From assembly GCF_013409205.1 (NCBI RefSeq), contig NZ_JACCAE010000001.1, positions 2,356,001 through 2,420,000 of the forward strand: a stretch of 64,000 nt of DNA. The letters are read 5' to 3'. The notes beneath the pieces are model-generated. The model worked only from the letters and a program-made list of their open reading frames with translations. It made no database searches and was not told the DNA's origin. Position 1 is the stretch's first letter, and each line of letters opens with the position of its first letter. The DNA is from Janibacter cremeus (lineage in GTDB: Bacteria; Actinomycetota; Actinomycetes; Actinomycetales; Dermatophilaceae). Position numbers and translations under genes: made by a program. Positions 1 through 64,000 of the stretch are shown one piece after another.

Positions 1-99
1 CGTCGCGGCGCTCAACGCCCAGCCAGTCTGGGTGCCCCAACTCTCCGCGCCCCCCTCGTCGGTCGTCAGCAACAGGAAGATCTCCACGGCAGTGTCCAT
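1..99 (-). CDS. GPP34-like protein, N-terminal fragment
   Basis: Reading the minus strand from the ATG at 99 gives 33 open codons that run off the left edge of the window. The protein begins MDTAVEIFLLLTTDEGG and continues to GWALSAAT. The run of leucines followed by an acidic DDE/TDE-type turn and then a G-x-ALxAA helix resembles the N-terminus of GPP34 (Golgi phosphoprotein 3-like) proteins, which are common small actinobacterial proteins of unknown role. A GGAG ribosome binding site lies 4-7 bases before the ATG. Only the first helix is visible, so the family call is tentative; the coding status is better supported by the good RBS. Confidence 0.5.
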   Translation of the reverse strand, partial: MDTAVEIFLLLTTDEGGAESWGTQTGWALSAAT

Positions 100-304
100 G
101 GCTCCACGATACGAGCCCCTCCAGAGGTACAAATCAGCAATCACAGCGCTTCTACACCTGCACCAGCAGTCTCAAGGCAGCCGCCCACACCCTGGGATGT
201 AGATGAGCGCAGCTCGGATCCCCTTGTTCCAGATGTCGATCCTTCCACGGCACGGCAACCATGTGCAGCGCGCAGCCCCTCAATGCTCGGGAAAGTAGGA
301 TCGT

Positions 305-700
305 TCACCCAGACGCAACCGGCGCGAGGAGCTCGACACGGTTCCCCTGTCCATCGGCCGTATGGCAGCGCTCGTTTCCGGGGAAGTTGTGCCGTTGACT
401 CCAGTCGACGCCGAACCCTAAGTCGACCAGTCGTTCGGCGACGGCCTCGAGTTCAGTCACACTGGCGAACTGCAGAGCGGGGTGCGCTTTGAGTGCGGGA
501 TAGAACGGATCCTCTACCCCGACATGAATTTCAGCGCTCACGCTCCCGCCTTCGTCGTATGCCCGAAACCACACTCCACCTTTCGGCTTCAGGTCTTCTG
601 GCTTCTCCACCTCGCTCAGCCCAAGGCCGTCTGCGTAGAACCGCCGCGCCGTGCCCTCCGTCCCCGGAGGGCACGCAACCTGTACGTGGTGCAGTCTCAT
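305..700 (-). CDS. VOC-family (glyoxalase/dioxygenase fold) protein
   Basis: 131 aa, the usual length of a one-module VOC protein. It starts MRLHHVQVACPPG, the first beta strand with the metal-ligand-type histidine, followed by the helix RRFYADGLGL, the strand EIHVGVEDPF, and a C-terminal TADGQGNRVELL strand carrying the conserved glutamate. This layout is typical of glyoxalase I/bleomycin-resistance/dioxygenase relatives. An AAGGAG motif sits just before the ATG at 700. The gene stands alone, with 205 bases to the GPP34-like gene and 266 bases to panD; I see no structured element in either gap. The substrate cannot be inferred. Confidence 0.8.
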   Translation of the reverse strand: MRLHHVQVACPPGTEGTARRFYADGLGLSEVEKPEDLKPKGGVWFRAYDEGGSVSAEIHVGVEDPFYPALKAHPALQFASVTELEAVAERLVDLGFGVDWSQRHNFPGNERCHTADGQGNRVELLAPVASG

Positions 701-966
701 GGATTCTCCTTGCCAATCGTCGACACAAACACTCTATGCAGCATGGGCAGGTACTCCGATGAGCGATCCTCTACCGGTCAGCCGCGGGCTGCGGCGCTGA
801 AGCCGGTGGTGGTTCCTCGCGCGGGGCCACCCCCTTCGCCCTTGCTGGTGGTGACGCACGAGTAGGCAGAACAGTGCGCGAGATCTCGCCGTAGGCGTGG
901 TGACGGTGCGCTGGAGCCTCTGCGAGACTGGACGGCGGTCAACCGCCGAGATGAAGGACAACGGTC

Positions 967-1413
967 GTGCAGCGCTACATGCTCCACAGCAAGATCCACC
1001 GGGCCACGGTCACCCAGGCAGATCTGCACTACGTCGGGTCGCTGACGATCGACCTCGACCTCATGGACGCCGCGGACATGCTCCCCGGCCAGCAGGTCGA
1101 CATCGTCGACGTCGACAACGGCAACCGGTTGACCACGTACGCCATCGAGGGCGAGCGCGGCTCCGGGATCATCTGCATCAACGGTGCCGCAGCGCGTCTG
1201 GTGCAGCCCGGCGACACGATCATCATCATCGCCTACGCGTCCATGGACGACCACGAGGCACGGACCTTCGAGCCGCAGGTCGTCTTCGTCGACGAGGACA
1301 ACCGGATCGTGCAGCAGTACCACGACGCCGGTGACGTGCCCGAGGGATACGGCCTGATGACCTCGGCGGTCACCCACCGCGAGCACCCGGGTGGCGGAAC
1401 GGCCGGTGCCTGA
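967..1413 (+). CDS. panD: Aspartate 1-decarboxylase PanD
   Basis: Pyruvoyl-dependent enzyme that decarboxylates L-aspartate to beta-alanine for pantothenate and CoA synthesis. The GTG start gives [20 protein letters not shown], close to the family N-terminus, with AAGGA upstream. The self-cleavage site is visible as H21-Y-V-G24-S25: Ser25 becomes the pyruvoyl group after cleavage behind Gly24. The tail is slightly long (148 aa against about 126-140 usual). Its last 23 bases overlap the start of nadB, so the two aspartate-consuming enzymes are probably translationally coupled. CoaX and panC, often neighbours of panD in other actinobacteria, are not in the window. Confidence 0.97.
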
Positions 1414-3115
1414 CCCGGCGGGGGCGGCTGCGGTCGTCCTGCCGCGCTTCCTCTCCTCCCCACCGCCCGGGTGGACGGCGCAGGCCGACGTCCTCGTCGT
1501 CGGCTCCGGCATCGCCGGCCTGACCTGCGCCCTGCGACTGCGCGAGCACGTCGACCGGGTTCTGCTGGTGACCAAGACCGAGCTGTCCGCCGGGTCGACC
1601 ACATGGGCCCAGGGTGGGATCGCCGCGGCACTCGCCCCCGAGGACTCACCGCAGGAGCACCTCGACGACACCCTCGTCGCCGGCGGAGGCCTGTGCGACG
1701 AGTCGGCCGTCGAGGTGCTTGTCACCGAGGGGCCGGCGCGGGTGCGCGAACTCATCTCCCTCGGGGCGCGCTTCGACACCGACGAGTCCGGCGCGATCAC
1801 CCTGACCCGAGAGGGCGGCCACCACCGCGACCGCATCGCCCACGCCGGTGGCGACGCCACCGGCGCCGAGATCTCCCGCGCACTCATCGCACAGCTGGAG
1901 GTCGTGCGTGCCGATCCCGGCATCGAGATCATCGAGAACGCCCTCGTCGTCGACCTGCTCACCTCCGCCGAGGGCAGCGTGTGCGGCGCGACTGTGCACG
2001 TCATCGGCGAGGGAGAGATCGACGGCGTCGGGGCGGCCCGCGCCCGGGCCGTCGTGCTCGCGACCGGAGGTCTGGGCCAGATCTATTCCTCGACGACCAA
2101 CCCTCCCGTGACCACTGGCGACGGCATGGCGGCCGCGTTGCGGGCAGGGGCTGCGCTCGCGGACCTGGAGTTCGTGCAGTTCCATCCGACCGTGATGCAC
2201 CTCGGGCCCGGGGCCAGCGGGCAGCAGCCACTGGTCTCCGAGGCGGTGCGTGGCGAGGGCGCGGTGCTCGTCGACTCCACCGGCGAGGCCTTCATGGCCG
2301 ACGTGCACCCGATGGCCGATCTCGCGCCCCGTGACGTCGTCGCCCGCGCGATCCTGGCCCGGATGGAGGTGACCGGCACCGACCACGTGTTCCTCGACGC
2401 CCGGGCGCTGGGGGGCGAGTTCCTTCAGCGGCGCTTCCCGACCATCGTCGCCCGGTGCCGCGAGCTGGGGATCGATCCGGTCACCGAGCCCATCCCCGTT
2501 GCCCCGGCGCAGCACTACGCCTCCGGTGGCGTGCGCACCGACCTGCGCGGGCGCACCAACCTGCCGGGCCTCTACGCCTGCGGCGAGGTCTCCTGCACCG
2601 GCGTGCACGGCGCCAACCGGCTCGCGAGCAACTCGCTCCTGGAGGGACTGGTCTTCGCCCACCGCATCGCCGAGGACCTCGTGGCGCGGCTGGCCGGGGG
2701 CGAGCTGCCCCTCGTCGACGCATCCGACGAGGGGAGCACCAGCCTGCTCGACGCCGGTCACCGTGATGCCCTGCAGGCGATGATGACGAAGGGGGTGGGC
2801 CCCCTTCGCTCCGGTGAGTCCACGTCCTCGGTGCTGGCCTCCTTGCACGAGCTGGCCGGGACCTTGTCCGACGCCGAGCCGGGACCGCGCAGCTGGGAGG
2901 GCACCAACCTGCTCCACCTCGGGCAGGCGTTGGCCACCGCCGCGCACCTGCGCGAGGAGACGCGCGGGGGCCACGTGCGTCGTGACCACCCGGACAGCGA
3001 CGACGAGGACTGGTCCGCCCACCTCGTCCACGTGCGCGACCCGGACGACGGCGAACTGGTCGTCATCAAGCTCGACGTCGATCCGACCCGGCCGATGCCG
3101 CGCAGTAGTTCCTGA
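1391..3115 (+). CDS. nadB: L-aspartate oxidase NadB
   Basis: FAD enzyme oxidising L-aspartate to iminoaspartate, the first step of de novo NAD synthesis. 574 aa. The dinucleotide-binding motif VVGSGIAGL lies at about residues 36-44; the [11 protein letters not shown] segment that contacts FAD follows, and [10 protein letters not shown] plus [22 protein letters not shown] are the typical active-site and FAD-binding blocks of NadB rather than SdhA. The GTG start overlaps panD; no separate RBS is clear, in line with coupling. NadA, the partner quinolinate synthase, is not in the window. A perfect 9-base inverted repeat (2787-2808) built from the window-wide CGAAGGGGG motif lies inside the coding region. 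Confidence 0.96.
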
Positions 3116-3146
3116 GCGGTCTTCGGCGCTGCCGTACCCTCAGCAC

Positions 3147-4052
3147 GTGATCGCGTCAGAGAAGGATCCGTCCACGAGCTACTTCCCACTCGGGGCAGCG
3201 CGGCGTCTCGTAGGCACCGCCCTGACCGAGGACCTCGGCCCCGACGGTCTCGACGTCACGAGCTCCGCGACGATCCCCGCCGACCAGACGGCGACCGGTC
3301 ACGTCGTCGCCCGCGAGCCCGGCGTCCTCGCCGGCGCGCCGATCATCGCCCCCGTCCTCGACGGCGTGGCCTCGATGACGGGAGGGACGCCCCCTTCGCT
3401 CGAGGTGCGGATCGCCGACGGAACCCGACTGGAAGCCGGTGACGTCATCGCGGTCCTTCACGGTCCCGTCCGGCAGGTGCTCATGGCCGAGCGCATGATG
3501 CTCAACATCCTCTCTCGCCTGTCCGGCGTCGCCTCGCACACCCGCCGCTGGGCCGATGCCCTCGCCGGGACCCGATGCACGGTGCTCGACACCCGCAAGA
3601 CGACGCCGGGCCTGCGCGAGCTGGAGAAGTACGCCGTGCGAGCCGGAGGAGGCACCAACAAGCGAATGGGTCTCTTCGACGTGGCGATGGTCAAGGACAA
3701 CCACGTCGTTGCCGCCGGGGGAGTGGCTGCCGCCTACGCCGCGATCCGGACGCGCCATCCCGATGTCGCGATCGAGGTGGAGGTCGAGTCGACCCAGCAG
3801 GCACTGGAGGCGCTCGAGGCCGGGGCGCGATTCCTCATGTGCGACAACATGTCCATCGACCTGCTGCGCGCGACGGTCGCCGCCGCCCGGTCCTGGGTCG
3901 CCGAGCGAGGTGAGGGCGTCGAGATCGAGGCGACCGGTGGACTGACCCTCGACGTCGCCGCCGCGTACGCAGCGACCGGGATCGACTACATGAGCGTCGG
4001 CGGGCTCACCCACTCCTCGCCGATCATCGACCTCGCGCTCGATCTGGACTGA
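3147..4052 (+). CDS. nadC: Nicotinate-nucleotide pyrophosphorylase NadC
   Basis: Converts quinolinate and PRPP to nicotinate mononucleotide, CO2 and pyrophosphate. 301 aa from the GTG at 3147. Visible family blocks: LTEDLGPDGLDVTS near the N-terminus, AERMMLNILSRLSGVAS, LDTRKTTPGLRELEKYAVRAGG (the PRPP/quinolinate-binding Arg and Lys), FDVAMVKDNH, and the phosphate-binding GGLTLDVAAAYAATGIDYMSVGGLTHS. The longer open frame upstream is only the shadow of nadB. A TACCCT box ends 6 bases before this GTG and there is no Shine-Dalgarno motif, so a leaderless transcript may start here in addition to readthrough from nadB. Confidence 0.95.
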   Translation: MIASEKDPSTSYFPLGAARRLVGTALTEDLGPDGLDVTSSATIPADQTATGHVVAREPGVLAGAPIIAPVLDGVASMTGGTPPSLEVRIADGTRLEAGDVIAVLHGPVRQVLMAERMMLNILSRLSGVASHTRRWADALAGTRCTVLDTRKTTPGLRELEKYAVRAGGGTNKRMGLFDVAMVKDNHVVAAGGVAAAYAAIRTRHPDVAIEVEVESTQQALEALEAGARFLMCDNMSIDLLRATVAAARSWVAERGEGVEIEATGGLTLDVAAAYAATGIDYMSVGGLTHSSPIIDLALDLD

Positions 4053-4054
4053 TC

Positions 4055-4678
4055 GTGCTGACGGTACGGGGACTGACCAAGGCCTTCGGCGGGCGGACCG
4101 TCCTCGCTGGACTCGACCTCGAGGTCGGCGCGAGTGAGGTCGTGGCTCTCGTCGGGCCGAACGGCATCGGTAAGTCCACGGCACTGCGGTGCATCCTCGG
4201 CGGAGAGAGCACGGACGCGGGGGAGGTCCTTCTCGGTGGGCGCCGGCTGGACACCCGGGTGCCGCAGACCCGACGGGAGGTGTGCGCCGTCCTCGGTGAC
4301 TTCGGCGTGCTGCCCGAGCTGACCGTCGCCGAGCACCTCGACATCCTCGCCCGCGGACACGGTGCCGGTGCGCCGTCAGCGGTGGTGGTGGCGGCGCTCG
4401 AGGAGGCACGCATCGACCACGTCGCCGACCAGGTGCCCAGCACGCTCTCCTCGGGTCAGGCACAGCGCTTCGCGCTCGCGACCGCGATGGTCCGGCCGTG
4501 GGAGCTGCTCATCGCCGACGAACCGGAGCAGCGTCTCGACGACGCCGGCCGGGAGTGGTTGGGGGACTGGCTGGCAGAGCAGGCCGCGTCCGACCGGGCC
4601 GTACTCGTGGCCTGCCACGACCCGGAAGTGGTGCGGCGCAGCGGTGCCAGCGTCGTCCATCTCGATTCACATGACTGA
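4055..4678 (+). CDS. ABC transporter ATP-binding protein
   Basis: 207 aa. Walker A GPNGIGKST at about 34-42, signature-like LSSGQAQR at about 130, Walker B LLIADEP, and the switch histidine in LVACHDPEVV. It starts with GTG two bases after nadC and overlaps the next gene by 8 bases, so it is read with the following membrane protein and the pair probably forms an ABC-type exporter. Substrate unknown. The position behind nadC may only reflect operon readthrough. Confidence 0.88.
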   Translation: MLTVRGLTKAFGGRTVLAGLDLEVGASEVVALVGPNGIGKSTALRCILGGESTDAGEVLLGGRRLDTRVPQTRREVCAVLGDFGVLPELTVAEHLDILARGHGAGAPSAVVVAALEEARIDHVADQVPSTLSSGQAQRFALATAMVRPWELLIADEPEQRLDDAGREWLGDWLAEQAASDRAVLVACHDPEVVRRSGASVVHLDSHD

Positions 4679-6005
4679 GCGGTCCCTCGACTCGGGGCAC
4701 TTCGTCGGTGACGTGGCTGCTGCGCGGGCCGTGCTCCGTGGCCGGCGGAACGCGGTCGACGCCGCCAGCTGGGGGCAGATCGTCCAGGACTGGTACGTCG
4801 GGATCTTCATCGCGGCCACCCTGCTGACGATGGTTTTCGCCGCGACCGGCCCGGCCATCCTCAGCCCGGACTGCGACACGGTGACCTGCCTCAGCAGGTC
4901 CGGGTACCGGGCGTTGGCGACCGGGTTGGCCGTGGCCGGCGTGATCGGGGTGTGGGCCGGCCTGCGATCCGCCGGCCCGGCCTCGAGCGATCCCGGCCGG
5001 GCCACCTGGCTGCTGTCGACGCCCGCCGATCGCGGAGTGCTGTTGCGCGGTGCCATCACGTCCACGGCCTTCGTCGCCGTCGTCGTCGGGTCATTGTGGG
5101 GTGCCTTGGTCGGCATCGCTCTCGCCGGTGGGTCGGGTCACGCGGGCGGTGCGCTGCCCGTGGTGCTGTCGGTCGCTGGTGGCGGTCTGCTCGCGACGCT
5201 CGTCCTGATCATCGCCTCGCTCCACGGCCAGGGCGGCTCCGTCCTACCCGCTCGATCCGCCCGCGCGGTCGGCGATGCCGAGCTGGCCCGCGCCGGTCAG
5301 GTGGTGCAGGCGGTGAGCGCGTCGACGCTCATGCTCAGCGGGACCGCGCTGCAGGTCCTCGCGGCGCGTCGGCGCTTGGCTCGCCGAGGTCGCTATGTCA
5401 GTGGCCCGGGAGCCGGGGGATGCCTGTCCGGACTCCTCGTCCACGAGCTGCGGGCGTTGCGCCGGCGGGCCGGACGGGTGCTCGTCATGCTCGCTGCGTG
5501 CCTCGGGGCGCTCGCCGTCGGCCTGCTCATGGGACGTCTGGCGGGAGTCATCGTGGCCGCGCTGGCCGTCTTCGTCGCCGCGCGCACGAGTGGCGGCGGC
5601 GTGGGGATGTGGGTGGGGAGCCCGGGACTACGCCGCTCGCTGCCGGCGCATCCCGCCGCGGTCACTGCGGTGCTGGTCGTACCTCCCTTCGCGGTCGCGC
5701 TCATCGGCTCCGTCATCGCCCTCCTCGGTCTGGGGCTGGCTTGGTACGCGCCGGTCCTGCTCGCCCTGGGGGCGACGGCCGGAACGCTGCGGTCCCAGGA
5801 CCCGCCTCCCGGCCTTGGGGTGGTCGTGTCCACACCGGCGGGTGCCGTGCAGACGGGGCTCGTCGCGGGACTGGTGCTGGGGACCGACCTGGCCCTGGCG
5901 AGTGCCGCCGCCGTGCTCATCGCGGATGCCGTGGATGCCGGGCCGCTCGTTCTCGTCCTCGGGGTCGCTCTGCTCGCCTGGCAGGTCCTGCGCTCGCGGG
6001 ACTGA
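4671..6005 (+). CDS. Polytopic membrane protein, DUF6297-like, ABC partner
   Basis: 444 aa from the ATG at 4671, which overlaps the ATPase stop by 8 bases. The first about 60 residues are soluble (MTERSLDSGHFVGDVAAARA), followed by many hydrophobic segments: WYVGIFIAATLLTMVF, GLAVAGVIGVWAGL, STAFVAVVVGSLWGALVGIAL, several more in the C-terminal half. Between them lies a basic segment ARRRLARRGRY. It looks like the DUF6297-type membrane proteins of actinobacteria; the name is from memory of the family and not verified. Inferred role: permease of the upstream ATPase. The longer open frame beginning at 4362 is a shadow of the ATPase gene. Confidence 0.7.
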   Translation: MTERSLDSGHFVGDVAAARAVLRGRRNAVDAASWGQIVQDWYVGIFIAATLLTMVFAATGPAILSPDCDTVTCLSRSGYRALATGLAVAGVIGVWAGLRSAGPASSDPGRATWLLSTPADRGVLLRGAITSTAFVAVVVGSLWGALVGIALAGGSGHAGGALPVVLSVAGGGLLATLVLIIASLHGQGGSVLPARSARAVGDAELARAGQVVQAVSASTLMLSGTALQVLAARRRLARRGRYVSGPGAGGCLSGLLVHELRALRRRAGRVLVMLAACLGALAVGLLMGRLAGVIVAALAVFVAARTSGGGVGMWVGSPGLRRSLPAHPAAVTAVLVVPPFAVALIGSVIALLGLGLAWYAPVLLALGATAGTLRSQDPPPGLGVVVSTPAGAVQTGLVAGLVLGTDLALASAAAVLIADAVDAGPLVLVLGVALLAWQVLRSRD

Positions 6006-6048
6006 GCGGATTCGGGGGGCAGGAGGTTCGTGGATATCGTGGTGACCC

Positions 6049-7557
6049 GTGAGTGACACCCCCAACGAGCCCCCTGTCGACGACGAGCTCCCGGAGCAGA
6101 TGCGCATCCGGCGCGAGAAGCGCGACCGCATCCTCGCCGACGGCAGGCAGGCCTACCCGGTCGGTGCCTCCCGCACCCACACACTCGCACAGGTCAACGA
6201 CACCTGGGGCCACCTCGAGACCGGTGAGGAGACCCAGGACGTCGTCACCGTCGCGGGGCGCGTGATGTTCGTGCGCAACACCGGCAAGCTCGCCTTCGCT
6301 GCGCTGCAGGAGGGGGTCGGCACACGTCTGCAGATCATGCTCTCCCTCGCCGAGGTCGGCCAGGAGGCTCTCGACGCGTGGAAGCACGAAGTCGACCTGG
6401 GCGACCACGTCGCGGTCACCGGCCGGGTGATCCGCTCCCGTCGCGGGGAGCTGTCGGTCATGGCGACCTCCTGGACGATGGCCTCGAAGGCGCTGCGCCC
6501 CCTTCCCGTCCTGCACAAGGAGCTGTCGGAGGAGGCACGCGTGCGCCAGCGCTATGCCGACCTCGTGGTGCGCCAGGAGGCCCGTGACATGGTCCGCCTG
6601 CGCGCTCAGATCGTGCGCGCCATTCGGGAGACGTTGCACGCGCGGGAGTTCATCGAGATCGAGACGCCGGTGTTGCAGCTCATTCACGGTGGTGCCGCGG
6701 CACGTCCTTTCCAGACGCACATGAATGCCTTCGACCAGGGGATGTCGCTGCGCATTGCCCTCGAGCTGCCGCTGAAGAAGGCCGTCGTCGGTGGCGTGGA
6801 CCGCGTCTACGAGATGGGCCGCCTTTTCCGTAACGAGGGTGTGGACTCCACGCACTCCCCGGAATTCACCTCGCTCGAGGTCTACGAGGCCTGGGGCGAC
6901 CAGTTCACGATGGCCGAGCTGATCAAGTCGCTCATTCTTGCCGCCGCAGATGTCGCCGGGACCCGACAGGTGACCACGGCTGCCGGTGATGTCGACCTCG
7001 ACGGCCAGTGGCAGTGGCTCTCCTTCTACCCGGCACTGAGCGCGGCCGTGGGCGAGGACGTCGACGTCACCACCCCGATCGAGCGTCTGCGTGCGATCGC
7101 CCGGGCGAAGGGGGTCGACCTCGACCCCTCGTGGGACGCCGGCAAGGCCGCCATGGAGTTGGTCGCCGAGCTCGTCGAGCCGAGCTGCGTCCAGCCGACC
7201 TTCATCTGCGACTACCCGGCCATCGCCCAGCCACTGGCCCGTCCGCACCGGGAGAAGGGGAAGGAGGGCCTCATCGAGGCCTGGGACCTCTTCATCGGTG
7301 GCGTCGAGCGCGGCACGGCGTTCTCCGAGCTGATCGACCCGGTGATCCAGCGCGAGGTCCTTGTGGACCAGTCCCGTCGAGCGGCTGCAGGTGACGACGA
7401 GGCAATGCAGCTGGACGAGGACTTCCTGCGGGCGCTGGAGTTCGGTGCCCCGCCGATGGGTGGTCTGGGTCTGGGCATTGATCGCCTGATCATGCTCTTC
7501 ACCGGTGCCGGTATCCGCGAGACCATTCTCTTCCCGCACACCAAGCCCGAAGCCTGA
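6049..7557 (+). CDS. lysS: Lysyl-tRNA synthetase, class II
   Basis: Charges tRNA-Lys. 502 aa. N-terminal OB fold with VAGRVMFVRNTGKLAF and SRRGELSV; motif 1 region REFIEIETPVL; motif 2 GRLFRNEGVDSTHSPEFTSLE; motif 3 GLGLGIDRLIMLFTG; ends with FPHTKPEA. The C-terminal sequence differs from E. coli LysS in the way mycobacterial LysS does (for instance AWDLFIGGVERGTAFSEL). A TATCGT box ends 8 bases before the GTG and no Shine-Dalgarno is apparent, which points to a leaderless mRNA. lsr2 follows after one small gene, the order known from M. tuberculosis. Confidence 0.96.
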   Translation: MSDTPNEPPVDDELPEQMRIRREKRDRILADGRQAYPVGASRTHTLAQVNDTWGHLETGEETQDVVTVAGRVMFVRNTGKLAFAALQEGVGTRLQIMLSLAEVGQEALDAWKHEVDLGDHVAVTGRVIRSRRGELSVMATSWTMASKALRPLPVLHKELSEEARVRQRYADLVVRQEARDMVRLRAQIVRAIRETLHAREFIEIETPVLQLIHGGAAARPFQTHMNAFDQGMSLRIALELPLKKAVVGGVDRVYEMGRLFRNEGVDSTHSPEFTSLEVYEAWGDQFTMAELIKSLILAAADVAGTRQVTTAAGDVDLDGQWQWLSFYPALSAAVGEDVDVTTPIERLRAIARAKGVDLDPSWDAGKAAMELVAELVEPSCVQPTFICDYPAIAQPLARPHREKGKEGLIEAWDLFIGGVERGTAFSELIDPVIQREVLVDQSRRAAAGDDEAMQLDEDFLRALEFGAPPMGGLGLGIDRLIMLFTGAGIRETILFPHTKPEA

Positions 7558-7559
7558 CC

Positions 7560-7796
7560 ATGGGTGCCTTCATCAACGACTTCTGGCCATATTTGGCGGC
7601 GTTGCTGCCCACCGTCGGGGTCGCTTATCTCTTCTACTGGGTCATCCGGTACATGATCGAGGCAGACCGAAGTGAGCGAAAAGCCATTGCGAAATGGAAT
7701 GCCGAGCACGGCGACAACGTGAAGGGTAATCGTCAGCCCCTGCCGCCCAAAGACGGTCCTGTGGACAACTCATTGGGTGATTCGCGGGACTCATGA
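7560..7796 (+). CDS. Small membrane protein of unknown function
   Basis: 78 aa. One hydrophobic segment (YLAALLPTVGVAYLFYWVIRYM, about residues 11-32) followed by a charged cytoplasmic-type tail EADRSERKAIAKWNAEHGD and a Pro/Asp-rich end. It starts two bases after the lysS stop, so it is probably co-transcribed with lysS. No enzyme motif. Its base composition is lower in GC than its neighbours, as is the leader of lsr2 behind it. Coding status rests on the position, the clear membrane helix and the lack of a competing frame. Confidence 0.65.
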   Translation: MGAFINDFWPYLAALLPTVGVAYLFYWVIRYMIEADRSERKAIAKWNAEHGDNVKGNRQPLPPKDGPVDNSLGDSRDS

Positions 7797-7846
7797 CTAT
7801 TGTGGAATGTGGTCAGCAAAACATTCTTCATGAAACGGAGTCAGCC

Positions 7847-8173
7847 ATGGCCCAGCGAGTTGAAATCATCCTCGAGGACGACATCGACGGGGGTGACGCG
7901 ACCGAGACCGTCACCTTCGGCCTCGACGGCGTGACCTACGAGATCGACCTCAACGACAGCAACGCCGCCGCACTGCGCGACGCCCTCGCCGGCTACGTCG
8001 GGGCCGGTCGTCGGGTGGCCGGTCGTCGCAGCAGTGGTTCCTCCTCCTCGCGGTCCAACAGCGGGGAGCTGGCCAAGATCCGCCAGTGGGCGCGGTCCAA
8101 CGGCTACGACGTGTCCGACCGCGGCCGGATCAGCAAGAAGGTCCGCGAGGCCTACGCCAAGGCCAACGGCTGA
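7847..8173 (+). CDS. lsr2: Nucleoid-associated protein Lsr2
   Basis: Actinobacterial H-NS-like protein that coats AT-rich DNA and silences transferred genes. 108 aa from the ATG at 7847, which has GGAG 7-10 bases upstream; an 18-codon in-frame extension to 7793 lacks the family sequence and is rejected. The N-terminal dimerisation beta-sheet reads MAQRVEIILEDDIDGG and VTYEIDLNDSNAAALRDAL; after a Ser/Arg linker the DNA-binding part IRQWARSNGYDVSDRGRI carries the AT-hook-like RGR. A candidate promoter lies at 7800-7827 (TTGTGG, 16 bases, CATTCT). Confidence 0.95.
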   Translation: MAQRVEIILEDDIDGGDATETVTFGLDGVTYEIDLNDSNAAALRDALAGYVGAGRRVAGRRSSGSSSSRSNSGELAKIRQWARSNGYDVSDRGRISKKVREAYAKANG

Positions 8174-8178
8174 GCGAG

Positions 8179-8796
8179 GTGCCTGCTGAGGAGCTGCGCG
8201 CCGTCGTCGCGGAGCTCGACCGGCATCTTGCCTTCCTCACGGTCCGGGTCGTCGACGACGGCGACCCGGACCGTGGCATTCCCCTGGCGCGTGCATCACA
8301 GATCGCACCGCCGTGGATCGAGGCCTACCGCGAGGTGACGATCGCCCAGTCCGGCACCGCGCCGGCCGGGATGCCCGCGGCGTTCGTCCTGCAGTACCTG
8401 CTCGACCCGCTGGCGACGGTCATCGCGACCGCGGCGGTGCACACCCCCTTCGCCCTCGACGCCGACCCGGCGCTGTGGTCGCTCGATCTCGATCCGACCT
8501 ACCTCTACCCGGTGGCGGTGCAGCTTCGACACGGTGACCACCGACGGATCGCCGACGATGTGGACCGGCACGACGCCGCCTTCTCGGGCTACAGCGCCAC
8601 GGGTACCGCACTCGCGACGGACCTGCCGACGCCCACGAAGATGAGCAGCCGGCAGCGCTTGGGCATGGTCGAGGACATGTGGGAGATCGCCCTGTCCCGG
8701 ATCCTGGGTGCTGCGCCACCGGCCCGCAGGTCGTGCTGCCTGATGTACGCACTGCCCGGACTGACCGCGTGCGCCGGGTGCCCGCGGCAGGCGTGA
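8179..8796 (+). CDS. FhuF-like (2Fe-2S)-binding protein
   Basis: 205 aa from the GTG at 8179. The C-terminus RRSCCLMYALPGLTACAGC has the exact C-C-x10-C-x2-C spacing of the [2Fe-2S] site in FhuF-type ferric-siderophore reductases, including the aromatic and LPG between the cysteine pairs. The rest is a poorly conserved helical domain with no other motif I recognise. Role inferred from the family: reduction of Fe(III) in siderophores in the cytoplasm. It sits five bases after lsr2 and ends 22 bases from a convergent gene. No siderophore transporter is in the window. Confidence 0.75.
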   Translation: MPAEELRAVVAELDRHLAFLTVRVVDDGDPDRGIPLARASQIAPPWIEAYREVTIAQSGTAPAGMPAAFVLQYLLDPLATVIATAAVHTPFALDADPALWSLDLDPTYLYPVAVQLRHGDHRRIADDVDRHDAAFSGYSATGTALATDLPTPTKMSSRQRLGMVEDMWEIALSRILGAAPPARRSCCLMYALPGLTACAGCPRQA

Positions 8797-8818
8797 GCGG
8801 CGCACGCGTGGACGTCGC

Positions 8819-9193
8819 TCAGGTCGGAGCCACCGGGGTCGTGACCAGCCACTGTGTGCCCCACGGGTCGACCAGACGTCCGGCGCGGGCCCCGTAGGGC
8901 TGGTCGTCCACGGGGAAGACGACGTCGGCCCCCTGGGCGAGCGCACGCTCGGCGACGGCGTCCGGGTCGGCGCAGACGACCTCGATGATGGCGCCCGGTG
9001 ACGGGACGGGGTCGTGCTCGTCGGCGTCCTTGAGGCTGAGCGCGCGTCCGGCGACGTGCACGGTGGCGTGCTGGACCGTCCCGGCGTGGCGGTGCACCGG
9101 TCCTTCGGTGGCGTCGAGGACGTCGACCATGAAGGCGATGGCGGCCGTGGCGTCGCGCACGACGAGTTTGGGGGAGACCTGGATGTCGTTCAT
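8819..9193 (-). CDS. VOC-family protein (PhnB/glyoxalase type)
   Basis: 124 aa from the ATG at 9193. MNDIQVSPKLVVRDATAAIAFMVDVLDA is the opening of a VOC module, followed by HATVHVAGRALSLKDADEHD and the C-terminal VVFPVDDQPYGARAGRLVDPWGTQWLV, which is the block seen in PhnB-like/bleomycin-resistance-like members (Y-G-x-R-x-G-x-x-x-D-P-x-G). The 67-codon upstream extension is Gly/Ala/Arg-rich shadow sequence from the ligase region and is not coding. Substrate unknown. Confidence 0.85.
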   Translation of the reverse strand: MNDIQVSPKLVVRDATAAIAFMVDVLDATEGPVHRHAGTVQHATVHVAGRALSLKDADEHDPVPSPGAIIEVVCADPDAVAERALAQGADVVFPVDDQPYGARAGRLVDPWGTQWLVTTPVAPT

Positions 9194-9246
9194 GGCACCA
9201 GTGTGTTCCTCGGTCGTCAGCGGTGTCTTGGACGTTTCGGAGGCGG

Positions 9247-10137
9247 TCAGCGATTGGCGGACAGCAGCGGGGCGAGCAGGTCCCCGTGCTCCTCCAGCCG
9301 GGCGAGCACCTCCTCGACGTCCAGCTGCCGCAGCGCCTCCGGGTCCTCGGCACCCGCCTCGACCTCGTGCCAGGTGCGCGGGGCCGCCACCCACGGGTCG
9401 TCACGACCGCGCATCGAGTAGGGGCACACGGTCGTCTTGGCTGCGACGTTCTGACTCCAGTCGAGGAAGACCTTGCCCGGTCGCAGCGACTTCGTCATCC
9501 TCCACAGCACGAGGCCGGGGTGCTTCTTCGTCATCTCCTGCGCGAGCTGCTGGGCGAGGTCGCGGACCTGGTCGCTCGTGAGGTCGCCGCCCAGCGGTGC
9601 GTAGAGCTGCATGCCCTTGCTGCCGGAGGTCACCGGGTACAGGTCGAGCCCGAGCCCCCCGAGCCGCTCGCGCAGCAGCAGCGCGACGGTGGCGCACTCG
9701 TGCAGCCCGGCCGGCTTGCCCGGGTCGAGGTCGATGACGAGCCGGTCGGGGTTGCGTCGCGCGCCGTCGTCGACCCGCCACTGCGGCACGTGCAGCTCGA
9801 TGCTGTTGAGGTTGACCAGGTACGTCAGCTGGGCCATGTCCTCCACGAGCGGGTAGGTGACGTCGTCGACCTGCACCCGCGGCAGCCAACTGGGGGCCCC
9901 GGAGGGCAGGTTCTTCTCGAAGAAGCTCATGTCCTCGACGCCGTGGGGAAAGCGCACGCGGGTCACCGGCCGACCGGACAGGTGGGCGAGGATCGTCTCC
10001 CCGGCTCGCGCGTAGTAGCTGAGGACCTCCCCTTTTGTCGTCTCGGTCGCGGGGTACATGACCTTCTCCAACGAGGTCAGGCGCATCGTCCGGTCCCCGA
10101 CCCGCACCCGCGTCACGGATCCTGTCGACTCAGCCAT
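9247..10137 (-). CDS. ligD: Non-homologous end-joining polymerase (LigD POL domain, stand-alone)
   Basis: 296 aa, consisting of the primase-like polymerase domain only. VMYPATETTKGEVLSYY near residue 30, the catalytic DLDPG (136-140, Asp136/Asp138), SGSKGMQLYAPL, and PYSMRGRDDPWVAAPR are the conserved blocks. In mycobacteria POL, phosphoesterase and ligase domains are fused in one LigD; here the ligase is the next gene upstream in transcription, overlapping by 8 bases, and the phosphoesterase domain is missing from the window. Expected role: gap filling and end processing at Ku-bound breaks. Confidence 0.92.
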   Translation of the reverse strand: MAESTGSVTRVRVGDRTMRLTSLEKVMYPATETTKGEVLSYYARAGETILAHLSGRPVTRVRFPHGVEDMSFFEKNLPSGAPSWLPRVQVDDVTYPLVEDMAQLTYLVNLNSIELHVPQWRVDDGARRNPDRLVIDLDPGKPAGLHECATVALLLRERLGGLGLDLYPVTSGSKGMQLYAPLGGDLTSDQVRDLAQQLAQEMTKKHPGLVLWRMTKSLRPGKVFLDWSQNVAAKTTVCPYSMRGRDDPWVAAPRTWHEVEAGAEDPEALRQLDVEEVLARLEEHGDLLAPLLSANR

Positions 10138-11062
10138 CGCTCGTCTCCTGCAGGTCGGTCGGCGTGAGTTCGGAGCGCACCCGGACGAAGGAGGGTTGGC
10201 GCAGCCGGCCACTGGCCCGGCCGAGGCTGGCCACGTCGATGACGATCTCCGGCTCGACCCAGGTCGTCCCTCGGGCATCTTCGCGGGGCACCTCGGCGGC
10301 GAAGGGGGAGTCCCCCCGCTCGAGGGGCCCCAGCCGTTGGAGCATGGCGGCTCCCGCACGGCCGGCGAGGCCGGACCCCACCCGGCCGACGAAGTCCCAG
10401 CCATCGGGTCCGGGCACACCGACGAGGACGGCACCGAGCAACTGTCCGCCCACCTCGGGACGCCAGCCACCGATTGCCACGGACTCGGTCGCGCGGTGCG
10501 GCAGCTTGAGCCAGTCGGGGGAGCGGCGCCCGGCGGCGTAGGAAGAGGAGCGGCGCTTGGCGACGATGCCCTCCAGGCCCTGGTCCGCGGTCGCGGCGAG
10601 CAGGCCCTCGCCGTCGTCGTAGGTCGGAGGGACCTGCCAGCGTGGAGCGTCGATCTCGAGCTGCTCGAGGAGCTGCCGTCGCGCCGACCACGGCTGGGAG
10701 GTGAGGTCCTGCCCGAGCAGGCGCAGCAGGTCGAACGCCATGAGCGTCACCGGTCGGCTCACGGCGAGGGTCGCCGCGCGGCGGGGGCTGCTGACGTGCA
10801 TCCGCTCGGTCAACCCGGCGAAGGAGGGCCGCCCCTCGACCATGGCGACGAGCTCACCGTCGAGCACCATGTCGTCGTACAGGTCCGCCAGTGGCGCGAG
10901 CTCGGGGTAGGCGACCGTGACGTCGCGGCCGGTGCGACTCGTCACGGTCAGGGCGCCCCCCTTCGCCTCGACGAGGACGCGCATGCCGTCCCACTTGACC
11001 TCGTGGACCCACTCCGGTCCCGCCGGGACGGTCTCGGTGAGCGTGGCGAGCATCGGGCGCAT
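10130..11062 (-). CDS. ATP-dependent DNA ligase (LigD ligase-domain type)
   Basis: 310 aa. The adenylation lysine is Lys23 in HEVKWDGMR; other ligase blocks are SRTGRDVT, LDGELVAM, MAFDLLRL, LEGIVAKRRSSSY and the OB-fold part ending with VRVRSELTPTDLQE. Length and blocks fit the LIG domain of LigD or a LigC-type ligase. It is first in a two-gene minus-strand operon with the polymerase domain gene. With Ku at 17265 it gives a near-complete non-homologous end-joining set. Confidence 0.92.
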   Translation of the reverse strand: MRPMLATLTETVPAGPEWVHEVKWDGMRVLVEAKGGALTVTSRTGRDVTVAYPELAPLADLYDDMVLDGELVAMVEGRPSFAGLTERMHVSSPRRAATLAVSRPVTLMAFDLLRLLGQDLTSQPWSARRQLLEQLEIDAPRWQVPPTYDDGEGLLAATADQGLEGIVAKRRSSSYAAGRRSPDWLKLPHRATESVAIGGWRPEVGGQLLGAVLVGVPGPDGWDFVGRVGSGLAGRAGAAMLQRLGPLERGDSPFAAEVPREDARGTTWVEPEIVIDVASLGRASGRLRQPSFVRVRSELTPTDLQETSDG

Positions 11063-11108
11063 GCCTCCATCGTGCCCGCACGGGCACGGTTTGCTGCGTC
11101 CTGGCGCC

Positions 11109-11744
11109 TCAGGTGTGCGCCGGCCGTTCGGTCACCCCCGCATCGTCGGCCCCGTAGGCGGCGAGGAGCCCGTCGAACATCAGGTCGATGGAGGTGAGCA
11201 CGTCGACGTCCTCGTTGAGCAGCTTCTGCAGCTGCAGGCCGTCGAGGACGGCCATGATCAGACGAGCCATCGCGGGGACGTCGACGTCCCCACGGATCTG
11301 TCCCGCATGGACGGCCCCGTCGATCGCTTCGCAGAACTGCGTGCTGACCCTCCGGTAGTGGGCGACGAAGTGGTCGTGAGCGGGGTGGGCGGGGTCGGTC
11401 GCCTCGGCGGACATGGTGACCTGGAGCTGGAAGAGGCCGGGCCGGTCGAGCCCCCGGATGAGCTCCTCGCGGACGTAGGCGATCCCCTCCGCCACGCTCC
11501 GCGGCGGGGAATCAGGCTGCTCCTCCTGGTCGAAGCGCTCCAGGACGGCGAGCAGCAGCTGGTTCTTGGAACCGAAGTGGTGCAGCAGCCCGGCCTGGCT
11601 CATCCCCACCCGCTCCGCGATCTCGCGAAGGCTCGAGCCCCGGTTGCCCCGCTGGCCGAAGACCGCCATCGCCGCGTCGAGGATCTTCTCGCGCTGGCGA
11701 GGCGTCTTGGAGTAGGCCCCTCGTCGTCCGGGTCGGGTGATCAT
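11109..11744 (-). CDS. TetR-family regulator of the glycosidase-sulfatase operon
   Basis: 211 aa from the ATG at 11744. The N-terminal helix-turn-helix reads REKILDAAMAVFGQRGNRGSSLREIAERVGMSQAGLLHHFGSKNQLL, standard TetR. The C-terminal ligand/dimer domain has no recognisable specificity. It is divergent from the GH1-MFS-sulfatase-FGE operon, with 89 bases between the starts, containing the inverted repeat CCAAAACC/GGTTTTGG. Inferred: represses its own gene and the operon until a sugar or sugar sulfate binds. Confidence 0.88.
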   Translation of the reverse strand: MITRPGRRGAYSKTPRQREKILDAAMAVFGQRGNRGSSLREIAERVGMSQAGLLHHFGSKNQLLLAVLERFDQEEQPDSPPRSVAEGIAYVREELIRGLDRPGLFQLQVTMSAEATDPAHPAHDHFVAHYRRVSTQFCEAIDGAVHAGQIRGDVDVPAMARLIMAVLDGLQLQKLLNEDVDVLTSIDLMFDGLLAAYGADDAGVTERPAHT

Positions 11745-11764
11745 GGTCGGGAGTCTAGGTGCGC

Positions 11765-11792
11765 CCAAAACCTAGTGCACGTTTGGTTTTGG
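11765..11792. promoter_or_regulatory. Candidate TetR operator
   Basis: Perfect inverted repeat CCAAAACC (11765-11772) and GGTTTTGG (11785-11792) separated by 12 bases that contain the smaller palindrome GTGCAC. It lies 21 bases upstream of the TetR ATG and 42 bases upstream of the GH1 GTG, the expected place for an operator acting on both divergent genes. Confidence 0.6.
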
Positions 11793-11833
11793 TGTTACGG
11801 TCGGGCTCTCTTCGAGGTTGAGGTGATGAGTCA

Positions 11834-13177
11834 GTGAGCTATCCCGATGGCTTCCTGTGGGGAGTCTCCACGGCGGCGTACCAGATCGAGGGTGCGGTCG
11901 ACGAGGACGGCCGGGGCCGTTCGGTCTGGGACACCTTCTGCGAGCAGCCCGGCGTGATCGCCGACGGCAGCAGCGGCGCGGTGGCCTGCGACCACTACCA
12001 CCGCTACGCCGAGGACGTCGCCCTCATGCGCGAGCTGGGGGTGGGGGGATATCGCTTCTCGATCGCCTGGCCGCGCGTCCTGCCGACGGGAAGCGGCGCG
12101 GTCAACGCGGCGGGTCTCGACTTCTACGACCGGCTGGTGGACGAGCTGTGCGCGGCAGGCATCGCCCCAGTGCCCACGCTCTTCCACTGGGACACCCCCC
12201 AAGCCGTGGAGGACGAAGGGGGCTGGCTGGCGCGGGACACCGCCCACCGGTTCGCGGAGTACGCCGCTGTGGTCGCCGACCGACTGGGCGACCGTGTGCC
12301 GCACTGGATCACGATCAACGAGCCCCGAGAAGTGACCATGCTCGGCTACGGCCTCGGCGTGCACGCCCCCGGGCGCACAGGTCTCTTCGAGGCGCTGCCG
12401 GTGGCCCACCACCTGCTGCTCGGACACGGTCTGGCCGTGCAGTCCCTGCGGGCGACCGGCGCGAGGAGCATCGGGGTCGCGGCCAGCCACAATCCCACCT
12501 GGAGTGCCGGCGAGAGCACGGCCGACCGGGAGGCGGCCGAGCTGTTCGACCACCTCAACAACTGGCTCTTCGCCGATGCCCTCGTGCGTGGTGACTACGG
12601 CGAGGGGTGGAATGAACTGCTGCCCGTCCAGGACGGCGACATGTCGATCATCAGCCAGCCGCTGGACTGGTACGGGGTCAACTACTACAACCCCACCCGG
12701 GTCGGTGCTCCCGGCAGCGGGTCGAGCGAGGTCGACGGGGTGTCCACACCCGACGGGCTCCCGTTCTCCTTCACCCCGATCACGGACGTGCCCCAGACGG
12801 ACTTCGGCTGGCCGGTCGTGCCGGAGGGGCTCACCCAGATCCTGATGACGATGAGGCACAGGTACGGCGAGGCCATGCCTCCCGTGATGATCACCGAGAA
12901 CGGCTGCTCCTACGACGACCCGATCGCCGCCGACGGCCGGATCGCCGACGAGCGGCGCATCGACTACCTCGACTCCCACCTGACGGCGCTGCGTGAGGCG
13001 ATCTGCCAAGGGGTCGACGTGCGTGGCTACTTCACCTGGTCACTGCTGGACAACTTCGAGTGGGCGGAGGGCTTCCGCCAGCGATTCGGGCTCGTGCACG
13101 TCGACTACGACACCCTGGCCCGCACGCGACGCGACTCCTTCCACTGGTTCGCCGAGCACATCCGGGCGCACCAGTGA
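11834..13177 (+). CDS. Family GH1 beta-glycosidase
   Basis: 447 aa, full family length. FLWGVSTAAYQIEGA is the GH1 N-terminal signature; the acid/base glutamate is in WITINEP (usually TxNEP) and the nucleophile in MITENG; the C-terminal FTWSLLDNFEWAEG is also typical. There is no signal peptide, so it acts in the cytoplasm on imported glycosides or glycoside phosphates. Exact sugar unknown. GTG start at 11834; the upstream ATG at 11826 opens a three-codon frame (Met-Ser-Gln-stop) that overlaps the start. It overlaps the MFS gene by 4 bases. Confidence 0.95.
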   Translation: MSYPDGFLWGVSTAAYQIEGAVDEDGRGRSVWDTFCEQPGVIADGSSGAVACDHYHRYAEDVALMRELGVGGYRFSIAWPRVLPTGSGAVNAAGLDFYDRLVDELCAAGIAPVPTLFHWDTPQAVEDEGGWLARDTAHRFAEYAAVVADRLGDRVPHWITINEPREVTMLGYGLGVHAPGRTGLFEALPVAHHLLLGHGLAVQSLRATGARSIGVAASHNPTWSAGESTADREAAELFDHLNNWLFADALVRGDYGEGWNELLPVQDGDMSIISQPLDWYGVNYYNPTRVGAPGSGSSEVDGVSTPDGLPFSFTPITDVPQTDFGWPVVPEGLTQILMTMRHRYGEAMPPVMITENGCSYDDPIAADGRIADERRIDYLDSHLTALREAICQGVDVRGYFTWSLLDNFEWAEGFRQRFGLVHVDYDTLARTRRDSFHWFAEHIRAHQ

Positions 13178-14382
13178 CCACTGCAGTCGAGACGAACCAG
13201 CGCGCGCCGGTCAGCCGGGGGTGGGTCGCCGGGTACGGGCTGATGTACTTCGGCCAGCACCTCTCGTGGGCAGCGCCGGTCCAGATCCTGCTGGCCGTCC
13301 AGGTGCTGGAGCTCTATCCGCAGGACAAGGAGCGCATGCTGGCGCTGCTGATGGCCGCCGGCGGCCTCGCCGCCGTCATCGCAGGGCCGGTGGCCGGTCA
13401 CCTCGCTGATGCGACGCGTACCCGTCTCGGCCGTCGGTTGCCGTGGATGATCGGCGGAAGCCTCGTTGCCGCCGGCATGCTCGCCGTGGCGGGGCTCACC
13501 CAGGACTACGTGGCGCTGCTCATCGTGTGGGTCGTCTTCCAGGTCGCCCTGGCCGCGAGCCAGACCAGTGCCCAGTCGATCCCGCCCGACCGGGTGCCGC
13601 AGCACCAGTACGGCAGGGTCTCCGGCGTGATGGGCCTGACCTACACTGCTGCCGTCGTCGTGGGTTCCGCGCTGGGGGCTGCTCTGCCGACGCGGGCGGC
13701 GTACCTCGCCGTCGGTGCGGTGATGCTCGTCAGCCTGGTGCCCTTCGCGTTCACCTACCGTGAGCCCGAGGCGCCCCGCGTCGAACGCCGAGCGGGGTTC
13801 GCGCTGCCGCGGTTGGACGAGGCACGCGACTTCTGGTGGGTCTTCCTCGCCCGGCTGCTGGTCACCTTGGCGCAGTCCATCGCCTTGTTCTACCTGCTCT
13901 ACTTCCTCCGCGACCAGGTGCACTACTCGGACCCGGAGACCGGAGTGCTCATCCTGTCGGCGATCTACGCGGTATTCGTGATCATCAGCGCGATCTGGTC
14001 GGGGCGCGCCAGTGACCGCAGCGGCAAGAGGCGCAGGTTCGTCTCGCTCTCGTCCTTCGGTGTGGCGATCGCCTGCCTGGTCATGGCCGTCGCCACCGAC
14101 TTCACCGTCGTGATGGCGGCCGCGGGCCTGCTCGGAGTCAGTTGGGGGGTCTTCCAGGCCATCGACCAGGCACTGATCAACCATGTGCTGCCCTCCGCCG
14201 ACGACCGCGCCGCCCACATCGGCATCGTCAACCTCGCCGTGCACATCCCGAACACCGCAGCTCCGGCCCTGGCCGCGCTGCTGGTGATGTATGCGGGGGG
14301 CTACTTCGGGTTGTACAGCGTCGCGGCAGCGCTGACGATGGTGGGCGGACTGGTCGTGTGGAAGGTGCGCGGCGTTCCCTAG
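13174..14382 (+). CDS. MFS sugar transporter (glycoside-pentoside-hexuronide type)
   Basis: 402 aa from the GTG at 13174, in a GTGA overlap with the GH1 stop. About twelve hydrophobic segments; the first loop HLADATRTRLGRRLPWMIGG resembles the DRTRTRWGRRRPW signature of the GPH family and the central loop SGRASDRSGKRRRF is its second-half copy. N-terminus starts TTAVETNQRAPVSRGWVAGYGLMYFGQ. Inferred role: import of the glycoside hydrolysed by the neighbouring GH1 and desulfated by the sulfatase. Confidence 0.88.
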   Translation: MTTAVETNQRAPVSRGWVAGYGLMYFGQHLSWAAPVQILLAVQVLELYPQDKERMLALLMAAGGLAAVIAGPVAGHLADATRTRLGRRLPWMIGGSLVAAGMLAVAGLTQDYVALLIVWVVFQVALAASQTSAQSIPPDRVPQHQYGRVSGVMGLTYTAAVVVGSALGAALPTRAAYLAVGAVMLVSLVPFAFTYREPEAPRVERRAGFALPRLDEARDFWWVFLARLLVTLAQSIALFYLLYFLRDQVHYSDPETGVLILSAIYAVFVIISAIWSGRASDRSGKRRRFVSLSSFGVAIACLVMAVATDFTVVMAAAGLLGVSWGVFQAIDQALINHVLPSADDRAAHIGIVNLAVHIPNTAAPALAALLVMYAGGYFGLYSVAAALTMVGGLVVWKVRGVP

Positions 14383-14423
14383 TCGGCACACGGCAGGCAA
14401 TCGGTCCACAGAAAGGGGTCGCC

Positions 14424-16241
14424 ATGCGCGCGATCGTGGTCATGTATGACACCCTCAACCGGCGGTATCTCCCGCCGTACGGCGCCACCGGGGTCCATGC
14501 GCCGAACTTCACCGACCTGGCCCGGCGAGCGGTCACCTTCGACAACGCCTACGGCGGTTCGATGCCGTGCATGCCGGCTCGCCGGGAGATGCACACCGGT
14601 CGATACAACTTCCTGCACCGCGCGTGGGGGCCGCTGGAGCCCTTCGACGACTCCGCGCCCGAGATGCTCAAGCACGCCGGCGTCCACACGCACCTGATCA
14701 CCGATCACCAGCACTACTGGGGTGATGGCGGGGCCACATACCACGCCCGTTTCAACACCTTCGAGTTCGTCCGCGGGCAGGAGGGTGACGAGTGGAAGGG
14801 GGTGGTCGACGACCCCGAGGAGTGGGCCGACCAGCCGTGGTTCGAGGCGGCCACCAACCACGCCTTGCGGCGACAGGACCGGGTCAACCGCGCCTACACG
14901 GCGACCGAGGAGACGCATCCGCAGACCCGGGTCTTCGACCTCGGTCTGGAGTTCATCGAGACCAACGCCGGTGCGGACAACTGGCTGGTGCAGATCGAGA
15001 CCTTCGATCCGCACGAGCCCTTCTTCGCGCCCGAGGACTACCGCAAGCTCTACGCCGACCGGCACGCGTGGCGTGAGGGGCCGGACCTCGACTGGCCCGA
15101 CTACGTCCCGGTGACCGAGTCCGACGAGGACGTCGAGCACGTGCGCAGCCTCTATTCATCGCTGCTGTCCATGTGCGACGCCAGCCTGGGTCGGGTCCTG
15201 GCGGTCATGGACCGCCACGACATGTGGGACGACACGATGCTGATTGTGTGCACCGACCACGGCTTCCTGCTGGGAGAGCACGACTGGTGGGGGAAGAACA
15301 CGCCTCCCTACTACAACGAGACGATCCACCTGCCGATGTTCGCCTGGGACCCCCGCGACCGGGTTGCGGGCGAGCGCCGAGAGGCGCTGGTGCAGACGAT
15401 CGACCTGGCCCCGACGCTGCTCGACTTCTTCGGCGTGGCCCCGACCGAGGACATGGAGGGCCGGCCGCTGCGCGAGGTCATCCGCGCCGACGAGAGGAGA
15501 CGACCTGCTGCCCTGTTCGGGATCTTTGGCGGACACGTCAACGTCACCGACGGTCGGTGGGTCTACATGCGTGCTCCTGTCGGGCCCGGCAACCCGGGGC
15601 TGGAGGAGTACACCCTGATGCCCACGCTGATGCGCGGCCGGATGCCGGTGAGCACGCTGCGTGAGGCGCGACTCGTCTCTCCTTTCAACTTCACCAAGGG
15701 TGTCCCCGTGCTCGAGCTGCCCGGGGCCACCTACTCCGACCCCTACGCCTTCGGCAGCATGCTCTTTGATCTGACCGCGGACCCACAGCAGGTGGACCCG
15801 ATGATCGACGACGCGGCCGAGCTGCGGATGGCCACCCTGATGCGGGACCTGATGGTCTCCAACGATGCCCCGGCCTCGCAGTTCGCACGGATGGGCCTAC
15901 CCGTCGAGGGGCCGTTGGACGAGAGCCACCTGACCTGCCGTGAGCACGCGCCCCAGGTCGACAGGTCCCGGATGACGGTGCTGCGACCCGAGGACTTCCC
16001 CTCCGGTGGGGTACCGGTGACCACCGCTGTCGGCGTACTCAGAAGTGACGCTCGGTGCACGGACGTGATGCGCCTCCATCTCGGCGAGCTGGCCGACATG
16101 GAACTCCCCGACGAGGCTCTCTCGATGAGTTTGCTCGACCTCGCGACCGTCGCGGTGGGCGTCATCAGCCCCACCCAGCTGCGCGCCATCGCCGACGACC
16201 TTGCCGCGCTCGCGCCGTTGCAGTCTTCGGAGGAGAAATGA
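14424..16241 (+). CDS. Sulfatase (formylglycine type)
   Basis: 605 aa from the ATG at 14424, with AAAGGGG upstream. The maturation motif C-x-P-x-R is present as C49-M-P-A-R53, the site converted to formylglycine. Other sulfatase blocks: the metal-binding region VMYDTLNRRYLPPYG at the N-terminus, TFDPHEPFFAPEDY, and IVCTDHGFLLGEHDWWGKN. No signal peptide, so the enzyme is cytoplasmic. The C-terminal about 130 residues lack sulfatase motifs. The formylglycine-generating enzyme is encoded directly behind it (ATGA overlap). Substrate class (sugar sulfate or aryl sulfate) is not readable from the sequence. Confidence 0.93.
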   Translation: MRAIVVMYDTLNRRYLPPYGATGVHAPNFTDLARRAVTFDNAYGGSMPCMPARREMHTGRYNFLHRAWGPLEPFDDSAPEMLKHAGVHTHLITDHQHYWGDGGATYHARFNTFEFVRGQEGDEWKGVVDDPEEWADQPWFEAATNHALRRQDRVNRAYTATEETHPQTRVFDLGLEFIETNAGADNWLVQIETFDPHEPFFAPEDYRKLYADRHAWREGPDLDWPDYVPVTESDEDVEHVRSLYSSLLSMCDASLGRVLAVMDRHDMWDDTMLIVCTDHGFLLGEHDWWGKNTPPYYNETIHLPMFAWDPRDRVAGERREALVQTIDLAPTLLDFFGVAPTEDMEGRPLREVIRADERRRPAALFGIFGGHVNVTDGRWVYMRAPVGPGNPGLEEYTLMPTLMRGRMPVSTLREARLVSPFNFTKGVPVLELPGATYSDPYAFGSMLFDLTADPQQVDPMIDDAAELRMATLMRDLMVSNDAPASQFARMGLPVEGPLDESHLTCREHAPQVDRSRMTVLRPEDFPSGGVPVTTAVGVLRSDARCTDVMRLHLGELADMELPDEALSMSLLDLATVAVGVISPTQLRAIADDLAALAPLQSSEEK

Positions 16242-17158
16242 CCGGTCACCCGTGCTGCGTGCCCGGACGCGAGACCGGTGGCGCCTCCCACGCAGACGCC
16301 GGTGCGACCCGACGGGCTCGCCCGGAGACCGTGGACCGGCTGCGGGGACGCGGCATCACGATCCCGGCCCGGACGTTCTTGATGGGCACGGACGAGACGG
16401 TCGGGTTCGCCGCGGACCGGGAGGGCCCGCAGCGGTGGGTGGCCCTCGACGCCTTTGCCATCGATCCGTGCGCCGTCACGACAGCGGACTTCGCGCTGTT
16501 CGTCGCGGACACCGGACACACCACCGATGCAGAGCTCTTCGGCTGGAGCCACGTCTTCGCCGGGCTCCTGCCCCCAGCGCTCGCCGACTCCGGCCCCCGG
16601 CCGGTCAGCGCACCCTGGTGGTGCGCCGTGACCGGCGCGACCTGGCGCCAGCCGGAAGGTCCGGGCAGTCAGCTGCACGGGCGGGCCGAGCACCCGGTCA
16701 CCCATGTCTCGCACCGGGATGCCGAGGTCTTCGCGCGGTGGGCCGGTGCACGTCTGCCCACCGAGGCCGAGTGGGAGTGCGCGGCCCGCGGTGGCCTCGT
16801 CGGGGCGCGCTACCCCTGGGGTGATGACGACGACGCCGTGGCCCGGTGCAACATCTTCCGCGGCGACTTCCCGGAGCGACCGGATGTCGCCGACGACTGG
16901 GTGGGCACCATGCCGGTCGACAGCTTCGAGCCGAACGGGTTCGGTCTGTTCTGCACGAGCGGCAACGTCTGGGAGTGGTGTTCTGACGACTGGCGCGGGG
17001 GCAAGGTCATCCGCGGCGGCTCCTACCTGTGCCACGACTCCTACTGCAACCGGTACCGCGTCGCTGCCCGGACCGCCAGCGGTCGCGACTCCAGCAGCGG
17101 GCACTGTGGATTCCGACTGGCATGGACCACCACCTCCTCGCCCGACGCCACCGGGTGA
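16238..17158 (+). CDS. Formylglycine-generating enzyme (SUMF1/FGE)
   Basis: 306 aa from the ATG at 16238, preceded by AGGAGA. Oxidises the cysteine of the C-x-P-x-R motif in sulfatases to formylglycine, using copper and O2. The two catalytic cysteines are Cys265 and Cys270 in GGSYLCHDSYCNRYR, the same spacing as in human SUMF1, and the C-terminal GHCGFRLAW closes the fold. Other blocks: HPVTHVSHRDAEVFARWAGARLPTEAEWE (shown here only for orientation by its key HPV and LPTEAEWE elements) and SGNVWEW. Being translationally coupled to the sulfatase, it is almost certainly its maturase. Confidence 0.95.
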   Translation: MTGHPCCVPGRETGGASHADAGATRRARPETVDRLRGRGITIPARTFLMGTDETVGFAADREGPQRWVALDAFAIDPCAVTTADFALFVADTGHTTDAELFGWSHVFAGLLPPALADSGPRPVSAPWWCAVTGATWRQPEGPGSQLHGRAEHPVTHVSHRDAEVFARWAGARLPTEAEWECAARGGLVGARYPWGDDDDAVARCNIFRGDFPERPDVADDWVGTMPVDSFEPNGFGLFCTSGNVWEWCSDDWRGGKVIRGGSYLCHDSYCNRYRVAARTASGRDSSSGHCGFRLAWTTTSSPDATG

Positions 17159-17264
17159 CCGATGGCTGACGACCATCCCACAGCGCTCGAGGGGGTGACC
17201 TTCCGGTTGCCGCACTCGGCGACGCAGGGCTGACGTGGACGTGCGAAGCAGGCATGCTGGGTCC

Positions 17265-18248
17265 ATGCGCGCCATCTGGAAGGGGGCCGTCTCCTTCGGC
17301 CTCGTCAACGTCCCCGTCCGCCTGTACTCCGCGACGGAGAACCACGACGTGCAGTTCCGCCAGGTCCACCGCACCGACGGCGGTCGGATCCGGTACAAGC
17401 GCTTCTGCAGCATCGACGGCGAGGAGGTCGCCTACGACGACATCGCCAAGGGCTACGAGACGCAGGACGGCGAGATGGTCGTGCTCACCGATGAGGACAT
17501 GGCCGGCCTGCCGACGCGTTCGAGCAAGGAGATCAGCGTCGAGAAGTTCGTCCCCGAGGACCAGATCGATCCCATGCTGCTGGACAAGAGCTACTACCTC
17601 GAGCCGGACAAGTCGGCGACCAAGCCCTATGTCCTGCTGCGTGAGGCTCTCGAGGCCCAGGGACGGATGGCGATCGTCACCGTCTCCATCCGTACCCGGA
17701 TGACCATGGCGGTGCTGCGCGTGCGTGAGGGCGTCATCGTCATGCAGACGATGCTGTGGCCCGACGAGATCCGCAGCGCGGACTTCGCCGCGGTGGACGA
17801 GGCGGGGGAGGCCAGCGAGAAGGAGATGGCGATGGCTCGTCTGCTCATCGACGAGCTCGCCGGAGACTACGACGCCGACGAGTTCGAGGACGACTACGCC
17901 ATCGCCGTGGAGGACCTCGTCAAGGCCAAGATCGAAGGGGGCGAGGTCAGCGCCCCCGAGGCGGAGGAGGACGAGGGCGGCGAGGTCGTCGACCTGCTCG
18001 CGGCGCTGGCGAAGTCGGTCGACAAGGCCAAGAAGTCCCGCGGGGAGAGCACGGACTCTTCCCCGGATGAGGCCCCGGCGCAGAAGGCCGCCGCCAAGAA
18101 GAGCCCAACGAAGAAGGCCACCGCCAAGAAGTCCCCGGCGAAGAAGTCGACCACCAAGAAGGCGACGACGAAGAAGGCAACGGCGAAGAAGGCAACGGCG
18201 AAGAAGGCAACGGCGAAGAAGTCGCCAACCAAGAAGAAGGCGAGCTGA
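17265..18248 (+). CDS. ku: Ku protein of bacterial NHEJ
   Basis: Binds double-strand break ends and recruits LigD. 327 aa from the ATG at 17265. MRAIWKGAVSFGLVNVPVRLY is the Ku core start (key residues W5, F11, G12, V14); the ring-forming core runs to about residue 260 with ISVEKFVPEDQIDP and AKIEGGEV near its end. After it comes a lysine-rich tail of about 55 residues made of KKATA/KKSP-type repeats, longer than in minimal Ku proteins and able in principle to bind DNA outside the ring. A CTGACG-17-CATGCT promoter ends 6 bases before the ATG. nei-like gene follows after 12 bases. Confidence 0.95.
   Translation: MRAIWKGAVSFGLVNVPVRLYSATENHDVQFRQVHRTDGGRIRYKRFCSIDGEEVAYDDIAKGYETQDGEMVVLTDEDMAGLPTRSSKEISVEKFVPEDQIDPMLLDKSYYLEPDKSATKPYVLLREALEAQGRMAIVTVSIRTRMTMAVLRVREGVIVMQTMLWPDEIRSADFAAVDEAGEASEKEMAMARLLIDELAGDYDADEFEDDYAIAVEDLVKAKIEGGEVSAPEAEEDEGGEVVDLLAALAKSVDKAKKSRGESTDSSPDEAPAQKAAAKKSPTKKATAKKSPAKKSTTKKATTKKATAKKATAKKATAKKSPTKKKAS
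18084..18240 (+). repeat. Low-complexity lysine repeat DNA in ku
   Basis: Imperfect tandem repeats encoding the Ku tail, including three exact 15-base units AAGGCAACGGCGAAG in a row. Units code for KKATA, KKSPT and KKSTT variants. Such DNA is prone to slippage, so tail length may vary between strains. Confidence 0.75.
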
Positions 18249-18260
18249 CCTCCCTTCGCC

Positions 18261-19085
18261 ATGCCTGAAGGCCACACTCTCCACCGGATCGCCCGGGACC
18301 TGCGCGCCGCCTTTGCCGGTCGGGTCGTGTCCGTGTCGTCCCCACAGGGGCGGTTTGCCGCCGGTGCCGCGCTGCTGACCGACCACGAGGTCGTGGAGGC
18401 ACGCGCCCACGGCAAGCACCTCTTCGTCGAGTTCGCCGGCGAGCGGGTCCTGCACGTCCATCTCGGTCTCATCGGCAGCTTCACCATCGACGCGACGGCA
18501 TACGTGGGGGAGCGGCCGGTCATCGGGCAGGTCCGCTGCCGCATCGCCGGCGACCGGCACGTCGCTGACCTGCGTGGCCCCATGACCTGCCGGGTCATCA
18601 CCCCGGACGAGGAAGCGGCCGTGCACCACAAGCTCGGCCCGGATCCCCTGCGGGACAGCGATGGCGAACCGGCGTGGGAGCGGATCCACCGGTCGAGGAA
18701 GTCGGTGGCCGCACTGCTCATGGAGCAGCAGGTGCTTGCCGGCGTCGGCAACGTCTACCGCTGCGAGGTCCTCTTCCGGCACCGGATCAACCCGATGACC
18801 CCCGGTGAGCGGCTCAAGCGCAGCTCGTGGGACCTCATCTGGGCAGACCTGCGGCGCCTGCTGCCCCTCGGCGTCGCGACGAGTCGGATCGTGACCGTCG
18901 CGGACGAGGTGGCGCAGATCGAGTCCGCCCTGGCGAAGGGGGAGGACGTGCACCTCGACGAGCGGACGAGCTACGTGTACAAGCGGACCGGCCAGGACTG
19001 CGACCGGTGCGGCTCGATCATCAAGGCGAAGGACGTCGCCGGCCGCAACCTCTACTGGTGCGGGAACTGCCAGCGGCGCAGCTGA
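18261..19085 (+). CDS. Nei/Fpg-family DNA glycosylase
   Basis: Base-excision repair bifunctional glycosylase removing oxidised bases. 274 aa. The catalytic Pro2-Glu3 (MPEGHTLHRIARDL) is intact, the helix-two-turn-helix reads KSVAALLMEQQVLAGVGNVYRCEVLF, and the C-terminal zinc finger has four cysteines in CDRCGSIIKAKDVAGRNLYWCGNC (C-x2-C-x16-C-x2-C). MPEGHT rather than MPELPE points to the endonuclease VIII (Nei) branch common in actinobacteria. Its place 12 bases behind ku suggests a shared repair operon. Confidence 0.93.
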   Translation: MPEGHTLHRIARDLRAAFAGRVVSVSSPQGRFAAGAALLTDHEVVEARAHGKHLFVEFAGERVLHVHLGLIGSFTIDATAYVGERPVIGQVRCRIAGDRHVADLRGPMTCRVITPDEEAAVHHKLGPDPLRDSDGEPAWERIHRSRKSVAALLMEQQVLAGVGNVYRCEVLFRHRINPMTPGERLKRSSWDLIWADLRRLLPLGVATSRIVTVADEVAQIESALAKGEDVHLDERTSYVYKRTGQDCDRCGSIIKAKDVAGRNLYWCGNCQRRS

Positions 19086-19130
19086 TGAGTTGGCGGAGGT
19101 AGAGAGGGTTCGATGACTGGCCTCGGAAGG

Positions 19131-20798
19131 TCACTCGAGGCTGGACCCCACCGATGTCTCCACCACGGGCGCCAAGCGCGTGGTGTCGGCAGTGGTCCAC
19201 CCGGGCGGAGGCAGTATCTTGGCCCAGGCGTACACCGGCTCCTGCCCGAACTGGTGTCCCTGCCCGGGCGGGACGTCGTTGGCGACCATCTGATCCGCAC
19301 CCAGCTGCAGCATCGTGATGCCGGGGATCCAGCGGATCGATGGTGACACTGCACGTCCGCGCGGCTCGCGCAGCCAGTCGGGCTTGTGCCAGGCCAAGGA
19401 CCAGTCCCACCAGGTGATGGGGTCGTTGGCGTGCTGGAGGTAGCCGATCCGGGTATCGGGCCACGCAGCGGTCGGGACGTCCCAGTCCTCGGGACGGTCG
19501 GCGAACCGCACCATTTCGCCGCGGTCGAAGACCGGGAGCACTTCCGGGGTGCCGGCATCTCGTGCCGCGGTGTACCGGCGCCACAGGGTGTTGTTATTCG
19601 TCGGGCCGACGAACAGTGCGCCGTCGGTGCGCAGGGCCAGGTCCTGGTGGCCGCTGAAGGCCGACTCTCCGCCGAAGGAGCCCAGGCTCTCACCGCTCAC
19701 GACGAGCTTCGGACGTTCTCCGGCAGGGAGCTCGGACCAGCGCGCGTACACGGCGTTGAAGAGCAGACGGCCTGCCTCGCGGGACCTGTCCTCGTCGACG
19801 AGGAACGACAGCCAGCTGGGTAGGTAGGAGTACTGCATGCTCACGGTCGCCGTGTCCCCGCCCCACATGTACTCCAGGGCCTGGGTCTGGTTCTCGTTGA
19901 TCCACCCCCGCCCGGTACCCGTGGCGACGTTGATGACCGCTCGGTCGAAGCCACCGGCGAGCTCGAGTTCCCGCACGGCCCGGGTGGCCTCCTGCCGCAG
20001 GTCGACCTCGTGGTCGGCGCCGACCCCGACATAGGCGCGCACGGGCTGCCGGGCCGGACCGTCGGTGAACCCCGCGATCTGCTCACGGCTCGGGGCGTTG
20101 GTGATGAAGACCCGCCCCTGACGTCCCAGGTCGTCCCAGGCCTCCGTCGAGCGGGGCCCGCCCGACAGGTGTCGGCTCGTCGGCGCGGCGATGTCGGCGC
20201 TGAACTCGTCGTTGATGACCATGAAGGTGGAGTCGAGGCTGCGCAGGAGGCGGTTGCCGGCCACATCAGTGACGAGCACGTTGACGAGCAGCGCGACGAC
20301 CACGCCGCCCACGACCACTGCCACCCGAGCCGGCAGCACCCGGGAGAGCGCGCGTGAGAGCGCGCGTCCGGCGGTCTTGATGACGCGAGCGATCGCCAGG
20401 AACACGACGAAGAGCAGGGCCGCCAGGACGAGCGTGAGCAGCGCCGCCCCCACCCCGAGGTGGGGCACGCCGACGAGGTCACGCAGGTGGTTCTCCCAGC
20501 GCAGGTACGCCCACAGCGTCAGCACGGTCCCGATGACCGCGATGAGGCCGGTGACCTGCCACGCCACACGGCGCGGATGACCGGTCAGGCGCCCGCCGCA
20601 ACTGCGTACCACCCACCCCAGCAGGGCGCCGAGACCGTAGCCCCCGAGGGCAGCCACCGCGGCCACGAGGGCCTGGAAGATCGCACTGCGGGGGAGCAGG
20701 GCCGGGGTGAAGGCCAGCCAGAAGAACACCATCGCGCCGACGGTTGGGGCGTATGGCGCCCGGACCTGCCGTACGACGCGCGAAGCGCTCGGATTCAT
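19131..20798 (-). CDS. Membrane-anchored alpha/beta-hydrolase (Abhydrolase_9 type)
   Basis: 555 aa from the ATG at 20798; an in-frame extension to 20873 lacks a supporting RBS. The N-terminal about 200 residues hold four or five membrane helices (VGAMVFFWLAFTPALL, FQALVAAVAALGGYGLG, TGLIAVIGTVLTLWAYL, LLTLVLAALLFVVFLAI, VAVVVGGVVVALLVNVLV). The C-terminal domain has the nucleophile elbow GESLGSFG and resembles the PF10081-type hydrolases of actinobacteria. Substrate and physiological role are unknown. It is convergent with the nei-like gene, 45 bases apart, and divergent from mhuD. Confidence 0.85.
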   Translation of the reverse strand: MNPSASRVVRQVRAPYAPTVGAMVFFWLAFTPALLPRSAIFQALVAAVAALGGYGLGALLGWVVRSCGGRLTGHPRRVAWQVTGLIAVIGTVLTLWAYLRWENHLRDLVGVPHLGVGAALLTLVLAALLFVVFLAIARVIKTAGRALSRALSRVLPARVAVVVGGVVVALLVNVLVTDVAGNRLLRSLDSTFMVINDEFSADIAAPTSRHLSGGPRSTEAWDDLGRQGRVFITNAPSREQIAGFTDGPARQPVRAYVGVGADHEVDLRQEATRAVRELELAGGFDRAVINVATGTGRGWINENQTQALEYMWGGDTATVSMQYSYLPSWLSFLVDEDRSREAGRLLFNAVYARWSELPAGERPKLVVSGESLGSFGGESAFSGHQDLALRTDGALFVGPTNNNTLWRRYTAARDAGTPEVLPVFDRGEMVRFADRPEDWDVPTAAWPDTRIGYLQHANDPITWWDWSLAWHKPDWLREPRGRAVSPSIRWIPGITMLQLGADQMVANDVPPGQGHQFGQEPVYAWAKILPPPGWTTADTTRLAPVVETSVGSSLE

Positions 20799-20969
20799 GG
20801 CCACCGCCCAACGAGGGATACGACAGGGGCTCGTGCAATGACCACCGAGACCCGCCGTAGCCCCGCCGGACACGCTCCGGAGTCTATCGGTGGGGAACGC
20901 ACGAGTCGGGCACGGGCGATGGGCTTGCGAGCGTGCCTCGGTGGATGATTCCGGGGTTAGGGTCGCCTC

Positions 20970-21284
20970 ATGAGCATCGTCAAGATCAACGCCATCAGTG
21001 TCCCCGAGCAGGCGCGCGAGGAGCTCGAGCGTCGTTTCGCCGAGCGCAAGGGCACCGTGGACTCATCGCCGGGATTCGAGGGGTTCCAACTGCTGCGGCC
21101 CACAGATGGTGAGGACCGTTACTTCGTCATCACCTGGTGGGCGGACGAGGAGTCGTTCGTGGCGTGGCGCGACGGCGATGCTCGGAACGCGCACTCGGGC
21201 GAGGGGAAGAAACCGGTCGCATCCGGTGCTGACCTCATGGGTTTCGACGTCGTCATCGACGTCCCGAAGCCCGCCGCGGGCTGA
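20970..21284 (+). CDS. mhuD: Haem-degrading monooxygenase, MhuD-like
   Basis: 104 aa ABM-fold protein very close to M. tuberculosis MhuD as I recall it: VVKINAI becomes IVKINAI with the catalytic Asn7, SPGFxGFQLLRP is conserved, and the Trp and His of the active site are present in FVAWRDGDARNAHSGE. MhuD opens haem to mycobilins and releases iron in the cytoplasm. A TAGGGT box lies 6 bases before the ATG without a Shine-Dalgarno motif, so the mRNA may be leaderless. It stands just upstream of clpC, as in mycobacteria. Confidence 0.9.
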   Translation: MSIVKINAISVPEQAREELERRFAERKGTVDSSPGFEGFQLLRPTDGEDRYFVITWWADEESFVAWRDGDARNAHSGEGKKPVASGADLMGFDVVIDVPKPAAG

Positions 21285-21292
21285 CGCCTGTG

Positions 21293-21306
21293 CGCTGAGA
21301 GCGAAC
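21293..21306. promoter_or_regulatory. ClgR-type operator upstream of clpC
   Basis: CGCTGAGAGCGAAC fits the ClgR consensus CGCY-NAN-RGCGWWS at every defined position. It lies between mhuD and clpC, 135 bases before the clpC ATG. ClgR is the known activator of clp genes in actinobacteria. A TAGCAT -10-like box follows at 21402-21407. Confidence 0.6.
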
Positions 21307-21441
21307 ATTCCACACGGCGTCGAGGCCGTGGAACAGCCGAGCCGGGTGCGGCGTTGGCACCGGATGAGAAGGCTCGACCTCGAGAACCCGGGGCGGGCAC
21401 GTAGCATCGTGGTCTGAGCGACACATGAAGGGGTAGATCCC

Positions 21442-23967
21442 ATGTTCGAACGGTTTACCGACCGGGCCCGCCGGGTCGTGGTCCTGGCCCAGGAGGAGGC
21501 GCGCCTCCTCAACCACAACTACATCGGGACCGAGCACATCCTGCTCGGCCTCATCCACGAGGGCGAAGGGGTGGCGAGCAAGGCGCTCGAGTCCCTGGGC
21601 GTCTCCCTCGATGCCGTCCGTGAGCAGGTCCAGGACATCATCGGTCCGGGCCAGCAGGCGCCGTCGGGGCACATCCCCTTCACCCCGCGCGCCAAGAAGG
21701 TGCTCGAGCTGTCCCTGCGCGAGGCGCTGCAGCTCGGCCACAACTACATCGGCACCGAGCACATCCTGCTCGGCCTCATCCGCGAGGGCGAAGGGGTGGC
21801 CGCCCAGGTCCTCGTCAAGCTCGGCGCGGACCTCGGCCGGGTGCGCCAGACCGTCATCCAGCTCATCTCCGGCTACCAGGGTGGCAAGGAGGGCCAGGCT
21901 GCTGGTGTCGGTGCGGGCTCCGGTCCGCAGGAGGGCCAGCCCGCGGGCTCGCTGGTGCTCGACCAGTTCGGTCGAAATCTCACCCAGGCCGCGCGTGATG
22001 GCCAGGTCGACCCGGTCATCGGGCGGACCAAGGAGATCGAGCGCATCATGCAGGTCCTCTCGCGCCGCACGAAGAACAACCCGGTCCTCATCGGTGAGCC
22101 CGGCGTCGGCAAGTCCGCCGTCGTCGAGGGTCTCGCCCAGGACATCGTCGACGAGAACGTCCCCGAGCCGTTGAAGGACAAGCAGCTCTACACGCTCGAC
22201 CTCGGCTCGCTCGTCGCCGGCAGCCGCTACCGCGGTGACTTCGAGGAGCGTCTGAAGAAGGTGCTCAAGGAGATCAAGACCCGCGGCGACATCATCCTCT
22301 TCATCGACGAGATCCACACCCTCGTCGGTGCGGGAGCGGCCGAGGGCGCCATAGATGCCGCCAGCATCCTCAAGCCGATGCTCGCCCGCGGTGAGCTGCA
22401 GACGATCGGTGCGACCACGCTCGAGGAGTACCGCAAGCACATCGAGAAGGACTCCGCGCTGGAGCGCCGCTTCCAGCCGATCCAGGTCGACGAGCCCTCG
22501 CTGGCGCACGCCATCGAGATGCTCAAGGGCCTGCGTGACCGTTACGAGGCGCACCACAAGGTGACCATCACCGACCCGGCGATCGTCGCCGCGGTGACGA
22601 TGGCCGACCGCTACGTCAACGACCGCTTCCTGCCGGACAAGGCGATCGACCTCATCGACGAGGCCGGCGCACGCCTGCGCATCCGCCGGATGACGGCTCC
22701 GCCGGAGCTGAAGGAGTTCGACGACAAGATCGCCCAGGTCCGTCTGGAGAAGGAGTCGGCCATCGACGGCCAGGACTTCGAGAAGGCCGCCAGCCTGCGC
22801 GACGACGAGAAGCACCTGCTCGCGGACAAGGCCAAGCGCGAGGAGGAGTGGAAGGCCGGCGACATGGACGTCGTGGCCGAGGTCGACGAGGAGCTGATCG
22901 CCGAGGTGCTCGCCGCCTCGACCGGTATCCCGGTCTTCAAGCTCTCCGAGGAGGAGTCGACGCGACTGCTCAACATGGAGGCCGAGCTGCACAAGCGGGT
23001 CATCGGCAACGACGACGCGATCAACGGCCTCTCGGCAGCGATCCGCCGCACCCGTGCCGGTCTGAAGGACCCGCACCGCCCGGGTGGCTCGTTCATCTTC
23101 GCCGGTCCGACCGGTGTCGGTAAGACCGAGCTGGCCAAGGCCCTGGCGGAGTTCCTCTTCGGCGACGAGGACAGCCTGATCACCCTCGACATGTCGGAGT
23201 ACTCCGAGAAGCACACGGTCAGCCGTCTCTTCGGCTCGCCTCCCGGCTACGTCGGGTACGACGAGGGTGGCCAGCTGACGGAGAAGGTGCGCCGCAAGCC
23301 CTTCTCGGTGGTCCTCTTCGACGAGGTGGAGAAGGCCCACCCGGAGATCTTCAACTCGCTGCTCCAGGTGCTCGAGGACGGCCGTCTGACCGACTCGCAG
23401 GGTCGGATGGTCGACTTCAAGAACACCATCATCCTGATGACGACGAACCTGGGTACCCGGGACATCTCCAAGGGGTCGATGGGCTTCGTCGCCAACAAGG
23501 ACGACCGCACCGACTACGAGCGGATGAAGGGCAAGGTCATCGACGAGCTGAAGAACCACTTCCGTCCGGAGTTCCTCAACCGCGTCGACGACACGATCGT
23601 CTTCCCGCAGCTGAGCCAGGACGAGCTGGTCCAGATCGTCGACCTCGAGGTCGCCAAGCTCGACAAGCGCCTGAAGGACAAGGACATGGGCATGGAGCTC
23701 ACGACTGCGGCGAAGGAGCTGCTGGCCAAGCGCGGCTACGACCCGGTGCTGGGTGCCCGTCCGCTCAAGCGGACCATCCAGCGCGAGATCGAGGACGTGC
23801 TCTCCGAGAAGATCCTCTTCGGCGAGCTGTCCGCCGGTGAGATCGTCGCGGTGGACGTCGAGGGCGAGGGCAAGTCCGCGAAGTTCATCTTCCACGGCGC
23901 GCCCAACGTCGGCGAGCTCGACATCCCGCTCATCGAGGCGGGCGACGGCGGCTCTTCCTCCGACTGA
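21442..23967 (+). CDS. clpC: ATP-dependent Clp protease ATPase subunit ClpC
   Basis: AAA+ unfoldase feeding ClpP1P2. 841 aa. The N-domain (residues 1-150) contains two copies of the repeat [13 protein letters not shown]; Walker A of the first ring is GEPGVGKS (218-225) and of the second GPTGVGKT (555-562); the middle domain contains the UvrB/UvrC-like [13 protein letters not shown] segment typical of ClpC rather than ClpB. The second ring carries [15 protein letters not shown]. The start [20 protein letters not shown] is the family start; AAGGGG precedes it. It ends at a strong stem-loop (24049-24080). Confidence 0.98.
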
Positions 23968-24048
23968 GGGCCCTCACGGTGGTCGAGGTGCAAGGCCGTT
24001 CGCGGCTGAGCCTCGAGGCCACATCACCGCACACCTCCAAGCGCGACG

Positions 24049-24080
24049 GGGGGCCGGTCACCATCGGGTGACCGGCCCCC
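24049..24080 (+). terminator. Stem-loop terminator after clpC
   Basis: Perfect 14-base inverted repeat GGGGGCCGGTCACC / GGTGACCGGCCCCC with the loop ATCG, followed by TTCG rather than a long T run. The right arm runs into a copy of the CCCCCTTCG motif (24076-24084). Confidence 0.8.
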
Positions 24081-24182
24081 TTCGTCATGCCCGGGATGGT
24101 CGCGAATGGCCGGGATATCTGTCCGGGGCCGCGTTGTGTCCCGGCCGTGCCCGACGGAGCAGGTCAGGGCGATGTGTCCCGG

Positions 24183-24764
24183 TCAGGCAGGCGGGGCCCA
24201 GCGGGGGTCCCGCCCGATGAAGGCGAAGAACCGGTCCTGGATGGTCGCATCCGGCGGCACCGGCTGCTGCTGCCCGAACTGCCCCGAGCCGCGGATGAGC
24301 TCCGCCTGCGCGGACATCCCTTCCAGCGCCCCCGCGATGAACTCCTCGTCGAGCCGGTCGTCCTGACCGGTGGCCCGGGCGAGGTCCCAGGTGTGGAAGA
24401 CGACGTCGCTGGTGAAGAACTGGTCGATCATCGCCGGCAGCGGCAGCTCGCCGATGAACTCGTGCGAGAACGTCACCTCCCCGCTCGCCGGGTCCGCCAG
24501 CAGCGCCCGTACCTGGACGTCGGTCCCGGTCCACGCGGCCACCGGGTCGTCGTCCGCCGAGGCGACCGGGGCGAGGCGTACCGAGCTACCTGACGACACG
24601 AGGGCCGGGAACCACGTGGTCAGGTGCCCGACGACATCGCGGGCCCGCCACTCCGGGACGGGCGAAGGGGCGTCCCAGTCGCTGGTTCCCTGGACTCGTT
24701 CGGTGAAGCTGGCGGCGGCGGACCGGTAGCGCTCGACCACCGACATCTCGGTCAGCGAGGTCAT
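24183..24764 (-). CDS. DinB/maleylpyruvate-isomerase-fold protein, TIGR03086-like
   Basis: 193 aa. The N-terminal helix contains the variable DinB-type start VVERYRSAAASFTERV, then WRARDVVGHLTTWFP with the first metal-ligand-type His, and a C-terminal DVVFHTWDLARATGQD carrying the second His. This H...HxWD pattern marks the mycothiol-dependent maleylpyruvate isomerase-like/TIGR03086 families of actinobacteria; metal binding is likely, the reaction unknown. It overlaps the SRPBCC gene by 4 bases and is the last gene of the ArsR operon. Confidence 0.82.
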   Translation of the reverse strand: MTSLTEMSVVERYRSAAASFTERVQGTSDWDAPSPVPEWRARDVVGHLTTWFPALVSSGSSVRLAPVASADDDPVAAWTGTDVQVRALLADPASGEVTFSHEFIGELPLPAMIDQFFTSDVVFHTWDLARATGQDDRLDEEFIAGALEGMSAQAELIRGSGQFGQQQPVPPDATIQDRFFAFIGRDPRWAPPA

Positions 24765-25261
24765 GCGACCTCCCCGGCACCGAGCATCGAGTCAAGGGCC
24801 GCGTAGCCCTCGTTGATGCCGACGTCCATGCCCGAGGCGAGCATCGCCTCGCGACTGGCGAAGGAGTCGAGGAGCGAGTGCCCGTGCAGTCGCGTCCACC
24901 CGTCGCCGAGGTCCTCGAAGGTCATGGTCTCCAGCGACACGGCGTCGCCGAAGCCCTCGAAGGTGAAGGTCTGCACGATCCGGTCGGGTCGCACCTCGTG
25001 GAAGCTGCCGAAGAAGCGGAACTCCTCGGTCTCGCTCCCCGCGCCGCGAAGGTTCGTGAAACGCCAGCTGCCACCCGTCCGCGCGTCCCAGTGATCGATG
25101 CGGGTGGACAGGTCGTGCGGTCCGACCCACATGGCGTAGAGGTCGGGATCGGTGTGGGCGCGGAGGAGCTGCTCCGGTGTCGCCCGGAAGTCGCGGGTGA
25201 TCCGGATCGCCGGCAGCTCGGGATCGGCTGTGATGGTGGCGGTGGTGATGTGCTCGGTCAT
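24761..25261 (-). CDS. SRPBCC (AHSA1-like) protein
   Basis: 166 aa. ITRDFRATPEQLLRAHTDPDLYAMWVGP at the start is the typical AHSA1/START-like pattern (first strand, then W in the helix), followed by WRFTNLRGAG, FGSFHEVRPDRIVQTFTFEG and a long C-terminal helix ending MDVGINEGYAALDSML. It forms a helix-grip fold that holds hydrophobic ligands. Proteins of this group are regularly encoded next to an ArsR regulator, as here (ATGA overlap). No function is assigned. Confidence 0.87.
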   Translation of the reverse strand: MTEHITTATITADPELPAIRITRDFRATPEQLLRAHTDPDLYAMWVGPHDLSTRIDHWDARTGGSWRFTNLRGAGSETEEFRFFGSFHEVRPDRIVQTFTFEGFGDAVSLETMTFEDLGDGWTRLHGHSLLDSFASREAMLASGMDVGINEGYAALDSMLGAGEVA

Positions 25262-25614
25262 TGGTCTTCTCCACTCGTGCGGTCTGGCGAAGGGAGGTCG
25301 GTCAGGACCTCCTCGAGACGGGCCATGCGGAGCTCGGCCTGTCGCTGGTATCGCTCGATCCAGGTGGTCATGGTGGCCAGTACCTCGCTCTCGAGGTGGA
25401 CCGGGCGGCGTTGCGCCTCACGACGGCGGGTGACGAGCCCGGCGTCCTGCAGGACCATCACGTGCTTGCTGACGGCCTGCAGGCTCATGTCGTAGGGGGC
25501 GGCGAGGTCGGAGACGGTGGCGTCACCGACGGTGAGGCGGGCGACGATGTCCCGCCGGACGGGGTCGGCCAGTGCGGCGAACGCCCGGGACAGCTCGTCC
25601 GCGCTCTGGTCCAT
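25258..25614 (-). CDS. ArsR-family repressor
   Basis: 118 aa from the ATG at 25614, with GGGAGG upstream. Winged helix-turn-helix: ALADPVRRDIVARLTVGDATVSDLAAPYDMSLQAVSKHVMVLQDAGLVTRRREAQRR (key blocks LADPVRR, SLQAVSKH, GLVTRR). No cysteine metal site is visible, so it is of the AHSA1-associated ArsR type rather than a metal sensor. First gene of an operon with the SRPBCC and DinB-like genes. Two identical-pattern operators lie in its promoter region. Confidence 0.92.
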   Translation of the reverse strand: MDQSADELSRAFAALADPVRRDIVARLTVGDATVSDLAAPYDMSLQAVSKHVMVLQDAGLVTRRREAQRRPVHLESEVLATMTTWIERYQRQAELRMARLEEVLTDLPSPDRTSGEDQ

Positions 25615-25634
25615 GTCGCCCTCCCATCCTGTAA

Positions 25635-25696
25635 TCAACCAGTAGGTTGAATACAAGAATGGACCTGCGCGGCTCCGTGGTCAACCATCAGGTTGA
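25635..25696. promoter_or_regulatory. Twin ArsR operators TCAACC-N4-GGTTGA
   Basis: Two perfect inverted repeats, TCAACC-AGTA-GGTTGA at 25635-25650 and TCAACC-ATCA-GGTTGA at 25681-25696, with 46 bases (over four helical turns) between equal positions. On the minus strand the distal one contains the -35-like TTGACC, and 17 bases on is CATTCT. The proximal site is 20 bases before the arsR ATG. Confidence 0.75.
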
Positions 25697-25825
25697 GTAA
25701 GGGTGCGGCCGCCGTCAGGGGTCCGTGCGCTGAACGTGCAGAGCCAGCCGAAGCACGAGACGCGCTGATCGCCTTTCGCGTCGACCTGCGCCCCCGTCGG
25801 TGGGCGGGGGCGTAGGTTGGGCCGA

Positions 25826-26344
25826 GTGAGCCTCACCATCCGTCGAGCCCGCACCACGGACGTGTGGGCCATCCGCGACCTCGTGGCCCCACTGGCCGAG
25901 CGCCGGGTCCTGGTCAGCAAGGACACCGTCGCCTACTTCGAGGGGCTGCAGGAGTTCCACGTGGCCGAGGTCGACGACGAGGTCGTCGGCTGCGGCGCCC
26001 TGCACGTGATGTGGGAGGACCTCGCCGAGATCCGCACTCTGGCCGTCGCCGACGCGCACCTCGGCCGTGGGGTCGGGGGCCGGCTGCTGCAGGCCCTCAC
26101 CGAGGACGCCATCGCCCTGGGTGTGCGGCGCCTGTTCTGCCTGACCTTCGAGACCGAGTTCTTCACCCGCCACGGCTTCGATGAGATCGACGGGCAGGCC
26201 GTCGACCCCGAGGTCTACGTCGAGCTGCTGCACTCCTACGACGAGGGTGTGGCAGAGTTCCTCGACCTCGAGCGGGTCAAGCCCAACACCCTCGGCAACT
26301 CCCGCATGCTGCGGCAGCTGCCCGCTCAGGAGGGCAGCGAGTAG
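25826..26344 (+). CDS. Amino-acid N-acetyltransferase (N-acetylglutamate synthase, Rv2747-like)
   Basis: 172 aa GNAT from the GTG at 25826 (a TTG nine bases upstream is the only alternative). CGALHVMWEDLAEIRTLAVADAHLGRGVGGRLL gives the acetyl-CoA site (key RGVGGRLL), and FETEFFTRHGF plus SYDEGVAEFLDLERVKPNTLGNSRML closely match the mycobacterial single-domain N-acetylglutamate synthase. This would supply the first step of arginine synthesis, although no arg genes are nearby. A TAGGTT box lies 7 bases before the GTG, so a leaderless mRNA is likely. The 3' end overlaps convergent mutY by 19 bases. Confidence 0.85.
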   Translation: MSLTIRRARTTDVWAIRDLVAPLAERRVLVSKDTVAYFEGLQEFHVAEVDDEVVGCGALHVMWEDLAEIRTLAVADAHLGRGVGGRLLQALTEDAIALGVRRLFCLTFETEFFTRHGFDEIDGQAVDPEVYVELLHSYDEGVAEFLDLERVKPNTLGNSRMLRQLPAQEGSE

Positions 26345-27213
26345 CGCCCGTCCGTGCCCTGCTCGGCCAGCCCGTCCTCGAGCAGCCCGGCGAGGCAGCG
26401 CTCGACCTTCGACTCGTCGTCGGGCCACGTGGCCGCGATCGCCGTGCGCGTCACCGGGTCCGCGCTCTCCCGCAACAGCTGGACGATCCGCCCGCGGACC
26501 TGCCGGTCCGTGCCGTGCCATGTCTGGCCTCGTCGCGGTGGTCCCTCCTGCTCGGGGCGTCCGGCGAGCTGCCAGGCGCACAAGTGCGCGACCGGGCACT
26601 CGCCGCACGCGGGGGAGCGGGCCGTGCACACCAGTGCGCCCAGTTCCATGACCGCGGCGTTCCACGCATTGGCCTCGCCCACCTCACCCGGCATCGAGCG
26701 CTCGGCGAGCCGGGTCTCGGCGACCGTGAGCGACGCCGCGGCGTGCTGCTGACCCGTGATCGTGCGGGCGAGGACCCGTCGGACGTTGGTGTCGACGACG
26801 GTGTGCGGGTCCCCGAAGGCGAAGGAGGCGACTGCCGCAGCCGTGTAGGCGCCCACTCCCGGCAGCGCGAGCAGGTCCGCGTGCTCGCTCGGGACCTCGC
26901 CGTCGTGCCGTTCGACCATCACCGTCGCCGACTCCCACAGGCGCAACGCCCGGCGCGGGTAGCCCAGTCGGTCCCACATCCGCACCGCCTCGCCCGGGGT
27001 GTCCGAGGCCAGGTCGAAGGGGGTCGGCCAGCGTTCCATCCAGCGCTGCCAGATGGGCAGCACCCGCGCGATGGGGGTCTGCTGGGACATCACCTCGGAC
27101 AGGTAGACACCCCACGCAGGGCACTCGGGCTCGCGCCACGGCAGGTCGCGACCGTGGTCCGCGTACCAGGACGCGACGGCGTGGTGGAGCAGCGGTCCGG
27201 CGGCTTCGGTCAT
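26326..27213 (-). CDS. mutY: A/G-specific adenine glycosylase MutY
   Basis: Removes adenine paired with 8-oxoguanine. 295 aa. The catalytic Glu lies in YLSEVMSQQT, the helix-hairpin-helix is LPGVGAYTAAAV followed by the catalytic Asp in VVDTNVRRV, and the [4Fe-4S] cluster is C-x6-C-x2-C-x5-C (CTARSPACGECPVAHLC). It lacks most of the C-terminal NUDIX-like domain of E. coli MutY, as usual in actinobacteria. It overlaps by 4 bases the end of the TGA-interrupted gene and is last in the radA-disA operon. Confidence 0.95.
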   Translation of the reverse strand: MTEAAGPLLHHAVASWYADHGRDLPWREPECPAWGVYLSEVMSQQTPIARVLPIWQRWMERWPTPFDLASDTPGEAVRMWDRLGYPRRALRLWESATVMVERHDGEVPSEHADLLALPGVGAYTAAAVASFAFGDPHTVVDTNVRRVLARTITGQQHAAASLTVAETRLAERSMPGEVGEANAWNAAVMELGALVCTARSPACGECPVAHLCAWQLAGRPEQEGPPRRGQTWHGTDRQVRGRIVQLLRESADPVTRTAIAATWPDDESKVERCLAGLLEDGLAEQGTDGRYSLPS

Positions 27214-28484
27214 GGCAACGTGATCTCGTCGAACTGCGGGCGGTACATCTCCGGGTTGGTGTAGTACAGGCCGCTGTCGGTGGGCGACTCACTCCACGAG
27301 ACGAGCAGCCGGCCCGACGGCAGGGCGAAGTCCGGGTGTGCCAAGGGCGTGTATCGCCGGATTCCATCGGAGGTCTCCAGCGGCCGGACCAGATGCTTGG
27401 TCCAGGGGCCGGTCACCTCGGGCGCCTTCCACACCGCCATGGAGGTGCCGTGGAAGTCGCCCTCCTTGCTCACGGCGTACCAGGCGCCCTCGCGCTCGAA
27501 GACCGACAGCACGTGCGAGACCCCCTTCTCCGCGGGGACCAGCTGTGCGGCCGCGGGCGGGGTGGCCTTCGCAGCGCCGGGCCCTCAGCGGCTCCCGTCC
27601 CAGTACTCCCACGCGCCTGTATCGGACAGCTCGTCGGGGCGCGTGCGGGCGACGTGGAGGGACCACCCGGCGGTCGTCTTCGTGACGTTGCTGGCGGTGC
27701 CGAAGACGTAGAGCATGCCGTCGTGCTCCCACATCGCGGCACCCCACGTGGGCACCCGCGGGTCGGTCGTGTCGGGCGTCAACTGGGTCTGCCCGACGAA
27801 GTGTGGGGTGCGGCCCGTCGGGACCTCGAAGGTGGCCAGGGACGACCCCAGCGTGCGGAAGCCGTCCGGCGAGTCGGGTGTGGTGCCGTCCTCGAGAGGC
27901 CCAACCGCCCGCACCCGGTTGGTGATCACCTGGACGCGGGTACCGCCGGGGACCTGGACGGCACGCATCGACATCGGCCAGTACCCGGTGTCGTCCGGAT
28001 CGTCCGGGATGACGGCTTCCCCGTCCTGACCGTCCATCGGCCGAAGGCAACCGTGGTCGAGGACGAGCACCGAGTTGCGGACCATGAAGGGCGAGACGGT
28101 CGTCGGGTCCCGGATGGTGTCGCCGTAGAAGAGCATCCGGCGACCATCGGCGAGCTTCACACTGCCTCCGTGGTCACCGCCCCGGAGGGTGGGCTGGTCG
28201 TCGAGGCGCGTCATGACGCGGTTCATGCCGGGGGCGCTCGACGGCGTGCGGATCCGGCAGAGTGGGCTCGGCTCGGTGCCCACGGTCGAGAGCGTGCGGT
28301 CGGGGTCGCTGGGTGCAGGTGAGACCGCGCGGTCCTGTGAGTGTGCGTCCCCCGACGGGCGCGGCACGACCAGGTCGGCCGAGGCGCTGACGGCCTCGTC
28401 GACGCGGTCGGCGCTCGTCCACCCGAACCAGCCACCGACGACCACGACGATGCCGGCGAGGTAGGAGGCGAGGAACCGCCCCAT
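27210..28484 (-). pseudogene. Membrane-anchored beta-propeller-like (DUF4185-like) protein, interrupted by in-frame TGA
   Basis: One reading frame of 425 codons from the ATG at 28484 to 27210, broken by a single TGA at 27585-27587. No frameshift is needed: the same frame continues after the stop into GVSHVLSVFEREGAWYAVSKEG. The sequence before the stop ends GAWEYWDGSR; in this kind of repeat a Trp commonly follows WDGS-x, so TGG to TGA is the simplest explanation. The N-terminus has one membrane anchor (LAGIVVVVGGWFGW). The extracellular part has propeller-like strands (KLADGRRMLFYGDT, WGAAMWEHDGMLYVFG). It starts directly behind disA and overlaps mutY. Family name is a resemblance only; function unknown. 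Confidence 0.75.
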
Positions 28485-29561
28485 CTAGACGTAGCGCTCG
28501 AGGATCGATGACTCGGCGAGGCGTGAGAGGCCCTCCCGGACCATGCGGGCACGTAGCTCCCCGACGCCCTCGACCGCCATGAGGTCGTCGAGACCGGCTG
28601 CCAGGAGGGGCTGCAACGAGCCGAAGTGCTCGACCAGCCGCTCGGTGATCGCGCCCGGAAGTCGCGGGATCTTGCTCAGGATGCGCAGGCCACGGGGACC
28701 GACGGTCGCGTCGAGGGACTCGCCGACGATGGGGAAGCCGAGCGACTTGGCCACGTGGCCGAGGTCGAGCAGCTCGGCGGCATCGAGCTGCGAGAGGTTG
28801 TCCAGGACGTCGGTGTGCGTCTCGACCGCGCCGTCGGGCTCGAGGTAGTCGAGGATCACCGTGCGCATGTTGGCGTCGAGGCCGGCCGTCAGCTCCTCCA
28901 GCTGCAGGCTCAGCAGTCGCCCGTCGACGCCGAGCTCGAGGACGTACTCGGCGATCTCGGTGTGGATTCGCCGGACCATCTCGAGGCGCTGGAGCACGAT
29001 GGCGACGTCGCGGACGGTGACCAGGTCCTCGATCTCCAGGGCGGACAGTGCCCCGGTCACCTCAGTCAGTCGGGTCGTGTACCGCTCGAGAGTCTGCATC
29101 GCCTGGTTGGCCTGGGAGAGCAAATCGGAGGCGGTGCGCAGCACGTGCCGACGACCGTCGACGTAGAGGGCGATGATGTGCATCGACTGGCTCACCGACA
29201 GCACGGGGTTGCCGGTCTGCCGTGCGACCCGCTCCGCGGTGCGGTGGCGGGTGCCGCTCTCGGTCGTCTCGATCATGGGGTCGGGTACGAGCTGTACGGC
29301 AGCCTTGTGGATCCGGCTGACGTTGGCGTCGATGATGATCGCGCCGTCCATCTTCGCCAGCTCACGCAGTCGCGTCGCGGAGAACTCGATGTTGACGTCG
29401 AAGCCGCCGGTGCACAGCGCGTCGACCCTCGTGTCATAGCCCATGACGATGAGGGCGCCCGTGTTCCCGCGCATGATGCGGGAGAGTCCGTCGCGCAGCG
29501 GCGTACCGGGCGCGACCGCGGCAAGGGTCGCCCGGAAGAGGTCCTCGTCGGGTTCGGTCAC
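28485..29561 (-). CDS. disA: DNA-integrity scanning diadenylate cyclase DisA
   Basis: Makes the second messenger c-di-AMP and scans DNA for branched structures. 358 aa. The DAC domain holds the two catalytic motifs: DGA in LAKMDGAIIID and RHR in ESGTRHRTAERVARQTG. A helical spine follows, and the C-terminal helix-hairpin-helix DNA-binding part is LDDLMAVEGVGELRARMV. GTG start in a 4-base overlap with radA, the same pairing as in Bacillus and mycobacteria, where RadA restrains DisA activity. No c-di-AMP phosphodiesterase is in the window. Confidence 0.97.
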   Translation of the reverse strand: MTEPDEDLFRATLAAVAPGTPLRDGLSRIMRGNTGALIVMGYDTRVDALCTGGFDVNIEFSATRLRELAKMDGAIIIDANVSRIHKAAVQLVPDPMIETTESGTRHRTAERVARQTGNPVLSVSQSMHIIALYVDGRRHVLRTASDLLSQANQAMQTLERYTTRLTEVTGALSALEIEDLVTVRDVAIVLQRLEMVRRIHTEIAEYVLELGVDGRLLSLQLEELTAGLDANMRTVILDYLEPDGAVETHTDVLDNLSQLDAAELLDLGHVAKSLGFPIVGESLDATVGPRGLRILSKIPRLPGAITERLVEHFGSLQPLLAAGLDDLMAVEGVGELRARMVREGLSRLAESSILERYV

Positions 29562-30964
29562 GGGGTGAGTCTAGGTCGTGCGACGGAGCGTGGGCGGCTC
29601 GAGGGCGGACGGGCCCGGACCTGCTCGATCGCGGAGGCGACGTCCACGACCTCGACGACCTCCATGCCGGACGGAGCGGCGGCATCGGCCAGCGCGCCCT
29701 TGGGCACCAGCGCGGTGCGGAAGCCGAGCCGGGCGGCCTCGGTCAGTCGGCGGGCCACCCCGACGGCCGGGCGCACCTCGCCGCTGAGCCCCACCTCGCC
29801 GAGCGCGAGCAGGTCGTGGGCGACCGGTTGCTCGAGGACGGCGCTGGCGATGGCCACAGCGACGGCCAGGTCGCTCGACGGCTCGGTGATCTTCACCCCG
29901 CCGACGGTCGAGACGTAGGTGTCGGCATTGACGATCGGTGCACCCGCGCGCTTGTCGAGCACGGCGATGATCATCGCCACGCGACCGGAGTCCAGACCGA
30001 CGTTGGCCCGGCGCGGTGTGGGGATCTGCGAGGGGGTGACCAGGGCCTGGATCTCGACGACGAGCGGCCGACGACCCTCGAGGGTGACGGTCGCGCAGGT
30101 GCCCGGGACGGTGATGTGCCGGCTGGACAGGAAGAGGCCACTCGGGTCGCTCAACCCGACGATGCCGGTGTCGTGCAGGTCGAAGCAGCCGACCTCGTCC
30201 GTGGGGCCATACCGGTTCTTCACGGCGCGGACCAGCCGCAGCCGGGAGTGACGGTCGCCGTCGAACTGCACGACGACGTCGACGAGGTGCTCGAGCACCC
30301 GCGGGCCGGCGATGGACCCGTCCTTGGTCACGTGGCCGACGAGGAGCATCGCGAAGCCGGCCGACTTGGCCGCCTGGATGAGCGAGCCGGCGACCTCGCG
30401 GACCTGGCCGACGTTGCCGGCGGCGCCGTCCACCTCGCCCGAGGCCACGGTCTGCACCGAGTCGATGACGACGAGATCCGGCTTGACCTGGTCGATCTGG
30501 GCCAGCACCGTCGCCAGATCCGTCTCGGAAGCGAGGTAGAGCCCGTCGGTGATCGCGCCGATCCGCTCGGCCCGGCCGCGCACCTGCGCCGCGGACTCCT
30601 CGCCACTGATGTAGAGCACACGCCGCCCCTCGCCCACGCGGGCGGCCACGTCGAGCAGCAGTGTCGACTTGCCGATGCCCGGCTCGCCGGCCACGAGGAC
30701 CACCGACCCCGGCACGAGCCCACCCCCCAGAACGCGGTCGAACTCGGGGACACCGCAGCTGCGGTGGGCGGCGTGGTCGCCGTCGACCTGACGGATCGGT
30801 ACGGCCGGGCGCTCCACGCGTGCAGCGGCGAAGGTCCGCGTCGTCGCGCCACCGACCTCCTCGACCGTGCCCCAGGCCTGGCACTCGCCGCACCGGCCGA
30901 CCCACTTCACGCTCGTCCAGCCGCACTCGCTGCACCGGTGGACGGGTGTCTTCTTGCTCGCCAT
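29558..30964 (-). CDS. radA: DNA repair protein RadA
   Basis: RecA-like branch-migration helicase. 468 aa. N-terminal zinc finger C-x2-C...C-x2-C (HRCSECGWTSVKWVGRCGEC), Walker A GEPGIGKST at about 94-102, Walker B LVVIDSVQT, the RadA-specific KNRYG motif (usually KNRFG), and a C-terminal Lon-protease-like domain (DLAVAVAIASAVLEQPV, GEVGLSGEVRPV-like GEVRPAVG). It heads the operon radA-disA-(interrupted gene)-mutY. Confidence 0.97.
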   Translation of the reverse strand: MASKKTPVHRCSECGWTSVKWVGRCGECQAWGTVEEVGGATTRTFAAARVERPAVPIRQVDGDHAAHRSCGVPEFDRVLGGGLVPGSVVLVAGEPGIGKSTLLLDVAARVGEGRRVLYISGEESAAQVRGRAERIGAITDGLYLASETDLATVLAQIDQVKPDLVVIDSVQTVASGEVDGAAGNVGQVREVAGSLIQAAKSAGFAMLLVGHVTKDGSIAGPRVLEHLVDVVVQFDGDRHSRLRLVRAVKNRYGPTDEVGCFDLHDTGIVGLSDPSGLFLSSRHITVPGTCATVTLEGRRPLVVEIQALVTPSQIPTPRRANVGLDSGRVAMIIAVLDKRAGAPIVNADTYVSTVGGVKITEPSSDLAVAVAIASAVLEQPVAHDLLALGEVGLSGEVRPAVGVARRLTEAARLGFRTALVPKGALADAAAPSGMEVVEVVDVASAIEQVRARPPSSRPRSVARPRLTP

Positions 30965-31009
30965 GGGTCAGAACCTACGCGGCCACGGTGACAACAGCGC
31001 CGGACGACC

Positions 31010-32428
31010 TCACAGGTGGGCGAACATCTTGCCCGGGTTGAGGATCCCGAGCGGATCGAGTGCGGTCTTGACCGCGCGGTGGATGCCTCGGTTGCCCTCG
31101 TCGAGCTCGCGGGCGAGCCACTCGCGCTTGAGATGACCGACGCCGTGCTCGCCGGTGATCGTGCCGCCGAGCTCCAGACCCAGGGCCATGATCTCGTCAA
31201 AGGCCCTGTGCGCCCGCGCGACCTCGTCCGGGTCGGCGGTGGAGAAGAAGACCGACGGGTGCAGGTTGCCATCGCCGGCGTGCGCCACGGTCGCGATCGT
31301 CAGGCCGCTCGCGTCCCGGATGGTGCCGAGCCGCTCGTAGAAGGACGGCAGCTGCTGCCGCGGCACGCACACGTCGTCGAGCAGCTGCCCACCGCCGTGG
31401 GAGTGGGCGTAGTGCTCGAAGGACGGCTGCGCCAGTCGTCGGGCAGCGACGAGGGCCTCGTTGTCGGCGGCGTCATCGGAGAAGGCGACGTCGAGCGCGC
31501 CCTGTGCCTCGGCCTGCCGGGTGAAGGCGCCGATCTCCGTCATCGCCGCATCCCGGCTGCCCCCGCCGTCCGACTGCATGAGCAGCATCGCGCCGGCGTG
31601 CGTGTCCAGCCCGAAGTCGCCGTAGGCGTTGAGGATGGCCAGGCTCGTGCGGTCCAGCGACTCGAGCATCGACGGCTGCGCACCGGAGGCCATGAAGGCC
31701 GACACCGTTGCCGCACCGGCCCGCTCGTCGGCGAAGGTCGCCACCGCGGTCAGCGGTGGCGGCAGGAGCGGCACCAGACGCAAGGTGATCCCGACGATGA
31801 TGCCGAGCGTCCCCTCCGACCCGACGAAGAGAGAGCGCAGGTCGAGCCCGGACACCCCCTTCGCCGTCGTCGCCCCGATCGTCGTCAGGGAGCCGTCGGC
31901 CAGGACCACCTGCAGCGCCCGCACGTAGTCGCGGGTGACGCCGTACTTCACGCAGCACAGGCCGCCGGCGTTGGTGGCGACGTTGCCGCCGATGGAGGAG
32001 ATCGCGACCGAGCCCGGGTCGGGTGGGTAGGACAGACCGTGCTCGGCGACGACGTCCTTGAGGTCGGCGTTGATGATCCCCGGTTCGACGGTGACGGTGC
32101 GCTCGCCGGGGTCGAGGCCGAGCACCTGCGTCATCGATGCGACGGACAGCAGCAGGCAGCCGGGCACGGCGTTCGCGCCGCCGGACAGGCCGGTGCGCGC
32201 TCCTTGGGGGACGACCGGGACGCCGTGGCGGGAGGCGAAGCGCATCGTCGCCTGCACGTCCGCCACCGTTCGCGCCCGCACCAGGGCCACGGCGCCGTCG
32301 TCCGGGCAGAACAGCGCCTCGTCGCTGGAGTGCGCGGCGACCACGTCGGGGTCGATGGTGACCACCCCCTCGCCCACCCGGGCGGCCAGCTCGCCACGGA
32401 CGAGGTCGCGCAGGGCCGCCGGATCCAT
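31010..32428 (-). CDS. FAD-linked oxidase, GlcD/D-2-hydroxyacid dehydrogenase type
   Basis: 472 aa from the ATG at 32428 (a GTG immediately before it is an alternative). PCMH-type FAD domain: VPVVPQGARTGLSGGANAVPG, DPGSVAISSIGGNVATNAGGLCCVKYG, FVGSEGTLGIIVGITLRLVP; C-terminal metal-and-substrate block THE-type HAGDGNLHPSV and GTITGEHGVGHLKREWL. Likely oxidises glycolate, D-lactate or a related D-2-hydroxyacid at the membrane or in the cytosol; the exact substrate is not readable. It shares one base with the upstream Cys-rich gene (TGATG). Confidence 0.9.
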   Translation of the reverse strand: MDPAALRDLVRGELAARVGEGVVTIDPDVVAAHSSDEALFCPDDGAVALVRARTVADVQATMRFASRHGVPVVPQGARTGLSGGANAVPGCLLLSVASMTQVLGLDPGERTVTVEPGIINADLKDVVAEHGLSYPPDPGSVAISSIGGNVATNAGGLCCVKYGVTRDYVRALQVVLADGSLTTIGATTAKGVSGLDLRSLFVGSEGTLGIIVGITLRLVPLLPPPLTAVATFADERAGAATVSAFMASGAQPSMLESLDRTSLAILNAYGDFGLDTHAGAMLLMQSDGGGSRDAAMTEIGAFTRQAEAQGALDVAFSDDAADNEALVAARRLAQPSFEHYAHSHGGGQLLDDVCVPRQQLPSFYERLGTIRDASGLTIATVAHAGDGNLHPSVFFSTADPDEVARAHRAFDEIMALGLELGGTITGEHGVGHLKREWLARELDEGNRGIHRAVKTALDPLGILNPGKMFAHL

Positions 32429-33276
32429 CACCTCTCCCGGGCGGCCAGGGTCGCGGGGTGGACGAGCAGTGGCAGCAGGTCCCGGCCGGCGGGCGAAGGG
32501 GGTCCCGCTGCCCCCTTCGTCCCGGTCGCCGTGGCCACGAGGGCCAGGTGCGCCTCGCAGCGCTCGGCGAGTTGCTCGTACCCGTCCGCGCCCATGAGCT
32601 CGATGAGGCCGGCGCGCTCGCTGACGTAGACCGGGTCGGGTGCGGTGTGGGCGTCAGGGCTGCCGGAGCAGTACCAGTCGAGCTCGTGCCCGCCGGCGCC
32701 CCACCCGCGCCGGTCGTACTCGCCGATGCTGACCTCGAGGTAGCTGGTCCCGTCGGGCAGCTCGACGTCGCGGTAGGTGCGTCGGATCGGCAGCTGCCAG
32801 CACACGTCCGGCTTGGTCGTGTGCGGCTCCACGCCGGTGAGGATCGCGTGCTGGTGCAGCGCGCAGCCCGCCCCCGCGGGGAAGCCGGGCCGGTTGAAGA
32901 AGATGCAGGCGCCGTCGACGACCTTCGTCTTCAGCTCGCCGTCCTCCTTCTCCGTCCACGCCGAGCGGCGGGTCGTGCCCGGGTGCAGCTGCCACTCGTC
33001 CTCGCCGAGCTCGTCAGCGATCGCCTTGACCCGCTTGACGTCGTCGAAGTCGGTGAAGTGCGCCCCGAGCACGCAGCACCCGAAGTCCGGCTGGTCGGAG
33101 TCGATCCCGTGGCAGCCGTTGCCGAAGATGCACGTCCACGACGAGGTCAACCACGTCAGGTCGCAGCGGAAGCGCTGCCCCTCCTGCGCCGGGTCGTCGA
33201 ACTCGACCCACGTCCGTGCCGTCGCCAGGTCGGTCTCGCCGGGGTGCCGTTCGCTGTCCTGCTCCACGGGCGACAC
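32428..33276 (-). CDS. Conserved cysteine-rich protein of unknown function
   Basis: 282 aa from the GTG at 33276; the longer frame reaches into the ppx promoter and start. Eight or so cysteines cluster in [44 protein letters not shown] and DVCWQLP, which looks like the metal or Fe-S-binding region of YkgJ/DUF3109-like proteins. A link to those families is only a resemblance. It is divergent from ppx with 58 bases between starts and coupled to the FAD oxidase behind it, so it may help that enzyme. The stretch encoding its C-terminus contains a hairpin of two CGAAGGGGG motif copies (32494-32519). Confidence 0.65.
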
Positions 33277-33334
33277 CCTAGTGGGGACGCAGCCGCGCGA
33301 CCGCTCCGTCTCCTTCGGGTCTACTGTGGCCCCC

Positions 33335-34261
33335 GTGCGTCTTGGGGTCATCGACATCGGATCGAACACCGTCCACCTGCTCGTCGTGGACGCCCATCAC
33401 GGTGCCGCGCCGATCCCGGCGACCAAGCACAAGATGGTGCTGCGGCTCGCCGAGCACGTCGACGCCGAGGGCGCCATCGACGAGTCCGGGGCCGCGGACC
33501 TCGCCCGCTTCGTCCACGAGTGCCTCGGGATCGCCGAGGACCAGGGCGTGGAGGAGATCCTCGCCTTCGCCACCAGCGCCATCCGCGAGGCACCCAACGG
33601 CGACGCCGTCCTGGAGCGCGTGCGCAGCGAGACCGGCGTGGACCTGCAGGTCCTCCAGGGCACCGACGAGGCGCGGCTGACCTTCCTCGCGGCGCGCCGC
33701 TGGGTCGGGTGGTCCGCCGGGCGGCTGCTCGTCATCGACATCGGCGGCGGCTCGCTCGAGCTCACTCTCGGCGACGACGAGGAGCCGGACGTCGCCAAGT
33801 CCCTCCTGCTCGGGGCCGGTCGGGTGACCCAGGACCACCTGCCGGGGGACCCGCCGAGCGCCGAGGACATCAGGGCCGCCCGCCGCACGGTCCGCGCGTC
33901 CCTGGCCAGGGAGATCCGTCCCTACGCCAAGGCGGCCACCCCGGACAGCGTCGTCGGCACCAGCAAGACGGTGCGCTCGCTGGCCCGCATCGCCGGAGCG
34001 GCCCCCAGCGGGGAGGGTCCCTACGTCCTGCGCACGCTGCACGTGGACGACGTGCGCGAGACGATCGCCAGGGTCGCTGCGATGACGGCAGCGCAGCGCG
34101 CCGGCCTCGCCGGGGTCTCCGCCGCCCGCGCCCGACAGATCCTCGCCGGCGGGATCATCGCCGAGGCGTCGATGGACCTGCTGGGCGTCCAGGAGCTGAG
34201 CATCTGCCCCTGGGCGATGCGCGAGGGCGTGCTGCTGCGCTATCTCGACCTGATGGGGTGA
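33335..34261 (+). CDS. Exopolyphosphatase/pppGpp phosphohydrolase (Ppx/GppA family)
   Basis: 308 aa from the GTG at 33335, giving [20 protein letters not shown], the ASKHA phosphate-1 motif. The phosphate-2 region is [15 protein letters not shown] and the catalytic Glu lies in [13 protein letters not shown]. Length and sequence resemble M. tuberculosis Ppx1 (Rv0496), the short actinobacterial form active on short-chain polyphosphate. TACTGT ends 7 bases before this GTG; the alternative GTG at 33326 would fall inside that box, which supports the chosen start and a leaderless mRNA. Confidence 0.92.
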
Positions 34262-34294
34262 CCGGTCGACCTTCCCGAGGTCTACGCTCGAGGT

Positions 34295-35113
34295 ATGGCT
34301 GAAGCGCGTCCGATCCCGGTGGCCCTGTCCACGGCATCCGTGTACCCCGCGGGGACGGCGGCGGCCTTCGAGTACGCGGCCGATCTCGGCTACGACGGCG
34401 TCGAGGTCATGGTCTGGAACGACCCGGTCTCGCAGAACGCCCCGGCGCTCAACGCGCTCGCGGAGCACCACGGTCTGGACATCGTCTCGATCCACGCGCC
34501 GACGCTGCTGCTGACCCAGCGCGTGATGGGGACGGACCCGTGGGGCAAGGTCGACCGCTCGATCGAGCTGGCCCATGCGGTGGGCGCACCGACCGTCGTG
34601 CTGCACCCACCGTTCCGCTGGCAGAAGGAGTACGCCCGAGCCTTCGCCGACGGCGTCGCCGAGCGCGAGAACGACGCGGACATCGTCATCGCGGTGGAGA
34701 ACATGTTCCCGTGGGCGGCCCGCGGGCAGTCGGTGCAGGCCTACCTGCCGCACTGGGACCCGGTGCCCCAGCCCTACGACCACGTGACCATCGACCTGTC
34801 GCACACCGCGACGGCGCGCAGCGACGCGATGCAGATGGTTCTGGACCTGGGTGACCGGCTTGCCCACATCCACCTCGCGGACGGGATGCTGACCACGCTC
34901 AAGGACGACCATCTCGTCCCGGGTCGTGGCACCCAGCCGTGCGCGCAGGTCCTCGAGCACGTCGCCGGCAGCGGGTACGCGGGAGCCGTCGTCCTCGAGG
35001 TCGGGACCCGCCGACGTCCCAAGGAGCGCGAGCTCGACCTGCGCGAGTCCCTCGACTTCGCGCGCCAGTACCTCGGTCAGGCAGTGCACGTCCCCGACGC
35101 CGCATCGTCATGA
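34295..35113 (+). CDS. Sugar phosphate isomerase/epimerase (xylose-isomerase-like TIM barrel)
   Basis: 272 aa. VALSTASVYPAGTAAAFEYAADLGYDGVEVMVW is the first barrel unit; HAPTLL, VLHPPFRW, VAVENMFPW, TIDLSHTA and HIHLADG place the metal-binding Glu, Asp and His residues of AP-endonuclease-2-type barrels. Substrate not known; the homologue in M. tuberculosis lies in the same place between ppx and proC. TACGCT ends 6 bases before the ATG (leaderless pattern). ATGA overlap with the following TetR gene. Confidence 0.87.
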   Translation: MAEARPIPVALSTASVYPAGTAAAFEYAADLGYDGVEVMVWNDPVSQNAPALNALAEHHGLDIVSIHAPTLLLTQRVMGTDPWGKVDRSIELAHAVGAPTVVLHPPFRWQKEYARAFADGVAERENDADIVIAVENMFPWAARGQSVQAYLPHWDPVPQPYDHVTIDLSHTATARSDAMQMVLDLGDRLAHIHLADGMLTTLKDDHLVPGRGTQPCAQVLEHVAGSGYAGAVVLEVGTRRRPKERELDLRESLDFARQYLGQAVHVPDAASS

Positions 35114-35694
35114 CCACCCGCGGCCGTCGGTCCGGGGGCGGGGATACCCGCACGGAGATCCTCGACGTGGCCCGTGGGTGCTTCGCGGCGAAGGGGTACG
35201 ACGGCACCTCGGTCCGTGGCATCGCCCGCGAGGCCGGGGTGGACCCGGCCCTGGTGCACCACTACTTCGACGGCAAGTCCGGTCTCTTCGCCGAGGTCAT
35301 CGGCGTGCCTGCCGGGATCGAGGGCCAGATCGCGGCGGCCGTGGCCGGTCCGCCCGAGGGCGCGGGGGAGCGGATCGTGCGCACCTTCCTGCGGGTCTGG
35401 GACAGCCCCGAGGGTCGCGCCCGGTTCCAGGCGATGGTCGGCGCCGTGGCCTCCCACGAGGAGGCGGCGCACCTGCTGCGCGACTTCGTCTCCCGCAGCG
35501 TCCTGACGAGCCTGGCGCACATCTTCGGCGATGACGACGTCCTCCCGGAGCTGACGGTCGCGGCCGTCGGCGCCCAGCTCGTGGGGATGGGGCTGCTGCG
35601 CTACGTGGTCGAGGTGCCGCCGATGGTCGAGGCCGACCCGGAGGAGATCGTCGCCGTGCTGGCCCCGCCCATCCAGCGTCTGCTCGTTCCCTGA
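35110..35694 (+). CDS. TetR-family regulator of an ABC-2 exporter
   Basis: 194 aa from the ATG at 35110. N-terminal TRTEILDVARGCFAAKGYDGTSVRGIAREAGVDPALVHHYFDGKSGLF is a clear TetR HTH (key GYDGTSVRGIA and HHYF). The C-terminal part resembles the TetR_C_33-like regulators usually sited before drug exporters. The next two genes encode an ABC-2 pair, and a TTCACC-type inverted repeat overlaps the exporter start codon 77 bases downstream. Confidence 0.88.
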   Translation: MTTRGRRSGGGDTRTEILDVARGCFAAKGYDGTSVRGIAREAGVDPALVHHYFDGKSGLFAEVIGVPAGIEGQIAAAVAGPPEGAGERIVRTFLRVWDSPEGRARFQAMVGAVASHEEAAHLLRDFVSRSVLTSLAHIFGDDDVLPELTVAAVGAQLVGMGLLRYVVEVPPMVEADPEEIVAVLAPPIQRLLVP

Positions 35695-35771
35695 CGCGCC
35701 CCACCCCTTCACGCGACCGCTCGGCGCACGGAGGGCGAAGGCAGTTGCGCGGGGGCGCGACGCAGGAGGAG

Positions 35772-35791
35772 AATTCACCGCATGGTGAATT
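35772..35791. promoter_or_regulatory. Operator overlapping the ABC exporter start codon
   Basis: Perfect inverted repeat AATTCACC-GCAT-GGTGAATT. The ATG of the ABC ATPase (35782-35784) lies in the spacer and right arm, so a bound repressor would block the 5' end of the gene. AGGAGGA precedes it at 35763-35769. The AT-rich arms stand out from the surrounding GC-rich DNA. Confidence 0.7.
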
Positions 35792-36504
35792 GCGCGATCG
35801 AGATCACCGGGCTGACGGTCACCCGGGGTGATCGGCTCGTCATCCCAGACCTGGACCTGCGGGTCCCCACCGGACAAGTGGTCGGGCTGCTCGGACCCAG
35901 CGGCGGCGGCAAGTCGACGGTGATGCGCGCGATCGTCGGCGTGCAGCAGACCGACTCCGGCGACGTGCAGGTGCTCGGACTGCCGGCCGGCCACCGCCGA
36001 CTGCGCAAGCGGGTCGGGTACGTCACACAAGCGCCGAGCGTCTACGGCGACCTGACCGTCAGGGAGAACGCCACCCACTTCGCCCGGCTGCTCGGGGTCG
36101 CCGACCCGCAGGCTGCCGCGGACGCGGTGGTCTCCCGCGTGGATCTGGCCGGTCACGCCGACGAGCGCACCGACGCACTGTCGGGCGGACAACGCGGTCG
36201 GGCATCGCTGGCCGCCGCCCTCGTCGGCGACCCCGAGCTCCTCGTCCTCGATGAGCCGACCGTTGGCCTCGACCCGGTGCTGCGACGCGACCTGTGGGCC
36301 CTCTTCCGCCGACTCGCGGACGACGGGGTCACGCTGCTCGTCTCCAGCCACGTCATGGACGAGGCCAGCCGGTGTGACCGCCTGGTGCTGCTGCGCGAAG
36401 GCGCGGTACTCGCCGATGACACCCCTGCCCACCTCCTCGAGCGCACCGGGGCCGCGGACGCGGAGGGCGCCTTCCTGGCGCTCGTGGACGAGGTGGCGGC
36501 ATGA
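35782..36504 (+). CDS. ABC transporter ATP-binding protein (drug/ABC-2 type)
   Basis: 240 aa. Walker A GPSGGGKST at about 39-47, signature LSGGQRGR, Walker B LLVLDEPTVGLD, switch His in SSHVMDEASRCDRLVLL. Layout is that of the DrrA/NatA-like family exporting drugs or lipids with an ABC-2 permease, encoded by the next gene (ATGA overlap). The start codon sits within the operator at 35772-35791, 12 bases behind a strong AGGAGGA. Confidence 0.92.
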   Translation: MVNCAIEITGLTVTRGDRLVIPDLDLRVPTGQVVGLLGPSGGGKSTVMRAIVGVQQTDSGDVQVLGLPAGHRRLRKRVGYVTQAPSVYGDLTVRENATHFARLLGVADPQAAADAVVSRVDLAGHADERTDALSGGQRGRASLAAALVGDPELLVLDEPTVGLDPVLRRDLWALFRRLADDGVTLLVSSHVMDEASRCDRLVLLREGAVLADDTPAHLLERTGAADAEGAFLALVDEVAA

Positions 36505-37235
36505 ACCCTCGTCTGACCCTTGCCACCGCCGCCCGAGTGCTGCGACAGGTGCGTCGGGACCGCCGCACCCTCGCGCTGCTGATCGTCATGCCGATCGTGC
36601 TCATGGGCCTGCTCGCGTGGATCTACGTCGACAGCCCGCTCTTCGATCGCGTCGGCCCCGTCCTGGTGACGATCTTCCCCTTCGTCATCATGTTCGTCGT
36701 CACGAGCGTCGCCACCCTGCGCGAGCGCACGAGCGGCACCCTCGAGCGGTTGCTGACCACGCCCCTGGGCAAGGGCGACCTCGTCGTGGGCTATGCCCTG
36801 GCCTTCGGCCTCCTCGCCGTCGTCCAGGGCACCGTCGTCACCACGATCACGGTGTGGTTCTTCGGGCTCGAGGTCGCCGGCGCGCTGGCCTGGCTCGTCC
36901 TCGTCGTCGTCGGCAGCGGGGTGCTCGGGACGGTCCTGGGGCTCTTCGCCTCGGCCTTCGCCAGCACGGAGTTCCAGGCCGTGCAGCTGATGCCCGCGAC
37001 GGTCCTGCCGCAGTTCCTGCTGTGCGGTCTGCTCGTGCCCCGTGACCAGCTGCCGCGGACGCTCGAGCTCGTCTCCGACGTGCTGCCCCTGTCCTATGTC
37101 GTGGACGCCGCGAATGCCGTCGCGGGCAGTGCCGAGCCGGCGGGGGACCTGGGGCTCCCGCTGCTCGTCATCGCGATCTGGATCGCCGTCGCGCTCGTCC
37201 TGGGAAGCCTCACCCTCCGGCGTCGCACGCCGTGA
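36501..37235 (+). CDS. ABC-2 type permease
   Basis: 244 aa with six membrane segments: LLIVMPIVLMGLLAWIY, LVTIFPFVIMFVVTSVA, LVVGYALAFGLLAVVQG, ALAWLVLVVVGSGVLGTVLGLF, QLMPATVLPQFLLCGLLV and LLVIAIWIAVALVLGSL. The FASTEFQAVQLMPATVLPQFLLCG block and the RERTSGTLERLLTTPL loop are hallmarks of ABC-2 exporters. Partner of the ATPase before it. Substrate unknown; regulated by the upstream TetR protein by inference. Confidence 0.9.
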   Translation: MNPRLTLATAARVLRQVRRDRRTLALLIVMPIVLMGLLAWIYVDSPLFDRVGPVLVTIFPFVIMFVVTSVATLRERTSGTLERLLTTPLGKGDLVVGYALAFGLLAVVQGTVVTTITVWFFGLEVAGALAWLVLVVVGSGVLGTVLGLFASAFASTEFQAVQLMPATVLPQFLLCGLLVPRDQLPRTLELVSDVLPLSYVVDAANAVAGSAEPAGDLGLPLLVIAIWIAVALVLGSLTLRRRTP

Positions 37236-37256
37236 CGGCAGCCGTAGGCTGACGAC

Positions 37257-38162
37257 GTGAGACGGTTCCTCTTCATCGCCAACTCCTCCGCGGGCAGCAG
37301 CGACCGGGCGCGCACCGACGCTGCCCTGGCAGTGCTGCGCGAGCACGGCGACGTCGACGTCGTCACCACGGGTACCATCACGGAGCTGACCGAGGCGCTC
37401 GCGGGACGGGACGGACGCGAGATCATCGTCGCGGGCGGCGACGGGTCGCTCAACGCGTTCGTCACGGCCCTGTGCCGTGCGGGTCATCTCGGCCAGGACC
37501 CACCCACCGTCGGGCTGCTGCCGATGGGGACGGGCAACGACTTCGCCCGCACCGTCGAGCTGCCGACCGACCCCGCCGAGGCTGCCCGGATCGTCATCGA
37601 CAGCCCGCCACGTCCCGTGGACGTGCTCATCGACGACGAGGACCGGCTCGTCGCCAATGCCGTCCACATCGGCGTGGGGGAGGAGGCCGGTCGAATCGCC
37701 GCCCCCTGGAAGGAGCGGCTCGGGCCGATCGGCTACGTCATCGGCGGATTCGCCGCGGGGTTCGGCCAGGTGGGTCGGCACCTGAAGGTCGTGGCGGACG
37801 GCGAGGTCGTCGCCGACGGTTCGCACCGCATCCTCCAGGTCGTCGTGACGATCGGTCAGAGCGTCGGCGGCGGCACCCGGATCGCTCCCGACGCGAACCC
37901 AGGCGACGGCAAGGCGGAGGTCGTCGTCTCCAGGACGATCTCCGCCAAGCGGCGCCTGCTCTATGCCGCAACCGTCAACAGGGGCCGCCACACCGACCTC
38001 GACGACGTCGTCTCCCTGCGGGCGCAGACGGTGACTGTCACCGGTGTGAACCACGACTTCGCTGCCAATGCCGACGGGGAGACACTCGAGCCGGCCCGTG
38101 AGCGCACCTGGCAGGTCGTCCCCGGCGCCTATCGCCTGCACTCTCCCGAGGCCACCGCGTGA
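37257..38162 (+). CDS. Diacylglycerol/lipid kinase
   Basis: 301 aa of the DgkB/YegS family. The catalytic glycine-rich GGDGSLN lies at about 61-67 and LPMGTGNDFART is the second conserved block; VSLRAQTVTVTG and NADGE close the C-terminal beta domain. It phosphorylates diacylglycerol or a related lipid at the inner membrane. TAGGCT ends 6 bases before the GTG start (leaderless pattern). GTGA overlap with the following gene. Confidence 0.9.
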   Translation: MRRFLFIANSSAGSSDRARTDAALAVLREHGDVDVVTTGTITELTEALAGRDGREIIVAGGDGSLNAFVTALCRAGHLGQDPPTVGLLPMGTGNDFARTVELPTDPAEAARIVIDSPPRPVDVLIDDEDRLVANAVHIGVGEEAGRIAAPWKERLGPIGYVIGGFAAGFGQVGRHLKVVADGEVVADGSHRILQVVVTIGQSVGGGTRIAPDANPGDGKAEVVVSRTISAKRRLLYAATVNRGRHTDLDDVVSLRAQTVTVTGVNHDFAANADGETLEPARERTWQVVPGAYRLHSPEATA

Positions 38163-39112
38163 GTCCCATGGGCCCGATGAGCGCCGACCGACTCCGCGCA
38201 CGCACGCTGGATGCGCTCCTCGCCCCCGACAGCCGTGACCGCGTCGCGGCCTCCCGTGCCGTCACGAGCGCGCGGGCACGCTTCGTCGCCGGTGAGGGCA
38301 CCGACGACGCCGTGGCTCAGGTGCAGCGACTACGACGGACCAATCGGCTGGCGGCCATCCACCCCCTCCTGCCGCCCGCGGAGGACGCCGCAGGGGTCGA
38401 CGCGACGATCACCGACGCAGTCACTGCCATCGAGCGCCTCGCCCCGGTCGCCGCAGGAGGCGACTACCGGCCCGAGATCTACCTGGCGCCCGAGCAGCTG
38501 GGCATCGCTACCGACACCGGCCGCGCCGCACGGGCTCTTGCCGAGGTCTGCGCTGCCGGTGACGAGCACCGCGTCGACATCACGCTGCGCTCAGGGACCG
38601 CACCGGCGGCCGAGGCGACCCTGGACCTCGTGGAGTCCACCCGTGAGCGCTACCCGCGCCTGACCGCCTCTGTTGTCGCCCGGCGCCACCGCAGCGAGGG
38701 CGATGTCGCGCGACTGACGGCCACTGGCACGCGCGTCCGCCTCGTGCGCGGCGGAGTGGGCGATCCCGCCTCCGAGGCCTGGCAGGACCCCCACGAGGCG
38801 GACCTGGCCTTCGTGCGCTGCCTCGCCGACCTCCTCGGGTCGGGCGTGCACACCGTCGTGGCCACGCACGAGCCGCTGCTCCTCGACCTCGCAGACGGCC
38901 TGGCCGACCAGTCCGGTCGCGGTCCCGAGGGCCTGGAGTACCAGTTCTTCCTCGGAGCGCAGCCCGAGCTGCAGATGCGCACGGCCGATGCGGGGCACCG
39001 GGTGCGCGTGCTCGTGCCGTACGGGCCGCAGTGGCTGGAGTACCTGCACGATCTGGCCCGTCGCCCCTCCGGCATGCGCCGGTTGGCCACGATGCTCGCC
39101 GGGCGCGGCTGA
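38159..39112 (+). CDS. Proline dehydrogenase-like protein, probably altered active site
   Basis: 317 aa from the GTG at 38159 (ATG at 38168 or 38177 possible). The second half follows the PRODH barrel order: VRLVRGGVGDP, VVATHEPLLLDLA, EYQFFLGAQPELQMR and HRVRVLVPYGPQWLEYLHDLARRP. Compared with the monofunctional family as I remember it, the KGAY-type motif is RGGV and the Arg-Arg pair that holds the proline carboxylate (usually RRLAERP) reads HDLARRP. FAD binding may remain but proline oxidation is doubtful. It lies directly before proC, the opposite step of proline metabolism. Confidence 0.7.
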   Translation: MSPMGPMSADRLRARTLDALLAPDSRDRVAASRAVTSARARFVAGEGTDDAVAQVQRLRRTNRLAAIHPLLPPAEDAAGVDATITDAVTAIERLAPVAAGGDYRPEIYLAPEQLGIATDTGRAARALAEVCAAGDEHRVDITLRSGTAPAAEATLDLVESTRERYPRLTASVVARRHRSEGDVARLTATGTRVRLVRGGVGDPASEAWQDPHEADLAFVRCLADLLGSGVHTVVATHEPLLLDLADGLADQSGRGPEGLEYQFFLGAQPELQMRTADAGHRVRVLVPYGPQWLEYLHDLARRPSGMRRLATMLAGRG

Positions 39113-39154
39113 CTACGCTGGACCACCAATACCCCAGGACGAGGAGCGTGTGCG

Positions 39155-39949
39155 ATGACGACGGCGATCTACGGAGTCGGTTCGATGGGCGGGGCCGTCC
39201 TCGACGGGCTCGTGGCCGGTGGTGGTGCACAGGTCCTCGCGGTGGTGCGGCGGTCGGAGCAGGCCGACCGGCTGCGCGAGCAGTACGCCGAGCATCCCGG
39301 GGTCGAGGTCGTCGAGCCGGAGGATGCGGCCGCCCGTGCCGACGTCCACCTCCTCCTCGTCAAGCCCTACGGCGTGGCGGACCTGCTCGAGGCGATCTCG
39401 CCCTCCCTTCGTCCCGACGCGATCGTCGTCTCCATGGCCCTCGGCGTCTCCCTCGCCGACCTGGCCGGCCACCTGTCCGCGGGGACGGCGGCGATCCGGG
39501 CGATGCCCAACACCCCGGCCAAGGTCGGTCAGGGCATGACCGTCCTCAGCCCTTCCGACGACGTCTCCGACGAGCAGCTCACCCGGGTGCGCGAGCTGTT
39601 GGCCCCGACCGGTCGCACGATCGTGCTGCCGGAGTCGCAGCAGGACGCCGCCACGGCGGTGTCCGGGTCGGCGCCCGCCTACGTCTACCTCTTCGTCGAG
39701 GGGCTCGTCGATGCCGGTGTCGCCCAGGGACTGACCCGCCCGCAGGCCCTGGCCATGGCTACCCAGGCCGTGCGAGGAGCCGGTGCGATGCTCGCCGAGA
39801 CCGGCGAGGACCCGGCCGTGCTGCGCACGCACGTCACCTCCCCGGGAGGCTCGACGGCGGCCGCCCTCGCCCGGCTCGAGGCACACGGGATGCGTCATGC
39901 CCTGGCCGATGCCGTGAAGGCCTGCACGGACCGGTCCGCCGGCCGGTGA
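39155..39949 (+). CDS. proC: Pyrroline-5-carboxylate reductase ProC
   Basis: Last step of proline synthesis, NAD(P)H-dependent. 264 aa. N-terminal Rossmann motif YGVGSMGGAVLDGL, then VKPYGVADLL, RAMPNTPAKVGQGMT and the C-terminal dimerisation signature THVTSPGGSTAAALARLEA. GAGGAG lies 9-14 bases before the ATG. A TACGCT box at 39113-39118 gives a short leader. Confidence 0.96.
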   Translation: MTTAIYGVGSMGGAVLDGLVAGGGAQVLAVVRRSEQADRLREQYAEHPGVEVVEPEDAAARADVHLLLVKPYGVADLLEAISPSLRPDAIVVSMALGVSLADLAGHLSAGTAAIRAMPNTPAKVGQGMTVLSPSDDVSDEQLTRVRELLAPTGRTIVLPESQQDAATAVSGSAPAYVYLFVEGLVDAGVAQGLTRPQALAMATQAVRGAGAMLAETGEDPAVLRTHVTSPGGSTAAALARLEAHGMRHALADAVKACTDRSAGR

Positions 39950-40161
39950 GCGGTTGGTCGGTCCGCCTCCTCACGGCGGATGCCTGGCAGGTCCTGCGCG
40001 CAAGTGTGCCCGGCGATGCTCCTGGACGCGGACGGGTGCGCGTTCGTGCACTGGCGTCCGAGCGACGAATCCGCGACGATGACGGGGAAGATACCGTGAA
40101 TTGTCACCACGAGTCTGCGGCCCGGGCCCACGTCCGGCCGCGGGGATGAGAGAGTGCTGCC

Positions 40162-40680
40162 ATGAGTGAGATCACTGTGCGCGCGCTGACCGAGGACGAG
40201 TGGGAGATCTACCGCACCCTTCGGCTGGAAGCGTTGCAGGACGCTCCTGAGGCCTTCGTGGCCGACCACGCCGACGAGGCCGACCAGCCGGAGGACTTCT
40301 GGCGGGCGCGCATGCGTCGCAGCGTGCGGCTCGTCGGCGAGGCCGACGGGGAGTACGTAGGTGTCGCCAGCATCGGTGACGCGACCGAGAGCGAGTCGGA
40401 GGACGGCGGTCAGCTCTTCGGCCTCTGGGTCAACCCGACGTGGCGCGGGGCCGGCGTCGCGGCGAGCCTCGTCAGCCAGAGCGCCAAGATCGCCGAGGAC
40501 CAGGGCTTCGCCCGCCTGTTCTACTGGGTCGGCTCGGACAACGGTCGCGCGGTGGCCTTCGCCTCGAGCTTCGGCTTCCGCCCCACCGACCAGCGTCGCC
40601 CGATGCGCGTCGTCGGCGAGAGTGGCCCGGAGGAGGAGATCGCGCTCGTGCTCGCCCTCGGCGAGGACCGCGCCTCCTGA
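40162..40680 (+). CDS. GNAT-family N-acetyltransferase
   Basis: 172 aa. The acetyl-CoA-binding motif A is LWVNPTWRGAGVAASLVSQS with the R-G-A-G-V-A core, preceded by the motif D strand GVASIGDA. EEWEIYRTLRLEALQDAPEAF is the typical N-terminal start of the RimI-like/YhbS-like group. Substrate unknown. 212 bases separate it from proC with no convincing gene between. It ends before a strong terminator. Confidence 0.88.
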   Translation: MSEITVRALTEDEWEIYRTLRLEALQDAPEAFVADHADEADQPEDFWRARMRRSVRLVGEADGEYVGVASIGDATESESEDGGQLFGLWVNPTWRGAGVAASLVSQSAKIAEDQGFARLFYWVGSDNGRAVAFASSFGFRPTDQRRPMRVVGESGPEEEIALVLALGEDRAS

Positions 40681-40709
40681 CGCACGGCCACCTTCGGCCC
40701 CGGACTCAG

Positions 40710-40753
40710 AAATCGAGTCAGGACATAGTCATACCTGTGTCCTGACTCGATTT
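40710..40753. terminator. Bidirectional terminator between GNAT and TrkA-type genes
   Basis: Perfect 16-base stem AAATCGAGTCAGGACA / TGTCCTGACTCGATTT with a 12-base loop, followed by TT on the right and led by a run of A on the left, so it can end transcription from both convergent genes. Confidence 0.85.
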
Positions 40754-40789
40754 TCGCGTCCCGGGTCGCTCTGCCTCACCCGCGGGAGG

Positions 40790-41458
40790 TCAGGGCCGGG
40801 CAGCCATCCGCTCGATGAGCGTGGTCGGTCCGCTGACGATGATCAAGTCGCCACTGCGCACCTTCGTCTCCGGCTTGGCGTAGGTGAAGTCCTGGCCGGG
40901 GGACTTCACACCCACGACGGTCACGCCGTACTTCTGGCGGATCTGGGTCTGCTCGAGGGTGAACCCGACTGCCTCCTGGGGCGGGGTCATCTTCACGATG
41001 GCGAAGCCGTCGTCGAACTCGATGTAGTCCATCAGCCGACTGCCGATGAGGTGCGCGAGCCGCTTGCCCGACTCGATCTCGGGGGAGAGGACGTGGTGCA
41101 CGCCGATGCGGTTGAGGATGCGCGCATGGGCCGGCGAGACCGCCTTGGCCCACACCTTGGGTGACTCGTTGTCGATGAGGTTGACGGCGGCGAGCACCGA
41201 GGCCTCGATGGACGAGCCGACCCCGAGCACGCTCGCGGAGAAGGTGTGCGGCTTCAGCTCCTCGATCATCGTGACCGAGGTCGCGTCGCCCTGGACGATC
41301 CGGCCGACCCTTCCCAGATAGGTCTCGGCGAGCATCGGATCGAGCTCCAGTGCGGTCACGCGGTTGCCGAGACGGTGCAGCTCGGTCGCCACGGCGCCGC
41401 CAAAGCGTCCCAGGCCGATCACGAGCACGTCCTCGTTGTGCAGGCGGGTTCGAGCCAC
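40790..41458 (-). CDS. TrkA/KtrA-type potassium channel regulator (RCK protein)
   Basis: 222 aa from the GTG at 41458, with GGAGGAG upstream. The RCK-N Rossmann fold reads VLVIGLGRFGGAVATELHRLGNRVTALELDP (key GLGRFG and the acidic LELD), followed by QGDATS. The C-terminal RCK-C (TrkA_C) domain runs from about residue 140 (GFAIVKMTPPQEAVGF) to GDLIIVSGPTTLIERM. It gates a KtrB/TrkH-like potassium channel, which is not in the window. RCK-C domains can bind c-di-AMP, and DisA is encoded nearby. Divergent from acuC. Confidence 0.9.
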   Translation of the reverse strand: MARTRLHNEDVLVIGLGRFGGAVATELHRLGNRVTALELDPMLAETYLGRVGRIVQGDATSVTMIEELKPHTFSASVLGVGSSIEASVLAAVNLIDNESPKVWAKAVSPAHARILNRIGVHHVLSPEIESGKRLAHLIGSRLMDYIEFDDGFAIVKMTPPQEAVGFTLEQTQIRQKYGVTVVGVKSPGQDFTYAKPETKVRSGDLIIVSGPTTLIERMAARP

Positions 41459-41521
41459 GAGCACTCCTCCGGTCGTCGGGTCTTCGTCAGACACGACCCT
41501 AGCCGGGGTACGGTCACTCGC

Positions 41522-42712
41522 ATGAGCACACAGGCGTGCGCCATCTGGGGCGAGGACTTCACGAAGTACGACTTCGGTGTCGGACACCCGATGGCGCCGG
41601 TCCGTCTGGACCTCACCGCGCGATTGTGTCGGGCCCTCGGGGTGTTCGACCAAGTCGACGTCATCGACGTCGGCGTCGCCGGTGACGACGTCCTGGGCGC
41701 CGTCCACGACTGCGACTACATCGACGCCGTCAAGGCGATCTCGGCCGACCCGACGATCGCCGACGGGCAGTGGGGGATCGGTACGGACGACGTGCCCGCC
41801 TTCGCCGGGGTCCACGAGGCGAGTGCCCGCATCGTCTCCGGCTCGGTCGAGGTCGCGCGTCGGGTGTGGACCGGTCAGGCCGAGCACGGTGTGAACTTCA
41901 CCGGCGGCATGCACCACGCCATGCCGGATCGGGCTGCCGGCTTCTGCGTCTACAACGACATCGGGGCCGCGATCCAGTGGTTGCTGGACAACGGTGCCGA
42001 GCGAGTCGCCTACGTCGACGTGGACGTGCACCACGGCGATGGCGTCGAGGCGATGTTCTACGACGACCCCCGCGTGCTCACGGTCTCGGTCCACGAGTCC
42101 GGCCGCACGCTCTTCCCCGGCACCGGTTGGCCCGGGGACACGGGAGGCCCCGGCGCGGAGGGCACTGCGGTCAACGTCGCCCTGCCTCCCGGTGTCGTCG
42201 ACGGCCCGTGGTTGCGTGCCATCACCTCGGTCGCACTGCCCGTGGTGCGTGCCTTCGAGCCCCAGGTGCTGGTGACCCAGCACGGGTGCGACACCTACCG
42301 CGAGGACCCATTGGCCCACATGTCGATATCCCTCGATGCGCAACGTCAGGCTGCGGTCAACCTCCACCGTCTCGCCCACGAGGTCGCCGACGGTCGGTGG
42401 GTGGCCGTGGGTGGTGGCGGCTACGACATCATCAGCGCCGTCCCGCGGGCCTGGACCCACCTCACCGCGATCGCTGCCCACCGCCCCGTGCCTGCGGCGA
42501 CCGAGATCCCGCAGGAGTGGCGTGACCACTGCGAGCTCGTGGCGGGGCAGCCTGGGCCGGCCACGATGGGGGACCTGTCCGAGAAGGACCTGCCGATCTG
42601 GGTGCAGCCGTGGGCCATGGGATACAACCCCCACCACGGTGTCGATCGGGCGATCATGGCCGCGCGCGAGGCGATCTTCCCCCTGCACGGTCTCGACGTC
42701 TGGTACGACTGA
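41522..42712 (+). CDS. acuC: AcuC, class I/II histone-deacetylase-like deacetylase
   Basis: 396 aa from the ATG at 41522; the long upstream frame is a shadow. Blocks: HPMAPVRLDLT near the start, GGMHHAMPDRAAGFCVYND with the catalytic HH pair, YVDVDVHHGDGVEAMFYDD with the zinc-binding Asp and His, TQHGCDTY (second zinc Asp) and GGGGYDI. AcuC deacetylates acetylated lysines, for example acetyl-CoA synthetase, with zinc. TACGGT ends 7 bases before the ATG, a leaderless pattern. Confidence 0.93.
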   Translation: MSTQACAIWGEDFTKYDFGVGHPMAPVRLDLTARLCRALGVFDQVDVIDVGVAGDDVLGAVHDCDYIDAVKAISADPTIADGQWGIGTDDVPAFAGVHEASARIVSGSVEVARRVWTGQAEHGVNFTGGMHHAMPDRAAGFCVYNDIGAAIQWLLDNGAERVAYVDVDVHHGDGVEAMFYDDPRVLTVSVHESGRTLFPGTGWPGDTGGPGAEGTAVNVALPPGVVDGPWLRAITSVALPVVRAFEPQVLVTQHGCDTYREDPLAHMSISLDAQRQAAVNLHRLAHEVADGRWVAVGGGGYDIISAVPRAWTHLTAIAAHRPVPAATEIPQEWRDHCELVAGQPGPATMGDLSEKDLPIWVQPWAMGYNPHHGVDRAIMAAREAIFPLHGLDVWYD

Positions 42713-42777
42713 AACCGATTTTCTCCCGCCAGGCGGCGTGTCGGATGGACATTAGGTGATCGATCTCCAACTTCGTC

Positions 42778-42806
42778 TTCACAGCCGCCACATCTGCCCC
42801 TATGGT
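42778..42806 (+). promoter_or_regulatory. Sigma70-type promoter of the HTH gene
   Basis: TTCACA (42778-42783), 17 bases, TATGGT (42801-42806). The expected start is near 42813, leaving a leader of about 67 bases before the ATG at 42880. Confidence 0.65.
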
Positions 42807-42879
42807 GGACACCTGCAAGGGCTCGTTCAGGACTGCCGATATCGGTCGGCGGTGCGACCCTGCAGAGATCGAGGTGGTC

Positions 42880-43077
42880 ATGTCGAACGATCTTCTGGGT
42901 GAGGTGCGCTTCCTCACCGTGGCTGAGGTCGCGTCGATCATGCGTGTCTCGAAGATGACGGTCTACCGGATGGTGCACAACGGTGACCTGCCGGCCGTCC
43001 GCGTCGGGCGCAGTTTCCGCGTGCCCGAGGACGCGGTCCACACGTACCTCGAGACCTCCTTCGTCGAGACGGCCTGA
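42880..43077 (+). CDS. Excisionase-type helix-turn-helix protein (Rv0500A-like)
   Basis: 65 aa from the ATG at 42880; the 26-codon extension to 42802 overlaps the promoter -10 box and is rejected. FLTVAEVASIMRVSKMTVYRMVHNGDLPAVRVGRSFRVPEDAV is a MerR/excisionase-like winged HTH (key TVAEVA, TVYRMV, VGRSFRV). The closest homologue I recall is the small HTH protein between proC and galE2 in mycobacteria. It is not a phage remnant: no integrase or att-like site is near, and the context is a conserved chromosomal block. Confidence 0.9.
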   Translation: MSNDLLGEVRFLTVAEVASIMRVSKMTVYRMVHNGDLPAVRVGRSFRVPEDAVHTYLETSFVETA

Positions 43078-43275
43078 GCCGCCCTCCAGGACGCACGAGG
43101 CACCTGCCCGTGCATGGTCCGGGCGACTGACGCCGCCCGCGCCTGCACGTGTGTAGGAGCACCGTCGGTGAGGCGTTAGACTTCCGGCCTGACTCGCATT
43201 CGGTGGGGCCTGCCGCAGGGCCGGCATCGCTCGAGCCGTCACCGAGGTCCCGAAGACGACACGAAGGAAGACCGC

Positions 43276-43374
43276 ATGGGTTCTGTCATCAAGAAGCGAC
43301 GCAAGCGCATGGCGAAGAAGAAGCACCGCAAACTGCTGCGCAAGACGCGCCACCAGCGTCGCAACAAGAAGTGA
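43276..43374 (+). CDS. 30S ribosomal protein bS22 (AURKAIP1/COX24-domain small basic protein)
   Basis: 32 aa, too short for most gene finders. The sequence MGSVIKKRRKRMAKKKHRKL continues LLRKTRHQRRNKK. It matches bS22, the extra small subunit protein of mycobacterial ribosomes, nearly residue for residue in the first twenty positions. Half of its residues are Lys or Arg, as expected for an rRNA-binding peptide. AGGAAG lies upstream. The place between the HTH gene and the SDR is that of Rv0500B. A stem-loop follows at 43427-43466. Confidence 0.95.
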   Translation: MGSVIKKRRKRMAKKKHRKLLRKTRHQRRNKK

Positions 43375-43426
43375 CCCAGCGCGAAGGGCGCTGTCCTGAG
43401 GCGTGAGGAGCTCTAGCGACGAGCCT

Positions 43427-43466
43427 CGAAGGGGGCCACACCGGGGATCCGGTGCGGCCCCCTTCG
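43427..43466. terminator. Terminator after bS22
   Basis: 18-base arms (43427-43444 and 43449-43466) around the loop GGAT with one mismatched pair; both outer ends are copies of the CGAAGGGGG motif. No T tract. Confidence 0.8.
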
Positions 43467-43589
43467 CCGTCCCCGGGGGTATCCGGGTGATCCCCATCTC
43501 GATGGGGCCGTTCCCGCCGCCACGGGTTCCCCTGCTCGTTAGGCTGCGGACAACGCGGCAATCCGGCCGTCGCTGACAGGAGGTGTTCC

Positions 43590-44642
43590 GTGCCCAGGAC
43601 CGTGCTCGTGGTGGGTGTCTCCCGCCACCTCGGTGGCGCCTTCGTCCGACGCCTCAGCCGTGACGAGACCGTCGAGCGCATCATCGGCGTCGACGTCGTG
43701 CCCCCGCGGCACGGCATCGGACGTGCCGAGTTCATGCGCGCCGACATCCGCAGCCCCCTGGTCAGCAGGATCATCTCCGGCAACGACGTCGACACGGTCG
43801 TGCACATGGGCGTCATCGCGACCCCCCGTGCGGGCGGTGGGCGCGCGACGCAGAAGGAGATCAACGTCATCGGCACGATGCAGCTGCTCGCCGCGTGCCA
43901 GCGTGCCGAGTCGGTGACCAGGCTCGTGGTGAAGTCGACGGCGGGTGTCTACGGCTCCAGCCCTCGTGACCCCGCGATGTTCACCGAGGACATGTCCGCG
44001 ATGAAGATGCCCCGCTCCGGCTGGGCGCGGGACAGCGTCGAGGTGGAGGGTTACGTGCGTGGTCTCTCCCGGCGCCGTCCGGACATCGAGGTCACGACGC
44101 TGCGCTTCGCCAACGTCATCGGCCCGCGGGTCCGCACCGCCTTCACCGACCACTTCTCCCTACCGGTCATCCCGATCCCCTTCGGTTACGACGCGAGGCT
44201 GCAGTTCGTGCACGAGGACGACTGCGTCGCCGCGATGACCCATGCCGTGCACGCTCCGGGCCTCGGTCCGGTCAACGTCGCCGGGGACGGGATCATCACC
44301 GCTTCCCAGGCGGCCACCATCGCAGGGCGGCCCTTCGTGCTCGTGCCGCGGACGGCCACCGGCACGATCACCGACCTCGCGAAGCGCTTCGGGCTCGTGG
44401 ACATCGGCTCCGACCAGCTGGACATGCTGACCTTCGGTCGCGGTCTGGACACCGGACGGATGCGCGACGCCCTCGGCTTCGAGCCGGGGTACTCCACCCG
44501 CGCTGCCTACGAGGACTTTGCCCGGGCGACGAAGGGTCGGATCATGGACCGACTGCCCTTCGCCCAGCCCGGGTGGACTGCCGTGCAGGCGGCCGAGGCC
44601 GCCATTCGCGCGGTGACGCCCACCAGCGAGAGCGAGAAGTGA
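43590..44642 (+). CDS. NAD-dependent epimerase/dehydratase-like SDR (GalE2-like, Rv0501)
   Basis: 350 aa, GTG start with AGGAGG 6 bases upstream. N-terminal LVVGVSRHLGGAFVRRLS is the extended-SDR nucleotide motif (G-x-x-x-x-L-G), then VVHMGVIATP. The usual catalytic Tyr-x3-Lys is replaced by Trp-Ala-Arg-Asp-Ser in SGWARDSVEVEGYVRG, so ordinary epimerase chemistry is unlikely; a similar loss is my recollection of the mycobacterial homologue. The gene shares one base with the acyltransferase gene after it. Confidence 0.85.
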   Translation: MPRTVLVVGVSRHLGGAFVRRLSRDETVERIIGVDVVPPRHGIGRAEFMRADIRSPLVSRIISGNDVDTVVHMGVIATPRAGGGRATQKEINVIGTMQLLAACQRAESVTRLVVKSTAGVYGSSPRDPAMFTEDMSAMKMPRSGWARDSVEVEGYVRGLSRRRPDIEVTTLRFANVIGPRVRTAFTDHFSLPVIPIPFGYDARLQFVHEDDCVAAMTHAVHAPGLGPVNVAGDGIITASQAATIAGRPFVLVPRTATGTITDLAKRFGLVDIGSDQLDMLTFGRGLDTGRMRDALGFEPGYSTRAAYEDFARATKGRIMDRLPFAQPGWTAVQAAEAAIRAVTPTSESEK

Positions 44643-46108
44643 TGGCCGACAACACCCGACGGTCGCCCTCGAAGAAGGCGACGTCCTCCACGTCCACCAG
44701 GAAGACCGCCACGAAGAAGGCCACGCCCGCGTCGAGGGCGAAGGCCACACCCACGAAGAAGGCTGCGCCCACGAAGAAGGCTGCGCCCACGAAGAAGGCT
44801 GCGCCGGCGAAGAAGGCGACCGGTAAAAGGGTGACCAGCACGTCCTCGGCGAAGAAGGCGACGCAGCAGCCCAGTGCCGTGGCCGCCGCAGCCGAGCGTG
44901 CCGGGGGCGAGCGCGCACGCCGGCGCAGCACACCGCTGATCAGCGACTCCTCGTCGACGGCGACCACCCGCAAGCCGACGCTGCGCGTCGTCAAGGGAGC
45001 CGACGGCTCCCCACCCGCGGTCCAGCGCGCCTCGACGCCCCGCCCCACGGGTCGGCGCAAGCCCCCGGCGCGGCGCTCGACGTCGACTGCCGGTCGGTCC
45101 GTGCCGGCGGGGCCGGCCAGATCAACCGCCGCGTCCGAGGGCTCGAGCGGGGCCTCTGACTCCGGCCAGGCCGTCGTGCCGGGTCTGGCCGAGCTGCTCT
45201 CGGTGCTGCTGTCGGCGGGGCAGCTGACCTCGCGGACCCTGGGCCAGGCTGCCGGAGCGGCTGCCGGAGAGGACTGGGAGCGCCGCTTCGCCGACACGAT
45301 CGAGTTCCTGCAGCGTCGGGTGCGCGGTGACTACGACGTCGATGATTTCGGGTACGACGAGGACTTCGCGGTCCACACCATCTTCCCGGTCCTGCGACTG
45401 CTGAAGGACAAGTGGTTCCGCGTCGAGGTGCGCGGCATCGAGAACATCCCGGACGAGGGGGGTGCACTCCTCGTCTCGAACCACTCGGGCACGATCGCGA
45501 TCGACGCGATCATGACCCAGCTGGCCATCCACGACTCCCACCCGAGGAAGCGCTCCCTACGGATGCTCGGTGCCGATCTGGTCTTCCAGCTGCCCATCGT
45601 CGGGGACGTCGCCCGCAAGACCGGCGCGACCCTGGCCTCCAACGCCGATGCCGAGCGTCTGCTCCGGGGCGGCGAGCTCGTCGGCGTCTGGCCGGAGGGG
45701 TTCAAGGGCGTCGGCAAGCCCTTCCGGGAGCGGTACAAGCTGCAGCGCTTCGGCCGGGGCGGGTTCGTCTCCGCAGCGATCCGCTCCGAGGTGCCGATCA
45801 TCCCGTGCGCGGTCGTCGGAGCCGAAGAGGTCTACCCGATGATCGGCAACATGAAGACGGTGGCGCGCCTCGTCGGTGCGCCGTACGCGCCGATCACGCC
45901 GTTCTTCCCGCTGCTGGGTCCGCTGGGCCTGATCCCGCTGCCGAGCAAGTGGATCATCGAGTTCGGTGAGCCCATCGACACCGCTTCCTTGGGGACGGCT
46001 GCGGCGGACGACCCGATGCTCGTCTTCGAGATGACCGACCAGGTGCGCGAGACGATTCAGCAGACGCTGTACTCCGCCCTGGTGACTCGCCGCTCGGTCT
46101 TCTTCTAG
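44642..46108 (+). CDS. Lysophospholipid acyltransferase with histone-H1-like N-terminal tail
   Basis: 488 aa. The C-terminal about 310 residues are a PlsC-type acyltransferase of the Rv0502 group: NHSGTIAIDAIM carries the catalytic His and Asp, GVWPEGFKGVGKPF and VPIIPCAVVGAEEVYP are further blocks. It is expected to acylate lysophosphatidic acid or a related lipid at the membrane. The first about 180 residues are a Lys/Ala/Thr/Pro-rich low-complexity tail, resembling linker histone tails and the Ku tail of this window; the mycobacterial homologue lacks most of it as far as I recall. ATG start in a one-base overlap with the SDR gene. Confidence 0.85.
   Translation: MADNTRRSPSKKATSSTSTRKTATKKATPASRAKATPTKKAAPTKKAAPTKKAAPAKKATGKRVTSTSSAKKATQQPSAVAAAAERAGGERARRRSTPLISDSSSTATTRKPTLRVVKGADGSPPAVQRASTPRPTGRRKPPARRSTSTAGRSVPAGPARSTAASEGSSGASDSGQAVVPGLAELLSVLLSAGQLTSRTLGQAAGAAAGEDWERRFADTIEFLQRRVRGDYDVDDFGYDEDFAVHTIFPVLRLLKDKWFRVEVRGIENIPDEGGALLVSNHSGTIAIDAIMTQLAIHDSHPRKRSLRMLGADLVFQLPIVGDVARKTGATLASNADAERLLRGGELVGVWPEGFKGVGKPFRERYKLQRFGRGGFVSAAIRSEVPIIPCAVVGAEEVYPMIGNMKTVARLVGAPYAPITPFFPLLGPLGLIPLPSKWIIEFGEPIDTASLGTAAADDPMLVFEMTDQVRETIQQTLYSALVTRRSVFF
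44753..44806 (+). repeat. Three tandem 18-base units in the acyltransferase tail
   Basis: Units ACGAAGAAGGCTGCGCCC at 44753-44770, 44771-44788 and 44789-44806 (the last ends in G). Each codes for Thr-Lys-Lys-Ala-Ala-Pro. Exact repeats imply recent duplication by slippage. Confidence 0.9.
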
Positions 46109-46116
46109 GAGCCGCT

Positions 46117-46362
46117 GTGCCACTTCCGTCCGCTCGCGTGGTGATGATCGGCAAACCCGGCTGCCACCTGTGTGACCAGGCCCGCTCGGTCATCGAGCGG
46201 GTTGTCGCGGCGACCGGGGACTCCTTCGAGGAGGTCTTCCTGGACTCCGACACGGCGTTCGCCCGGTACACGGAGGAGATCCCGGTGACCTTCGTCGACG
46301 GGCGCCAGCACGACTACTGGCGCGTGGACGAAGGACGCCTGCGGACCGCTCTGGGCCGCTGA
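46117..46362 (+). CDS. Glutaredoxin-like thiol protein (DUF836 type)
   Basis: 81 aa. GKPGCHLCDQA holds the redox-active C16-x2-C19, the strand EVFLDSD follows and the cis-Pro loop is IPVTFVDG. Such small thioredoxin-fold proteins sit before rex/hemA in other actinobacteria too (Rv0506-like). AGGAG overlaps the stop of the acyltransferase gene and serves the GTG start. Confidence 0.88.
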   Translation: MPLPSARVVMIGKPGCHLCDQARSVIERVVAATGDSFEEVFLDSDTAFARYTEEIPVTFVDGRQHDYWRVDEGRLRTALGR

Positions 46363-46403
46363 GCCACGCGGTGCAAGGCCTTCCCGACCGATGGGCCGCG
46401 ACT

Positions 46404-46432
46404 TTGTGCATTTGTTCACAAGAGCGTAATCT
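46404..46432 (+). promoter_or_regulatory. Promoter of rex-hem operon with Rex operator
   Basis: The Rex box TTGTGCATTTGTTCACAA (46404-46421) has perfect TTGTG/CACAA arms. Its first six bases serve as a -35 (TTGTGC), then 17 bases, then the -10 TAATCT (46427-46432). A bound Rex dimer would cover the -35 and spacer. Expected start near 46439, 55 bases before the rex GTG. Confidence 0.85.
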
Positions 46433-46493
46433 CGATGTGTTCGGTTCTTCGGCGCCGCCTGCCGGAGACCGTGGAGAGGAGCCGTGCGCAACC

Positions 46494-47177
46494 GTGTCCG
46501 TCGAGCATTCCGCCAAGCGGGAGATCCCTGATGCGACGGTTGCGCGGCTCCCGGGATACCTGCGTGCGCTCGGTCAGCTCGCCGCCGTCGACGTGCTCTC
46601 CGTCTCCTCGGAGGAGCTCGCCCACAGTGCTGGTGTCAGCTCGGCCAAGCTGCGCAAGGACCTCAGTCACCTCGGCTCCTACGGGGTGCGCGGAGTCGGC
46701 TACGACGTCGCCCACCTGAGCTACCAGATATCCCGGGCCCTGGGTCTGACCCACGACTGGCCGGTGGTCATCGTCGGCATGGGCAACCTCGGCCGCGCCC
46801 TGGCCTCCTACCGCGGCTTCGCGACCAAGGGATTCCAGGTCGTCGCACTCCTCGACCGGGACCCGGCCGTGGTGGGACACATGCTCGATGACCTCGTCAT
46901 CCAGCCCATGGGCGCACTTGACGTGCTCGTCACCCCGGGGGAGGCCTGCATCGGCGTCATCGCCACCCCCGCCGAGTCCGCCCAGCAGGTCGCCGACCTG
47001 CTCGTCACGGCCGGGGTCAGTTCCATCCTCAATTTCGCCGCCACCGCCATCCAGGTCCCCGAAGGGGTGCACATGCGCAAGGTCGATCTGTCCACCGAGC
47101 TGCAGATCCTGGCCTTCCACGAGCAACAACGAGTCGGTATCGACCCCGACGAGCTGTTGGAGGGAGCTGGTCGATGA
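46494..47177 (+). CDS. rex: Redox-sensing transcriptional repressor Rex
   Basis: 227 aa from the GTG at 46494 (AGAGGAG 12 bases upstream). Senses the NADH/NAD+ ratio. The N-terminal winged helix includes ARLPGYLRALGQL and VSSAKLRKDLSHLGSYGVRGVGY; the Rossmann part has VIVGMGNLGRALASY and the NADH-binding region ACIGVIATPAESAQQVAD. A Rex box in its own promoter indicates autoregulation and control of the whole rex-hemA-hemC-hemD-hemB operon, known for Streptomyces Rex. ATGA overlap with hemA. Confidence 0.97.
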   Translation: MSVEHSAKREIPDATVARLPGYLRALGQLAAVDVLSVSSEELAHSAGVSSAKLRKDLSHLGSYGVRGVGYDVAHLSYQISRALGLTHDWPVVIVGMGNLGRALASYRGFATKGFQVVALLDRDPAVVGHMLDDLVIQPMGALDVLVTPGEACIGVIATPAESAQQVADLLVTAGVSSILNFAATAIQVPEGVHMRKVDLSTELQILAFHEQQRVGIDPDELLEGAGR

Positions 47178-48448
47178 GTTTGCTCAGCTTCGGCTTCAAC
47201 CATCGCCGCACTCCCATCTCCGTCCTCGAGCGGGCCGCACTGGACGAGCTCAGCCTCGGGGCCATCATCGCCACGGCGCAGGCCAGCCCGGACATCTCCG
47301 AGCACCTGGTCATCGCCACCTGCAACCGCACCGAGGTCTACGCCGAGGTCTCGGCCTTCCACGGCGCCGTCGCCGACCTCACCGACGCGCTGACGTCGAG
47401 CACGTCGATCACCCACGAGGACCTCAAGGAGCACCTCGACCTGCACTACGGCGATGCTGCCGTCGCGCACGTATTCAACGTCGCCGCGGGTCTGGACTCG
47501 ATGGCGGTCGGGGAATCGCAGATCCTCGGCCAGCTGCGCGACGCGCTCGCTCGCGGTCAGAGCGAGGGACACGTGGGCAGCCACCTGAACTCCCTCGTCC
47601 AGCAGGCGCTGCGCACCGGCAAGCAGGTGCACTCCGAGACCGGTTTGGACGAGGTCTCGCGCTCACTGGTGACCGCCGGCCTGGACTGCGCAGAGCAGCA
47701 CGTCGGCTCGCTCGCCGACGCCCACGTCCTCGTCATCGGCGCCGGGTCCATGAGCGCGCTGGCGGCGACGACGGCAGTGCGCCGCGGCGTCGCCCGCCTC
47801 ACCGTCGTCAACCGCACCCACGAGCGCGGCGTCGCCCTGGCCGAGCGGCTCGGCGGTCGTGCTCTGCCCACCGACGAGATCGGTGGAGCCCTCGCGGCCG
47901 CCGATGTCGTCATCTCCTGCACCGGGTCGACCGGGCTGGCCGTCACCCTCGCCGACGCCGCCGACGCGCAGGTCGAGCGGTCCGGACGCAAACAGGCCTT
48001 CATCGACCTTGCGCTGCCGCACGACATCGCCCACGAGGTCGCTGAGCTGAGCGGGATCGTCCTGCTCGGCCTGGGCGATCTCGGCGACATGCTCGGTGCC
48101 GACGGGACCGTGCCGGAGGTCGAGCAGGCCCGCTCCATCGTGGGCGATGCCGTGACCCGCCACCTCGGCGTCCGGGCCGCGAGCATCGCCGCGCCCACCG
48201 TGCGCGCCCTGCGCAGCGCCGCACAGCAGGTCGTCGAGAGCGAGCTGGACCGGATGGACCAGCGCGCCCCGGACATGTCCGCCGCCCACCGCGAGGAGGT
48301 CGGCCGAGCCGTGCACCGCATCGTCGACAAGTTGCTGCACCAGCCCACCGTGCGGGCCAAGGAGCTGGCGGTCGACGGGCGCTTGGGTGAGTACGAGGAC
48401 GCCCTGCGCCAGTTGTTCGACCTGCACGCCGAAGGAGGATCGCTGTGA
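47174..48448 (+). CDS. hemA: Glutamyl-tRNA reductase HemA
   Basis: First committed step of C5-pathway haem synthesis: Glu-tRNA to glutamate-1-semialdehyde. 424 aa. The catalytic cysteine is Cys50 in ATCNRTEVYAE; GESQILGQLRDAL is the second conserved block; the NADPH domain has VLVIGAGSMSALAATTAVRRG. The longer C-terminal helix holds the dimer. ATG in a 4-base overlap with rex; GTGA overlap with hemC. Confidence 0.96.
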   Translation: MSLLSFGFNHRRTPISVLERAALDELSLGAIIATAQASPDISEHLVIATCNRTEVYAEVSAFHGAVADLTDALTSSTSITHEDLKEHLDLHYGDAAVAHVFNVAAGLDSMAVGESQILGQLRDALARGQSEGHVGSHLNSLVQQALRTGKQVHSETGLDEVSRSLVTAGLDCAEQHVGSLADAHVLVIGAGSMSALAATTAVRRGVARLTVVNRTHERGVALAERLGGRALPTDEIGGALAAADVVISCTGSTGLAVTLADAADAQVERSGRKQAFIDLALPHDIAHEVAELSGIVLLGLGDLGDMLGADGTVPEVEQARSIVGDAVTRHLGVRAASIAAPTVRALRSAAQQVVESELDRMDQRAPDMSAAHREEVGRAVHRIVDKLLHQPTVRAKELAVDGRLGEYEDALRQLFDLHAEGGSL

Positions 48449-49404
48449 CCACGCTCCGTCTCGGCACCCGCCGATCGAAGCTCGCCATGACCCAGTCCGG
48501 ACACGTCGCAGACGCGTTGCGGGCCCGGGGGCACGACGTCGACGTCGTCGAGATCGTCACCGAGGGCGACACCAGTCGCGCGTCGCTGGCCAGCATGGGC
48601 GGGCACGGCGTCTTCGCCAGCGCCCTGCGCGAAGCCCTTCTGTCCGGCGAGATCGACATCGCCGTGCACTCCCTGAAGGACCTGCCGACCACGCCGGAGC
48701 CCGGTCTGGTCGTCGCCGCCATACCGGCCCGGGTCGACCCTCGCGACGCGCTGTGCGCCCGTGACGGACTCACCCTCGGTGAGCTCGGTGAGGGGGCGGT
48801 CGTCGGGACCGGCTCACCACGACGCCGCGCCCAGCTGGCCTGCCTCGGGCTCGGGCTGGAGTTCCGCGACATCCGCGGCAACCTCGGCACCCGACTCGAC
48901 CTGGTCGGCCCCGGCGAGGGCCAGCTCGACGCGATCGTCCTGGCGCACGCCGGCCTGACCCGGTCCGGCCTGCAGGAGCGGGTCACCGAGGTGCTCGAGC
49001 CGATCCAGATGCTCTCCGCCCCCGGGCAGGGAGCCCTGGGCGTTGAGTGCCGCGAGGGGGACGAGCAGGTGCTCGCCGCCCTTCGTCCCATCGACGACGC
49101 CGACACCCGGGCTGCCGTCACCGCCGAGCGCGGTGTCCTCGCCGAGCTCGGGGCCGGCTGTGCTGCCCCGGTCGGTGCCCTCGCCGAGGTCGTCGACGAC
49201 CTCGACGGCCCGATCCTCTCCCTGCGAGCCGTCGTCGCCGCGACGGACGGCTCCGGGGAGCTGCGCCGGTCCATCACCGGCCCACTCGGGGAGGCGGAGG
49301 ACCTCGGTCGCCGCCTCGCCCGGACCCTCATCGCCGACGGCGCGCCCGCGCTCGCCGACTTGTCCGCCACCCACCCCACGACCGCTTCGGAGCATGCCCA
49401 GTGA
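48445..49404 (+). CDS. hemC: Hydroxymethylbilane synthase (porphobilinogen deaminase) HemC
   Basis: Polymerises four porphobilinogens. 319 aa. LRLGTRRSKLAMTQSGHVADAL start, HSLKDLPTTPEPGLVVAAIP with the catalytic Asp region, GTGSPRRRAQL, DIRGNLGTRLDL and the dipyrromethane-attachment cysteine in LGAGCAAPVGALAE. GTGA overlaps on both sides tie it to hemA and hemD. Confidence 0.96.
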   Translation: MTTLRLGTRRSKLAMTQSGHVADALRARGHDVDVVEIVTEGDTSRASLASMGGHGVFASALREALLSGEIDIAVHSLKDLPTTPEPGLVVAAIPARVDPRDALCARDGLTLGELGEGAVVGTGSPRRRAQLACLGLGLEFRDIRGNLGTRLDLVGPGEGQLDAIVLAHAGLTRSGLQERVTEVLEPIQMLSAPGQGALGVECREGDEQVLAALRPIDDADTRAAVTAERGVLAELGAGCAAPVGALAEVVDDLDGPILSLRAVVAATDGSGELRRSITGPLGEAEDLGRRLARTLIADGAPALADLSATHPTTASEHAQ

Positions 49405-51044
49405 CCCCCCAGCGCTCGACCGCATCCGCCAACGCCGCAGCACGCCGACCGGCCCGAGTCGCCTTCGTCGGCGCCGGACCGGGTGACGCATCACTGATGA
49501 CCGTCGCCTCCGTCGAGTTGCTGTCGCAGGCCGACGCCGTCATCACCGACCAGCTGACCAACGAGGAGATCGTCGCCTCGATGACCGGGGAGGGCGTCGA
49601 GATCGTCGATGCCAGCCACGGTGAGCACGGCCAGCAGCTCACCCACGCCTCGCGTGCCAAGCTCGTCGTCAAGACGGCCAAGGCGCACAAGGGCGGGCTC
49701 GTCGTACGTCTCATGGACGGCGATCCAGCGACCTTCAACGGCCTCGCCGAGGAGGCGTCCGCCCTGGTCAAGGCGGACATCGACTTCGACGTCGTCCCGG
49801 GGGTCTCCGCCGTGAGCGCCGTGCCGTCCTACGCCGGTGTCCCGCTGACCAACCGCTCGACCGGCGCCCTCCACGTCGTCAGCGTCTCCGGGTCCAAGCG
49901 CCCGGACCTGTCGGCCTCGGTCGATGACGACGTCACGCTCGTGCTGCTCGGGCTGCCCGAGCACCTCGTCCCGGCCTTCGCCAACCTGCTGGCCAACGGC
50001 CGTGACGGCGAGACCGCCGTCGCCCTCACCCAGGGCGGGACGACCACCTCGCAGGTCACCCACGGGACCACCCTGGCCGAGGCCGCCGACGCCGTCGTCG
50101 GGCTGGAGGTCCCGACCCTGGCGATCGTCGGTCCGACCGTCGCCATGCGCAGCACGCTGTCCTGGTTCGAGACCAAGCCGCTCTACGGCTGGAACGTCCT
50201 GATCCCGCGGACGAAGGACCAGGCCGGCCCGACCGCCAAGCAGCTGCTCGGCCACGGCGCCACGAGCGAGGTCGTCCCGACGATCAGCGTCGAGCCGCCC
50301 CGCACGCCGCAGGCCGTCGAGCGCGCCGTGCGCGGCCTCGTCACCGGCCGCTACCAGTGGATCGGCTTCACCTCGGTCAACGCCGTCAAGGCGATCCGGG
50401 AGAAGTTCGAGGAGTTCGGTCTCGACGCCCGCGCGTTCTCGGGGCTGAAGATCGCTGCGGTCGGTGGCGTCACTGCCGATGCGCTGCGCGACTGGGGGAT
50501 CGAGCCCGACCTCGTGCCGACCGGGGAGATGTCCGCCCGCGGCCTGCTCGAGGAGTGGCCGCCCTACGACGAGGTTCTCGACCCGATCGACCGTGTTTTC
50601 CTGCCTCGAGCCGACATCGCGACCGACACGCTCGTGGCCGGTCTGCAGGAGATGGGCTGGCAGGTCGACGACGTCACCGCGTACCGCACGGTGCGCGCCA
50701 CGCCGCCTCCGGCGCCGACTCGCGACGCGATCAAGCAGGGGGCCTTCGACGCGGTCGTCTTCACCTCGTCCTCCACGGTGCGCAACCTCGTCGGCATCGC
50801 CGGAAAGCCGCACCCGGCCACTGTCATCGCCTGCATCGGGCCGGCCACGGTCAAGACGGCCGAGGAGGCGGGTCTGCGCGTCGACGTCATGGCCCCCGAG
50901 GCCACCGGAGCGAGCCTCGTCGAGGCGCTGGCCGACCACGGTCGCAAGCTGGCCGCTGCAGCCATCGAGGCAGGGGAGGAGCCCCAGCGTCCGAGTGCCC
51001 GCCGCAAGAAGGCGACGACCCGCCGCAAGAAGGCGAAGGGGTGA
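49401..51044 (+). CDS. hemD: Fused uroporphyrinogen-III C-methyltransferase/synthase (CobA-HemD)
   Basis: 547 aa from the GTG at 49401. The N-terminal about 260 residues are an SUMT-like domain (VAFVGAGPGDASLMTVASVELL, VVRLMDGDPATFN, VVPGVSAVSAVPSYAGVPLT); the C-terminal about 260 residues are uroporphyrinogen-III synthase (WNVLIPRTKDQAG, IGFTSVNAVKAI, VFTSSSTVRN). The methyltransferase part lacks the usual GDPxxF glycine context of fully active SUMT in places, so only the synthase activity is secure. The last 17 residues are a basic tail (SARRKKATTRRKKAKG). GTGA overlap with hemB. Confidence 0.93.
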   Translation: MTPQRSTASANAAARRPARVAFVGAGPGDASLMTVASVELLSQADAVITDQLTNEEIVASMTGEGVEIVDASHGEHGQQLTHASRAKLVVKTAKAHKGGLVVRLMDGDPATFNGLAEEASALVKADIDFDVVPGVSAVSAVPSYAGVPLTNRSTGALHVVSVSGSKRPDLSASVDDDVTLVLLGLPEHLVPAFANLLANGRDGETAVALTQGGTTTSQVTHGTTLAEAADAVVGLEVPTLAIVGPTVAMRSTLSWFETKPLYGWNVLIPRTKDQAGPTAKQLLGHGATSEVVPTISVEPPRTPQAVERAVRGLVTGRYQWIGFTSVNAVKAIREKFEEFGLDARAFSGLKIAAVGGVTADALRDWGIEPDLVPTGEMSARGLLEEWPPYDEVLDPIDRVFLPRADIATDTLVAGLQEMGWQVDDVTAYRTVRATPPPAPTRDAIKQGAFDAVVFTSSSTVRNLVGIAGKPHPATVIACIGPATVKTAEEAGLRVDVMAPEATGASLVEALADHGRKLAAAAIEAGEEPQRPSARRKKATTRRKKAKG

Positions 51045-52045
51045 CTCCCGCGACGTCCGTCCCGACCGGACCGCAGGTGCGTCCGCGGCGACTTCGGGGC
51101 AGTGGCCCCCTTCGCCGTCTCGTCGCGGAGACCCGGCTGCACCCGGCTGATCTGGTCCTGCCCGTCTTCGTCCGTGAGGGTATCGACGCGCCGGTGGAGA
51201 TCTCCTCCATGCCGGGAGCGGTGCAGCACACCATCGACTCGCTGGTCGAGGAGGCTCGCGCCTGCGTCGCCGCCGGCATCGGTGGAGTCATGCTCTTCGG
51301 GGTGCCGCAGACCAAGGACGCGCGCGGCTCCGGCGCGGACGACCCCGAGGGGATCCTCAACGTGGCCACCCGGGCCGTCGTCGACGCGGTTGGTGACGAG
51401 CTGGTCGTCATGACCGACCTGTGCCTCGACGAGTTCACCGACCACGGCCACTGCGGGGTGCTCACGACCGACCCCGCCGGCCGGACGGTCGTCGACAACG
51501 ACGCCACCCTGGCGCGGTACGCCGACATGGCGCTCGCGCAGGCGGCCGCAGGGGCCCACGTACTCGGGCTCTCCGGGATGATGGACGGCCAGGTCGCCCG
51601 TGTGCGCGCGGCCCTGGACACCGCCGGCCACACCGACACGCTCGTGCTGGCCTACGCCGCGAAGTACACCTCGGCGCTGTACGGCCCCTTCCGCGAGGCC
51701 GTGCAGTCATCTCTCACCGGCGACCGGGCGACCTACCAGCAGGACCCGGCCAACGCCGTCGAGGCCCTGCGCGAGGTCGAGCTGGATCTCGCCGAGGGCG
51801 CTGACATCATCATGGTCAAGCCGGCCCAGCCGCACCTGGACATCATCGCCGCCACGGCACAGATCTCGACCGTGCCCGTCGCGGCCTACCAGATCTCCGG
51901 CGAGTACGCGCAGATCGTCGCCACCGCGGACCGCGGCTGGATCGACCGCGACGCAGCGGTGCTCGAGTCGCTCATCCACATCAGGCGGGCGGGAGCGCAG
52001 ATGATTCTCACGTACTTCGCACTCGAGGTGGCGGGACGACTGTGA
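51041..52045 (+). CDS. hemB: Delta-aminolevulinic acid dehydratase HemB
   Basis: Condenses two ALA to porphobilinogen. 334 aa. Schiff-base lysines in LAYAAKYTSALYGPF and DIIMVKPA; the metal-site region is DLCLDEFTDHGHCGVL, where the middle cysteine of the zinc-type DVCLCEYTDHGHC is Asp, giving a mixed site. LGLSGMMDGQVARVR replaces the common PSDMMDGRI block. The first 20 residues (TPATSVPTGPQVRPRRLRG) include the PRRLR start usual in HemB. GTGA overlap with the MarR gene. Confidence 0.95.
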   Translation: MTPATSVPTGPQVRPRRLRGSGPLRRLVAETRLHPADLVLPVFVREGIDAPVEISSMPGAVQHTIDSLVEEARACVAAGIGGVMLFGVPQTKDARGSGADDPEGILNVATRAVVDAVGDELVVMTDLCLDEFTDHGHCGVLTTDPAGRTVVDNDATLARYADMALAQAAAGAHVLGLSGMMDGQVARVRAALDTAGHTDTLVLAYAAKYTSALYGPFREAVQSSLTGDRATYQQDPANAVEALREVELDLAEGADIIMVKPAQPHLDIIAATAQISTVPVAAYQISGEYAQIVATADRGWIDRDAAVLESLIHIRRAGAQMILTYFALEVAGRL

Positions 52046-52521
52046 GCGGCCCCAAGTGGCTGGATGCACAGCAGCAGAAGCACTGGCGCGCCTTCCTGCG
52101 CGGGACGCGCCTGCTCGACAAGGCGCTCGGCGACGACCTGGCGCCCCACAAGATGCAGCTGACCGAGTACGAGCTGCTGTCGATGCTCTCCGAGTCGCCC
52201 GGCCAGCGCACGCGCATGTCCCGCCTTGCCGACGACATCGTGCAGTCACGCTCTCGGGTGACGCACACCGCCGCGCGGCTGGAGAAGCGCGGCTGGGTCG
52301 AGCGCTGCCGGGCCACCGACGACGGCCGTGGCGTCGAGCTCGTGCTCACCGACGACGGCCGCAGGATCCTCGACGAGCTCGCCAGCAGGCACGTGGAGTC
52401 GGTGCGCGAGCACCTCGTGGACATCCTCACCCCCGAGCAGTTCACCGCGCTGGGTGAGGCGATGGCCGCTGTGCGTGACCGGCTCGCGCCCGAGCACCAC
52501 GAGATCGGGCTCGACGACTAG
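52042..52521 (+). CDS. MarR-family regulator
   Basis: 159 aa. Winged helix: MQLTEYELLSMLSESPGQRTRMSRLADDIVQSRSRVTHTAARLEKRGWVER (key MSRLADDI and RVTHTAARLEKRGWVER), wing DDGRGVELVLTDDGRRIL. GTGA overlap with hemB puts it in the hem operon, 87 bases before hemL. Ligand unknown; a haem-intermediate or oxidant response is a guess from context. Confidence 0.9.
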   Translation: MSGPKWLDAQQQKHWRAFLRGTRLLDKALGDDLAPHKMQLTEYELLSMLSESPGQRTRMSRLADDIVQSRSRVTHTAARLEKRGWVERCRATDDGRGVELVLTDDGRRILDELASRHVESVREHLVDILTPEQFTALGEAMAAVRDRLAPEHHEIGLDD

Positions 52522-52608
52522 GTCGCTCGGGGGCTCACGGTCGCGGGGCGACCTGCGCCCCGAGTTCCCCCGGACCAGCCACCTGTTCTTGTTTGGGAGA
52601 CTGGGGGC

Positions 52609-53937
52609 ATGACGCAATCGACGACCCGATCTGAGGCCCTGTTCGACCGCGCCCGCGCCGTGACGCCCGGGGGAGTGAACTCCCCGGTGCGCGCCTTCGG
52701 CGGGGTCGGTGGGGTTCCCCGGTTCATCGAGCGGGCCGAAGGCCCTTGGCTGACCGACGTCGACGGCAACCGTTACGTCGACCTGATCTGCTCGTGGGGG
52801 CCGATGATCCTCGGCCACGCCCACCCGGACGTGCTCGCCGCGGTGACCGACGCTGCGCGTCGTGGTTTCTCCTTCGGCACGCCGAGCGAGGGCGAGGTGG
52901 CCCTTGCCGCCGAGGTCGTCGACCGAGTCGAGCCGCTCGAGCAGGTTCGTCTGGTCTCCTCCGGGACCGAGGCGACGATGTCCGCCCTTCGTCTGGCGCG
53001 GGGGGTGACCGGCCGCTCGGTCATCGTGAAGTTCGCCGGCTGTTACCACGGCCACGTGGACGCCCTTCTCGCACAGGCCGGCTCGGGCGTTGCGACCTTC
53101 GCGCTCCCTGACTCCGCCGGAGTTCCCGCCTCGGCCGCGGGGGAGACGGTCGTGTTGCCGTACAACGACCTCGCCGCCGTCGAGGAGCTCTTCGCCGCGC
53201 GTGGCCAGGAGATCGCCGCGGTCATCACCGAGGCCTCGCCCGGCAACATGGGCATCGTCCCGCCCGGGCCCGGATTCACCGAGGGGCTGCGCCGGGTGAC
53301 CGCCGCCCACGGCGCGCTGCTCATCAGCGACGAGGTCATGACCGGATTCCGGTCCAGCCGTTCGGGGTGGTACGGCCACGAGACCGGTCCCGACGGGGCG
53401 CACCCCGGCGGCTACGAAGGGGGAGCGCCCGACCTGTTCACCTTCGGCAAGGTCATGGGCGGTGGCTTCCCGGCTGCGGCCTTCGGTGGGCGCGCCGATC
53501 TCATGGCCCGGCTCGCTCCGGAGGGGCCGGTCTACCAGGCCGGGACCCTGTCCGGTAACCCCGTCGCGACGGCTGCCGGGCTCGCGACGCTGCGCGCCTG
53601 CACCCCGCAGCTCTACCCGCGGCTGGAGGCGACGGCCACACGTATCGCCGACGCCGCCTCGGCCGCTCTGTCCGCCGAGGGGGTCGCGCACCGCGTGCAG
53701 TGGGCCGGCTCGATGTTCTCGGTCTTCTTCCGCGAGGGGCAGGTGCGTTCCTTCGACGACGCCCAGCAGCAGGACACGGCCGCCTACGGCCGCTTCTTCC
53801 AGGCGATGCTCGAGGGTGGGGTGCACCTGCCGCCGAGTGCCTTCGAGGCGTGGTTCGTCTCCGGGGCGCACGATGAAGAGGCGCTCGAGACGATTCTGGA
53901 CGCGTTGCCCGCAGCCGCGAAGGCGGCCTCCGCCTGA
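52609..53937 (+). CDS. hemL: Glutamate-1-semialdehyde 2,1-aminomutase HemL
   Basis: PLP enzyme making 5-aminolevulinate. 442 aa. [21 protein letters not shown] is the family start; the PLP-binding lysine is in [39 protein letters not shown] and [20 protein letters not shown] are further blocks. ATG start; last gene of the hem cluster, with an inverted repeat after it (53975-54026). Confidence 0.96.
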
Positions 53938-53974
53938 TCGTTTCGCGGCTGGACGACGTGGCGACTCGGCCCTT

Positions 53975-54026
53975 GCCGAAGTCCCTTCCTTCTCGTGCGC
54001 CGCATGGTGCCGTGCCGGACTTCGGC
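53975..54026. terminator. Candidate terminator between hemL and SpeE-like gene
   Basis: Inverted repeat GCCGAAGTCC (53975-53984) / GGACTTCGGC (54017-54026) with a 32-base inner segment, in the gap of two convergent genes. No T tract; weaker than the other terminators here. Confidence 0.5.
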
Positions 54027-54067
54027 TTGAGGCGGGCCGACCCGCTCACGTCCTCCGTCCCGGGTTG

Positions 54068-54748
54068 TCAGGGGCGGGCGATGTAGAGCGCGTACTCGAA
54101 GGGACGCCCCTGGCGCTCCACGGGCAGGACGACCTCCTCGGTGGGGGCCAGACCCGCCAGCGTGGCGAGCAGGGCCGGCTCGCGCTGGGCGGCCCAGATC
54201 GTCAGGGCGCCCCCCTTCGTCACCTGTGACAGGAGCCGGGACAGCGTGGCGGCGCAGTAGAGGCGCTCGTTGTCCTCGTGCACCAGGAAGCTCGGCCCGT
54301 TGTCCACGTCCAGCAGGACGAGGTCCCACGGCCCGGCCGGCTCGTCGTCGCCGGTGACGGCGGAGACCGCGTCCTGCACGTGCAGGGTCACCCGTGGGTG
54401 GCGGGCGAGCACACCGAGCGTCGGGGTCAGGCCCAGACGCGCCCACTGGACGAGGTCCTCCTCGAGCTCGACGACGTGCAGGTCGCGCACCCGCCGGTCC
54501 TTGAGTGTCTGCCAGGCGGTGAAGCCCAGACCCAGGCCCCCGATGAGGACCCGCGTGGGTGCTGCCACCCTCTCCAGGGAGCGTTGCGCCAGTGCCGTCT
54601 CGGTCGAGGTGTCCGCCGAGTCCATCGCGAAGACCCCGGCCACGACCAGCTCGTGGACCACGCTGCCGTCATCGTCGCTGCGCTCGCGCAGGGAGACTTC
54701 ACCTCGGGGTGTCGTGGCGACGGCGATCGTCTCGGGCGTGTTGTTCAT
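54068..54748 (-). CDS. Spermidine-synthase-like methyltransferase-fold protein
   Basis: 226 aa from the ATG at 54748 (CAGG and GGAAG upstream; the alternative ATG at 54784 adds 12 residues and lacks an RBS). Rossmann-like core: RVLIGGLGLGFTAWQTL (SAM-type glycine motif), LHVVELEEDLVQWA with the acidic residue, DLVLLDVDNGPSFLVHEDNERLY. This is the SpeE-like fold without the N-terminal beta domain of polyamine synthases; the substrate is unknown and such proteins are often only labelled spermidine synthase. Confidence 0.78.
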   Translation of the reverse strand: MNNTPETIAVATTPRGEVSLRERSDDDGSVVHELVVAGVFAMDSADTSTETALAQRSLERVAAPTRVLIGGLGLGFTAWQTLKDRRVRDLHVVELEEDLVQWARLGLTPTLGVLARHPRVTLHVQDAVSAVTGDDEPAGPWDLVLLDVDNGPSFLVHEDNERLYCAATLSRLLSQVTKGGALTIWAAQREPALLATLAGLAPTEEVVLPVERQGRPFEYALYIARP

Positions 54749-54882
54749 GACCTGCTTCCGGTCGGAGCGGGATTTCTGCGACATGTCTGTTGTCTATTAC
54801 GTCACGGTAACCGGGTAAAAGTCACATTCCGAACGGCGGGGGCACCAAGGTGTTCCCGGTCACGAGGGGGTACCTTGAGCCC

Positions 54883-55599
54883 GTGGCTACTACGACTCTC
54901 CCTGCGAAGAAGAAGGGTGTGGCGTCGTCCTCCATCGGGCTGAAATTCCTCATGGCGGGCTCCGGCGTCATCTTCCTTCTGTACGTGCTCCTGCACATGT
55001 ACGGCAACCTCATGGCACTGGGTGGTCAGGAGGCGTTCGACACCTACGCCCACCACCTGCGCACCTTCGGTGAGCCGATGCTCCCCTACGGCGGGATGCT
55101 GTGGATCGTGCGGGTCGTGCTGATCGTGTCGATCATCGCGCACGTCTACGCCGGGATGAAGTTGTGGTCCAGGGCCAGTTCGGCGCGCCCGCAGAAGTAC
55201 GCGGTGAAGAAGAACCTCGGCTCCACCCTCGCCTCCCGCACGATGCGCTGGGGTGGGCTGGCCATCCTGGTCTTCGTCATCTGGCACCTGATCCACTTCA
55301 CGCTCGTCAAGCCGGCCATCAACAGCTCGGTGGACGCTGCGAAGATCGAGGCATCCCCCTTCGTCATGGTCCAGGCGAGCTTCGAGCTGTGGTGGATGGT
55401 CCTGATCTACGCACTGGCCATGATCGCCCTGGGCATGCACCTGTACCACGGCGTCTGGAGCGCCGCCCAGACCATGGGTCTGACGACGACCGCGACCACG
55501 CGCAAGCGGGCCAAGACGCTCGGCGCGATCGTGGGGATCGTCATCGTCGTCGGCTTCCTCATCCCGCCGTTCGCGATCCTCTTCAACCTCATCGCCTGA
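54883..55599 (+). CDS. sdhC: Succinate dehydrogenase cytochrome b subunit SdhC (B-type)
   Basis: 238 aa from the GTG at 54883, with TACCTT 6 bases upstream and no Shine-Dalgarno, so probably leaderless; upstream in-frame codons to 54850 belong to the promoter. Five membrane helices ([95 protein letters not shown]) with histidines placed for two haems, as in the single-subunit B-type anchors. Accepts electrons from SdhB and reduces menaquinone. Confidence 0.94.
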
Positions 55600-55618
55600 T
55601 TCTGGAGCACTGACACAC

Positions 55619-57598
55619 ATGACCGACACGCTCAGCGAGTTCTTCACCGAGGGTGAACCGATCGCCGACACCCAGGCGCCCAAGGTGCCGATCGACAAGA
55701 TGTGGACGCAGCGCCAGTTCGACGCCGGCCTCGTCCAGCCGACCAACCGGGGAAAGTTGTCGGTGATCGTCGTCGGCACCGGCCTGGCCGGAGGTGCCGC
55801 CGCAGCCACGCTCGGCGAGGCCGGGTACCACGTGAAGTCCTTCTGCTACCAGGACTCCCCGCGCCGCGCCCACTCCATCGCCGCCCAGGGCGGGATCAAC
55901 GCCGCGAAGAACTACAAGGAGGACGGGGACTCGACCTACCGCCTCTTCTACGACACGGAGAAGGGCGGCGACTACCGCTCGCGCGAGACCAACACGTACC
56001 GGCTGGCCGAGGTCAGCGCGAACATCATCGACCAGTGCGTCGCCCAGGGTGTTCCCTTCGCCCGTGAGTACGGGGGCCTGCTGGACAACCGGTCCTTCGG
56101 TGGCGTCCAGGTCTCCAGGACGTTCTACGCCCGTGGCCAGACCGGTCAGCAGCTGCTCATCGGTGCCTACCAGGCCCTCGAGCGGCAGATCGCAGCCGGC
56201 ACCGTCGACGAGTACACCCGCCACGAGATGCTTGAGCTGATCATCGAGGACGGCCGCGCCCGCGGCATCGTCGCGCGTGACCTGGTCACCGGTGAGCTGG
56301 AGACGCACATCGCCGACGCGGTCGTGCTGGCCAGCGGCGGCTACGGCAACGTCTTCTACCTCTCGACCAACGCGATGGGCTCCAACGTCACGGCCAGCTG
56401 GCGCGCGCACCGCAAGGGTGCCTACATGGCCAACCCCTGCTACACGCAGATCCACCCGACGTGCATCCCGGTTGCCGGCGACTACCAGTCGAAGCTGACC
56501 CTGATGTCGGAGTCGCTGCGCAACGACGGTCGCATCTGGGTGCCCAAGCGCGCCGAGGACTGCGACAAGGATCCGCAGGACATCGCCGAGGAGGACCGCG
56601 ACTACTACCTGGAGCGCAAGTACCCCGCGTTCGGCAACCTCGTGCCCCGCGACATCGCCTCGCGTCAGGCCAAGGTCGTCTGTGACGAGGGGCGTGGCGT
56701 CGGACCCAAGGTCGGTGACTTCCGCCGTGGCGTCTACCTCGACTTCGCATCGGCGATCGAACGTCTGGGTGAGGACGCCATCCGGAACAAGTACGGCAAC
56801 CTCTTCGACATGTACATGCGCATCACCGGCGAGGACCCGTACAAGGGCCCGATGCGCATCTACCCCGCCGTCCACTACGTCATGGGTGGCCTGTGGGTCG
56901 ACTACGACCTGCAGAGCTCCATCCCCGGGCTCTTCGTGGCCGGCGAGGCGAACTTCTCCGACCACGGCGCCAACCGCCTCGGTGCCTCGGCCCTGATGCA
57001 GGGTCTGGCGGACGGCTACTTCGTCCTGCCCAACACCATCCGCGACTACCTGTCCAAGGGCCCGTACCCGCAGGTGGACGAGAACTCCCCGGCGGTGGCC
57101 GAGGTCAAGGCGGCCGTCGCCGACCGCACCGAGAAGTTGTTGTCCATCAACGGTGAGCGGACCGTGGACTCCTTCCACAAGGAGCTCGGGCACATCATGT
57201 GGGAGTACTGCGGGATGGAGCGCAACGAGGAGGGCCTGTTGAAGGCCATCGACCTCATTCGCAGCCTGCGTGAGGAGTTCTGGCGCAACGTCAAGGTGCC
57301 CGGCTCGGCCGACACCCTGAACCAGAGCCTGGAGAAGGCGGGCCGCGTCGCGGACTTCCTCGAGCTCGGCGAGCTCATGTGCATCGACGCGCTCCACCGC
57401 AGCGAGTCCTGTGGGTGCCACTTCCGGTCCGAGTCCCAGACCGAGGACGGCGAGGCGCTGCGCGACGACGAGGACTTCGCCTACGTCGCCGCCTGGGAGT
57501 TCCAGCCCGACGAGGCTGGCCTTCCCGGCAAACCTGTCCTGCACAAGGAGGACCTCACGTTCGAGGCCATCGAACTCAAGCAGCGGAGCTACAAGTGA
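55619..57598 (+). CDS. sdhA: Succinate dehydrogenase flavoprotein subunit SdhA
   Basis: 659 aa. Dinucleotide motif [19 protein letters not shown] at 51-69; the covalent-FAD histidine is His85 in [13 protein letters not shown]; substrate block [13 protein letters not shown] and the C-terminal [19 protein letters not shown]. The [11 protein letters not shown] and sequence fit the B-type (Sdh1-like) enzyme. Follows sdhC after 19 bases with GGAG, and overlaps sdhB by 4 bases. Confidence 0.97.
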
Positions 57599-58347
57599 GT
57601 GGAATGAATCTGACCCTGAAGGTTTGGCGTCAGGAGGGACCCGCTGCGAAGGGTGGCCTCGTGACCTACGAGATGACCGATGTCTCCCCGGACATGTCCT
57701 TCCTGGAGATGCTCGACGTCCTCAACGAGCGGCTGGTGGCGGAGAGCGAGGAGCCCATCGCCTTCGACAGCGACTGCCGTGAAGGCATCTGCGGCATGTG
57801 CGGACTGATGATCTCCGGTGAGGCGCACGGCCCCGATCACACGACCACGTGCCAGCTGCACATGCGCACGTTCACCGATGGCGAGGTCATCACCGTCGAG
57901 CCCTGGCGCGCCAGTGCCTTCCCGATCATCAAGGACCTGGTGGTCGACCGCGGTTCCTTCGACCGGATCATCGAGTCCGGCGGCTACATCTCGGTCAACA
58001 CCGGTGCCGCCCCGGACGCCCACGCGACTCCGGTTCCGAAGCAGAACGCCGACCGCGCGTTCATGGCAGCCGAGTGCATCGGTTGCGGTGCGTGCGTGGC
58101 TGCATGCCCGAACGGCTCGGCCGCCCTCTTCCTCGGTGCGAAGATCACCCACCTCGGTGAGCTCCCGCAGGGTCAGGCGGAGCGGTCTGCGCGCGTGACC
58201 TCGATGGTCGACCAGCACGACGCCGAAGGCTTCGGAGGTTGCACCAACATCGGTGAGTGCAGCTTCGCCTGCCCGAAGGAGATCCCGCTGGACGTCATCG
58301 GTCAGCTCAACGCCGACATGCGCAACGCGGCCCGCAGCAGCCGCTGA
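57595..58347 (+). CDS. sdhB: Succinate dehydrogenase iron-sulfur subunit SdhB
   Basis: 250 aa from the GTG at 57595 (GTGA overlap; ATG at 57604 possible). [2Fe-2S] ligands in [14 protein letters not shown] and the later Cys in TTTCQLH; [4Fe-4S] in [12 protein letters not shown]; the last cluster region [15 protein letters not shown]. Passes electrons from the flavin of SdhA to SdhC and menaquinone. A strong terminator follows. Confidence 0.97.
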
Positions 58348-58357
58348 GCGTCACAGA

Positions 58358-58395
58358 CGAAGGGCCCGCACCGATTCGTCGGTGCGGGCCCTTCG
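58358..58395 (+). terminator. Terminator after sdhCAB
   Basis: Perfect 17-base stem CGAAGGGCCCGCACCGA / TCGGTGCGGGCCCTTCG with a TTCG tetraloop. No T tract. Confidence 0.85.
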
Positions 58396-58477
58396 CCTTC
58401 TGGGCCCGGCGCAGCCAGGCCGACCCGGACCTCGGGGGCAGAGAGCGTGCCCGGGCCCGAGTCCCGGGCCGCAGGGC

Positions 58478-59266
58478 TCAGCCGAGCCAGCCGACCCGGC
58501 TGACCAGCAGCGCGTAGCCGACGAAGGCGACGATGTCGATGACCCAGTGGGCGATGATCATGGGGGCCACACGTCGGACCCTGAGATAGACGGCGCCGAG
58601 CAGCAGGCCCATCGCGATGTTCCCGACGAAGCCGCCCAGTCCTTGGTAGAGGTGGTAGCTGCCGCGGACGAGGGCGCTGACGACGACGATGGCCACGGGG
58701 GACCAGCCCGCCTCGCGCCACCGGGTGAAGAGGTAGCCGAGCATGATCACTTCCTCCAGAACCGCGTTCTGGCCGGCAGCGAGGACGAGGACGGGGATGG
58801 TCCACCACACCGTGGTCAGATCGGCCGCAGCGACCGTGGTGTTCAGGTCCAGGGCGCGGGCGGCGAGGTAGAGGCCCAACCCGGGGATACCGATCAGGGC
58901 GGCGAGGCCCAGGCCCTGGCCGAGGTCGCGCAGGGGAGCCCGGCGGTCCAGCCCGATGAGTCGGTACGGGTGGGGGTGCTGGCGGGCCAGCAGGTGCAGG
59001 GCCAGGACGACCGGGACCAGGGCCAGACCGATACCGATCAGTTGGTGGGTCAGGTCGAGCCATGGCCGCTCGGGTGTGACCGACTGGTTCATCGCGGTCA
59101 CCTGGCTGGAGAGGGACTCCTGGGCAGTGAACTTGCGAACGAGTGACAGCAGCGACCAGATGGCCGACGCGCCGAGGGAGACCCCGAGGACGAGCACGGA
59201 CTCGGTCAGCGCAGTGCGGGGGGCGAGGTGTCCCCGTGGCCCGACGGGCGCAGTGGCTGCTGGCAT
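58478..59266 (-). CDS. CPBP-family intramembrane metalloprotease
   Basis: 262 aa with about seven hydrophobic segments. The Abi/CPBP block is present: motif 1 NAVLEEVIMLGYLFTRW (the two glutamates), motif 2 VVSALVRGSYHLYQGLGGFVGN (His) and motif 3 IIAHWVIDIVAF (His). Members include Rce1-type prenyl-protein proteases and bacteriocin-immunity proteins; here the substrate is unknown. Start ATG at 59266 gives MPAATAPVGPRG, a soluble lead. Confidence 0.87.
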   Translation of the reverse strand: MPAATAPVGPRGHLAPRTALTESVLVLGVSLGASAIWSLLSLVRKFTAQESLSSQVTAMNQSVTPERPWLDLTHQLIGIGLALVPVVLALHLLARQHPHPYRLIGLDRRAPLRDLGQGLGLAALIGIPGLGLYLAARALDLNTTVAAADLTTVWWTIPVLVLAAGQNAVLEEVIMLGYLFTRWREAGWSPVAIVVVSALVRGSYHLYQGLGGFVGNIAMGLLLGAVYLRVRRVAPMIIAHWVIDIVAFVGYALLVSRVGWLG

Positions 59267-59341
59267 GTCCCCACTCTAAGGACCCGGTCCCGGACTGCGT
59301 CGCACGACCGTGGGCGCGAAGGGGGTCGGCCTGCGGCCCGG

Positions 59342-59527
59342 TCAGCCCAGGACGATCTGACGCCGGTAGTACCCGAGGAGGGGCTCTCGACGTGCCACCC
59401 GGGTGCGGTGGTTGGTGACGAAGTACGGCACGGCGACGACCGCGACGGACAGGACGAGGAAGGCCAGTGCGATCCCGGCCAGGATCAGCGAGGCGGTGAG
59501 GAACGTGGTGACGGAGGCGATGCTCAT
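59342..59527 (-). CDS. Small single-helix membrane protein under TetR control
   Basis: 61 aa from the ATG at 59527 (AAAGG 8 bases upstream). MSIASVTTFLTASLILAGIALAFLVLSVAVVAVPYFV is one long membrane segment (key VTTFLTASLI...AVPYFV), then a basic tail TNHRTRVARREPLLGYYRRQI. No family recognised. Divergent from the TetR gene at 59654, with a paired operator in between, so probably its target. Likely anchors or modulates something at the membrane; that is a guess. Confidence 0.6.
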   Translation of the reverse strand: MSIASVTTFLTASLILAGIALAFLVLSVAVVAVPYFVTNHRTRVARREPLLGYYRRQIVLG

Positions 59528-59534
59528 GATCAAC

Positions 59535-59581
59535 CTTTCTACATCTGTTGAAGACGCAAATGAATCTACGCGTGTAGAAAG
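59535..59581. promoter_or_regulatory. Candidate TetR operators between small membrane gene and tetR
   Basis: Inverted repeat CTTTCTACA (59535-59543) / TGTAGAAAG (59573-59581), and within the right half the perfect palindrome TCTACGCGTGTAGA (59565-59578). AT-rich for this genome. Lies 8 bases from the small membrane gene ATG and 72 bases from the tetR ATG. Confidence 0.65.
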
Positions 59582-59653
59582 CCGGCGTCAAGTCGTGTCG
59601 GACCGCCCACGCCCGGGCCGGCGCAGCGGGTGTGGGCGGGTACCGTGACCGCA

Positions 59654-60244
59654 ATGAGCGAGAAGGAGACCTCGGTCCTGTCGCCGAGGATGCAGCTGAT
59701 CCTCGAGGCCGCGACGCGGGTCGTGGCCGCGAGAGGCATGCGCGGGCTGACGCATCGCGCCGTGGACGCCGAGGCGGGACTGCCCCAGGGGAGCACCTCC
59801 GGCTACCTGCGCACCCGCATGGCTCTCGTGACCGCCCTGACGGAGTTCATCGCGGCCGGACTCATCGACAACGTCGAGGTCCTGGCCGGCCGGCAGCAGG
59901 CGGGCGAGTCCGACGAGGCGCTCATCGAGAGCGCCCTGGACCTCTTCGCCGGCTGGTTGCGTGAGCCCGACGCGTTGATCGCCAAGGCCGAGCTCGCCCA
60001 CGAGGTGGCCCGTGAGCCCGAGATCGCTGCGGCGATGGAGCCGGCTCGCGAGCGCATCGAGGGGATCGTCGGCCAGATCCTCACCCGCGCCGAGGTCGCT
60101 GATGTCCAGACCTCCGCGCAGGCGATCATCGCCGCGATGGAGGGTGTGCTGGGCGCGGCTCTCCAGCGTCCGGAGGCCGAGCGCGAGGAGTTCGTGCGCG
60201 GTATCGGTCACCGCATCATCACCGCCTTCATCCCGCAGGACTGA
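59654..60244 (+). CDS. TetR-family regulator
   Basis: 196 aa. HTH: MQLILEAATRVVAARGMRGLTHRAVDAEAGLPQGSTSGYLRTRMALV (key RGLTHRAVDAEAGLPQGSTSGY), the variant TetR type in which TSxYY is TSGYL. TACCGT ends 7 bases before the ATG with no RBS, so the mRNA is probably leaderless. Divergent from the small membrane gene. Confidence 0.88.
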   Translation: MSEKETSVLSPRMQLILEAATRVVAARGMRGLTHRAVDAEAGLPQGSTSGYLRTRMALVTALTEFIAAGLIDNVEVLAGRQQAGESDEALIESALDLFAGWLREPDALIAKAELAHEVAREPEIAAAMEPARERIEGIVGQILTRAEVADVQTSAQAIIAAMEGVLGAALQRPEAEREEFVRGIGHRIITAFIPQD

Positions 60245-60345
60245 TCGGCTCCCACCGGGGTGGTCGACCCCCTTCGCCAGCCACCGTCGGCCCCAGGGGC
60301 GGCTGGGGAGAGGCCGCGAGTGCCGGGAACCTAGGATGAGCAACC

Positions 60346-62145
60346 ATGAAGGTTCTCTCCTGCGTCGCCTGGCCGTACGCGAACGGCCCCCGCCACCTCG
60401 GTCACGTCGCCGGATTCGGGGTGCCCTCGGACGTCTTCAGCCGGTACATGCGCATGGCGGGCCACGACGTCCTCATGGTCAGCGGGTCGGACGAGCACGG
60501 CACCCCCATCCTCGTCCTCGCCGACAAGCAGGGAACCACCGCGCGCGAGCTCGTCGACATGCACCACTCGACGATCTCCCACGAGCTCGCGGACCTGGGC
60601 TGCTCCTACGACCTCTACACGCGCACGACGGCACGCAACCACTACCGGGTGGCGCAGCACATGTTCGAGCAGTGCCGGGCCAACGGCTACTTCATCGAGC
60701 AGACGCAGCAGGTCGCGATCGACCCGCGCACCGGCCGCACGCTGCCCGACCGCTACATCGAGGGCACCTGCCCGATCTGCGGGTACGACGAGGCCCGTGG
60801 CGACCAGTGCGACAACTGCGGCAACCAGCTCGAGCCGAGCGACCTGAAGGAGCCGCACAGCAAGATCGACGGCTCCACTCCGCAGTTCGGCGAGACCGAG
60901 CACTTCTTCCTCGATCTGCCCTCCCTGGCCGGTGCCCTGCGCGAGTACCTCGAGGGTCGCGAGGCGACCGGGACGTGGCGGCCCAACGTCATCCGATTCA
61001 GCATGAACATCCTCGACGACATCCGTGCGCGGGCGATGACCCGCGACATCGACTGGGGCATCCCGCTGCCCGGCGAGCTCGGGGAGAAGTACCCGACGAA
61101 GCGCTTCTACGTATGGTTCGACGCGGTCATCGGCTACCTCTCGGCATCCATCGAGTGGGCCCGTCGCCAGGGCGACCCCGACCTGTGGCGCCAGTGGTGG
61201 AACGATCCGCAGGCCCTGTCCTACTACTTCATGGGCAAGGACAACATCACCTTCCACTCCCAGATCTGGCCGGCGGAGCTGCTCGCCTACGCCGGCAAGG
61301 GGGAGAAGGGGGGAACCCCCGGTGAGTACGGGGAGCTGAACCTGCCCACCGAGGTGGTCTCGAGCGAGTTCCTCACGATGGAGAGCAGGGCCTTCTCCTC
61401 CAGCCGTGGGCACGTGATCCACGTGCGGCACGTGCTCCGGGACTACGGACCGGATGCGCTGCGCTACTACATCTGCGCAGCCGGACCGGAGAGCCACGAC
61501 GCCGACTTCACCTGGCCGGACTTCGTCCAGCGCAACAACTCCGAGCTCGTCGGAGGCTGGGGCAACCTCGTCAACCGCACGGCGTCGATGGTCGCCAAGA
61601 ACTTCGGCGAGATCCCGCAGCCGGGGCAGCTCGAGGAGGTCGACGAGGCCGTCCTCGCGCGAGTGCGCGATGCCTTCGACGAGGTGGGTGGCCTGCTCGG
61701 TCGGCACCGCCAGAAGGCGGCCCTGGCCGAGACGATGCGCGTCGTCGGTGACGTCAACAAGTACGTCACCGACACCGAGCCCTTCCGTCTGAAGGGCGAT
61801 GACCAGCGTGAGCGACTCGCGACGGTGCTGCACACGCTGCTCCAGTGCGTCAGCGACTGCAACCTGCTGCTGGCCCCCTTCCTCCCGCACGCGGCCAACC
61901 GGGTCGACACCGTGCTCGGTGGTGCCGGTGAGCTCGTGCCGATGCCGAGGGTCGACGCCGTGGAGGACCTCGACGGTGGCCCCGGGTACGAGATCATCAC
62001 CGGTGACTACGCCGGTTTCCCCGCCTGGGAGAGCACCCCCGTGACCGTCGGGACGACCATCGCCAAGCCGAAGCCGGTCTTCACCAAGCTCGACCCCGAC
62101 GTCGTCGTCGAGACCGAGCGCGCGGCCATGTCGCAGGACGCCTGA
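60346..62145 (+). CDS. metG: Methionyl-tRNA synthetase
   Basis: 599 aa. HIGH-type motif in [15 protein letters not shown], zinc knuckle [17 protein letters not shown] (C-x2-C...C-x2-C), KMSKS equivalent FSSSRG in [12 protein letters not shown], and a C-terminal anticodon-binding helical domain starting about residue 390. No OB-fold (tRNA-binding) C-terminal extension. TAGGAT ends 8 bases before the ATG (leaderless pattern). Followed by tatD and rpfB as in M. tuberculosis. Confidence 0.96.
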
Positions 62146-63020
62146 TGGGTGGGCGAGGCGTCGTGCCGGCCATGCCGGACCCCCTTCCCATCGCCGTGGT
62201 CGACAACCACACCCACTTGGACGTCCGGCGCCGGGACGTGCCGGACGCGATCGCCCCCGATGGTCCGGACGAGCCCACGACCCAGGACGTGGCGGCGGCG
62301 CTGGCCGACGCCGCGAGCGTCGGCGTCGACCGGGTCGTCCAGGTCGGTTGTGACCTCGTCAGCGCCCGCTTCACCGTCGAGCAGGTCGATCGACACCCGG
62401 GCATGCTCGGCGCGATCGCGTTGCACCCCAACGAGGTCCCCGCGCTCGCCGACGCCGGGCGGCTGCAGGCCGCCTGGGACGAGATCGAGCGGTTGTCCGT
62501 GCACCCACGCATCCGCGCGATCGGCGAGAGCGGTCTCGACCACTTCCGCACCGGGCCGGAGGGCCACGCGGTGCAGGAGGAGTCCTTCCGCTGGCACATC
62601 GACCTGGCCAAGCGCACCGGCAGGCCACTGCAGATCCACGACCGGGACAGCCACGACGACGTGCTGCGCATCCTGGCGCAGGAGGGTGCCCCCGAGGTGA
62701 CCGTCCTGCACTGCTTCAGCGGTGACGTCGCGATGGCGCGTGAGTGCATCGAGCGGGGCTACCTGCTCTCCTTCGCCGGCACCGTGACCTTCAAGAGTGC
62801 TCGTGACCTGCGCGAGGCGCTCGCGATCACCCCGATGGACCAGGTGCTTGCCGAGACCGACGCGCCCTACCTCACCCCGACCCCCGAGCGGGGCAACGCG
62901 AATGCGCCGTATCTGTTGCCGCACACCGTCCGTGGCATGGCGCAGACCCGGGGAGTGGACGTGGCGACCATGTGCGAAGCGGTCTCGGACAACGCCGCGC
63001 GAGTGTACGGACCGTGGTGA
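62145..63020 (+). CDS. TatD-family hydrolase (metal-dependent DNase)
   Basis: 291 aa. N-terminal VVDNHTHLD with the two metal histidines, EVGxx-type IGESGLDHF, HDRDSHDDVLRIL with His, and HCFSGDVAMARECIERG; near the end LAETDAPYLTP holds the metal Asp. Ancestral 3'-5' DNase/RNase fold, magnesium-dependent. Start ATG shares one base with the metG stop. 248 bases to rpfB. Confidence 0.9.
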   Translation: MGGRGVVPAMPDPLPIAVVDNHTHLDVRRRDVPDAIAPDGPDEPTTQDVAAALADAASVGVDRVVQVGCDLVSARFTVEQVDRHPGMLGAIALHPNEVPALADAGRLQAAWDEIERLSVHPRIRAIGESGLDHFRTGPEGHAVQEESFRWHIDLAKRTGRPLQIHDRDSHDDVLRILAQEGAPEVTVLHCFSGDVAMARECIERGYLLSFAGTVTFKSARDLREALAITPMDQVLAETDAPYLTPTPERGNANAPYLLPHTVRGMAQTRGVDVATMCEAVSDNAARVYGPW

Positions 63021-63118
63021 ACGGCACAGGACGCCCTGGCGCACCTTGATTTCCGGGGGTTCTCGGGGGCGCAGGTCGTCCAGCGATCGTGAGCTCCCGA
63101 GGGTTCCGTTACCAAAAA

Positions 63119-63148
63119 TTGACCTGAGCGTTTCTTTTCAGGCATTGT
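63119..63148 (+). promoter_or_regulatory. Sigma70-type promoter of rpfB
   Basis: TTGACC (63119-63124), 18 bases, CATTGT (63143-63148). It would give a leader of about 115 bases that contains the short palindrome GGGAAC-G-GTTCCC (63164-63176). No c-di-AMP riboswitch was recognised in it. Confidence 0.65.
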
Positions 63149-63268
63149 GGTGCGCCGTTGGCCGGGAACGGTTCCCCTGAAGCGCTCGCCGACACCGGAC
63201 CCGCCATTTCCCGGGGGGATCCTGCGCGAGCACACCGGAGCCCGGAAAGAGCTATCAATCGGAGCACA

Positions 63269-64000
63269 GTGAGTTCACTCGCCATCCGCCGCCTCACCCA
63301 GGCCGGCGTCGTCGGAGCCCTGGCGATCGGCGTTTCCGGCGTCGTCGTCATGGACAAGTCCGTGGCCCTGTCCGTCGACGGAGACACCTCGACCGTGCAC
63401 GCCTTCGGCGGCAGCGTCGGTGACGTCCTGGACAAGCAGGGCATCGACATCAAGAAGCACGATGTCGTCACGCCCTCGGTGGACACCCCCATCGAGAACG
63501 ACCAGACGATCGTCGTGCGGTACGGCCGCAAGCTGACCCTGACGGTGGACGGCCAGGAGCGCACCTACTGGACCACGGCCACGACCGTCGGCCAGGCGCT
63601 GAAGGAACTGGGAATCCGGGGCGGCGAGGACGCGAAGCTGTCCGCCTCGCGCAGCCAGACGATCGGCCGCCAGGGGCTCGAGCTCAAGGTCAACACCCCC
63701 AAGGACATCACCTTCGTCGTCGCCGGCAAGAAGTCGACCGAGACCGTCACCGCGGGAACCGTCGAGGACGCGCTGAAGGAGGCGAAGATCAAGTTCGACT
63801 CGAACGACAAGATCAAGCCCGGCGCGGACGCACGCCTGCGCGACGACATGAAGATCACGCTCGACCGCATCGAGCGCAAGACCACGACGAAGAAGCAGTC
63901 GATTCCCTTCACGACCGAGACCAAGAAGGACTCCTCGCTGACCGAGGGAACCGAGAAGGTCGAGCGCGAGGGCAAGAACGGCAGCGAGTCCGTCACCCTC
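63269..64000 (+). CDS. rpfB: Resuscitation-promoting factor RpfB, N-terminal part
   Basis: Open to the right edge (244 codons visible). GTG start at 63269 with GGAG upstream. N-terminal signal/anchor VVGALAIGVSGVVVMDKSVALSVDG, then three DUF348 repeats (VHAFGGSVGDVLDKQGI, YWTTATTVGQALKELGI, VTAGTVEDALKEAKI) and the beginning of a G5 domain (RKTTTKKQSIPFTTE). The transglycosylase domain that cleaves peptidoglycan lies beyond the window. DUF348-G5-Rpf order and the position after tatD identify RpfB. Confidence 0.9.
   Translation, partial: MSSLAIRRLTQAGVVGALAIGVSGVVVMDKSVALSVDGDTSTVHAFGGSVGDVLDKQGIDIKKHDVVTPSVDTPIENDQTIVVRYGRKLTLTVDGQERTYWTTATTVGQALKELGIRGGEDAKLSASRSQTIGRQGLELKVNTPKDITFVVAGKKSTETVTAGTVEDALKEAKIKFDSNDKIKPGADARLRDDMKITLDRIERKTTTKKQSIPFTTETKKDSSLTEGTEKVEREGKNGSESVTL

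Follow-up and report, generated by a model that had tools for sequence, protein, structure and literature searches.

Results

Motif copies in the window

The window, i.e. the whole 64,000-nt stretch of Janibacter cremeus DNA analysed here, contains 24 exact copies of a 9-nt motif, 13 reading CCCCCTTCG and 11 reading CGAAGGGGG on the plus strand; copies of the former kind are assigned to the minus strand below. All 24 positions listed by an earlier sequence-only reading were exact. The numbers expected by chance on both strands were 1.5 (Markov order 3) and 2.1 (order 4), and the motif was the most over-represented 9-mer of the window (z = 18), the best non-overlapping word reaching z of ca. 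9.

Plus-strand copies lie within called genes at 7106..7114 (gene 6049-7557, plus strand), 10300..10308 (10130-11062, minus), 12214..12222 (11834-13177, plus), 17933..17941 (17265-18248, plus), 18934..18942 (18261-19085, plus), 27015..27023 (26326-27213, minus), and 53415..53423 (52609-53937, plus). Minus-strand copies within genes are found at 3390..3398 (3147-4052, plus), 8444..8452 (8179-8796, plus), 10957..10965 (10130-11062, minus), 31855..31863 (31010-32428, minus), 51106..51114 (51077-52045, plus), 54211..54219 (54068-54784, minus), and 55355..55363 (54919-55599, plus). Single copies also occur outside called genes at 830..838 (minus) and between genes at 59317..59325 (plus) and 60268..60276 (minus).

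The other copies form arms of predicted hairpins. A plus-strand copy at 2787..2795, inside the called gene 1406-3115, is the left arm of a pair whose right arm is the minus-strand copy at 2800..2808 (-18.1 kcal/mol, z -2.8; 3 of 200 shuffles were as good). Two intergenic hairpins, starting at 32490 (-26.5 kcal/mol, z -4.9) and 43424 (-37.8 kcal/mol, z -5.4), carry plus-strand copies in their left arms (32494..32502 and 43427..43435, respectively) and minus-strand copies in their right arms (32511..32519 and 43458..43466, respectively). In the intergenic hairpin at 24044-24088 (-39.3 kcal/mol, z -7.3), the minus-strand copy at 24076..24084 lies in the right arm.

Excess of the motif in the genome

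The whole genome of 3,307,489 bases (3.31 Mb) contains 1265 copies (609 and 656 by strand), ca. 1 copy per 2.6 kb, while the reversed word, used as a control, occurs 25 times (11 and 14). The sequence-only reading was correct and had understated the excess. The excess also held against a third-order Markov background in a sample of 1.264 Mb (38% of the genome) used for detailed tests, with 463 copies found and 31 expected; in size, it was ca. 15-fold over order 3 and ca. 50-fold over the reversed word. In the sample, the motif extends to GRCGAAGGGGG, with G at position -2 in a fraction of 0.70 and G (0.59) or A (0.27) at position -1. Flanks beyond ca. 11 nt were near background, with weak preferences at +16 (for C) and +21 (for T).

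Of the 463 sampled copies, 360 were inside called genes. When codons were shuffled synonymously within genes (30 shuffles), a mean of 60 copies (sd 6.9, maximum 74) was obtained, a mean that is inflated because the shuffle retains codons supplied by the motif itself. A codon-usage artefact was therefore rejected, the excess remaining when codon usage was matched. The statement that the motif is read in several frames was borne out: six of six orientation/phase classes were used in the sample, with 7 to 118 copies each. As that reading had it, the motif is under selection, or is propagated, at the level of DNA and not of peptide.

Distribution along the chromosome

The density of the motif in the sample was 0.318/kb in coding and 0.781/kb in intergenic DNA, i.e. 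2.5-fold higher between genes. Spacing more even than random was looked for in 63 sampled bins of 20 kb, and plain Poisson evenness was found instead (mean 7.3, variance 7.5). With oriC placed at ca. 1.719 Mb by gene order, the ratio of leading to lagging copies was 248:215 in the sample (38% of the genome), and the strand counts per contig quarter were 56:74, 55:61, 59:66, and 54:38; neither count showed strong skew. Absence of replication-strand bias and chromosome-wide dispersal are features of the DUS/USS family of uptake sequences. DNA with a GC content below 65% carried 0.08 copies/kb (2 copies in 25 kb) vs. 0.38-0.46/kb above 68% GC; this motif-sparse DNA is possibly foreign, the sparsity being partly an effect of composition. 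The sites outlasted the background when species were compared: of 80 aligned site-instances, 43 were intact and ca. 24 were expected to be, in a total that we summed ourselves and whose instances share ancestry.

Copies within 60 bp of each other in the sample were mostly arranged head to head (17 +- pairs and 3 -+ pairs; no ++ or -- pairs), and of the 87 hairpins that lay between genes and had stems of at least 9, 11 carried the motif. The claim that the motif forms terminator arms thus stood for some copies, these hairpins being putative terminators, but a purely terminator-linked element was not supported, given the 360 copies in genes.

Lineage pattern and words of other genera

We surveyed 186 genomes of the family (Intrasporangiaceae in NCBI). 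The motif was over-represented in all 16 genomes of the genus Janibacter and all three Marihabitans-like genomes (797-1939 copies each), and none of the remaining 167 genomes, with 80 copies at most, was a carrier. The nine carrier sequences included in a ComEC tree formed one clade (support 97/94).

Other words take its place elsewhere in the family. One of these, GGTATGCCG, was found in 111 of the 186 genomes in nearly equal strand numbers (40617:40547; chi-square 92 on 111), and no enrichment of it was detected in 273 genomes from other families of the order. A second, GGATGCCG[GT], had 1360-3198 copies in seven genomes, the maximum among the remaining 179 being 629. Two genomes carried both words (492 and 479 copies of GGTATGCCG and 1446 and 1360 copies of GGATGCCGK, respectively). 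Together, GRCGAAGGGGG, GGTATGCCG, and GGATGCCG cover 134 of the 186 genomes; in some genera of the family, no such word was found. Near-loss of a word was observed within genera in three instances (5 copies in G366 vs. 1602 in G367; 20 in G394 vs. 1213 in G397; 6 in G302 vs. 466 in G034). As seen from the genus counts and the ComEC tree, the words are coherent with phylogeny inside the family; on this single-gene tree the Janibacter word occupies one clade, and the other words need several changes.

GGTATGCCG and GGATGCCG have ATGCCG in common, which GRCGAAGGGGG lacks, and no core common to all three words was evident. Sampled over 260 kb from six genomes, GGTATGCCG showed neither intergenic enrichment (0.284 vs. 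0.271/kb) nor +- pairs; for GGATGCCG, six +- pairs and one ++ pair were counted. Two further words were put aside. GTACGNCG, seen in G298, G308, and G366, was weak and probably reflects a codon effect (Tyr followed by GNC codons). An excess of GTATGCCG in a 40-kb sample of G213 was left out of the pooled analysis, its 12 copies sharing long flanks and looking like one repeat; G213 was kept among the 111 GGTATGCCG genomes with 112 copies in the whole genome.

Genes for DNA uptake

DprA was found in 28 of 28 tested genomes, including all 19 carriers, and was the only gene searched for in every carrier; the others were searched for in subsets of carriers. ComEC was present in 56 of 57 tested genomes (10 of the 19 carriers were tested, all positive), T2SSE/CpaF in 38 of 38 (seven carriers among them), ComEA-type HHH_3 in 59 of 59 (five carriers), and TadE in 49 of 49 (six carriers). 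The sole tested genome without a ComEC match, G442 (760 contigs), has 504 copies of GGTATGCCG nevertheless. Gene presence did not track the word, ComEC, T2SSE, ComEA, DprA, and TadE occurring equally in word-free genera. Absence of competence genes was therefore rejected as the explanation of word loss.

Discussion

We propose, with a probability of roughly 70%, that GRCGAAGGGGG serves Janibacter and Marihabitans as a DNA uptake sequence. Uptake sequences were absent from the candidates of the sequence-only reading, and they fit the data best. What the data show is the excess, how it is distributed, which lineages have it, and that machinery genes occur in the tested genomes. The features of uptake sequences found here are an extreme excess of a 9-12-nt word, dispersal without strand bias, intergenic inverted pairs, dialects within a family, and machinery genes, while an inner core common to all dialects of the family was not found. 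We treat such a core as a feature of known cases and not as strictly defining.

Uptake sequences with dialects have so far been described only for Neisseriaceae and Pasteurellaceae, two Gram-negative families. The USS of Pasteurellaceae has weak flanking preferences. Micrococcus luteus, a naturally transformable actinobacterium, belongs to a family other than that of Janibacter. The DUS of Neisseriaceae (GCCGTCTGAA) has eight dialects and is read by the minor pilin ComP; according to the available text of PMC3630211, it occurs in 1543-3770 copies. The Janibacter word resembles it in being short, asymmetric, numerous, and coherent with lineage, in changing at the genus level, and in that one genome may carry two words (PMC3630211); moreover, DUS is reported in terminators in the accessible part of PMC13020248, and the Janibacter word occurs in intergenic hairpins. 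Unlike the DUS dialects, all of which retain CTG in the text of PMC3630211, the Janibacter word has no core in common with GGTATGCCG or GGATGCCG; it differs also in sequence, phylum, and the lack of an outer membrane. It shares with the USS (AAGTGCGGT / ACAAGCGGT) a 9-nt core and, as far as the available text of PMC13020248 and PMC12616744 goes, an occurrence in terminators of the USS comparable to that in hairpins here; sequence and organism are unrelated. In M. luteus, natural transformation depends on the Flp/Tad pilus; its comEA, comEC, and tad genes (PMC6370729, available text) have counterparts in Janibacter. Another M. luteus paper (PMC4322843) makes no use of the term 'uptake sequence' in its accessible text. 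For the words themselves, the best 10 of 643 and the best 10 of 140 literature matches look unrelated by title and abstract. We found no literature linking Janibacter with DNA uptake among the texts available, and 'competence' and 'Janibacter' appear once each in that of PMC10860758.

Among the alternatives, the word may be bound by a nucleoid-associated or chromosome-organising protein specific to the lineage, the site changing as the protein diverges between genera. The even spread, the DNA-level selection, the genus-coherent words, and the failure of competence-gene presence to tell word-bearing from word-free genomes are all compatible with this. However, the word is asymmetric, its copies form head-to-head hairpin pairs and are not spatially patterned in the sampled part of the chromosome, and a word change between sister genera together with near-loss within genera is hard to reconcile with a housekeeping protein; we thus regard such a site as unlikely.

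A Chi-type recombination hotspot for an end-resection nuclease would likewise be a frequent G-rich asymmetric word lying mostly in genes, but the leading-strand polarity of Chi was not clearly seen in the sample (248:215), the head-to-head pairs and intergenic preference do not suit it, and the excess (ca. 15-fold or ca. 50-fold) is above that known for Chi, which makes this explanation improbable. We give equally little credence to a site recognised by a modification or defence system that marks self DNA, even though telling self from non-self in this way would also favour an enriched word in the host genome, and the words do differ between genera. Ordinary restriction-modification marks sites where they are present, which leaves a large excess unexplained, and hairpin pairing of copies speaks against it too; the methylation or nuclease site suggested by the sequence-only reading would not by itself explain the ca. 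50-fold excess, the inverted pairs, and the genus-specific replacement words. Relics of a small palindromic mobile element (REP/MITE), or a terminator element spread by copying, could account for the intergenic inverted pairs that some copies form, but most copies are single, genic (360 of 463), and in all six frames, and extended homology is missing from flanks near background beyond ca. 11 nt, on which ground a transposable repeat was rejected as very improbable. KOPS and SRS, the words that orient FtsK and SpoIIIE, are short, G-rich, and asymmetric like the genome-wide Janibacter word of ca. 8-9 nt; what defines KOPS is a strong skew of strand that points to dif. The FtsK-type orienting motif suggested earlier was rejected as scarcely credible on the strand counts in the sample, for which gene order had served to place oriC, no contig quarter being strongly skewed, and on the restriction of the word to two genera within the family, the 167 other family genomes showing no over-representation.

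Under the uptake-sequence reading, we infer that cells are competent and that the word promotes uptake: competent cells would bind and import word-bearing DNA by preference, through a pathway made up of Flp/Tad pilus, ComEA, ComEC, and DprA that would resemble the one in M. luteus. Since transformation would spread tagged alleles, the word would pile up on both strands where neither coding nor regulation stands in its way, and pairs lying head to head may have been co-opted as intergenic hairpins. A surface pilin-like protein would presumably read the word, and GGTATGCCG and GGATGCCG would be the dialects of sister genera. It also seems probable, though we hold this less firmly, that the family harbours a third, independent self-DNA uptake-sequence system, the first in Gram-positives, with at least three dialects, a complete word change in the ancestor that Janibacter and Marihabitans share, losses inside genera, and a Flp/Tad-pilus component, not a type IVa minor pilin, as reader.

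If so, the family would offer an independent replicate for asking why uptake sequences evolve, be it by receptor bias and molecular drive or by selection for self-recombination, with a complete word switch, two-word genomes, and near-loss within a genus as natural experiments. It would also imply sequence recognition of DNA without an outer membrane, probably at the Flp/Tad pilus, and provide a practical handle for the transformation of environmental actinobacteria. Tad pseudopilin-like genes were noted at L056:4023-4355 and 4372-4749 and are a lead for a candidate receptor.

Excess and form of the Janibacter word

All 24 motif copies that the sequence-only reading had placed in the window were confirmed at their positions, and CGAAGGGGG ranked first among the over-represented 9-mers there (24 copies vs 1.5 expected under a Markov model of order 3). 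The genome, a single contig of 3,307,489 bases in which the window spans positions 2,356,001-2,420,000, carried 609 and 656 copies on the two strands and only 25 occurrences of the reversed word, the composition control. In a genome sample comprising the window and 60 further stretches (1.264 Mb, 38% of the genome), 463 copies were counted where 31 were expected. At every word length from 8 to 12, the motif, or a word extending it, led the ranking of words with at least 30 copies. The excess also survived the codon-usage matching that the sequence-only reading had named as a possible refutation, since shuffling synonymous codons within genes reduced the 360 coding copies to a mean of 60 (SD 6.9, 30 shuffles). 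Stretches between adjacent called genes held 99 copies vs 5.3 expected (order 3).

The full-length motif was GRCGAAGGGGG. Single-mismatch variants were mostly about as frequent as expected; the enriched ones carried A at base 8 (4.0-fold), either A or T at base 9 (3.5- and 2.9-fold) or either A or G at base 1 (2.0- and 2.2-fold). Downstream of the motif, weak preferences were seen in the sample for C at +16 (0.51, background 0.35) and T at +21 (0.31, background 0.15), which are reminiscent of the flanks of the Haemophilus uptake signal sequence (USS). Separately, CTGCGCGAG/CTCGCGCAG was likewise in excess in the whole window (19 vs 3.0, order 3), probably owing to codon usage.

Placement and conservation of the motif

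Genes were called with a codon-usage script, so that their boundaries are approximate; with these calls, 360 sampled copies lay within genes (0.318/kb) and 103 outside them (0.781/kb). The several reading frames noticed from the sequence proved to be all six, the rarest encoding Arg-Arg-Gly (7) and Pro-Pro-Ser (16). Intergenic density was highest between convergent genes (1.11/kb), followed by tandem (0.84/kb) and divergent (0.60/kb) arrangements. Pairs less than 60 bp apart were head-to-head in 17 cases, in the opposite -+ arrangement in 3 and tandem in none, and the motif occurred in 11 of 87 intergenic hairpins with a stem of at least 9, occupying both arms in 6. Spacing along the chromosome was Poisson in the sample, and DNA below 65% GC was motif-poor (2 copies in 25 kb). 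The origin was placed near 1.719 Mb by the order gyrA-gyrB-recF-dnaN-dnaA-rpmH in translations of stretch L046, genes which we take to be these from their order and N-termini rather than from a profile search. With the boundary set at 1.70 Mb and the terminus at the contig ends, 248 sampled copies fell on the leading and 215 on the lagging strand.

Alignment of the window with twelve relatives gave 80 site-instances, not independent of one another, of which 43 were intact vs ca. 24 predicted from the conservation of ordinary 9-mers. Motif sites turn over at a lower rate than background; the signal came mainly from the three relatives nearest to the window (30 of 42).

Distribution of the Janibacter word

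Among 186 genomes of the family (53 genera), the word was present in 16 of 16 genomes of g1, the genus of the window (797 to 1860 copies), and in 3 of 3 of g5 (1317 to 1939), with at most 80 copies in each of the remaining 167. In other families of the order, the maximum was 101 copies among 273 sampled genomes. The competence protein ComEC of the source genome was 75-80% identical to its counterparts in six Janibacter organisms and 57% identical to that of Marihabitans asiaticum. On a midpoint-rooted tree of this one gene (36 protein sequences), the source genome grouped with Janibacter (100/100) and two g5 genomes with Marihabitans (100/99). From these matches and groupings, g1 was named Janibacter and g5 Marihabitans-like; NCBI taxonomy places both named genera in Intrasporangiaceae. 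Of eight named Janibacter or Marihabitans loci, one 9-kb fragment lacked the word, and the others held it at 2.2 to 6.5 per 10 kb. The nine carrier ComEC sequences formed a single clade (97/94) amid lineages with other words or without any.

Other words in the family

Many of 22 other genera, each sampled by 40 kb (or 60), showed a different over-represented word. With a threshold of 100 copies and five times the reversed word, GGTATGCCG was carried by 111 of 186 genomes in 32 of 53 genera (maximum 2198 copies), with strand counts of 40617:40547 (chi-square 92 on 111 genomes). Janibacter and Marihabitans-like genomes had 3 to 20 copies, and no enrichment was found in 273 sampled genomes of the order's other families (at most 61 copies). 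GGATGCCG with G or T as the next base, for which the reversed-word control is weaker (baseline ca. 250), was present at 1360 to 3198 copies in seven genomes from three genera and did not exceed 629 in any of the remaining 179. In total, 134 of 186 genomes had one or more of the three words; none was found in the other 52, ten of which were sampled for further words.

In two genomes, G325 and G452, GGATGCCG had an anatomy resembling that of the Janibacter word, with 1.96/kb in intergenic vs 0.95/kb in genic DNA and six head-to-head pairs within 60 bp vs one tandem pair. In 260 kb of six genomes, GGTATGCCG showed neither intergenic enrichment (0.284 vs 0.271/kb in genes) nor any head-to-head pair.

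Two genomes of genus g105 held both GGTATGCCG (492 and 479 copies) and GGATGCCGK (1446 and 1360). The joint presence of GGTATGCCG and GGATGCCG in G327 and G328 is possibly a word switch under way. GGTATGCCG was nearly lost in G366 (5 copies; congeners 1602 and 305), in G394 (20 copies, the sole sub-threshold genome among 31 of its genus) and in G302 (6 vs 466 in a congener). The ComEC tree does not settle the history of GGTATGCCG, because its seven changes are only slightly fewer than the 8.9 with shuffled labels. Words akin to GGTATGCCG were also seen in single genomes, namely GTATGACGG (G320, L155-L156), GTATGNCG (G441, L175-L176) and GTATGCGG (G316, L181-L182; 9 vs 0.7), and may be additional dialects of the same family.

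A putative uptake-sequence system

Taken as a whole, the observation of the sequence-only reading held. The extreme excess, strand equality, single copies within genes, head-to-head hairpin pairs, lack of wider homology, lineage-specific words replacing each other, the occurrence of mixed and lost states, and the presence of an uptake pathway together form the signature of the DNA uptake sequences (DUS) of Neisseriaceae and the USS of Pasteurellaceae. The best explanation, with a probability of roughly 0.72, is a putative system of uptake sequences, differing in dialect, within an actinobacterial family. Readings of the word as an FtsK or Chi sequence, a modification site, a nucleoid-protein site or a repeat element are each less likely. 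TerminatorNet reports DUS in as many as 37% of the terminators of some Neisseriaceae and USS in as many as 22% of those of some Pasteurellaceae (PMC13020248), and Micrococcus luteus demonstrates that transformation via Flp pili is possible in actinobacteria (PMC4322843, PMC6370729). In searches of open-licence PubMed Central articles, no description of uptake sequences in an actinobacterium came to our notice.

The chief argument against uptake is that competence genes exist in word-free genomes too. ComEC was found in 56 of 57 genomes, including 10 carriers of the Janibacter word; the exception, G442, is a fragmented assembly that has GGTATGCCG. HHH_3 was found in 59 of 59 genomes (5 carriers), DprA in 28 of 28 (all 19 carriers), T2SSE/CpaF in 38 of 38 (7 carriers) and TadE in 49 of 49 (6 carriers). 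Since these gene-search sets combine word-bearing and word-free genomes, the presence of the machinery genes is background and does not discriminate. The most puzzling point is that the word of Janibacter shares no core with the words of its neighbours; under the uptake reading, its receptor would have to have been replaced or greatly altered.

The near-loss genomes and their word-rich congeners amount to a natural experiment on the putative receptor gene. G366, G394 and G302 have ComEA and TadE, G366 and G394 have DprA, and the ComEC of G366 is among the sequences in the tree. In the com locus of the source genome, ComEC (Competence and metallo-beta-lactamase domains) adjoins a ComEA-like protein (SLBB and HHH_3). 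The genome also has two Flp/Tad loci, at ca. 2.255 and 2.710 Mb. In the Tad locus at ca. 2.255 Mb, two small pseudopilin-like genes (L056:4023-4355 and L056:4372-4749, the latter with a product of pI 11.2) lie beside a 44-aa Flp pilin. These pseudopilin-like genes vary more between genera than the Flp pilin and are no more than a lead as candidate receptor genes.
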